This document shows positions 1 through 20,017 of a DNA stretch of 20,017 bases, piece by piece. A program made the position numbers and the translations under genes. The notes beneath the pieces were generated by a model. It ran no database searches. It had not been told where the DNA came from and saw only the letters and a program-made list of their open reading frames with translations. Source of the DNA: a virus. The number at the start of each line of letters is the position of its first letter. Position 1 is the first letter of the stretch. The stretch is from the IMG/VR virus record IMGVR_UViG_3300035204_000687, positions 1-20,017 of that record; one strand, 5' to 3'.

Positions 1-378
1 TTTTCTTGGATATACCGTTTGTGTTTGGTTATCCATTTTTGTTGTCTCTTTGGGTGTATAATCATGTTGTACACAAACAACTGCTTTAGATGGATCACAA
101 TATTTTACAAGTTCATGTGATGGAATTTTCCATAAAAAATCACAATCACAAAATACTGCCCAACCTTTATAATCATTTAGATATGGAACAAAAAATCTTG
201 TAAAAGTAAATTCAGTTGTTGCAAGTTTATCTACAGGTCTTGTGTAAATTCCTTGTTCTCTCATTTGTTGTTGTTTTAATGGAATAACTTCTGCAGAAGG
301 ATCTCTACGTTTAATACTGTGTTCACATACTTGATATGCTATGTCTTCTCTACTGTCATGTCCTACGTAAATTTTCAT
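1..378 (-). CDS. Partial GT-A type glycosyltransferase (N-terminal 126 residues)
   Basis: The open frame begins at ATG 378-376 and runs off the left edge. It starts MKIYVGHDSREDIAYQV and contains FTFTRFFVPYL followed by FCDCDFLW (about residues 76-83). The DCD triplet at 78-80 is the DxD-type metal and nucleotide-sugar binding motif of GT-A folds, and the layout resembles GT8-like enzymes found in marine phage genomes. The expected role is transfer of a sugar from a nucleotide sugar to an unknown acceptor (host surface glycan, phage DNA or virion protein). The start lies 23 bp inside the HAD gene, so the two are probably co-translated. No Shine-Dalgarno sequence is close to the ATG. The C-terminal half, needed to define the family, is outside the window. 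Confidence 0.7.
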   Translation of the reverse strand, partial: MKIYVGHDSREDIAYQVCEHSIKRRDPSAEVIPLKQQQMREQGIYTRPVDKLATTEFTFTRFFVPYLNDYKGWAVFCDCDFLWKIPSHELVKYCDPSKAVVCVQHDYTPKETTKMDNQTQTVYPRK

Positions 379-991
379 GTGCAATCTTATGTACCTCTTT
401 CCAAGTACTTACACGGGTTACATCAGGATGTTTAAACTCTTGGTTATATTGATGATCAATAATAATACATTTCAATCCAAATTTAAGTCCAGTTTCTACG
501 TTATATGGTTTATCTTCTACCCAAAGTAATCCTGTATCTTTAAATTGTTCAAGCACCGTATCCTTATCTTGACCTGTGTCTAATATATGATAGTTACTGA
601 AAACAGTGTCTCCAAACACCTCTGCTAACCGTCTTTTCCGCAACGCTTGTGCTGGTAAGTCAGAAGTCTGACTAGTTATAGGTATAAAAGTCCACCCCTC
701 AGCATGTAGCAGTTTTACCCATTGTACACAGTCTGGTATAGGTTCTTGTGTACCCATCCAAGCACTTTTATTGAACTCTCTTATTTCTTTTCTAATTTGA
801 AATTTAGTTAGGCCAAACCTTTCGGCCATTTCGTACGTGTTCTCTTTGTCTGGCAATAGTTTGTACGGAAATATTTTTTCTCCTTGTTCGTTATAGTAAT
901 TACGTTGTAACATCCATTTAGTGAAATGGGTTTCCCATTCAAGTAATACACCGTCTACGTCTGTAAGAATTATTCTATTTGATATCGGCAT
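356..991 (-). CDS. HAD-superfamily hydrolase (phosphatase-like)
   Basis: A 211-residue protein with the haloacid dehalogenase pattern. Motif I is LTDVDGVL, with the nucleophile and acid-base aspartates at about residues 11 and 13. A motif II-like threonine lies in PITSQTS (about 106). The acidic metal-binding motif is in LLWVEDKPYN (about 159-160). Expected chemistry is Mg-dependent phosphoester hydrolysis; a nucleotide or sugar phosphate substrate is plausible but not shown. I chose ATG 991-989 because AGGA lies 7 nt upstream, in the 3' end of uvsY; an in-frame TTG at 1006 would add only five residues. It overlaps uvsY upstream by 17 bp and the glycosyltransferase downstream by 23 bp, which suggests one translationally coupled unit. 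Confidence 0.75.
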   Translation of the reverse strand: MPISNRIILTDVDGVLLEWETHFTKWMLQRNYYNEQGEKIFPYKLLPDKENTYEMAERFGLTKFQIRKEIREFNKSAWMGTQEPIPDCVQWVKLLHAEGWTFIPITSQTSDLPAQALRKRRLAEVFGDTVFSNYHILDTGQDKDTVLEQFKDTGLLWVEDKPYNVETGLKFGLKCIIIDHQYNQEFKHPDVTRVSTWKEVHKIAHENLRRT

Positions 992-1442
992 CTTCCATTC
1001 CTGCAACTCTTAGTTTAACAATGTTTGTAATTTGCCATTGTTTTTGATCAAGTCCTTTTGTGATGCCTAGCCATTGGTTTCTTAGTAATGCAAATTCGTT
1101 TATAATTTTTTCCATATCTACTACATCTTGCTCGCCATCTGTGTATTTTTCAGCATCTCTACTTGACAATGCTCTATTGTAATTTTCTAAATATTTTTTA
1201 AATGATTTGGATTTTGTTCTACGCAATTCAATATTTAGATAATTTAATATTGCTTCTATCTCTTGTAATTGATTAAAACGTTGTTCAACTATGCCAGGTA
1301 ATGCCGCTGATGCTTTTTCTAAATTTCCGTATATACGAATTTCTTTTTTTGCGTTTTGAAGTTCTTGATCGTAATGTGTTATACAATCTGGAATCTTATT
1401 TAAATTTCTACTTACTTCGCTATACCAATTAATTGTCTTCAT
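975..1442 (-). CDS. uvsY: UvsY-like recombination mediator
   Basis: A 155-residue protein starting MKTINWYSEV. The best family evidence is the C-terminal half: a Tyr/Glu-rich stretch (SSRDAEKYTDGEQDVVDMEKI), then a helical segment with NQWLGITKGLDQKQWQITNIVKLR, like UvsY proteins of T4-like cyanophages and marine phages (T4 UvsY is 137 residues). UvsY helps load the UvsX recombinase onto gp32-coated single-stranded DNA. Position supports this: gp32, uvsX and this gene lie in one minus-strand run with only an 80-residue gene between. ATG 1442 overlaps the end of that upstream gene by 14 bp; a TTG at 1481 would overlap much more and was rejected. No strong Shine-Dalgarno is visible, so coupling is likely. 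Confidence 0.72.
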   Translation of the reverse strand: MKTINWYSEVSRNLNKIPDCITHYDQELQNAKKEIRIYGNLEKASAALPGIVEQRFNQLQEIEAILNYLNIELRRTKSKSFKKYLENYNRALSSRDAEKYTDGEQDVVDMEKIINEFALLRNQWLGITKGLDQKQWQITNIVKLRVAGMEDADIK

Positions 1443-1671
1443 ATCGATCGTCGTAATCTTCGTCCTCTTTATATTCCTCAAATATTGTATCTACCGCTTC
1501 TTCTAACTTTGTATCAAAATCACTTATTGATTTAATTTCCTCATGTGGAACGCCTATATCATCTAAGCATTTTACAAAGTCTATAGCGGCATCTAATTTT
1601 TGTTTCTCAGGAACATAGTGAACGATTGCATTCCACAATCTTTCGATATCTTCTTGTGTCATTTCTACCAT
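1429..1671 (-). CDS. Small acidic protein between uvsX and uvsY
   Basis: An 80-residue protein, MVEMTQEDIERLWNAIVHYVPEKQKLDAAIDFVKCLDD, with a strongly acidic tail (EEYKEDEDYDDRYEDN). No catalytic motif or membrane segment is seen; it reads as a small helical protein. I recall similar short proteins next to uvsX and uvsY in marine T4-like phages, where they remain uncharacterised. Its ATG shares one base with the uvsX stop codon (TAATG), so translation is probably coupled to uvsX. A second ATG three codons in (1662) is an alternative start. The acidic tail could mimic DNA or bind a recombination partner, but that is speculation. Confidence 0.8.
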   Translation of the reverse strand: MVEMTQEDIERLWNAIVHYVPEKQKLDAAIDFVKCLDDIGVPHEEIKSISDFDTKLEEAVDTIFEEYKEDEDYDDRYEDN

Positions 1672-2714
1672 TATTCTTCCTTAGGTTGATCTATGCTTAA
1701 TTTATCAAAATCTTGCATAAGCATATCTAATTTGGAGCCAACCCAGGCTTTTCTAAACTCAAGATGTTCTTTTCCTGTAGAATCTATATATTTTAGTCTA
1801 TTTCCTTGTTGTGTTAACACGCCTTTTTTCTCAAATAAGTCTACTAATCCACTATAAGGATCCATACCTGTATCGTAAGGAATTTTAACTTGTACACTTT
1901 CAAAAGGTTTAGCATATCTTGTTTTCATTACTTTACAAGCCGCTCTAATACCTCTAACATCAGATATTTTATTACCTTTTTCGTCTTCTTTAAGTTTAAG
2001 TTTTTTCATTGCAATAACAATTGAACTTGCATAAATGAACCCTTGTCCGCCTGATATTTTATCATCAGGATCAAACATATCTTGTGATGCGTATGTATGA
2101 TTAGTTGCTACAAGTCCTACATTCCAACTACCAAACATATTAACACAGTTTCTAACAAGTGCAGTTAAGGCCTTAGGTTTCCTACCTAAATCACCTTTCA
2201 TTTCACCTTTTTCAAACTGGTCAACATCTGTTGGAGTTAGCAACATACCTAAAGAATCTATAACAAATAATACTTTAGGTGCTTCTTCTTTGTTATCTGC
2301 GTGTTGATCTTTGTACCCTTTCATAAACTCTGAAACAGTTTTTGCTACATCATCGACCATAGATAAACTTAATTTTAAAAGTTTGTCTTCTGATGTATTA
2401 ACTTTTAATGCTTGTAACCATTGTTCATCTAAAGCATTCTCAGAATCAATTAGTATAACAAATATACCTTGGTCCTGTGCGTTCTTAATAATGTTGCCTG
2501 ATGCTATGTATGATTTACCTGCACCAGACTCACCGGCAAGTACTGATACTTTGCCTAGGGGAATTCCTTTGTTAAAATCTCCTGATATTAAATAATTTAA
2601 AGCATAGTTTCCTGTGCTTATCCAATCTGTTGGATCACTAAAGCCAATACCTAACCCTTGTATTGATTTGGTTATACTTTTTCTAAATTTTGTTGCGTCA
2701 AATACTTTTGTCAT
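1671..2714 (-). CDS. uvsX: UvsX recombinase (RecA/Rad51 family)
   Basis: A 347-residue RecA-fold ATPase that forms filaments on single-stranded DNA and drives strand exchange for recombination-dependent replication. Walker A is GESGAGKS (residues 61-68), the catalytic glutamate region is LIDSENALDEQW (about 88-99), and Walker B is VLFVIDSLGML (about 148-158). A loop-2-like segment includes ATNHTYASQDMFDPDDKISGGQGFIY. Length is close to T4 UvsX (about 390) and cyanophage homologues. The ATG at 2714 has AAGGA 5-6 nt upstream. Its promoter is an apparently perfect sigma70 site immediately before the gene. The next gene starts on its stop codon, and gp32 lies just upstream, as expected for partners in one recombination machine. 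Confidence 0.96.
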   Translation of the reverse strand: MTKVFDATKFRKSITKSIQGLGIGFSDPTDWISTGNYALNYLISGDFNKGIPLGKVSVLAGESGAGKSYIASGNIIKNAQDQGIFVILIDSENALDEQWLQALKVNTSEDKLLKLSLSMVDDVAKTVSEFMKGYKDQHADNKEEAPKVLFVIDSLGMLLTPTDVDQFEKGEMKGDLGRKPKALTALVRNCVNMFGSWNVGLVATNHTYASQDMFDPDDKISGGQGFIYASSIVIAMKKLKLKEDEKGNKISDVRGIRAACKVMKTRYAKPFESVQVKIPYDTGMDPYSGLVDLFEKKGVLTQQGNRLKYIDSTGKEHLEFRKAWVGSKLDMLMQDFDKLSIDQPKEE

Positions 2715-2725
2715 AATTTCCTTTT

Positions 2726-2754
2726 ATTATAATACACAAGGCCCTAACTGTCAA
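2726..2754 (-). promoter_or_regulatory. Sigma70-type promoter of uvsX
   Basis: On the minus strand TTGACA (2754-2749) is followed by 17 bp and TATAAT (2731-2726), matching the bacterial sigma70 consensus in both hexamers and spacing. The ATG of uvsX is 11 nt after the -10 box, so the predicted leader would be only about five bases. The -35 box lies in the loop and the spacer in one arm of the gp32-uvsX hairpin. Confidence 0.75.
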
Positions 2755-2768
2755 TTGTTAAGGCCTTG
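2737..2768 (-). terminator. Hairpin between gp32 and uvsX, possible terminator
   Basis: Arms 2768-2757 (CAAGGCCTTAAC) and 2748-2737 (GTTAGGGCCTTG) pair over 12 positions around an 8-nt loop. The single non-Watson-Crick position is a U-G wobble in minus-strand RNA but an A-C clash in plus-strand RNA, so the structure fits minus-strand transcripts. The following bases are AU-rich without a solid U-run, so termination may be partial, or it may be a 3' stabilising hairpin for gp32 mRNA. Confidence 0.6.
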
Positions 2769-2780
2769 GTAAATGTCAGA

Positions 2781-3752
2781 TTATTTTGCTTGTCTTGATC
2801 TTATTAGTTTTAAAATATCTTCTGCTCTTTTGGCACTATCAGTATTAGTAGTAGCCGCTGGTGCAGGAGCCGCCTCTGTTTTCACTTCAGCATTTACCGG
2901 ATCAGCAGTTTTTTCAACTGCTACAGGTCTATCTGCTGTTGGTACAGATACTTGTGAACTTTGGTAAGCCATACCAGCAGGTCTAAAGTATTGTCCATAC
3001 TTCTCAAGATCATAAGCCTCACCGTCTACAGATTTTTCAAATAATTCTTTGATTATTTTTACTTCTGCATCAGTTGGTTCTTTTGGTCTAAAGTCGTTTA
3101 GATTGTGTAATCCAAATTTGTCAATAGCCGCTCTTTCGTTTTCGTCGAGTGCTCTTTCTCTTCTTGACCATTTTGAAGTTGAGTAATCAGCATAACCACC
3201 TTTGGTAGTTTTGTTTATTCTAAAATCAACACCTTTTACACTATCAGTTGGCAACTCTTCCATTTCTGGATCTAGTAATGCCGCTCTAATAATATTAAAG
3301 ATTTGCGGTCCAATTATAAATCTTCTAATTGGATTTTCAGGTGTTGAGTCCTCTGCTAATGGATTTGTTGTAACAAAACCTTGGAAAATATAACTTTTCT
3401 TTTTCCAATATTTTCTGCCCATGTCTTCCATGCTTTTATCTTTAAACCATGGTCTAACTTCTGTTAGTACCGGACAAGTTTTGCCATACATTTCCATACA
3501 AGGAACTTGTACTGTAACTGGTCTAGAATCAGTTTGACCTTTAATACCTGCAAAAGGTAATTTGATCATATTTCTTTCAGTCCAGAAAAATGTATTATTC
3601 GTATCCTTATCTGGTAAGAATCTAACGACTACTTCCGAGCCTTCAGATATATTCCAGTGTGGGTAAATGGCGTTGTCTCCGCCTGTTGATGAACCCGAGC
3701 GATTTGGTTCTTGTGATTTTAACTTCGCCCTTATTTCAGCCAATGTAGCCAT
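2781..3752 (-). CDS. 32: gp32 single-stranded DNA-binding protein
   Basis: A 323-residue homologue of T4 gp32 (301 residues), which coats single-stranded DNA and organises replication and recombination. The N-terminus (MATLAEIRAKLKSQ) is the short basic helix expected for cooperative self-binding. The OB-fold core includes VVVRFLPDKDTNNTFFWTERNMIKLPF and the region VPCMEMYGKTCPVL. An Ala/Pro/Thr-rich linker (about 285-305) leads to a terminal helix AEDILKLIRSRQAK. In the zinc region only two cysteines (85 and 93) are evident, fewer than the one His and three Cys of T4. The ATG at 3752 has a strong AGGAGG Shine-Dalgarno. It has its own sigma70-type promoter and a hairpin after its stop, so it looks like a separately expressed unit. 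Confidence 0.92.
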   Translation of the reverse strand: MATLAEIRAKLKSQEPNRSGSSTGGDNAIYPHWNISEGSEVVVRFLPDKDTNNTFFWTERNMIKLPFAGIKGQTDSRPVTVQVPCMEMYGKTCPVLTEVRPWFKDKSMEDMGRKYWKKKSYIFQGFVTTNPLAEDSTPENPIRRFIIGPQIFNIIRAALLDPEMEELPTDSVKGVDFRINKTTKGGYADYSTSKWSRRERALDENERAAIDKFGLHNLNDFRPKEPTDAEVKIIKELFEKSVDGEAYDLEKYGQYFRPAGMAYQSSQVSVPTADRPVAVEKTADPVNAEVKTEAAPAPAATTNTDSAKRAEDILKLIRSRQAK

Positions 3753-3760
3753 AATGTAAG

Positions 3761-3788
3761 CCTCCTATTTTGCCTATGTTTTTGCCTA
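3761..3788 (-). promoter_or_regulatory. Repeated leader element and Shine-Dalgarno of gp32
   Basis: TAGGCAAAA occurs twice in tandem in the leader (3788-3780 and 3776-3768), followed at once by a third partial copy that forms the Shine-Dalgarno, TAGGAGG (3767-3761). The stretch is purine-rich and apparently unstructured. In T4, gp32 represses its own mRNA by binding an unstructured repeat-containing leader up to the ribosome site. This arrangement would suit the same control, but that is inferred. Confidence 0.45.
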
Positions 3789-3811
3789 AATGTATATTAA
3801 GCATTAACTAT

Positions 3812-3840
3812 AATATACAACTATATTTATCTAATGTCTA
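3812..3840 (-). promoter_or_regulatory. Sigma70-type promoter of gp32
   Basis: TAGACA (3840-3835), 17 bp, then TATATT (3817-3812); each hexamer differs from consensus at one position. The predicted start is near 3805, giving a leader of about 50 nt that includes the repeated element. A GATAAATA box matching the late consensus lies within the spacer (3831-3824), so early and late transcription could both enter gp32. The rest of the 111-bp gap (3753-3863) shows no further gene. Confidence 0.55.
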
Positions 3841-3863
3841 CTGTTATTATTGGTAAAGTACTA

Positions 3864-4223
3864 TTATTTTGTATTAGACAGATTGGACCTAGAAATGTCA
3901 TTAATTTCATCTTCAAGTTCTTCAACATCTTCTAGTAAATCGTCTAAGGCTTCTTGTAAGTATTCAATCTTCAAGTCTTGTTTAGCATCATCAGGTAATG
4001 CACCAAGTTCACCTCGTGGCCATTTAACACGAAACTCAGTATTCATTGCTGTAGTGTCTTGCATTCTAATAACATCTAATTGTAATTGAGATATTTTTGC
4101 TTGTAATGAAAAGTAAACACCAGCAATAGCTAATATTCCTAGAACAATACCGACTAGAGTTTTTACATCTAAATTTACTTTACTTGTCTGCGTTACTGTT
4201 ATCTGATCTTGCGACTTCCTCAT
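3864..4223 (-). CDS. Small single-pass membrane protein with acidic coiled coil
   Basis: A 119-residue protein with a short polar N-terminus, one clear membrane span (TLVGIVLGILAIAGVYFSL, residues 22-40), a middle segment with FRVKWPRGELGALPDDAKQ, and an acidic helix likely to coil (about 82-112). No signal-peptidase site or lipobox is seen. Function is not recognised; one-span phage proteins of this size include lysis accessory and membrane-anchoring factors, and nothing here decides between them. The ATG at 4223 has AAGGG about 8 nt upstream, only a few bases after the stop of the 729-residue gene, so it is probably the distal gene of that unit. Confidence 0.7.
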   Translation of the reverse strand: MRKSQDQITVTQTSKVNLDVKTLVGIVLGILAIAGVYFSLQAKISQLQLDVIRMQDTTAMNTEFRVKWPRGELGALPDDAKQDLKIEYLQEALDDLLEDVEELEDEINDISRSNLSNTK

Positions 4224-4237
4224 AAGTCATGCCCTTG

Positions 4238-6427
4238 TTAATGGTAATTTGCTAATTGAGTGATTCTCTCAATTTCTGCTTCAACGCCTGCTATGTTCTG
4301 TGCGTTTTCATCTGCTTTGGCTTTGATAGCCGCTACTATTTTTGATCTTGATTCGTTAATTGATTCAACTGGACCTACATCTTTGCCCCAATTTGGATTT
4401 GTTTCAGCATCTGCTTTTTGTTGTGCTATGCTTTGATCAATTCTTTCGTCTTTATCCATTTTTAATTTGTTAAAATTTTTAGAAAGATAAGCCATTGCTA
4501 CTTTTGAATCATTTGTTTTAAATGCTGATGCACCATCTTTATCTAATACGTCATAAACAGTTTTGCCAGTTTGATCATCTTTGTACATTGACACATAAGG
4601 TTTAATATCTTCAAATGTTACTTGTTCTCCGGCAAATGCTGGTTCTTTTTTCATTAGTTCTTTTTTACGCTGTATCAGTGCTCTTACAGTTTCAGGATCT
4701 TTAGATGTGTTTGGATCCAGTTGTATATTTTGTAATGCTTTTAATTTTTCTTCTCTATCTTTTTCATCTTTAGGTTCTCTAGCATATTCGTCTATGCCGT
4801 TAACCCAATTTTCAAATGCTTCTGTTGGCGAATGTGCTTTACCTTTAATATCTTTTTTAGGATTGTAATCTGCAGGATCGATTTCTTGTCTGTCTTTTAA
4901 ATATCTTTGTGCTAATTGTATTGCAATTTTTTTATTTTTGTTATGATCTACATCAGGCTTAAAGAATGGTTCACCTTCTTGGCTAACTGCATCTGCTACT
5001 CTAGAAGCAAAGTTTGCCACTCTATCTTCAGCACCTGTTTTTGTAAGCATTCTCGATGCTATATCTGATAAAATGTTTAGTAAACCTGAATTTTTACTTT
5101 CTTCTGCACCTTTATATTTTGTTACGTGAGATGGAACTTTTTTGTTTAACATAATTTTACTTTCAGGATCTGTTAAGAAACTTTGCACAACAGCACCGTG
5201 GTCTACTGCTGGTTCTACTGGTGCATCAATTGGTTCATCACCTGGATCTAATTCTTGTACTTGTGATTCACCTCGTAACATTGGATTAGAAGCTACAAAT
5301 TGTTTCCATTCAGGAGATGCTTCAAAATCATCCATACTTTTATATTTGTTTTGTTGTTTAAACATTAATTCTATTTGCGAACCATAATCACCAAGACTAA
5401 CTGCACTTTCTTCTTTTGGTGCTTCTAGTTCACTCATAATTTTATTAATAAGTGGAAGTGCATCTTCTACTCTGTTGTCTAAATTTTTAAGTGTAAATTT
5501 TTCTCTTAATTTGTTTACTGTTTCGTCGTCTAATATTTGTTCGTCTGCTGTTTTAAAATCTTTACTTGCATTTTCGTAATGAGATTGCTTTGATAAGTTT
5601 CTCATATACTCTCTTAAATTTTCTAATTTTAATTTAGTTTGTTCTATAATATCGCCTGCATTATCATTTAATTGGTCTTTGTGTGAAACGTATCTAGAAA
5701 AAGAATTTAATTTTGCGATATCTTCTGATGTTTGTATAATGTGTTCACCAAATTCATCATGTGGTCTTCCACCGTTAGCAACGTGTCTTGTCATTGCTCT
5801 TGCACCTGCTAGGTGTGTTAATGGATACTTAAATCTTTCACCGTCTTCGTTTTCAATGTATAATGATTCAATATGTCTTGATCTAGAACCAGGAATTTCT
5901 TCATCAACTTTTCCTGAGTGTCTAATTATTAATCTTGTTTTGTCTAAGTTTTCGTATGAACGTTTTGCTGTTCCTGTTAAACCCTCTTTAACTTCAACAC
6001 CTGCTAGTTTAGTAATTCTATTAAGTTCTTCTGACATGTCATCAGTATTTACCGTTTGATTCGTATCTGCGAGATTTTGATAATCCTGCTTCGTTAGGTT
6101 AGATTTAGTAATATCTCTTACGTCAAACGTTAAACTGTGTTCTACAGCGAAATCTTTAAGTTCTTTTAAAAACGCATACCATTCATCTTTTTCGCTTTCG
6201 TCTATTTTCTCAACTAAATCACGGTTGTAGTATACTTTCATATTTTCACCGTCTGCTATACTAATGCTTACTGAGCCAAATGTGTCTGAATCTGGTTGCC
6301 ATTCAAATTCAAAAAATACTGCTTCTGAGGCATCTGCTGTTGCACCACCATTTTCGTCGCCAATTTTAATGTTTGAAAACTGCGATCTAATTTTGTTAAA
6401 CAAGTCTTGTGATGTTTTAGGATTCAT
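4238..6427 (-). CDS. Large phage protein of unknown function (729 aa), LAGV-motif
   Basis: A 729-residue charged, mostly soluble protein without a recognised enzyme signature. An N-terminal globular region (about 34-105; FFEFEWQPDSDTFGSVSI, then KDEWYAFLKELKDFAVEHSLTF) precedes MSEELNRITKLAGVEV (about 131-146). The next segment (about 155-245) is rich in conserved-looking motifs (RLIIRHSGKVDEEIPGSRSR, LTHLAGARAMTRHVANGG). The second half is helical, with a Pro/Asp/Glu linker (about 385-410). The C-terminus ERITQLANYH echoes the LAGV motif. Similar proteins occur in marine T4-like phages; an internal head or other virion role is plausible but unproven. It starts six nt after an AATAAATA box formed over the gp17 stop, with no Shine-Dalgarno. 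Confidence 0.8.
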   Translation of the reverse strand: MNPKTSQDLFNKIRSQFSNIKIGDENGGATADASEAVFFEFEWQPDSDTFGSVSISIADGENMKVYYNRDLVEKIDESEKDEWYAFLKELKDFAVEHSLTFDVRDITKSNLTKQDYQNLADTNQTVNTDDMSEELNRITKLAGVEVKEGLTGTAKRSYENLDKTRLIIRHSGKVDEEIPGSRSRHIESLYIENEDGERFKYPLTHLAGARAMTRHVANGGRPHDEFGEHIIQTSEDIAKLNSFSRYVSHKDQLNDNAGDIIEQTKLKLENLREYMRNLSKQSHYENASKDFKTADEQILDDETVNKLREKFTLKNLDNRVEDALPLINKIMSELEAPKEESAVSLGDYGSQIELMFKQQNKYKSMDDFEASPEWKQFVASNPMLRGESQVQELDPGDEPIDAPVEPAVDHGAVVQSFLTDPESKIMLNKKVPSHVTKYKGAEESKNSGLLNILSDIASRMLTKTGAEDRVANFASRVADAVSQEGEPFFKPDVDHNKNKKIAIQLAQRYLKDRQEIDPADYNPKKDIKGKAHSPTEAFENWVNGIDEYAREPKDEKDREEKLKALQNIQLDPNTSKDPETVRALIQRKKELMKKEPAFAGEQVTFEDIKPYVSMYKDDQTGKTVYDVLDKDGASAFKTNDSKVAMAYLSKNFNKLKMDKDERIDQSIAQQKADAETNPNWGKDVGPVESINESRSKIVAAIKAKADENAQNIAGVEAEIERITQLANYH

Positions 6428-6433
6428 ATAGTG

Positions 6434-6441
6434 TATTTATT
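6434..6441 (-). promoter_or_regulatory. Late-type box AATAAATA before the 729-aa gene
   Basis: AATAAATA on the minus strand fits the T4-like late consensus NATAAATA exactly. It overlaps the TAA stop of gp17 and ends 6 nt before the ATG at 6427. A start at the usual distance would fall at or beside the initiation codon. Confidence 0.5.
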
Positions 6442-8035
6442 ATCCGTAGAAGTTTCCAAATATAGGCATTGGAGCGGTGTATTCTGAAGTTCTATCAGTC
6501 CATTTTTCGAATATTTTAGGGTCAAAATCCGCTAATACTTTCATCATACGTGTCATTAATAAACATGCACTTACTAGGTCATCGTGTTGTCCTGGTTTTG
6601 CTTTATAACTTAACCCTGTTGCAACAAAGTCTTTTAACTCAGAAATTAACAGTTTTGAATTGATTTGCATTTTACCACTTTCGACTAATTCTTTAAACTT
6701 TGTACAAGCATCAATTTTAAATTTAGCAGTTGTATTAAAGCCTCTTCTAAACTTACGTCTGTGTCCTTTTCTTATAGGTTCACTTAAAAACATACCCATA
6801 ATGTTCTCTTCACCCATATCCATTACTCTCATTAAAGCCGCTTCACCTATTGTATTATTTTCCATAGAATAAAATATTTGAGGTGTTGCTGTAGAATCTT
6901 TTTCAATAATTGTATCGTGTATATGTTTGTTAATACCTTGTAATATTCTCACTTGTTGATTCATTGGTGTCATATTATGTTGCCATTCACCTACTTGATC
7001 AAATGTAGGTAGTTCAAAAACTTGTATTGCGGCAAAGTCTCCACCTGTACCCATTGATGGATCTAAACTAACAAGATATGTCATTCCTGGTGTTGGACGT
7101 TTAAACCAACGTACTTGTCCTGTTGTTTCAACAGGTGGCACACCTTCCAAGTCTGCTAACGTTAAACTTGATATTAGTGTTTCATCAAAAATTAAAAATT
7201 CACATTCGTGTTCTCGTCTAAATCTTTCTTCACCAATTCTGGCCCTTTCTGTTTCTGCCCATGCTTCGTCTCTATCTGGATGTTCGTTCCAGTGTGCCTT
7301 CATTGCATAAAAACCGTTAGTACCTAAAATTTTGTCATTGCCATACTCGTCAAATCTTTTATTTGCTTCTTTCCATATCATAGCAAATTGATCTTCATCA
7401 CTGTTTGGTGTTGAAGTAATTAAACATTTACCTCCAGTTGACAATGTAGGAGACAGCGAAGTCCAAAACTCTTTTGCTTTTTCAGGTGGTTGTACGAACG
7501 CAAACTCATCACAATATATCATTGTTAAGGACATACCCCGTCCTGTGTTTTCTGTTGTAGTAGTTGCCATTATTTTTGAACCATTATCAAATTCTATACT
7601 GTTCCTGTTGTATTGTGTTACACCTGCTTTTATCCAACTTGGTAACATCTCATAAGCATAACGCACCCTTGACATGATATCTGATGCTCCTGCGTATTTG
7701 TGTGCGGCAATTAGTATTTGTGAATCTGGTTTAAACATGGCATACCATATTAGGTATCCTGATGCACAGGTTGTTTTTCCTGTTTGTCTTGGTAACATAG
7801 ATACTGAAAACCTGTGTGAATTATATGCTTCAATTAGCCTTTCTTGATAAGGATATGGAGTAAAATCCATTTCACCTTTAGTTGGATGTTGTATCTTCAT
7901 GAAGGTTTTCATAAAGAACAATGGACCAGTTTTATCGTCCATACACTGTTCAAGTTGTTCAACTTGTTCTTTAGTGTATTTGTGTTTCTTGTGCGCCTTT
8001 TTAATTTGGTCGCTATCTAATGATACATACGCCAT
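6440..8035 (-). CDS. 17: Large terminase subunit gp17 (packaging ATPase-nuclease)
   Basis: A 531-residue packaging motor that pumps DNA into proheads and cuts concatemers. ATPase domain: Walker A in MLPRQTGKTT (lysine 87), Walker B with catalytic acid in MIYCDEFAF (D176, E177), and coupling motif ITSTPN (about 207-211). RNase H-fold nuclease domain: SLDPSMGTGGDF (D325), FYSMENNTIG (E392), and GQHDDLVSA (D485/D486), the three acidic sites of the family. Length is a little below T4 gp17 (610). The ATG at 8035 has no Shine-Dalgarno but has an ATTAAATA box 7 nt upstream. It is separated from gp16 by three genes. Confidence 0.97.
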   Translation of the reverse strand: MAYVSLDSDQIKKAHKKHKYTKEQVEQLEQCMDDKTGPLFFMKTFMKIQHPTKGEMDFTPYPYQERLIEAYNSHRFSVSMLPRQTGKTTCASGYLIWYAMFKPDSQILIAAHKYAGASDIMSRVRYAYEMLPSWIKAGVTQYNRNSIEFDNGSKIMATTTTENTGRGMSLTMIYCDEFAFVQPPEKAKEFWTSLSPTLSTGGKCLITSTPNSDEDQFAMIWKEANKRFDEYGNDKILGTNGFYAMKAHWNEHPDRDEAWAETERARIGEERFRREHECEFLIFDETLISSLTLADLEGVPPVETTGQVRWFKRPTPGMTYLVSLDPSMGTGGDFAAIQVFELPTFDQVGEWQHNMTPMNQQVRILQGINKHIHDTIIEKDSTATPQIFYSMENNTIGEAALMRVMDMGEENIMGMFLSEPIRKGHRRKFRRGFNTTAKFKIDACTKFKELVESGKMQINSKLLISELKDFVATGLSYKAKPGQHDDLVSACLLMTRMMKVLADFDPKIFEKWTDRTSEYTAPMPIFGNFYG

Positions 8036-8042
8036 AGTGTAG

Positions 8043-8050
8043 TATTTAAT
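8043..8050 (-). promoter_or_regulatory. Late-like box ATTAAATA before gp17
   Basis: ATTAAATA on the minus strand differs from NATAAATA at one position and ends 7 nt before the gp17 ATG. It is weaker than the best boxes here but sits at the same place relative to the gene. Confidence 0.35.
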
Positions 8051-8052
8051 GT

Positions 8053-8076
8053 AAAAAATGTGTTAGGAAAACTAAC
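8053..8076 (-). terminator. Weak terminator-like hairpin after the cold-shock gene
   Basis: GTTAG (8076-8072, including the csp stop), loop TTTTC, CTAAC (8066-8062), then ACA and a run of six U (8058-8053) in minus-strand RNA. The stem is only five AU-rich pairs and an alternative pairing with an upstream CTAAC exists, so any termination would be partial. Confidence 0.3.
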
Positions 8077-8290
8077 TGTTTAAGTTAGGCCTTTGTAAAT
8101 TAACAGCACAAGGACCTTTAGCCGCTATATCTACATCAAATGTCACTTGTTGACCTTCTTTTAGACTATCCATACCGGCTGTTCTAACTGCTGATATATG
8201 AACAAATATATCTTTTTCGTCGTCTTCTCTTTTAATAAATCCAAATCCTTTGGTCGGATTAAACCATTTAACTTTTCCGTTTATACTCAT
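8072..8290 (-). CDS. Cold-shock domain protein (CspA family)
   Basis: A complete 72-residue cold-shock domain, [35 protein letters not shown], with RNP1 (KGFGFIK, residues 14-20) and RNP2 (DIFVHI, 27-32). These OB-fold proteins bind single-stranded RNA and DNA and melt structure in mRNA. Length matches bacterial CspA (about 70). There is no Shine-Dalgarno; the 23 bp before the ATG are AT-rich. It sits between an acidic structural-type gene and the large terminase. It was probably acquired from a bacterial host at some time; base composition does not stand out. It may help translation of phage mRNA or act in nucleic acid handling; neither is shown. Confidence 0.93.
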
Positions 8291-8313
8291 GTTTGATTGT
8301 TTTGAAAAATAAT

Positions 8314-9504
8314 TTATTTTGCTTCTTTATCTTTAACGGCTTTTTTCATAGATTCTTTTTCGTTACCGTCTTTATCCATATCTAAAAAATCAGGTTTTGC
8401 TTTTCCTTCAGCAACTTTTGCCGCTTCTTGATATGCTTGTTTAAAACTTTCGTATTGTGTTCTTAAACTGTTTGCTAAATCTTCTTCAGTAATTTTATCC
8501 TCAACTGCCATTGGATTGTCGCCTGGATATTCTTTTCTATATTGATTTTTTTGTCTGTTCAAACCACCTGAATGTACATTTACTAAAGTGTCTACGTCCA
8601 TAGTTTTTGGTTCGTCTTTTTCACGATCGCCTGGAGAATTAGCAAACGTCTCCGCCGCTTTTTCTTCATCAGGTGCAGTCATCATGTCACGCATTTTAGC
8701 CATATCATTTGATCCAATTGCATCATCGTCTGCACCACATACGTGTCCCGGCTCACCGTGTTCTGGATTTTCACCTGCTTCTGGCTCACCACCAATCATA
8801 GATGCATCAACAGGTTTAACACCTGCAAGTTTCATAATTTGCATAAACATACCTGCTTCTTCTGGAGAATCAGTAGTTACTGTTATTGCTTCGTTTATAG
8901 ATTTTTTATCTTCTGTTGTCATTGTTTCTGTATTTAGTTCGTTTGACTCTGCTTGATCAGGATCTAATTCTTGTGATTTATACTCGTCTACGGCTTTCAT
9001 TAATACATCTTGGTCTAATTTGTTTAAAACACCAGCCATCATTCCTTTTTGTTCCATACTAAACTGGATATCTAATTTAGCACCCATATCAAAAAACATT
9101 TTAGTTCCCATAGGTGTCATTTCTTCTTTTACTTGTGGTTCAGTTGTTTGTTGTTCAGTACTTTGCATATCTGGTTCCATTTCATGTTTTCTTTTGCCTA
9201 AGTCGTCAAATTTTTCATCAACCATTCTCGCCGCTTCTTCGTATTCGTAAGATCTAGGCATTTCTGATCTTGACGCTTTTCTTTTTAAATCAGCAATCAC
9301 TTGTGATTTTGGCATTGTTAAATCGCCATCAGGACCGTCTAAGTATTCGTCTATGGCATCTGTTGCACCAATATGTATATCTGATATTCCACCAACATTT
9401 TCTACTGGATTCGTTCTTTCAACATTTTCTACAGCGTCTTTTACTAGTTCTGGTTTAGTTTCTGCGATTTCTTTAAGTCGTGTTAAAACGTCAATCATTT
9501 CCAT
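8314..9504 (-). CDS. Acidic virion-type protein with LAGV and DxDxDG motifs (396 aa)
   Basis: A 396-residue Met-, Glu- and Asp-rich protein with no enzyme signature. Features in order: [16 protein letters not shown]; a helical region (about 65-110); [31 protein letters not shown] (about 201-231); a disordered acidic stretch (about 235-300); and a C-terminus with [19 protein letters not shown] (about 371-389), where DMDKDG looks like the start of a Ca-binding loop but lacks the usual glutamate at position 12. The LAGV and KDG-KKA motifs recur in marine T4-like phage structural proteins. The site INE/A (205/206) fits the T4 gp21 prohead-protease consensus. Translation starts at ATG 9504 with AAGGAG located in the end of the preceding gene. 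Possible head-internal protein; function not established. Confidence 0.75.
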
Positions 9505-9506
9505 GA

Positions 9507-10109
9507 TTATTTTCTCCTTACCGGATCAGGATGTGGATTAGTAGGTGTTGTTAAAGGTGAATTTGCTTTTTCATCTTCTTTAGTTGTAATATTTTCTTTT
9601 TCTTTTGGCTGATCTTTATTAACTTCTCTGTCTTTTAATAATTCTTTTAACAAACTCATGTTTGCTTCGTGTGAATGAAATTCTTTTGCATCTACTTTTG
9701 GTGCATCTTTGTATTCAATGTCTTGTAATTTGTTTTTGTATTCTGATTTTCCAGCAACTGCCATTTGTTCTTGATACTCTTCACTTGGTTCATTTGGTTT
9801 TCTAACAACAATGTGTGTTGGTGGAATGTTCATATGTGTGCCTAAATATTCTTTCATCTCTATAGAAGATGCTGGATAATTTGTTGTAACATCAAAAATT
9901 GTTACTTCTTCGTTGCTTAATTGTGGGAAATCTAAAGGCATAGATTGTATCGGAGTTTTCTTTCCTGCTGACATTTTAGCAACTTCAAATTTGCCTAATG
10001 CAGTTTCCATTTTTGTTGCAAAATCTTTGCGGTTAATATCACCCGCTATTTTAATTTTGTAGTCATACGACTTTGCTGATTCTGTTAGGTAGTCTTTGAA
10101 TGTGCTCAT
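9507..10109 (-). CDS. Possible prohead internal protein with capsid-targeting-like N-terminus
   Basis: A 200-residue protein beginning MSTFKDYLTESAKSYDYK. This N-terminus resembles the T4 capsid-targeting sequence of internal proteins (IPIII starts MKTYQEFIAEA). LTE/S at 10/11 fits the gp21 prohead-protease cleavage rule (I/L-x-E before A, G or S). A compact domain follows (about 16-125: IKIAGDINRKDFATKMETALGKF, PASSIEMKEYLGTHMNIPP), then a charged disordered tail ending in PNPHPDP-like repeats and VRRK. I chose ATG 10109 because a TTG at 10115 would overlap the late-like box; the ATG is 6 nt after ACTAAATA and lacks a Shine-Dalgarno. Position between gp16 and gp17 agrees with a head role, which is inferred. 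Confidence 0.72.
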   Translation of the reverse strand: MSTFKDYLTESAKSYDYKIKIAGDINRKDFATKMETALGKFEVAKMSAGKKTPIQSMPLDFPQLSNEEVTIFDVTTNYPASSIEMKEYLGTHMNIPPTHIVVRKPNEPSEEYQEQMAVAGKSEYKNKLQDIEYKDAPKVDAKEFHSHEANMSLLKELLKDREVNKDQPKEKENITTKEDEKANSPLTTPTNPHPDPVRRK

Positions 10110-10115
10110 ATGCAA

Positions 10116-10123
10116 TATTTAGT
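10116..10123 (-). promoter_or_regulatory. Late-like box ACTAAATA before the CTS-like gene
   Basis: ACTAAATA matches the TAAATA core of the late box. It contains the TAA stop of gp16 and ends 6 nt before ATG 10109, where no Shine-Dalgarno is seen. One mismatch to NATAAATA makes promoter function uncertain. Confidence 0.35.
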
Positions 10124-10640
10124 CTTTTTTAAGTAGTTTCTTCATTAACTCATTACGGTCTGATATAACAAATCCGTCTTGTTCTTCTAAAACAGGGCCG
10201 TCTTTACCACCCTGGTCTATTTTCATTTTTTTAAGTTGTAATTCCACCATTTTTAACTTCTTATCTATTTTAGAGCCTTTAGCATCAATGGCATTACGTA
10301 ACATAGTACTTGCAACCTCAAATATACGTCCAGAATAACGTGAATCTACGTTCATTCCTAAATCCATTAAATTCTTATAACTTTCTTCTGCTTCTACAGC
10401 CAACTTATCTAATTCTAAATCTGATAGTTCACCTAGTCCTTTTACTTGTGGTAAAGCGGCCGCAACTTTGTCAAATTCAGCATAAGTTTTTTCTAAATTT
10501 TTCGCTGTTTGTGGATCTAAGTTTTTTGATTTACCGTTTACTTTGTTTTTATTTTCTTTTAATTTTTCTTTAGAATCTACTTCTTTAAATGCTTCTTTGA
10601 CATTTGGTAAATTTAAAATATCTTCTAGTTTCTTTGTCAT
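10119..10640 (-). CDS. 16: Small terminase subunit gp16
   Basis: A 173-residue protein matching the plan of T4 gp16 (164 residues), which recognises DNA and stimulates the gp17 motor. A variable N-terminal helical region leads to a central helical, coiled-coil-forming part (about 70-145; NVDSRYSGRIFEVASTMLRNAI resembles the T4 PRHMEVFATLMGQM segment). The C-terminal FVISDRNELMKKLL corresponds to the T4 segment VFMGSPTELMDEI. Assignment rests on this pattern plus location near gp4 and gp17, as direct identity is low. ATG 10640 is 8 nt after the gp4 stop, with a TAAATA core 5 nt upstream and no Shine-Dalgarno. Confidence 0.75.
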   Translation of the reverse strand: MTKKLEDILNLPNVKEAFKEVDSKEKLKENKNKVNGKSKNLDPQTAKNLEKTYAEFDKVAAALPQVKGLGELSDLELDKLAVEAEESYKNLMDLGMNVDSRYSGRIFEVASTMLRNAIDAKGSKIDKKLKMVELQLKKMKIDQGGKDGPVLEEQDGFVISDRNELMKKLLKKD

Positions 10641-10645
10641 TGTTC

Positions 10646-10653
10646 TATTTACT
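10646..10653 (-). promoter_or_regulatory. Late-like box AGTAAATA before gp16
   Basis: AGTAAATA on the minus strand includes the TAA stop of gp4 and ends 5 nt before the gp16 ATG. It has one mismatch to NATAAATA. The spacing is the same as in the perfect boxes before gp13 and the tube-fold gene. Confidence 0.35.
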
Positions 10654-11089
10654 TACGTGTGCCGTTATGAAATAATTGCTCTTCTGATAGTACTCTAAAA
10701 CGTATTTTATTTTGTTTTGCATAAGCATTTGCGGCTTCCCATTTAGCCATATTTAATGCTACTTGTTTTCTTTTAGCAAAACTTTTGCCAGCATCTATCA
10801 TGTTTGTTTGCGACTTAGGTTTCACTTCAATAAGTTCAGCGTTCTTTCTTCCGTTTTTATCTACATAAACTACAAAAAAATCTGGAACGTACACAGTATA
10901 TTTGCCTGTGAATGGATGTCTGTATGGAATTTTTATTGATTCACTTGCCCATTTTGCCACGTTAGGATGTTCGTCACATAATCTCATAAATGAGTGTTCC
11001 CAACTAGAACGGTATGTAGGAGTTTTAAGTCCAACATATTTTTCTTGATTTTTACAAGTAAATTTTCCTTTTGCGAATCGTGGTAACAT
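10649..11089 (-). CDS. 4: Head completion protein gp4 (TnsA/PD-(D/E)xK-like)
   Basis: A 146-residue homologue of T4 gp4 (also called gp50/4, about 150 residues), needed to finish DNA-filled heads before tail joining. Key stretches are FTCKNQEKYVG, YRSSWEHSFMRLCDEHPNVAKWASE, YVPDFFVVY and ELIEVKPKSQ. Glu31, Asp70 and Glu88-x-Lys90 form a PD-(D/E)xK nuclease-like set, as in TnsA-type endonucleases, so a DNA-end trimming role has been suspected for the family. The ATG overlaps the upstream stop codon (TAATG), so translation is coupled. The active-site residues look intact here. Confidence 0.87.
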   Translation of the reverse strand: MLPRFAKGKFTCKNQEKYVGLKTPTYRSSWEHSFMRLCDEHPNVAKWASESIKIPYRHPFTGKYTVYVPDFFVVYVDKNGRKNAELIEVKPKSQTNMIDAGKSFAKRKQVALNMAKWEAANAYAKQNKIRFRVLSEEQLFHNGTRK

Positions 11090-11466
11090 TAGTCTAGTAT
11101 ATTTCTAGACACAGTATCCTTTGTAGCGAGAGTTTGTCTTACACCCAACCTACTAGACTTGTATCTGTTGGCGTTAAGTATTATAGTCATTATTTCAGAA
11201 AGTTGTACATCAGTTGCACCTGACAATTTGTCAAGTACTTCTTGTGGATTTATATTATCTATTTTTGCTTGTGCGAGAATTACATATGCAGTTGATTCAG
11301 CAGATGCTCTTCCAAATCCTCTTTTTACAAAAAAGGCAATAGCGGCATCATAATCGCCAACATTAAATTGATAATCCTCTTCGTAGTGAGTTGTGGTTAA
11401 TTTTTTAATTGTTTTGTCTAAATTTGAATCATCTTTTATTGGTAAGTTTGTATATATTTCAGTCAT
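11089..11466 (-). CDS. Conserved-looking small protein of unknown function (125 aa)
   Basis: A 125-residue soluble, helical protein with no membrane span or catalytic signature. The middle (YDAAIAFFVKRGFGRASAESTAYVILAQAKIDN) looks like a helical bundle, and the C-terminus has NANRYKSSRLGVRQ and ends VSRNILD, a pattern I associate with small structural-type proteins of marine T4-like phages. It sits between a tube-fold protein and gp4, joined to both by TAATG stop-start overlaps. A virion or assembly role is therefore likely, but the exact job is unknown. Confidence 0.75.
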   Translation of the reverse strand: MTEIYTNLPIKDDSNLDKTIKKLTTTHYEEDYQFNVGDYDAAIAFFVKRGFGRASAESTAYVILAQAKIDNINPQEVLDKLSGATDVQLSEIMTIILNANRYKSSRLGVRQTLATKDTVSRNILD

Positions 11467-12854
11467 TATATATTTGCTTTCTCAGTTGTAACATTTACAT
11501 CTAATGATTGTCTAGAAATTCTTATGTAACCTTCTGTAACTAATTTTCTTATATTTGTTATTGCTTTGTTTTTATATACAGTTTGAGTAGTCGAAGATGT
11601 GTTTGCATATTCTACATCACTTTCTGCAACTGTCAGGTTTTTTCTAGAGCCGATGTCTTTATAATATAGACTCGCGGCCACTGCATCTTTGATAGTAGAA
11701 TCAGTAGTTGCAAGATTGTATGCCTCGTCTGCTGTTAGAAATTTTTTAGCATCAAATTTAGGGGAAGATATCGTTCTAGCGTTTGCTTTATTTCGTTGAT
11801 CGTTTGTACCTTTAGTGTTTGCTTTATTGATTGCGGCAAGTGCCGTTGCCCCTACAGCAAATTGAGCAATTGGATTAGTTATAAGACCTTGTTGTTTACC
11901 AACTGCAAGTACTCCTTTTTTAGCAATACCTTTTAATTCTGCTTTTACATCTCTCTTCTTCATTTTTTTAGCATTGTTATAGGTGTTTGATGCTGAAAGA
12001 ATTGCTCCAAGAATATTACCGCTTTGAAAGTTTCGAATTGTTGAACCAATACCATCTACAATACCGCCAGGACCAAATATACTATTTGTGCCTCTACCTA
12101 ACACAGTTAAAGGAGATGGTTCGTTGTCATAATTGATAGTAGCAAAACCCGGAACGGTAACTTTATTAACTATTCCTGATTTGTATATTACAGTTTCGTA
12201 AAAAACTTGCATTGTATTAGCAAGTACTCCACCACCGTCGGCATTATCAAGACTATCATGAGCAAATGAACCTATAACAGGATTTACAAGTGTCATTGAT
12301 GTAAAACGTTGTTTATGTAAAACAAAAATTTCAATACTTTTTAGATATGGTTTTTTTCTTACTGTTGGTGTATCCATTCCAAATTTTGTTACAACTTTTT
12401 GTTCTATTCCGTCATATGCATCGTCTTTAGTTGTAGATAATTGTTGGTCTGTATTCATAGCCACAGAGTCGGCAATGTAATATTCGTAATATTTTTTCCA
12501 AAAAGCATTAACTGTATCAGCATTGTCATCATGAAACACAATGTTTACAGGTTCGTAATTAATTCTAGTAGCCGCATACATTTTTTTATTGTATTGAATT
12601 TTTTCTTCCAGGTTCATTCCGTATCTCGGAAGATCACAAGACTTGACCAGCATATTAAGTTGACGTCTCTCAGCATTAGAAAATCCATCAAAGAACAATG
12701 TTTCGTCTGTGTTGAAAACTACGTGAAATAAAAATTTTTGTTTAGGTGCTAGTTTAAAATTATCGTCGAGATACAATCTCGATGCATGACGGAAGTCTTT
12801 CATTCCTGGTAGGCTGTCTTGAAACCCTTTTAAGAAATTGTTAATACTTGGCAT
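11466..12854 (-). CDS. Tail-tube-fold protein, possibly a baseplate-tube junction type
   Basis: A 462-residue protein. The N-terminal half resembles the tail-tube fold shared by T4 gp19 and gp54: FLFHVVFNTDE, LVKSCDLPRYGMNLEEKIQYNKKMYAAT, INYEPVNIVFHDD and AFWKKYYEYY. The second half has Gly-rich and basic stretches (GRGTNSIFGPGGIVDG, KKMKKRDVKAELKG) and an Ala-rich helical region. Its place right after gp19 agrees with a tube-associated or tube-initiator role, but gp54 orthology is only a guess. I chose ATG 12854 over an in-frame GTG at 12872, because the GTG lies upstream of a perfect TATAAATA box ending 5 nt before the ATG. No Shine-Dalgarno is present. Confidence 0.7.
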   Translation of the reverse strand: MPSINNFLKGFQDSLPGMKDFRHASRLYLDDNFKLAPKQKFLFHVVFNTDETLFFDGFSNAERRQLNMLVKSCDLPRYGMNLEEKIQYNKKMYAATRINYEPVNIVFHDDNADTVNAFWKKYYEYYIADSVAMNTDQQLSTTKDDAYDGIEQKVVTKFGMDTPTVRKKPYLKSIEIFVLHKQRFTSMTLVNPVIGSFAHDSLDNADGGGVLANTMQVFYETVIYKSGIVNKVTVPGFATINYDNEPSPLTVLGRGTNSIFGPGGIVDGIGSTIRNFQSGNILGAILSASNTYNNAKKMKKRDVKAELKGIAKKGVLAVGKQQGLITNPIAQFAVGATALAAINKANTKGTNDQRNKANARTISSPKFDAKKFLTADEAYNLATTDSTIKDAVAASLYYKDIGSRKNLTVAESDVEYANTSSTTQTVYKNKAITNIRKLVTEGYIRISRQSLDVNVTTEKANI

Positions 12855-12859
12855 AATGT

Positions 12860-12867
12860 TATTTATA
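12860..12867 (-). promoter_or_regulatory. Perfect late box TATAAATA before the tube-fold gene
   Basis: TATAAATA matches the T4 late promoter in all eight positions and ends 5 nt before ATG 12854. It lies directly after the gp19 terminator, so this operon has its own start point. Confidence 0.65.
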
Positions 12868-12872
12868 GCCAC

Positions 12873-12899
12873 AAAAAAAGCGCCTATAAAGACGCTTTT
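12873..12899 (-). terminator. Intrinsic terminator after gp19
   Basis: Minus-strand RNA forms a nine-pair stem AAAAGCGUC with GGCGCUUUU (12899-12891 and 12884-12876; one U-G pair) around a six-base loop, followed by three further U (12875-12873). It is placed 29 bp after the gp19 stop and just before the next late promoter. This is the clearest terminator in the window. Confidence 0.85.
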
Positions 12900-12927
12900 C
12901 CTGTTATAAATGCTAATCTAAACCTGA

Positions 12928-13548
12928 TTAACCACCAGTTGTTAAAGTACCAAGTGTTCTTGCAACTGCTGTTCCAATTCCTGTACCTCGTGGCGTTTGT
13001 ATTGCGTTGTCATATCTAATTGACATTGTAATCGTAACCGGTTCTGATGTATTGTATGCTAGTGTGTTGTAGTTAACGTTGTCAACATATGCACCATATA
13101 CTTCCCATGTTTCTAATACATTAGGTGTACTTGTGCCGTTACCACCATCAAGCATTTCAATTCTACCTGTAAATTTGTAGTCAATTCCTGATGCCGCTGA
13201 TGCTTGTTCAAAGAAATCAAATTGTTTCTGTATTTGTTCACCAATTAGTTTAGTAACAGAGTTGTTAACGTCATCTCTGATTGTAATTGTAATTGCTTCC
13301 CAAGTATGTTTACCTGCTACAAATACTTTTGAGTTGTAAACATCCAAAGTTACTGTATCAAAAGATAAGTTTGGTCTTGATATGTCCATTACTTGTTTTG
13401 TAAGTTCTGAACGTGGTGTTGATACTCCAAAATTTTCCAGGACAGCTCTAAAACGATATTGAAGTTTCGGCATCAATAAGCCTTGTGAACTCGAACTCTG
13501 ATCGTTTGCTAGTGGTACTGTAAATTTTGATAAAGTTGATATTGCCAT
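12928..13548 (-). CDS. 19: Tail tube protein gp19
   Basis: A 206-residue subunit of the inner tail tube through which DNA passes (T4 gp19 is 163 residues). Typical segments are YRFRAVLENFG, LTKQVMDISRPNLSFDTVTLDVYNSKVFVAGKHTWEAITITIRDD, and the strand near IRYDNAIQT. It lies straight after the sheath gene, the standard gp18-gp19 order. ATG 13548 has GGAGA about 6 nt upstream and a GATAAATA box beyond that. The C-terminus is low-complexity (TPRGTGIGTAVARTLGTLTTGG). A strong terminator follows, so tube mRNA could be cut off from the next unit and made in large amounts. Confidence 0.9.
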   Translation of the reverse strand: MAISTLSKFTVPLANDQSSSSQGLLMPKLQYRFRAVLENFGVSTPRSELTKQVMDISRPNLSFDTVTLDVYNSKVFVAGKHTWEAITITIRDDVNNSVTKLIGEQIQKQFDFFEQASAASGIDYKFTGRIEMLDGGNGTSTPNVLETWEVYGAYVDNVNYNTLAYNTSEPVTITMSIRYDNAIQTPRGTGIGTAVARTLGTLTTGG

Positions 13549-13558
13549 CTGTTTCTCC

Positions 13559-13566
13559 TATTTATC
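13559..13566 (-). promoter_or_regulatory. Late box GATAAATA before gp19
   Basis: GATAAATA fits NATAAATA in the 23-bp gap between gp18 and gp19. It ends 10 nt before the ATG, and a GGAGA Shine-Dalgarno follows at once, so a start at the normal distance would trim the ribosome site. Confidence 0.45.
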
Positions 13567-13571
13567 CAAAA

Positions 13572-16500
13572 TTAGTTCCCCAATTTTGCTATTTCTCCTG
13601 TGTTTTTGATTCTCAACGGTATGTATATAAATTCAACTGATTTCACAGGCTCAATCGCGATATCTACATAAAGTTCGTTTCTATCTATTCTAGTAGAAGT
13701 GTTGTTTGTGTCATCACAAACTACTAAAAAGTCATATAATGCTCTTTGTCCAACAAGTTCTAACAAGAACGATTCAATTGCTTGTTTAATCTCATTTCTT
13801 GTTATTTCGTCATTTGGTTCAAAGATAAACGGTTTAGCAAGAAGATCTAATTGTGTTCTTAGATATACTGATAATCTTGCTACGTTTATTCTGTCCAATG
13901 CGGAAGTTGCTGTAGTTTTAGTTAAGTTACCAAAGTTTACAATTCCTGCACCTGAGAAGAAAGTAATTGGATTTACTTTAACCTCATGCATTGAATCTCT
14001 AATAGATTCTGTTACCGATATTGTTTTAAACTCGCCTGTAGCAGAATCAATGTAACCAACCGCAGTAGCATTATCAACAACACCTCTTCTTGTACCTGCT
14101 GGTGCAAACCAAGGGAAAGCAACGTTATCGTTGTTAGCCAAAGTTCTTAACATCATGTGTGATGGTGGAACAACAATATTGCCTCCTGAGTTGTCTGTTG
14201 TTAATCCTGACGGATAAAACATTCCTAAATGATCACTTGAACTTATTAAACCATCTTCGTTGTTATCAGTAGCACCTGCTGAGTTATTTGCCCAATTTTG
14301 AATTGCAGTTGCCGTTCCTTCCAATCTCAACGGTGAATCACCTACAATAAATGCAGTGTTGTTTCTGTCAGTGTTTAAGTCAATCATGTTTTGTATTGCT
14401 TCTGGATAACCTGGACAAGCAATAACGTTAAATCCTCTTTGATCTTCTCTAATTGCTTGGTTAGTATCTATTTCTGATTTCAATTGCTGTACAACAACTT
14501 GTCTTTGTGATTTTCTTCCAAAACATCCAGAACCATCAGGCTTGTTAGCCGATTTAGTAACCCATCTGTCTGGATAGTAACCACCAACTGTTTCGTTGCT
14601 GTATCTAATGTTACCTAATCCGCTTGATCCCGAACCTGGATATTTTGTAGTAGTAATATGACTGTTTTTGTATTCTTTTACATTGTATCCGCTTCTTCTA
14701 GTATTCCAAAGCATTATACCTTGTGGGTAAAGTGCTGGATCTGGAGCATCTGGATCCAAGAAACCATCACTTAATAAATCTTTAATACTTGATGCATCAC
14801 CAGCCTGAGAACTGTTATTTCCACTTCTTTCTGCCACTGTATGCCATCTAGCATCTGCAAATAAAATACCATCTTCTGTTGTTTGATCTGCTTTGTCAAC
14901 TAATTCCCAAGCCGCTCCAGTTGTTGTAACTGCTACTTGGTTTGCAGTATTAGTTGAACTTAAAGTAGCCGCTGTATTGTATTTGTAAAGTTTTGGATAG
15001 TTTTCTAAATCACTTGTATCAATCCATAAGTCATTAATAACAAGAGGTGTTCCATCTGACTGCGTAGTTGGTGCAGTTGCACTAAATTGTGGACCATTTG
15101 GATCTGTTGCTGAGTATGCTGTTTTGTAACCTACCCAAGTTGAACCGTTGTGTGACATGATGTCCGCTTCATCAACCTTAGTGTCATACCATAATGTACC
15201 GTCTGTTGGTTCTTCACTTGGCTGACTTGTTGAAGCAGTGTAACTTAAACGTTTCCAGTTTGTAGCAATTACTTCGTTACCTACTGTTGAGTCTTCTGAA
15301 TCACCTGTTGGTGCAACATATAAGTTGGCAAGTTTTGTTGTTGAAAGTGCATCATATCCACCGTAAGTATGTGCTGTTGATGTACCAAAACCAGCATCAT
15401 CAAGTGGAGTACCTGATGTGTTGTTCATTCTAAATTCACCACCTAATTTGTGTTTAATTTGAATAGCACCTGTGTACTCACCTTCAGTTATAACTGATGC
15501 AGTTAAGTTCGTGAATCCAGCGGCTGTGAATGCTGTAACAAAATCATCTGCATCACCCAAAGTCGAACCATCTCCAGAGGTCATAGTAACTGTTTTAGCA
15601 GTATCAAGTGCTTCTTGATTTTTTAATGACTCTCTGACAGTGAACGTTTCGTTTGCTGTGAAACTTGGGAACGTAGTTTTTGAAGATATAATTGTTTCTC
15701 CGCCTTCATATCTAAAGATTTGAAAGTCACCAACGTTTGGTGTTGAATCTGATTGTCCGTCTACAGTTTCTTCAGTAATATTATATTGAGTATATAAATC
15801 ACCAGCACTTAACGCCGTTCCACCATTAGTTGGATCTAAATTATAAATCGCTGAATGGTTTGTTGCATAAAGTGGTGCACTTACAGTACTAAAAGCTGAA
15901 CTTCCTGTACTATAAAGTTTTGCAACTATACTAGCACCTGAGTTAGCAGTTGATGTTTTAAACCAAACAGAACCATTAGGTCTGTTTTCATCTGCTGTTT
16001 TCCAAGTTGGTCTACTAGTGTGTTTTGCTTGTAAGAATTTTGTACCGTTATAAGTCCCGGCAGTAATTCCTAAAGAAGCAAGTAATCCTGTGCTTTCTTC
16101 AATTCTAATTGTGTTGAAACCTGCTGTTGAATCACCAAATCCCAAACCATTGTGGAATATTTCTAAGTTTCCTGTTGTTGAATTTACTGATGCAGTAACT
16201 CCTGCCGCGTTGGCAGTGTTAATAGCTGTTGCAACATCTGATAATGCTGTACCACCAGATGTGACCTCTATACCGTTAACCTGCATTTTGTGACCACTTG
16301 TTACTGTCGTTCCTGAAGCAACTGAAAATACTGGTAACGTTAAATGCCAAGCACTTGAACCTACATGTACCCAAGTGTTGCTTGAAGATTTTTTGTAAAT
16401 CTTGTTGCTAACGTGAGTTGTGTTGATAGCATAGTCACCTTGTGAACCAATTGATGTTTTTGGTGCACCTGTTGAACTGTTACCTACTAGTTCAGATACT

Positions 16501-17000
16501 TTAGTAATCAATGTCGGTGTTTTTTCTGTAAATTTTTGATTTGTTTGAGACCACTCAAATATACCATAACTGCTTGATGCAAGGTCAAACCAGTATGTAC
16601 CATCTGCTGGGTCTGCTGTTGGAGCCGAAGCACTACCTATTAAATCTGATGTGTCTACATTTACTCTTAATACATATGCTCTGTTGGCTATACCTAAAAA
16701 TGAATATGCCGCTTGTAAGCCGTACTCATTTAATTCATATCCATGTAATGGATTGCCTGAAGCATCTGAGTAAAATTTTGGATCTCCAAATGTTTCTGTT
16801 AATTCTCTTTGTGATGAAACCAAGTATGCTGTGTTAGCGTTTGCAGTTGTTGTTCCTGCCGCTGTTCCAGATCCGGCTCCATTATTTTTGTCTTGACTAG
16901 ATGCTACTATAAAAAGAGGAGTTGTACCCGCATCTGATGGTACGTAAAAACTTTCGTTTATTATCGAAACGTCTACTCCTGGTGATGTTAAAGTTGCCAT
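13572..17000 (-). CDS. 18: Contractile tail sheath protein gp18, very long form
   Basis: A 1142-residue sheath protein, far longer than T4 gp18 (659). The N-terminus (MATLTSPGVDVSIINESFYV, then ELNEYGLQAAYSFLGIANRAYVLRV) and C-terminal third (about 755-1142; YPQGIMLWNTRRSGYNVKEY, FNVIACPGYPEAIQNMIDL, and RRGVVDNATA) carry the sheath core. The end (about 1020-1140: NFGNLTKTTATSALDRINVARL, ELYVDIAIEPVKSVEFIYI) is the conserved part that links subunits. Between about 120 and 750 lie Ser/Thr/Gly-rich domains with repeated W-x-D-T motifs, probably surface decoration. ATG 17000 has an AAGGAGA Shine-Dalgarno and a TATAAATA box about 40 nt upstream. Sheath contraction drives the tube through the host envelope. 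Confidence 0.93.
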   Translation of the reverse strand: MATLTSPGVDVSIINESFYVPSDAGTTPLFIVASSQDKNNGAGSGTAAGTTTANANTAYLVSSQRELTETFGDPKFYSDASGNPLHGYELNEYGLQAAYSFLGIANRAYVLRVNVDTSDLIGSASAPTADPADGTYWFDLASSSYGIFEWSQTNQKFTEKTPTLITKVSELVGNSSTGAPKTSIGSQGDYAINTTHVSNKIYKKSSSNTWVHVGSSAWHLTLPVFSVASGTTVTSGHKMQVNGIEVTSGGTALSDVATAINTANAAGVTASVNSTTGNLEIFHNGLGFGDSTAGFNTIRIEESTGLLASLGITAGTYNGTKFLQAKHTSRPTWKTADENRPNGSVWFKTSTANSGASIVAKLYSTGSSAFSTVSAPLYATNHSAIYNLDPTNGGTALSAGDLYTQYNITEETVDGQSDSTPNVGDFQIFRYEGGETIISSKTTFPSFTANETFTVRESLKNQEALDTAKTVTMTSGDGSTLGDADDFVTAFTAAGFTNLTASVITEGEYTGAIQIKHKLGGEFRMNNTSGTPLDDAGFGTSTAHTYGGYDALSTTKLANLYVAPTGDSEDSTVGNEVIATNWKRLSYTASTSQPSEEPTDGTLWYDTKVDEADIMSHNGSTWVGYKTAYSATDPNGPQFSATAPTTQSDGTPLVINDLWIDTSDLENYPKLYKYNTAATLSSTNTANQVAVTTTGAAWELVDKADQTTEDGILFADARWHTVAERSGNNSSQAGDASSIKDLLSDGFLDPDAPDPALYPQGIMLWNTRRSGYNVKEYKNSHITTTKYPGSGSSGLGNIRYSNETVGGYYPDRWVTKSANKPDGSGCFGRKSQRQVVVQQLKSEIDTNQAIREDQRGFNVIACPGYPEAIQNMIDLNTDRNNTAFIVGDSPLRLEGTATAIQNWANNSAGATDNNEDGLISSSDHLGMFYPSGLTTDNSGGNIVVPPSHMMLRTLANNDNVAFPWFAPAGTRRGVVDNATAVGYIDSATGEFKTISVTESIRDSMHEVKVNPITFFSGAGIVNFGNLTKTTATSALDRINVARLSVYLRTQLDLLAKPFIFEPNDEITRNEIKQAIESFLLELVGQRALYDFLVVCDDTNNTSTRIDRNELYVDIAIEPVKSVEFIYIPLRIKNTGEIAKLGN

Positions 17001-17039
17001 TTTACGTGTTCTCCTTGCAAGTTATACGTATACTAGAGT

Positions 17040-17047
17040 TATTTATA
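17040..17047 (-). promoter_or_regulatory. Perfect late box TATAAATA before gp18
   Basis: TATAAATA on the minus strand lies 39 nt before the gp18 ATG, leaving room for a normal leader with an AAGGAGA ribosome site. It is the conventional late promoter of the window. The rest of the 116-bp divergent gap (17001-17116) holds a CCTATATAGG palindrome (17090-17099) and the plus-strand box of the next gene. Confidence 0.75.
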
Positions 17048-17102
17048 TTATCATACTGTTTTTACGATAAAATTTACCATTTTTTGGTACCTATATAGGC
17101 GA

Positions 17103-17110
17103 CGTAAATA
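17103..17110 (+). promoter_or_regulatory. Late-like box CGTAAATA before the plus-strand Zn gene
   Basis: CGTAAATA keeps the TAAATA core and ends 6 nt before ATG 17117. It is divergent from the gp18 box about 55 bp away. It has one mismatch to NATAAATA, and a weak promoter is all that can be claimed. Confidence 0.35.
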
Positions 17111-17116
17111 ACATAT

Positions 17117-17476
17117 ATGAACAAAACTATACGACCTTTGTGTGTGGAATGTAAAGCAAAGCCTAGAGCATATGCTTATCAGAAAGCAGGTAAAATATAC
17201 TGGCGTAGATTATGTGATACTTGTAATCGCAAAAAAGCGAAAAAAAAGGTTGGGGGAGTTACATATCTAGAACGGTCAGGATACAAAAAACTAAAAAAAT
17301 GTGAACTGTGTGGCTTTAAGGCACATAACTCATTACAATTAGATGTGCTGTTTGTAGATGGCAATTTAAGAAATACTACAGATACTAATTTAAAAACTGT
17401 TTGTGCTAATTGTCAAAGATTAAGCAGTGTGCGTAGACTCGGATGGCGTATTGGTGATCTTATTGCTGATAATTAA
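17117..17476 (+). CDS. Zinc-ribbon protein with a degenerate HNH-like domain
   Basis: A 119-residue basic protein with four CxxC pairs (CVEC 9-12, CDTC 33-36, CELC 62-65, CANC 96-99), enough for two structural zinc sites. The second half (CELCGFKAHNSLQLDVLFVDGNLRNTTDTNLKTVCANCQ) follows the HNH layout of C-x2-C, D-G-N and C-x2-C. The residues normally HH before DGN are LF-V here and the last histidine is Gln, so nuclease activity is unlikely. A DNA- or RNA-binding role is more plausible. It stands alone on the plus strand among minus-strand genes, with no Shine-Dalgarno, and its last 57 bp overlap the dNMP kinase gene tail to tail. I recall similar proteins in marine T4-like phages. Confidence 0.8.
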   Translation: MNKTIRPLCVECKAKPRAYAYQKAGKIYWRRLCDTCNRKKAKKKVGGVTYLERSGYKKLKKCELCGFKAHNSLQLDVLFVDGNLRNTTDTNLKTVCANCQRLSSVRRLGWRIGDLIADN

Positions 17477-18022
17477 ATCAACTTTAGCAAATAGTTCTTC
17501 TTTAGTTCCGTTGTTATCAATAACAAAATCAAAAGTGCTATCTAACCAGTCCCATTCAGATTGATGAGCACCACGTTTTTTCATATCTTCTTTTGTAGGT
17601 AATTTGCCTCTTGTAACACATATAATTTTACCACCGTGTGCTCTTATAGTTTTTACTTCATTAACAAATCTTGTGTCTGAAATAACAGTGTTTTGACCTT
17701 TATATCTTCCTATACAACTATCTACCCATATAGCATCATACATTTGGCCACGCATTACCTCAGTGCCAAAATATTGTAATACCCATCTTGGTGTAACTGG
17801 TTTGTTAAACTTTTCACTCCAAAATTTATCCGGTTGTTCTCGCCATTCTCTACTTTCAGATGTGTTTCCTTCCAACATTTCTCTATCCCAATTAAACATT
17901 GATGCTACTGCATCTTTTAAACTTTTAGCAAAACTATCTCTAATGTATCCGTGTTTTTCTACCAGTCTATTTGCAACTGTATCTTTTCCAGAACCAATTA
18001 GTCCTACAATTCCTATTAGCAT
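17420..18022 (-). CDS. 1: Deoxynucleoside monophosphate kinase (gp1-like)
   Basis: A 200-residue P-loop kinase that probably phosphorylates dNMPs for phage DNA synthesis, as T4 gp1 (241 residues) does. Walker A is GLIGSGKDT (about 7-15). A later region has WVLQYFGTEVMRGQMYDAIWVD, then the SDTRFVNEV segment (about 115-123), like T4 PDTRQDHE. The C-terminal TKEELFAKVDLIISNK matches the T4 SLEELFSKI ending. The remaining tail (about ITNTPSESTHTA) lies antisense to the Zn-ribbon gene and is not seen in T4. ATG 18022 has no Shine-Dalgarno; a sigma70-like promoter ends 6 nt before it, unlike the neighbouring late-type genes. Confidence 0.88.
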   Translation of the reverse strand: MLIGIVGLIGSGKDTVANRLVEKHGYIRDSFAKSLKDAVASMFNWDREMLEGNTSESREWREQPDKFWSEKFNKPVTPRWVLQYFGTEVMRGQMYDAIWVDSCIGRYKGQNTVISDTRFVNEVKTIRAHGGKIICVTRGKLPTKEDMKKRGAHQSEWDWLDSTFDFVIDNNGTKEELFAKVDLIISNKITNTPSESTHTA

Positions 18023-18028
18023 TTATTG

Positions 18029-18057
18029 ATTATACTATTTTTTGAGACGTTTTTCAA
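18029..18057 (-). promoter_or_regulatory. Sigma70-type promoter of the dNMP kinase gene
   Basis: TTGAAA (18057-18052), 17 bp, then TATAAT (18034-18029): 11 of 12 consensus positions. The -10 box ends 6 nt before ATG 18022, so the normal start would be at or near the first codon. The -35 box lies within the end of the 61-residue gene. Confidence 0.6.
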
Positions 18058-18220
18058 TCTCTAATTTGGCTTCTTTTACCGCACCTAATATCTTTTTTCG
18101 TATGTCTAATTTTTTATTTTTTAATGCACTTATAGACATATTTTCTAAATCAGTAACAATTTGTTCTAAATCATCTATATCACATTCAGAATATTTTTTA
18201 TAACGATTGTCGCTTTTCAT
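18035..18220 (-). CDS. Small helical protein of unknown function (61 aa)
   Basis: A 61-residue highly charged protein, MKSDNRYKKYSECDIDDLEQIVTDLENMS, with a basic second half ending EIEKRLKK. Heptad-like spacing in IVTDLENM and KEAKLEIEKRL suggests a short coiled coil. No known family is recognised. It lies in the gap between gp13 and the dNMP kinase gene, with a TTTAAATA box 7 nt before its ATG. Its frame fills the gap neatly and its codons look like its neighbours', so I treat it as real but uncertain. Confidence 0.6.
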   Translation of the reverse strand: MKSDNRYKKYSECDIDDLEQIVTDLENMSISALKNKKLDIRKKILGAVKEAKLEIEKRLKK

Positions 18221-18227
18221 ATTCTTT

Positions 18228-18235
18228 TATTTAAA
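18228..18235 (-). promoter_or_regulatory. Late-like box TTTAAATA before the 61-aa gene
   Basis: TTTAAATA on the minus strand has one mismatch to NATAAATA and ends 7 nt before ATG 18220. No Shine-Dalgarno is present except a poor AAAG. Confidence 0.3.
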
Positions 18236-18251
18236 ATGATATTATTGTGAA

Positions 18252-19013
18252 TTAACCAATAACAAAACTGTGAGGTGATCCACCTTCTGCGAAATTGCCT
18301 ATTTCTAGATCTAATCTTTCCATTTCAGCAAGTCCTTGCTGTTTAAGTTCTGCACCATTTAATGTAGTACCACCTTGTGGTCCTGCAATAGTATTAAACT
18401 TACCTCGTGCTTCACCTAGCATAGTTTTTGATACTGCTAAAGTGTAATCTCTTATCCAAGGTTTAGAGTAGATATCTTTGAACAATGTAATATCAGGTCT
18501 AAAATTGTCTGTATGCATTAAAACAGTTTCAGCATCTGATCTTGGACGTTGAGTAATTGTTAATTTTTTTGTTGCTACATCAAAATGAAATTGTATAAAT
18601 GAACCAAACAATTTACCTACTAATTCTTGATAAGAAGCAAAAGCAAAGTAAGTGGCCAAACCACCTGTAGCACCTGCTCTTAACAAATATGTATTAGTGT
18701 AGGCTAAATTGAATGGTTCAAATAATGTACCGCCTTCTCCACCTTCAGTTCTGGAACCCACTGTACGTCTAAATAATTTTCTTACATTAATTACTTCATC
18801 TGGTAAAATATATGTGTTTTGATTTTCTTTTAATTCTAAAAAAGCATAAGATTCTTCAACAGCATTTGAACTACGTTGTCTATACCGATTAATAGCTCTT
18901 TCTAAAGCCGTTTGGTAGTGTTTTGGGTCTAATTCTACGTCAATCATACCCTCACCGAGATTATTTTTTACGTAATCAAATATTTCCTGTTGACCTGTTT
19001 GAAGTTCTGACAT
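18252..19013 (-). CDS. 13: Neck protein gp13
   Basis: A 253-residue homologue of T4 gp13 (309), part of the neck that closes the portal end and receives the tail. Recognisable parts are FDYVKNNLGEGMIDVELDPKHYQTALERAINRYRQRSSNAVEESYAFLELKENQNTYILPDEV and the C-terminal KPWIRDYTLAVSKTMLGEARGKFNTIAGPQGGTTLNGAELKQQGLAEMERL. I set the start at ATG 19013 (MSELQTG): it is 5 nt after a perfect TATAAATA box. The in-frame ATG at 19073 would cross the divergent gp14 start and add a hydrophobic segment foreign to the family; ATG 19019 lies in the box. Adjacent to gp14, its usual partner. Confidence 0.85.
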   Translation of the reverse strand: MSELQTGQQEIFDYVKNNLGEGMIDVELDPKHYQTALERAINRYRQRSSNAVEESYAFLELKENQNTYILPDEVINVRKLFRRTVGSRTEGGEGGTLFEPFNLAYTNTYLLRAGATGGLATYFAFASYQELVGKLFGSFIQFHFDVATKKLTITQRPRSDAETVLMHTDNFRPDITLFKDIYSKPWIRDYTLAVSKTMLGEARGKFNTIAGPQGGTTLNGAELKQQGLAEMERLDLEIGNFAEGGSPHSFVIG

Positions 19014-19018
19014 ACACA

Positions 19019-19026
19019 TATTTATA
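19019..19026 (-). promoter_or_regulatory. Perfect late box TATAAATA before gp13
   Basis: TATAAATA on the minus strand, 5 nt before ATG 19013 of gp13, inside the short divergent gap with gp14. Transcription beginning at the usual T4 distance would start at about the A of the ATG. Confidence 0.65.
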
Positions 19027-19040
19027 GGTTTGATGTATGC

Positions 19041-19048
19041 AATAAATA
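19041..19048 (+). promoter_or_regulatory. Late box AATAAATA before gp14
   Basis: AATAAATA on the plus strand fits NATAAATA and ends 8 nt before ATG 19057. It is back to back with the gp13 box 14 bp away. Confidence 0.6.
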
Positions 19049-19056
19049 TGTATGAT

Positions 19057-20017
19057 ATGCCAAGATTATCCATTTTTAAGCCAGAAAAAGGTGCTGACTA
19101 TAAATTCTTCGATCGGAACATTCGTGAGATGTTTACTGTGGGAGGCACCGATTTACACTTCCACAAATATCTAGGACCTTACGACCAAGGTGATACAAAC
19201 AAGGATGGTGAAGCATCTCCAACACAACCGCAGTATTCTGGAGACAGTTTAAATGAAAGAACTATACAAGATTTACTATTTTTAGAAAACAGAGACAGAA
19301 AATATGATGCAGATATCTATGTTATTAGAGGTATCTACAATGTACAAGATATAGACTTCAATCTAAGTCAGTTTGGTATGTTTTTACAAAATGATACTCT
19401 ATTTTTAACTGTGCATATGAATGATGTTGTTGAAAGATTAGGCAGAAAACCTATGAGTGGTGATGTAATTGAATTTCCACACATGAAAGAAGATTACAGT
19501 TTAGATGAATCTATACCAATTGCACTAAAAAGATATTATGTTATTGAAGATGTAAACAGAGCGGCAGAAGGATTTTCACAAACATGGTGGCCACACTTGT
19601 TAAGATTAAAACTTAAATCAATGGTTGACTCACAAGAGTTTAGAGATATTATTGGTGATGCTACTACTACAGGTTCGTTGGCTAGTTATATGTCAACTTA
19701 TAACAGAGAAAAAACAATCAGTGATCAAGTTTTAGCACAAGCAGAAGCAGATGCACCTAAATCAGGATTTAATTACAAACAATACTATGTTGCACCGATT
19801 GATGAAAGAGGCAATATTAGAACAGACAATATAAATTCAACAGAAAGAATAAGTTCAGATAAAAATATTAATGCAGTAATAGATACACCGGCGGCTTCTC
19901 ATTATGGTTTCTATTTAGACGGTGACGGTATTGCACCTAATGGAAATCCTGCAGGTTTTGGAATATCTTTTCCAAATGCAAATGTTGATAAAGGAGATTA
20001 TTTCTTGAGAACAGATT
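19057..20017 (+). CDS. 14: Neck protein gp14 (partial, runs off right edge)
   Basis: The frame is open for 320 residues and continues past the edge. The start MPRLSIFKPEKGADYKFFDR is followed by DLHFHKYLGPYD, ERTIQDLLFLENRDRKYDADIYVIRGIYNVQDIDFNLSQFGMFLQNDTLFLTVHMND, GDVIEFPHMKEDYSLD and RYYVIEDVNRAAEGFSQTWWPHLLRLKLK, which track T4 gp14 (256 residues: SPDLIFGED, FSNFGMQVQDEVTL, GDLIYFPMD, FEINWVEPYDPFYQLG). gp14 with gp13 forms the neck that links head and tail. This form is longer than T4 and close to cyanophage versions. No Shine-Dalgarno is present; the late box is 8 nt before the ATG. It points away from the main minus-strand block. Confidence 0.88.
   Translation, partial: MPRLSIFKPEKGADYKFFDRNIREMFTVGGTDLHFHKYLGPYDQGDTNKDGEASPTQPQYSGDSLNERTIQDLLFLENRDRKYDADIYVIRGIYNVQDIDFNLSQFGMFLQNDTLFLTVHMNDVVERLGRKPMSGDVIEFPHMKEDYSLDESIPIALKRYYVIEDVNRAAEGFSQTWWPHLLRLKLKSMVDSQEFRDIIGDATTTGSLASYMSTYNREKTISDQVLAQAEADAPKSGFNYKQYYVAPIDERGNIRTDNINSTERISSDKNINAVIDTPAASHYGFYLDGDGIAPNGNPAGFGISFPNANVDKGDYFLRTD

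Follow-up and report, generated by a model that had tools for sequence, protein, structure and literature searches.

Late-promoter-like boxes abutting start codons point to leaderless late mRNAs in T4-type phages

Introduction

The late promoters of bacteriophage T4 carry the box TATAAATA, which sits at -13 to -6 and is read by gp55-RNA polymerase with gp33 and gp45. T4 boxes, which serve virion genes among other targets, peak 21-30 nt upstream of the start codon and leave room for a leader with a Shine-Dalgarno sequence (SD). The same box, in the form NATAAATA, and a related gp55 are found in cyanophages S-PM2 and Syn9, where the boxes lie ~19-38 nt upstream. Leaderless mRNAs are known in bacteria and phages, lambda cI being an example; they have no SD, start with AUG, and have a promoter about one helical turn upstream. 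Neither T4-type late promoters nor leaderless messages are new, but among the matches listed in the open-licence literature we found no account of a set of late genes in T4-like phages that joins the two.

Here, we analyze a 20,017-nt stretch of viral DNA (positions 1-20,017 of IMG/VR record IMGVR_UViG_3300035204_000687; hereafter, the window). It has the TAAATA core in common with T4 and the cyanophages, but its boxes abut the ATG. In their SD absence, AUG start, and promoter distance the window genes resemble known leaderless cases; they differ in that a late promoter of the phage-sigma type abuts many virion genes and in that orthologues alternate with a far-box form. The layout occurs in a group of T4-type bacterial viruses that have not been cultured.

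Results

Nine genes of the window have a TAAATA box next to the start codon

A preliminary description of the window had listed nine genes without an SD in which TAAATA ends 5-8 nt before the ATG; the spacers were recounted and SDs judged by eye, and all nine hold (Table 1). The four fuller matches that it named, at gp14, gp13, the tube gene, and the 729-aa gene, do read ATAAATA, and TATAAATA is present at two of them. It was also right that gp18, gp32, and the 396-aa gene are SD-led (AAGGAG, AGGAGG, and AAGGAG, respectively) and have no abutting box. The window contains 23 copies of TAAATA on both strands, nine of them being the abutting boxes; at some sites the motif overlaps the TAA stop of the preceding gene. 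The second tail-tube gene starts at an ATG (12854) internal to a 468-aa ORF that opens with GTG. Spacers of 8 nt at the gp14-like gene and of 5 nt at gp13/Ad2 recur in relatives G001, G003, G004, and G010.

Table 1. Boxes and related elements in the window
Element	Position	Strand	Spacing and gene
ATAAATA box	19042..19048	+	8 nt to ATG (19057), gp14-like virion gene
ATAAATA box	19019..19025	-	5 nt to ATG (19013), gp13/Ad2
TAAATA box	18228..18233	-	7 nt to ATG (18220), 61-aa gene
TAAATA box	17105..17110	+	6 nt to ATG (17117), HNH-like gene
ATAAATA box	12860..12866	-	5 nt to ATG (12854), second tail-tube gene
TAAATA box	10646..10651	-	5 nt to ATG (10640), 173-aa gene
TAAATA box	10116..10121	-	6 nt to ATG (10109), phrog_14802 virion gene ("CTS-like")
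TAAATA box	8043..8048	-	7 nt to ATG (8035), gp17/TerL
ATAAATA box	6434..6440	-	6 nt to ATG (6427), 729-aa virion gene
TATAAATA, contrast (classical leadered layout)	17040..17047	-	39 nt upstream of gp18, plus SD AAGGAG
ATAAATA, contrast	13559..13565	-	10 nt upstream of first tube gene, SD GGAG directly after
Terminator-like hairpin with U run	12873..12900	-	ends 18 nt upstream of second tube ATG
Sigma70-type promoter TTGAAA-17-TATAAT	18029..18057	-	6 nt to ATG (18022), dNMP kinase; 11/12 consensus positions

Family matches refine the earlier gene labels. The gp13 gene is Ad2 (phrog_211). The gene called gp14 matches phrog_11591 (virion structural), the CTS-like gene matches phrog_14802 (virion structural; searched from one codon past its ATG), and the plus-strand Zn gene is HNH-like. 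The gene labeled gp16, of 173 aa, matches phrog_16202, a family of unknown function, and small terminase weakly (E = 0.0085). Six of the nine box genes match virion, packaging, or connector families; the others are the HNH-like gene, the 173-aa gene, and the 61-aa gene, which has no family. Eleven box genes of G004 were scanned, of which two matched virion or tail families, three matched families of unknown function, and six had no match (the scans covered 50 chosen proteins; as far as was checked, all but three of the 21 box genes either were scanned or have a homologue among the window genes that were). Among the genes examined, the abutting box was absent at gp32, uvsX, DNA polymerase, gp46, exonuclease, and the clamp-loader-like ATPase, and SDs are retained at sheath, tube, and capsid genes. 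By these assignments the box adjoins virion genes and not replication genes, as would be expected of a late promoter. Box genes of window-type phages start with ATG in 87 of 88 cases and once with TTG (GTG and TTG were also allowed); AUG starts and the lack of SDs are what leaderless messages would be predicted to have.

The boxes exceed chance and are conserved in relatives

When every ATG of the window was counted, in frame or not, a procedure that needs no annotation, TAAATA ranked first of 1859 hexamers at 5-8 nt (13 occurrences versus 1.6 expected, P = 2e-8), and it ranked first of all hexamers in each of five long relatives as well. At called genes the box occupies this distance in 8 of 21 cases, whereas 100 dinucleotide shuffles gave 0.29 cases on average and never more than 2 (the ninth gene, gp14, runs off the record and was left uncalled); composition-matched hexamers likewise fail to reproduce the excess. 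The genome-wide surplus at 5-8 nt that the preliminary description had proposed as a test is present in both the hexamer ranking and the shuffles. The mode of the TAAATA-to-start distance is 5-8 nt in the window and the five relatives, and ~20-35 nt in T4, the cyanophages, PA5oct, and Atu_ph07. The forward pattern outnumbers the reversed one used as control in all 12 records from relatives, which are not independent samples (G009 shares many sites with G010 and was not counted beside it).

In distinct upstream sequences of relatives, seven of the genes kept the abutting placement in 237 of 242 cases and had an SD in none: the 61-aa gene (box at 6-8 nt, 13/13), the HNH-like gene (5-6 nt, 19/19), the second tail-tube gene (28/28), the 173-aa gene (44/49), the phrog_14802 gene (38/38), gp17/TerL (7-8 nt, 51/51), and the 729-aa gene (5-7 nt, 44/44). 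Identical upstream sequences were counted once; the set excludes matches that begin beyond residue 8 or lie too close to the end of a contig, and four rows without an ATG (125-aa gene) were left unclassed. An SD was found at gp18 in 18/18 distinct relatives; at the first tube gene, all 20 sequences have both an SD and a box, the latter 10-14 nt from the start. SD absence by itself is weak evidence, given that 59 of the 142 called genes of G004 have neither box nor SD; in the same phage, when the first six candidate starts of each box gene were considered, 4 of the 21 genes had an SD-like string at one of them.

A late sigma factor and the layout in described phages

A sigma factor of the gp55 family (phrog_12791) was detected in relatives G001 (E = 2.6e-86) and G004 (E = 6.2e-84). 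It was not found in the records of 8 of the 10 relatives, all ten being classed as linear and often fragments, nor was it seen within the 20-kb window; the clamp family phrog_223 gave no match in six records, where the control was silent too. The likeness of the box (a TAAATA core at 9/9 genes, ATAAATA at four), together with gp55 in relatives, suggests promoters of the T4 late type.

The nearest isolates are PA5oct-type jumbo phages (Arenbergviridae; TerL 54.5%, gp32 47%), which have the gene order neck, dNMP kinase, sheath, tubes, terminase in common with the window. PA5oct itself, the nearest cultured relative, is unlike the window, with 3 box genes among 378 (shuffle mean 7.2). At gene starts no TAAATA excess was found in T4, PA5oct, Syn9 (one gene with a box at 5-8 nt), S-PM2 (none), or Atu_ph07; in the last, a weak annotation-free excess (35 versus 23.8, rank 92) is gone at gene starts (5/605, shuffle mean 6.4). 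Pelagimyophage HTVC008M, listed as Kyanoviridae, encodes a T4-type gp55 and has TAAATA at 5-8 nt at 14 genes (11 at exactly 5 nt), including Ad2/gp13, compared with a shuffle mean of 3.0 and a maximum of 8; its box is often ATAAATAGT. All 11 box genes in the two annotated stretches examined have the ATG next to the box as their deposited start. These genes include Ad2, end protector, head closure, tube cap, tail completion, and baseplate wedge, and three are non-virion by name (2OG oxygenase, cyclase, and CsgF). In the annotation-free test of HTVC008M, SD hexamers come first and TAAATA is 25th.

Counts of ATAAATAN5-8ATG over its reversed control were 15/2 in HTVC008M, 17/6 in Atu_ph07, 4/3 in T4, 3/3 in Syn9, 5/6 in P-SSM2, 3/6 in S-PM2, 11/13 in PA5oct, 2/2 in Phosso, 4/4 in CBB, 4/3 in XaC1, and 5/6 in Vibrio 2.275. 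Mosig (10/3), Melnitz (7/4), KVP40 (6/3), and two relatives of HTVC008M (10/3 and 1/0) were assessed by forward and reversed pattern counts alone. The pattern in HTVC008M raised the question of a link to alphaproteobacterial hosts; this was not borne out, TAAATAN5-8ATG and its reverse numbering 1/2, 2/9, and 0/1 in phiM12, Cr30, and phiM9, respectively.

Related loci place the box at two distances

In 66 PA5oct-type loci the box-to-start distance is bimodal, with 128 sites at 5-8 nt, 5 at 9-12 nt, and 83 at 18-22 nt (loci shorter than 8 kb were omitted, which kept 66 of 80 in this count and 69 of 80 in another). SDs accompany 0/128, 0/5, and 42/83 of these sites, respectively; the other 41 far sites have none by the pattern used, and far-box second-tube genes have an SD in none of 15. 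Sixteen dereplicated PA5oct-type sites, or 17 when the window-type set is added, have a spacing of 4 nt; these and the first tube gene, with its more distant box and SD, fall outside a rule of 0-3 nt leaders.

TAAATA is preceded by GA at 32/126 abutting, 50/156 far, and 17/329 background sites; window-type phages most often have AA or AT, rather than GA, on the 5' side of the box. A pyrimidine-purine step occurs at +5/+6 after the box in 32/40, 39/47, and 23/26 sites with spacers of 6, 7, and 8 nt, respectively (background 60%), and in 30/40 T4 boxes. Orthologous genes switch between the abutting and the far class: on a TerL tree (quick method without a mixture model, one run, no shuffled control), at least 3, 3, and 7 changes were counted for three genes. 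The orthologue set comprised the 80 loci plus G001, G003, G004, G007, G010, PA5oct, and Atu_ph07, and drops matches that start after residue 40 or have no usable ATG.

A T run ends 18-21 nt upstream of the second tube ATG in 28/28 distinct sequences. The hairpin was folded from the window sequence (12855-12900; -12.9 kcal/mol, z = -3.18), and in the 28 relatives the T run was scored; a simple terminator scan of the window did not list the hairpin that the fold shows. Two further terminator look-alikes were spotted by eye. At dNMP kinase, TATAAT lies 5-7 nt upstream of the ATG in 16 of 17 relatives, with TTGAAA 17 nt upstream of it in the window; since TATAAT adjoins the ATG, a different promoter element appears to be placed in the same way.

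Weighing leaderless mRNAs against the alternatives

The preliminary description left two options, leaderless late mRNAs or TAAATA as a start signal replacing the SD. Sequence evidence favors the former, because the box in PA5oct-type relatives has two discrete distances with a similar 5' flank, because orthologues switch between them, because a T run and, in the window, a hairpin adjoin the second tube start, because TATAAT likewise abuts dNMP kinase, and because two relatives encode a gp55-family sigma factor.

The boxes could instead be promoters whose abutting gene is translated mainly from upstream read-through mRNA, the layout being genome compaction and the short mRNA serving downstream genes. 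Many box genes do lie in co-directional clusters, and the first tube gene has, besides its near box, an SD that could serve a read-through message. We nevertheless regard this as improbable: spacing is bound to the ATG, with the trough at 9-12 nt (5 sites versus 128), divergent pairs such as gp13 and gp14 carry one box per gene, so that read-through from behind cannot supply both, and abutting genes offer no SD to a read-through message.

It is quite improbable that TAAATA is itself the translation start signal, read on a longer transcript instead of an SD, although the tight spacing at SD-less genes would suit such a signal and about half of the far sites are SD-less too. Sites at 18-22 nt carry a similar extended element and are often SD-led; bimodality and class switching also disfavor a ribosome signal, as do the match to a known gp55 promoter and the lack of the box at the replication and metabolic genes examined. 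At the tube gene, the T run and terminator-like hairpin leave room for a leader of ~18 nt, and dNMP kinase has the same build with TATAAT. Chance AT-rich matches combined with start-codon choice, a caveat raised earlier that the G+C content of 34% and the overlaps with TAA stops might favor, are very improbable and were rejected, since shuffles and composition-matched hexamers do not yield the pattern, the annotation-free test puts TAAATA first, relatives conserve the boxes, equally AT-rich T4 and PA5oct do not have it, and deposited HTVC008M starts agree with the box-abutting ATG (11/11).

Discussion

We consider it probable that T4-type late promoters abut the start codons of these genes and yield leaderless late mRNAs. 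The box positions, their excess and conservation, SD absence, bimodality, flank, class switching, T run, and gp55 homologue are read from sequence; we infer box activity, the start site, the mode of ribosome initiation, and the dosage interpretation below. A gp55-family sigma factor would read the boxes as T4-type late promoters. With the box so near the gene, transcription should start at the start codon or up to ~3 nt from it, a placement that assumes T4 geometry. Transcripts of box genes would then have a 5' UTR of 0-3 nt, and their translation would not use an SD; initiation would presumably be of the 70S or 5'-terminal-AUG kind. At the same loci the box may alternatively lie at a greater distance, in many cases with an SD-containing leader.

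Abundant virion proteins (sheath, tube, and major capsid) would be made from SD-led messages, and low-copy ones (neck, terminase, and similar) from leaderless messages; the copy numbers behind this interpretation are those of T4. We suggest, tentatively and with somewhat less than even confidence, a dosage code in which one late promoter is used at two set distances, far with an SD for high output and abutting for low-copy products, genes switching by movement of the promoter, and in which PA5oct-type phages and pelagimyophages acquired the layout independently. If so, leaderless initiation by host ribosomes would be essential to virion assembly in these phages.

HTVC008M, an isolate with a cultured host, shows this layout at 14 genes and makes the claim testable. 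Orthologue pairs with abutting and far boxes offer a natural experiment on leader function. If leaderless late mRNAs are indeed made, promoter position can be used to call start codons, and a large number of uncultivated phages would rely on SD-independent initiation to assemble their virions.

Abutting TAAATA Boxes in the Window and Its Relatives

The preliminary description had named nine genes in which a TAAATA core, like that of the T4 late promoter box, ends just before the ATG and no Shine-Dalgarno (SD) sequence is present. This observation is confirmed: in the window, which is the entire 20,017-base virus record, the box abuts the ATG without an SD in 9/9 named genes, with a spacer of 5, 6, 7, or 8 nt. 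The isolates nearest to the window TerL (54.5%) and gp32 (47%) are PA5oct-type jumbo phages, and the gene order neck, dNMP kinase, sheath, two tube genes, head closure, terminase is common to the window and PA5oct.

Positions of individual features in the window and in the cultured pelagimyophage HTVC008M
Feature	Sequence	Position	Strand	Remarks
Cold-shock-protein gene	window	8072-8290	-	adjoins TerL; usable match in only 6/80 close relatives
Second tube gene start	window	12854		ATG within longer GTG ORF
Sheath gene	window	13572-17000	-	1142 aa, versus about 880 aa in PA5oct
HNH-like gene	window	17117-17476	+	between sheath and dNMP kinase, opposite in direction to neighbours; overlaps 3' end of dNMP kinase; initial codons variable among relatives
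dNMP kinase, promoter-like sequence	window	18022-18057	-	TTGAAA-17-TATAAT, ending 6 nt before ATG
End-protector and head-closure genes	HTVC008M	18916-18943		divergent, 26 nt between start codons, one box each

We retrieved 80 close relatives by TerL (90-94% identical) and counted distinct upstream sequences. A box at 5-8 nt was found in all of those for gp17 (51/51), the 729-aa gene (44/44), the phrog_14802 gene (38/38), the second tube gene (28/28), the HNH gene (19/19), and the 61-aa gene (13/13), and in 44/49 for the 173-aa gene; an SD was found in 0/242 sequences of these seven genes. The spacer varies in sequence and, inside 5-8 nt, in length, and at some genes the box is kept despite unrelated upstream DNA. 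For gp13 and gp14, which gave no usable rows among the 80 loci, long records of window-type relatives were used instead: the box stands at 5 nt (gp13) and 8 nt (gp14) in G001, G003, G004, and G010. The genes put forward as a contrast lack an abutting box and mostly have an SD (gp18 18/18, gp32 31/31, and the 396-aa gene 29/34), and other genes without an abutting box have an SD in 20/20 (first tube) and 14/27 (uvsX) sequences. The absence of an SD is not peculiar to box genes, because head closure (SD 3/49), the 125-aa gene (3/45), and dNMP kinase (0/17), all without TAAATA at 5-8 nt, mostly lack both.

Abutting Boxes Exceed Chance Expectation

All hexamers with an ATG 5-8 nt downstream were counted on both strands, without use of gene calls. 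TAAATA ranked first in the window (13 hits versus 1.6 expected) and likewise in each of five long relatives: G001 (23 hits among 60 TAAATA sites, 4.4 expected), G003 (23/50, 3.7), G004 (23/59, 4.6), G010 (21/61, 4.4), and G007 (14/31, 2.5). At gene starts, an abutting box was present in 8 genes of the window and in 16 (G001), 19 (G003), 21 (G004), 11 (G007), and 13 (G010) genes of the relatives; shuffled sequences averaged 0.3 to 1.6 such genes, with highest counts between 2 and 6. The comparison of box-to-ATG distance with a shuffled background, proposed in the preliminary description, reveals an excess in the window and all five relatives, and chance matches due to AT-richness do not explain the pattern. 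In the same gene-start test T4, PA5oct, Syn9, S-PM2, and Atu_ph07 have 2, 3, 1, 0, and 5 such genes, all below shuffle means; their boxes lie about 20-35 nt before the start, whereas window-type boxes abut the ATG. Atu_ph07 (400 kb) gave a weak excess (35 versus 23.8 expected) in the annotation-free test only.

In HTVC008M, TAAATA precedes the ATG by 5-8 nt at 14 genes, and by exactly 5 at 11 of these, versus a shuffle mean of 3.0 and maximum of 8. Annotation was compared for 11 of the 14, in two stretches, and all 11 deposited starts coincide with the ATG next to the box (end protector, head closure, tube cap, baseplate wedge, wedge initiator, Ad2, tail completion, tape measure, CsgF, 2OG oxygenase, and cyclase). 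For Melnitz, a phage related to HTVC008M, 15 late promoters are given in a paper where the word "leaderless" occurs once (PMC9004378).

Two Box Distances in PA5oct-Type Loci

The loci most informative on promoter versus ribosome signal are 66 PA5oct-type loci (TerL 53-59% to PA5oct; sites dereplicated). Here the TAAATA-to-start distance is bimodal, with peaks at 5-8 nt (128 sites, 0 SDs) and 18-22 nt (83 sites, 42 with SD), and both classes are present within single loci. Other distances held 21 sites (0-4 nt, 16 of these at 4 nt), 5 sites (9-12 nt, 0 SDs), and 17 sites (13-17 nt, 12 with SD). GA directly 5' of the core occurs at 32/126 abutting and 50/156 far boxes and at 17/329 background sites. 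That TAAATA is a ribosome signal instead of a promoter is disfavored, since such a signal would be out of place 20 nt ahead of an SD, while a promoter could occupy either distance. Far boxes and SDs are not joined by a clean rule: by the patterns used, 41/83 sites at 18-22 nt and 15/15 far second-tube genes have no SD.

In a wider orthologue set, abutting and far boxes number 20 and 31 (9-60 nt) for the phrog_14802 gene, 22 and 15 for the second tube gene (7 boxless), 54 and 15 for the 729-aa gene (8 boxless), and 41 and 10 for TerL (33 boxless). A TerL tree requires at least 3 (phrog_14802), 3 (second tube), and 7 (729-aa) changes between the abutting and far layouts. Of 31 TerL genes without box or SD, six were read upstream of the start (L246, L259, L270, L290, L294, and L304), and all six show ATAAGTA with a 5-nt spacer to the ATG; this is a possible variant box, and TAAATA counts may therefore be underestimates.

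Predicted Start Sites and Probable Leaderless mRNAs

Of ten relatives' records, two encode a late sigma factor of the gp55 family (phrog_12791; G001, E 2.6e-86; G004, E 6.2e-84), and in eight the search gave no match. A gp47-like gene, identified by eye, adjoins the sigma factor gene, as does, in G004, an SbcC/gp46-like gene. Six of ten proteins scanned at 40.9-61.9 kb of G004 (L094, L095) match a radical-SAM family (phrog_14086), an odd cluster for a phage.

The T4 late box sits roughly one helical turn upstream of +1, with its first base at -13 (PMC2988020). By this geometry, transcription of the genes with abutting boxes would begin at the sixth base past the box, leaving 5' UTRs of 0-3 nt. 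Transcription start sites typically have a pyrimidine-purine step; one is present at +5 or +6 after 32/40 (spacer 6), 39/47 (spacer 7), and 23/26 (spacer 8) abutting boxes, compared with 60% of 344 background TAAATA; the figures for far sites and T4 boxes are 121/156 and 30/40. In 28/28 sequences the second tube ATG is preceded by a T run whose end lies 18-21 nt away; in the window this run closes a hairpin (-12.9 kcal/mol, z -3.18), so there is scant space for a leader. By eye, one further gene each in G004 and HTVC008M resembles a terminator-box-ATG arrangement. Judging from the sequence, leaderless late mRNA is the best explanation for the abutting boxes and quite probable, our confidence being slightly reduced because half of the far sites have no recognisable SD.

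A putative host-type promoter at dNMP kinase is positioned like the abutting late boxes, its TATAAT being kept at 5-7 nt before the ATG in 16/17 relatives. In G001, a sigma70-type TATAAT box likewise abuts the portal ATG. Given these two cases, the leaderless layout may extend beyond late promoters.

The AR9 authors note that leaderless transcripts are common in phages (PMC5312081), the cyanophage late promoter motif is NATAAATA (PMC2984593), TATAAAT is the motif searched for in PMC3037559, and "leaderless" appears in a reference title of the Mosig paper (PMC7892664). Among the matches listed from an open-licence library, there was no recognisable description of leaderless late mRNAs from gp55-type promoters.

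Genes Assigned to the Two Layouts

In the wide orthologue set, a far box with an SD precedes the sheath gene in 26/27 and the first tube gene in 43/46 cases, with abutting boxes in 0; gp32 (73/74) and uvsX (48/53) have an SD and no abutting box. At the major capsid gene, three window-type relatives with the start read show AAGGGG without a box, a fourth match without ATG being set aside. Abutting genes that have a family include neck, terminase, gp14-like, second tube, and other virion genes; in G004, 9 of 11 box genes scanned match either no family or a family without known function. In T4, the abundant virion proteins include sheath, tube, and capsid, and the scarce ones include neck and terminase. 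With abundant proteins SD-led and scarce ones abutting, by analogy with T4, protein dosage may depend on which of the two layouts a gene has.

What the first reader, a model, noticed from the sequence alone, without database searches (positions are those of the whole stretch)
9507..10109. Candidate packaged head protein with capsid-targeting sequence
MSTFKDYLTE/S parallels T4 internal-protein leaders (MKTYQEFIAE/A) and fits the gp21 cleavage rule. If real, the rest of the protein (about 190 residues, unknown fold) is packed in the head and possibly injected into the host.
Basis: partly seen in the sequence, partly recalled or inferred. Interest (0 to 1): 0.6.

Follow-up and report, generated by a model that had tools for sequence, protein, structure and literature searches.

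The report
Phage head protein with packaging tag
A marine giant-phage relative of T4 makes a conserved particle protein that begins with the same kind of ten-residue "put me in the head, then cut me off" tag as T4's internal proteins, and its relatives kept the packaging half of the tag while several lost the cutting half.

Summary
The minus-strand ORF 10109..9507 (200 aa) starts MSTFKDYLTE|S, and T4's own ipII and ipIII genes start MKTYQEFIAE|A in the same register. It belongs to a single-copy virion-protein family (PHROG 14802) of RaK2/CBB/PA5oct-type jumbo phages and many marine relatives. It sits between the gp4/TerS-like genes and the large terminase. Homologues were found in virions of CBB (13 peptides, 60.5% coverage) and PA5oct.

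The leader looks functional. Over 39 divergent relatives the four least variable leader positions are 4, 7, 8 and 10. T4 genetics assigns 4 and 7 to targeting, 8 and 10 to cleavage. E10 and S/A11 are 39/39. The first 30 residues match PHROG 'internal head protein'; removing the leader abolishes the match. Relatives carry the S77 prohead protease and a capsid protein with the same kind of site (L-x-E). In RaK2-like phages positions 4 and 7 persist but position 10 drifts to D/S, predicting targeting without cleavage.

Targeting plus cleavage is likely; injection is unsupported. Unlike T4 internal proteins, this one is acidic, single-copy and conserved, with a predicted ferredoxin-like domain, so a structural inner-head role is favoured.

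The parts
9507..10109 (-). Candidate virion head protein, 200 aa, PHROG 14802 family (includes stop codon)
   Evidence: phrog_14802 E 2.8e-10; homologues at the same gene position in jumbo phages; virion MS of homologues CBB_210 (PMC5259590) and EST35_0202
10080..10109 (-). Putative capsid-targeting leader MSTFKDYLTE (residues 1-10), predicted helix 4-10
   Evidence: conservation; leader-dependent hit to phrog_2667 'internal head protein'; T4 leaders; helix
10077..10082 (-). Predicted prohead-protease cut E10|S11 (codons of E10 and S11)
   Evidence: E10 39/39 and S/A11 39/39 in the near clade; same kind of site in relatives' major capsid protein; S77 protease present in relatives
9801..10067 (-). 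Predicted ferredoxin-like (S6/ACT-like) domain, residues 15-103
   Evidence: AlphaFold2 block pLDDT mostly about 80-93 over residues 11-110; Foldseek and VIA-align matches to ribosomal protein S6 and ACT domains, generic fold
9510..9800 (-). Low-confidence C-terminal tail, residues 104-200, with helix 147-163 and a conserved proline-rich end
   Evidence: pLDDT 39-62 beyond residue 110
10119..10640 (-). Upstream neighbour, 173 aa, weakly similar to small terminase
   Evidence: phrog_16202 E 2.9e-14 (unknown function); phrog_445 terminase small subunit E 0.0085
10649..11089 (-). gp4-like head completion nuclease (TnsA-like)
   Evidence: phrog_218 head closure E 1.8e-41; PF08722 E 6.3e-23
8314..9504 (-). 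Downstream neighbour, 396 aa; leader [16 protein letters not shown] is a possible second protease-cut leader
   Evidence: N-termini of relatives; the gene at this place in PA5oct is a virion protein
6440..8035 (-). Large terminase (gp17-like)
   Evidence: phrog_36964 E 7.5e-109

Best explanation
The gene encodes a conserved single-copy structural protein of the phage head that enters the prohead by a T4-type capsid-targeting leader. Residues F4 and Y7 of the leader helix would bind the assembling scaffold core (inferred from T4 genetics). The protein would be enclosed when the shell closes, and the S77-type prohead protease would cut after E10, leaving a 190-residue mature protein that starts at Ser11. 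The mature protein has a predicted ferredoxin-like domain and a flexible tail, is acidic, and stays in the virion. I think it most likely lines the inside of the head or the portal region as a structural part and is not an injected effector. In the RaK2/CBB clade the same leader keeps its targeting positions but has lost its cleavage positions, so it would be targeted and left uncut there. Shown here: the sequence, family, gene order, conservation, and published virion presence of homologues. Inferred: the head interior, the cut itself, and the role.
For: (1) Same 10-residue register as T4 ipII and ipIII. (2) In T4 IPIII, residues 4 and 7 direct targeting, 8 and 10 direct processing, and Asp at 10 blocks processing but not targeting (PMC9026906). 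In 39 divergent relatives the summed entropy of positions 4, 7, 8, 10 is the lowest of all 126 sets of four among positions 2-10, with E10 39/39 and S/A11 39/39. (3) PHROG 2667 'internal head protein' matches 16 of 47 family members, best E 0.00095, aligned from residue 1. The match is lost in 6 of 6 when ten residues are removed, and it is the top hit for the first 30 residues alone in 4 of 4, including the window's (E 0.12). Ten other window N-termini do not hit it. The same profile hits T4 ipII and ipIII only over its first 14 positions. (4) Eight of nine long relatives or phages searched carry the S77 prohead protease and all nine a gp23 capsid protein; capsid N-termini carry RYLAE|QSTAGAT, RFLVE|NASAGAT, KQLME|SATNGST or MLRE|SATAGAT. 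(5) Virion MS of homologues: CBB_210, 13 unique peptides, 60.5% coverage (PMC5259590); PA5oct EST35_0202. (6) Targeting positions are kept in all 64 tree members (F/L4; Y/F/I/V7), while E10 changes seven times on the tree, all outside the window's near clade. (7) Mature pI is mostly 4.4-7.7 in relatives and 6.2 here.
Against: No N-terminal peptide or cut was observed. Virion proteomics exists only for distant homologues (25-30% identical), whose leaders lack the full cleavage motif: CBB has E10 but Leu at 11, and PA5oct has Ala at 10. None of it tells head from tail. The window's own leader hit to phrog_2667 is weak (E 0.12 from 30 residues, not reported for the full protein). That profile also rings in 5 of 14 control genomes in six-frame search. 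Conservation of a short amphipathic helix could reflect another binding partner.
Confidence: 0.7

Rival explanations
1. T4-style internal protein: the mature protein is packed with the DNA and injected into the host to block a defence or take over the host.
For: The leader type is that of T4 IPI-III, which are injected (PMC3012670; PMC9026906). Phages of this wider group show internal protein bodies in bubblegrams (phAPEC6 paper PMC7247149).
Against: T4 IPs are basic, variable and non-essential. This protein is acidic, single copy, conserved across jumbo phages with T4-like heads and fixed in the structural gene block. No defence-related match was found.
Confidence: 0.17
2. The leader is an N-terminal docking helix for another virion part (portal, neck, gp4 or shell) and is never cut, and the resemblance to the T4 leader is convergence of a short amphipathic helix.
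For: Several relatives lack a cuttable site yet keep positions 4, 7 and 8. The gene lies with gp4 and terminase genes, not with the core genes.
Against: It does not explain E10 39/39 with a small residue at 11 in the near clade, nor the leader-dependent profile match, nor the same kind of site in the capsid protein.
Confidence: 0.2
3. A tail or neck structural protein with an unrelated N-terminus.
For: Adjacent genes include tube-like and neck-type genes. Published proteomics used whole virions.
Against: PHROG files the family under head and packaging. The leader's cleavage signature would have no purpose outside the prohead.
Confidence: 0.1

Closest known systems
T4 internal proteins IPII and IPIII (capsid-targeting sequence, CTS)
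   Same: 10-residue leader in the same register: aromatic at 4 and 7, L/I at 8, E at 10, small residue at 11; leader-dependent profile match.
   Different: The mature part is unrelated, acidic, single copy and conserved. T4 has several basic, variable IPs. No phrog_14802 match in T4.
PHROG 14802 virion structural protein (CBB_210, PA5oct EST35_0202, 121Q gp557, RaK2 ORF047)
   Same: Homologous along the chain, same gene neighbourhood.
   Different: In these phages leader position 10 is E, D, S or A and position 11 is often not small, so cutting is not expected. The window clade has an intact site.
SPN3US/phiKZ ejection proteins with propeptides
   Same: Head proteins of giant phages cut by a gp21-related protease after a short motif ending in E (PMC5694885).
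   Different: Those propeptides are mostly over 100 residues. Here it is ten, as in T4.

Membership tests
PHROG 14802 virion structural protein | Profile match along the chain | tested here: met
   E 2.8e-10, residues 1-166 to profile 1-165; all 47 members match
PHROG 14802 virion structural protein | Present in virions | tested here: inconclusive
   Met for homologues CBB_210 and EST35_0202 by published MS or record notes; not measured for the window's phage
T4-type capsid-targeting sequence | About ten N-terminal residues with targeting positions 4 and 7 | tested here: met
   F/L4 and Y/F/I/V7 in 64/64 (register shifted by one in one clade); positions defined in PMC9026906
T4-type capsid-targeting sequence | Processing positions L/I8 and E10 followed by a small residue | tested here: met
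   Met in the window clade: L8 39/39, E10 39/39, S/A11 39/39. Not met in most RaK2-like members
T4-type capsid-targeting sequence | Leader alone directs a protein into the prohead and is removed | not testable with these tools
   Needs a fusion or mature N-terminus experiment
T4-type capsid-targeting sequence | gp21/S77 protease and scaffold in the same phage | tested here: met
   S77 profile over cut-off in 4 of 5 long marine relatives; gp22-position protein between protease and capsid genes. The window itself does not cover that region
T4 internal protein (IP) family | Homology of the mature part to an IP | tested here: not met
   With the leader removed no internal-protein profile is matched
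T4 internal protein (IP) family | Basic, variable, dispensable | tested here: not met
   Acidic in most members, conserved and single copy; dispensability not testable

The most novel reading that the evidence does not exclude
A conserved structural head protein shared by T4-like marine phages and RaK2-type jumbo phages is recruited by a T4-type capsid-targeting leader whose targeting half is universal, while its cleavage half has been lost repeatedly. That would be natural evidence that targeting and removal are separable, and that such leaders serve conserved structural parts and not only the variable T4 internal proteins.
Probability: 0.5. Interest if true: 0.62.

Novelty: new variant of a known kind. 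Interest (0 to 1): 0.5.

Why it matters
The capsid-targeting sequence was defined genetically in one T4 protein and is used to load foreign proteins into T4 heads. A natural family with hundreds of members shows which leader positions selection keeps, and gives natural Asp10 and Ser10 versions; T4 work predicts that Asp10 is targeted but not cut. It also gives a testable function to an annotated-as-unknown virion protein common in the ocean and in jumbo phages, and suggests annotators should look for leaders at annotated starts: in Atu_ph07 the annotated start misses it.

Tried and rejected
Other proteins with the same leader in the same genomes: none with the strict pattern among about 500 called genes of three long relatives and the window; PHROG 2667 finds none in nine genomes. 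A CTAAATA late promoter just upstream of the ATG: present and conserved, but seven matches in the window against six expected, and it overlaps the stop codon of the preceding gene, so not pursued. Function from fold: only generic ferredoxin-like matches (ribosomal S6, ACT domains), no informative relative; a sequence profile search of the PDB gave nothing credible. Pfam, NCBIfam and PADLOC gave no match for the candidate. phAPEC6 virion table: the homologue could not be assigned with certainty, so it is not counted. RaK2 and MIJ3 papers gave no explicit MS entry for the homologue.

Full report
What is there. The window is a 20 kb virus record whose minus strand carries T4-type genes: head-tail adaptor, dNMP kinase, tail sheath, tail tube, gp4-like head completion, a TerS-like gene, the candidate, a 396-aa protein, a cold-shock protein, the large terminase, a 729-aa virion-type protein, gp32 and UvsX. 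The candidate is the 200-aa ORF from 10109 down to 9507, starting MSTFKDYLTESAKSYDYKIK.

Family. It matches PHROG 14802 'virion structural protein', head and packaging, E 2.8e-10 along residues 1-166. tblastn finds 54 phage records, nearly all jumbo phages: RaK2, K64-1, 121Q, PBECO4, CBB, GAP32, PA5oct, MIJ3, Atu_ph07, Vibrio 2.275.O and others. In most of those inspected the gene sits just after gp4 and a small gene, as here; Atu_ph07 and Phosso are exceptions. More than 200 viral contigs encode close relatives, and an alignment search gives distant ones. Each of six long records searched has one copy. CBB_210 was identified in virions with 13 unique peptides and 60.5% coverage (PMC5259590), and the PA5oct record marks EST35_0202 'ESI-MS/MS'.

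The leader. T4 ipII and ipIII read from the T4 record begin MKTYQEFIAE followed by A. In the candidate family the leader is MSTFxxYLTE[S/A] in close relatives and MKSFKQFLIE|S, MKTFAEYLTE|S, MVGFKQYLAE|A, MRSFTEVLTE|S at about 40-50% identity. Agrobacterium phage Atu_ph07, very distant, has MKTLQDYLTE|S, upstream of its annotated start. T4 work showed that in the IPIII leader residues 4 and 7 carry targeting, 8 and 10 carry processing, and Asp at 10 blocks processing while still allowing targeting (PMC9026906). In 39 divergent relatives positions 4, 7, 8, 10 form the least variable set of the 126 possible sets of four; E10 is invariant and position 11 is always S or A. This test was framed after seeing the alignment, but the four positions come from independent genetics.

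Profile control. PHROG 2667 'internal head protein' matches 16 of 47 members, best E 0.00095, and wherever the coordinates were inspected the match starts at residue 1. Removing the first ten residues abolishes the match in six of six members. The first 30 residues alone have it as top hit in four of four, including the window (E 0.12), while the first 30 residues of ten other window proteins do not hit it. The profile's hits in T4 are ipII and ipIII over profile positions 1-14 only. Single E-values are marginal; the weight lies in the repeated, same-register, leader-dependent pattern.

Protease and substrate. Eight of nine long relatives or phages searched encode the S77 prohead protease over the curated cut-off; the ninth (G003) is a fragment that begins inside the capsid gene. 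All nine encode a gp23-type capsid protein. The capsid N-termini carry a site of the same kind: RYLAE|QSTAGAT and RYLSE|QATAGAT in the marine relatives, RFLVE|NASAGAT in PA5oct, KQLME|SATNGST in Vibrio 2.275.O, MLRE|SATAGAT in CBB. The cut positions there are my inference from T4.

Two halves of the leader. On a tree built without the leader, the label 'E at position 10' needs seven changes; it is constant in the window's near clade and labile in the RaK2/CBB clade (E, D, S), where position 11 is also no longer small. Some long branches (PA5oct, Atu_ph07) are placed with uncertainty, and in one clade the register is shifted by one residue. The capsid protein site in those phages still ends in E, so the protease does not seem to have changed to Asp. 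Positions 4 and 7 stay hydrophobic or aromatic in all 64 members. The simplest reading is that recruitment to the prohead is always needed and removal of the leader only sometimes.

Structure and role. AlphaFold2 with 47 sequences gives a short helix 4-10, a ferredoxin-like domain at 15-103, and a low-confidence tail with a helix at 147-163 (mean pLDDT 69.5). Matches to ribosomal S6 and ACT domains reflect a common fold and give no function. The mature protein is mildly acidic (pI 6.2; relatives 4.4-8.4), unlike the basic T4 internal proteins. With single copy, wide conservation and a fixed place in the structural block, a structural inner-head role is more likely than an injected effector. 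Injection cannot be excluded.

Literature. Searches for the capsid-targeting sequence together with RaK2, PA5oct, cyanophage, Asteriusvirus or jumbo phage found no description of such a leader in this protein; the library holds only open-licence papers.

Verdict. The packed-in-head part is likely; the injected part is unsupported.

Noticed in passing
window 8314-9504 (-): The adjacent 396-aa protein begins [16 protein letters not shown]. In most relatives the site [IVL][AS]E|[TSNG] at about residue 15 is kept, even where the following residues are deleted (MDMIDVIRRAKLVAE|GG): a possible second protease-cut leader.
   Followed up: partly
window 17117-17473 (+): A lone plus-strand HNH-endonuclease-like ORF sits between the dNMP kinase and tail sheath genes, probably a homing endonuclease (phrog_2255 E 1.8e-05). 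PA5oct carries a Hef-like homing endonuclease just after its sheath gene.
   Followed up: no
L210:2501-2587: In Agrobacterium phage Atu_ph07 the annotated start of the homologue (AUZ94910.1) lies downstream of the leader MKTLQDYLTES, so the deposited protein lacks it.
   Followed up: yes
window 11466-12872 (-): A second, longer tube-like protein (468 aa, phrog_13438 and phrog_4542 tail tube) follows the tail tube gene; extra structural genes at the same place are seen in the jumbo phages.
   Followed up: no
window 10110-10125 (-): Close relatives share the sequence GACTAAATATTGCAT directly before the ATG, with no clear Shine-Dalgarno; it overlaps the stop codon of the upstream gene, so translational coupling is possible.
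   Followed up: partly
window 8072-8290 (-): A cold-shock-domain protein gene is inserted between the 396-aa structural gene and the large terminase (phrog_729 E 3.4e-21).
   Followed up: no
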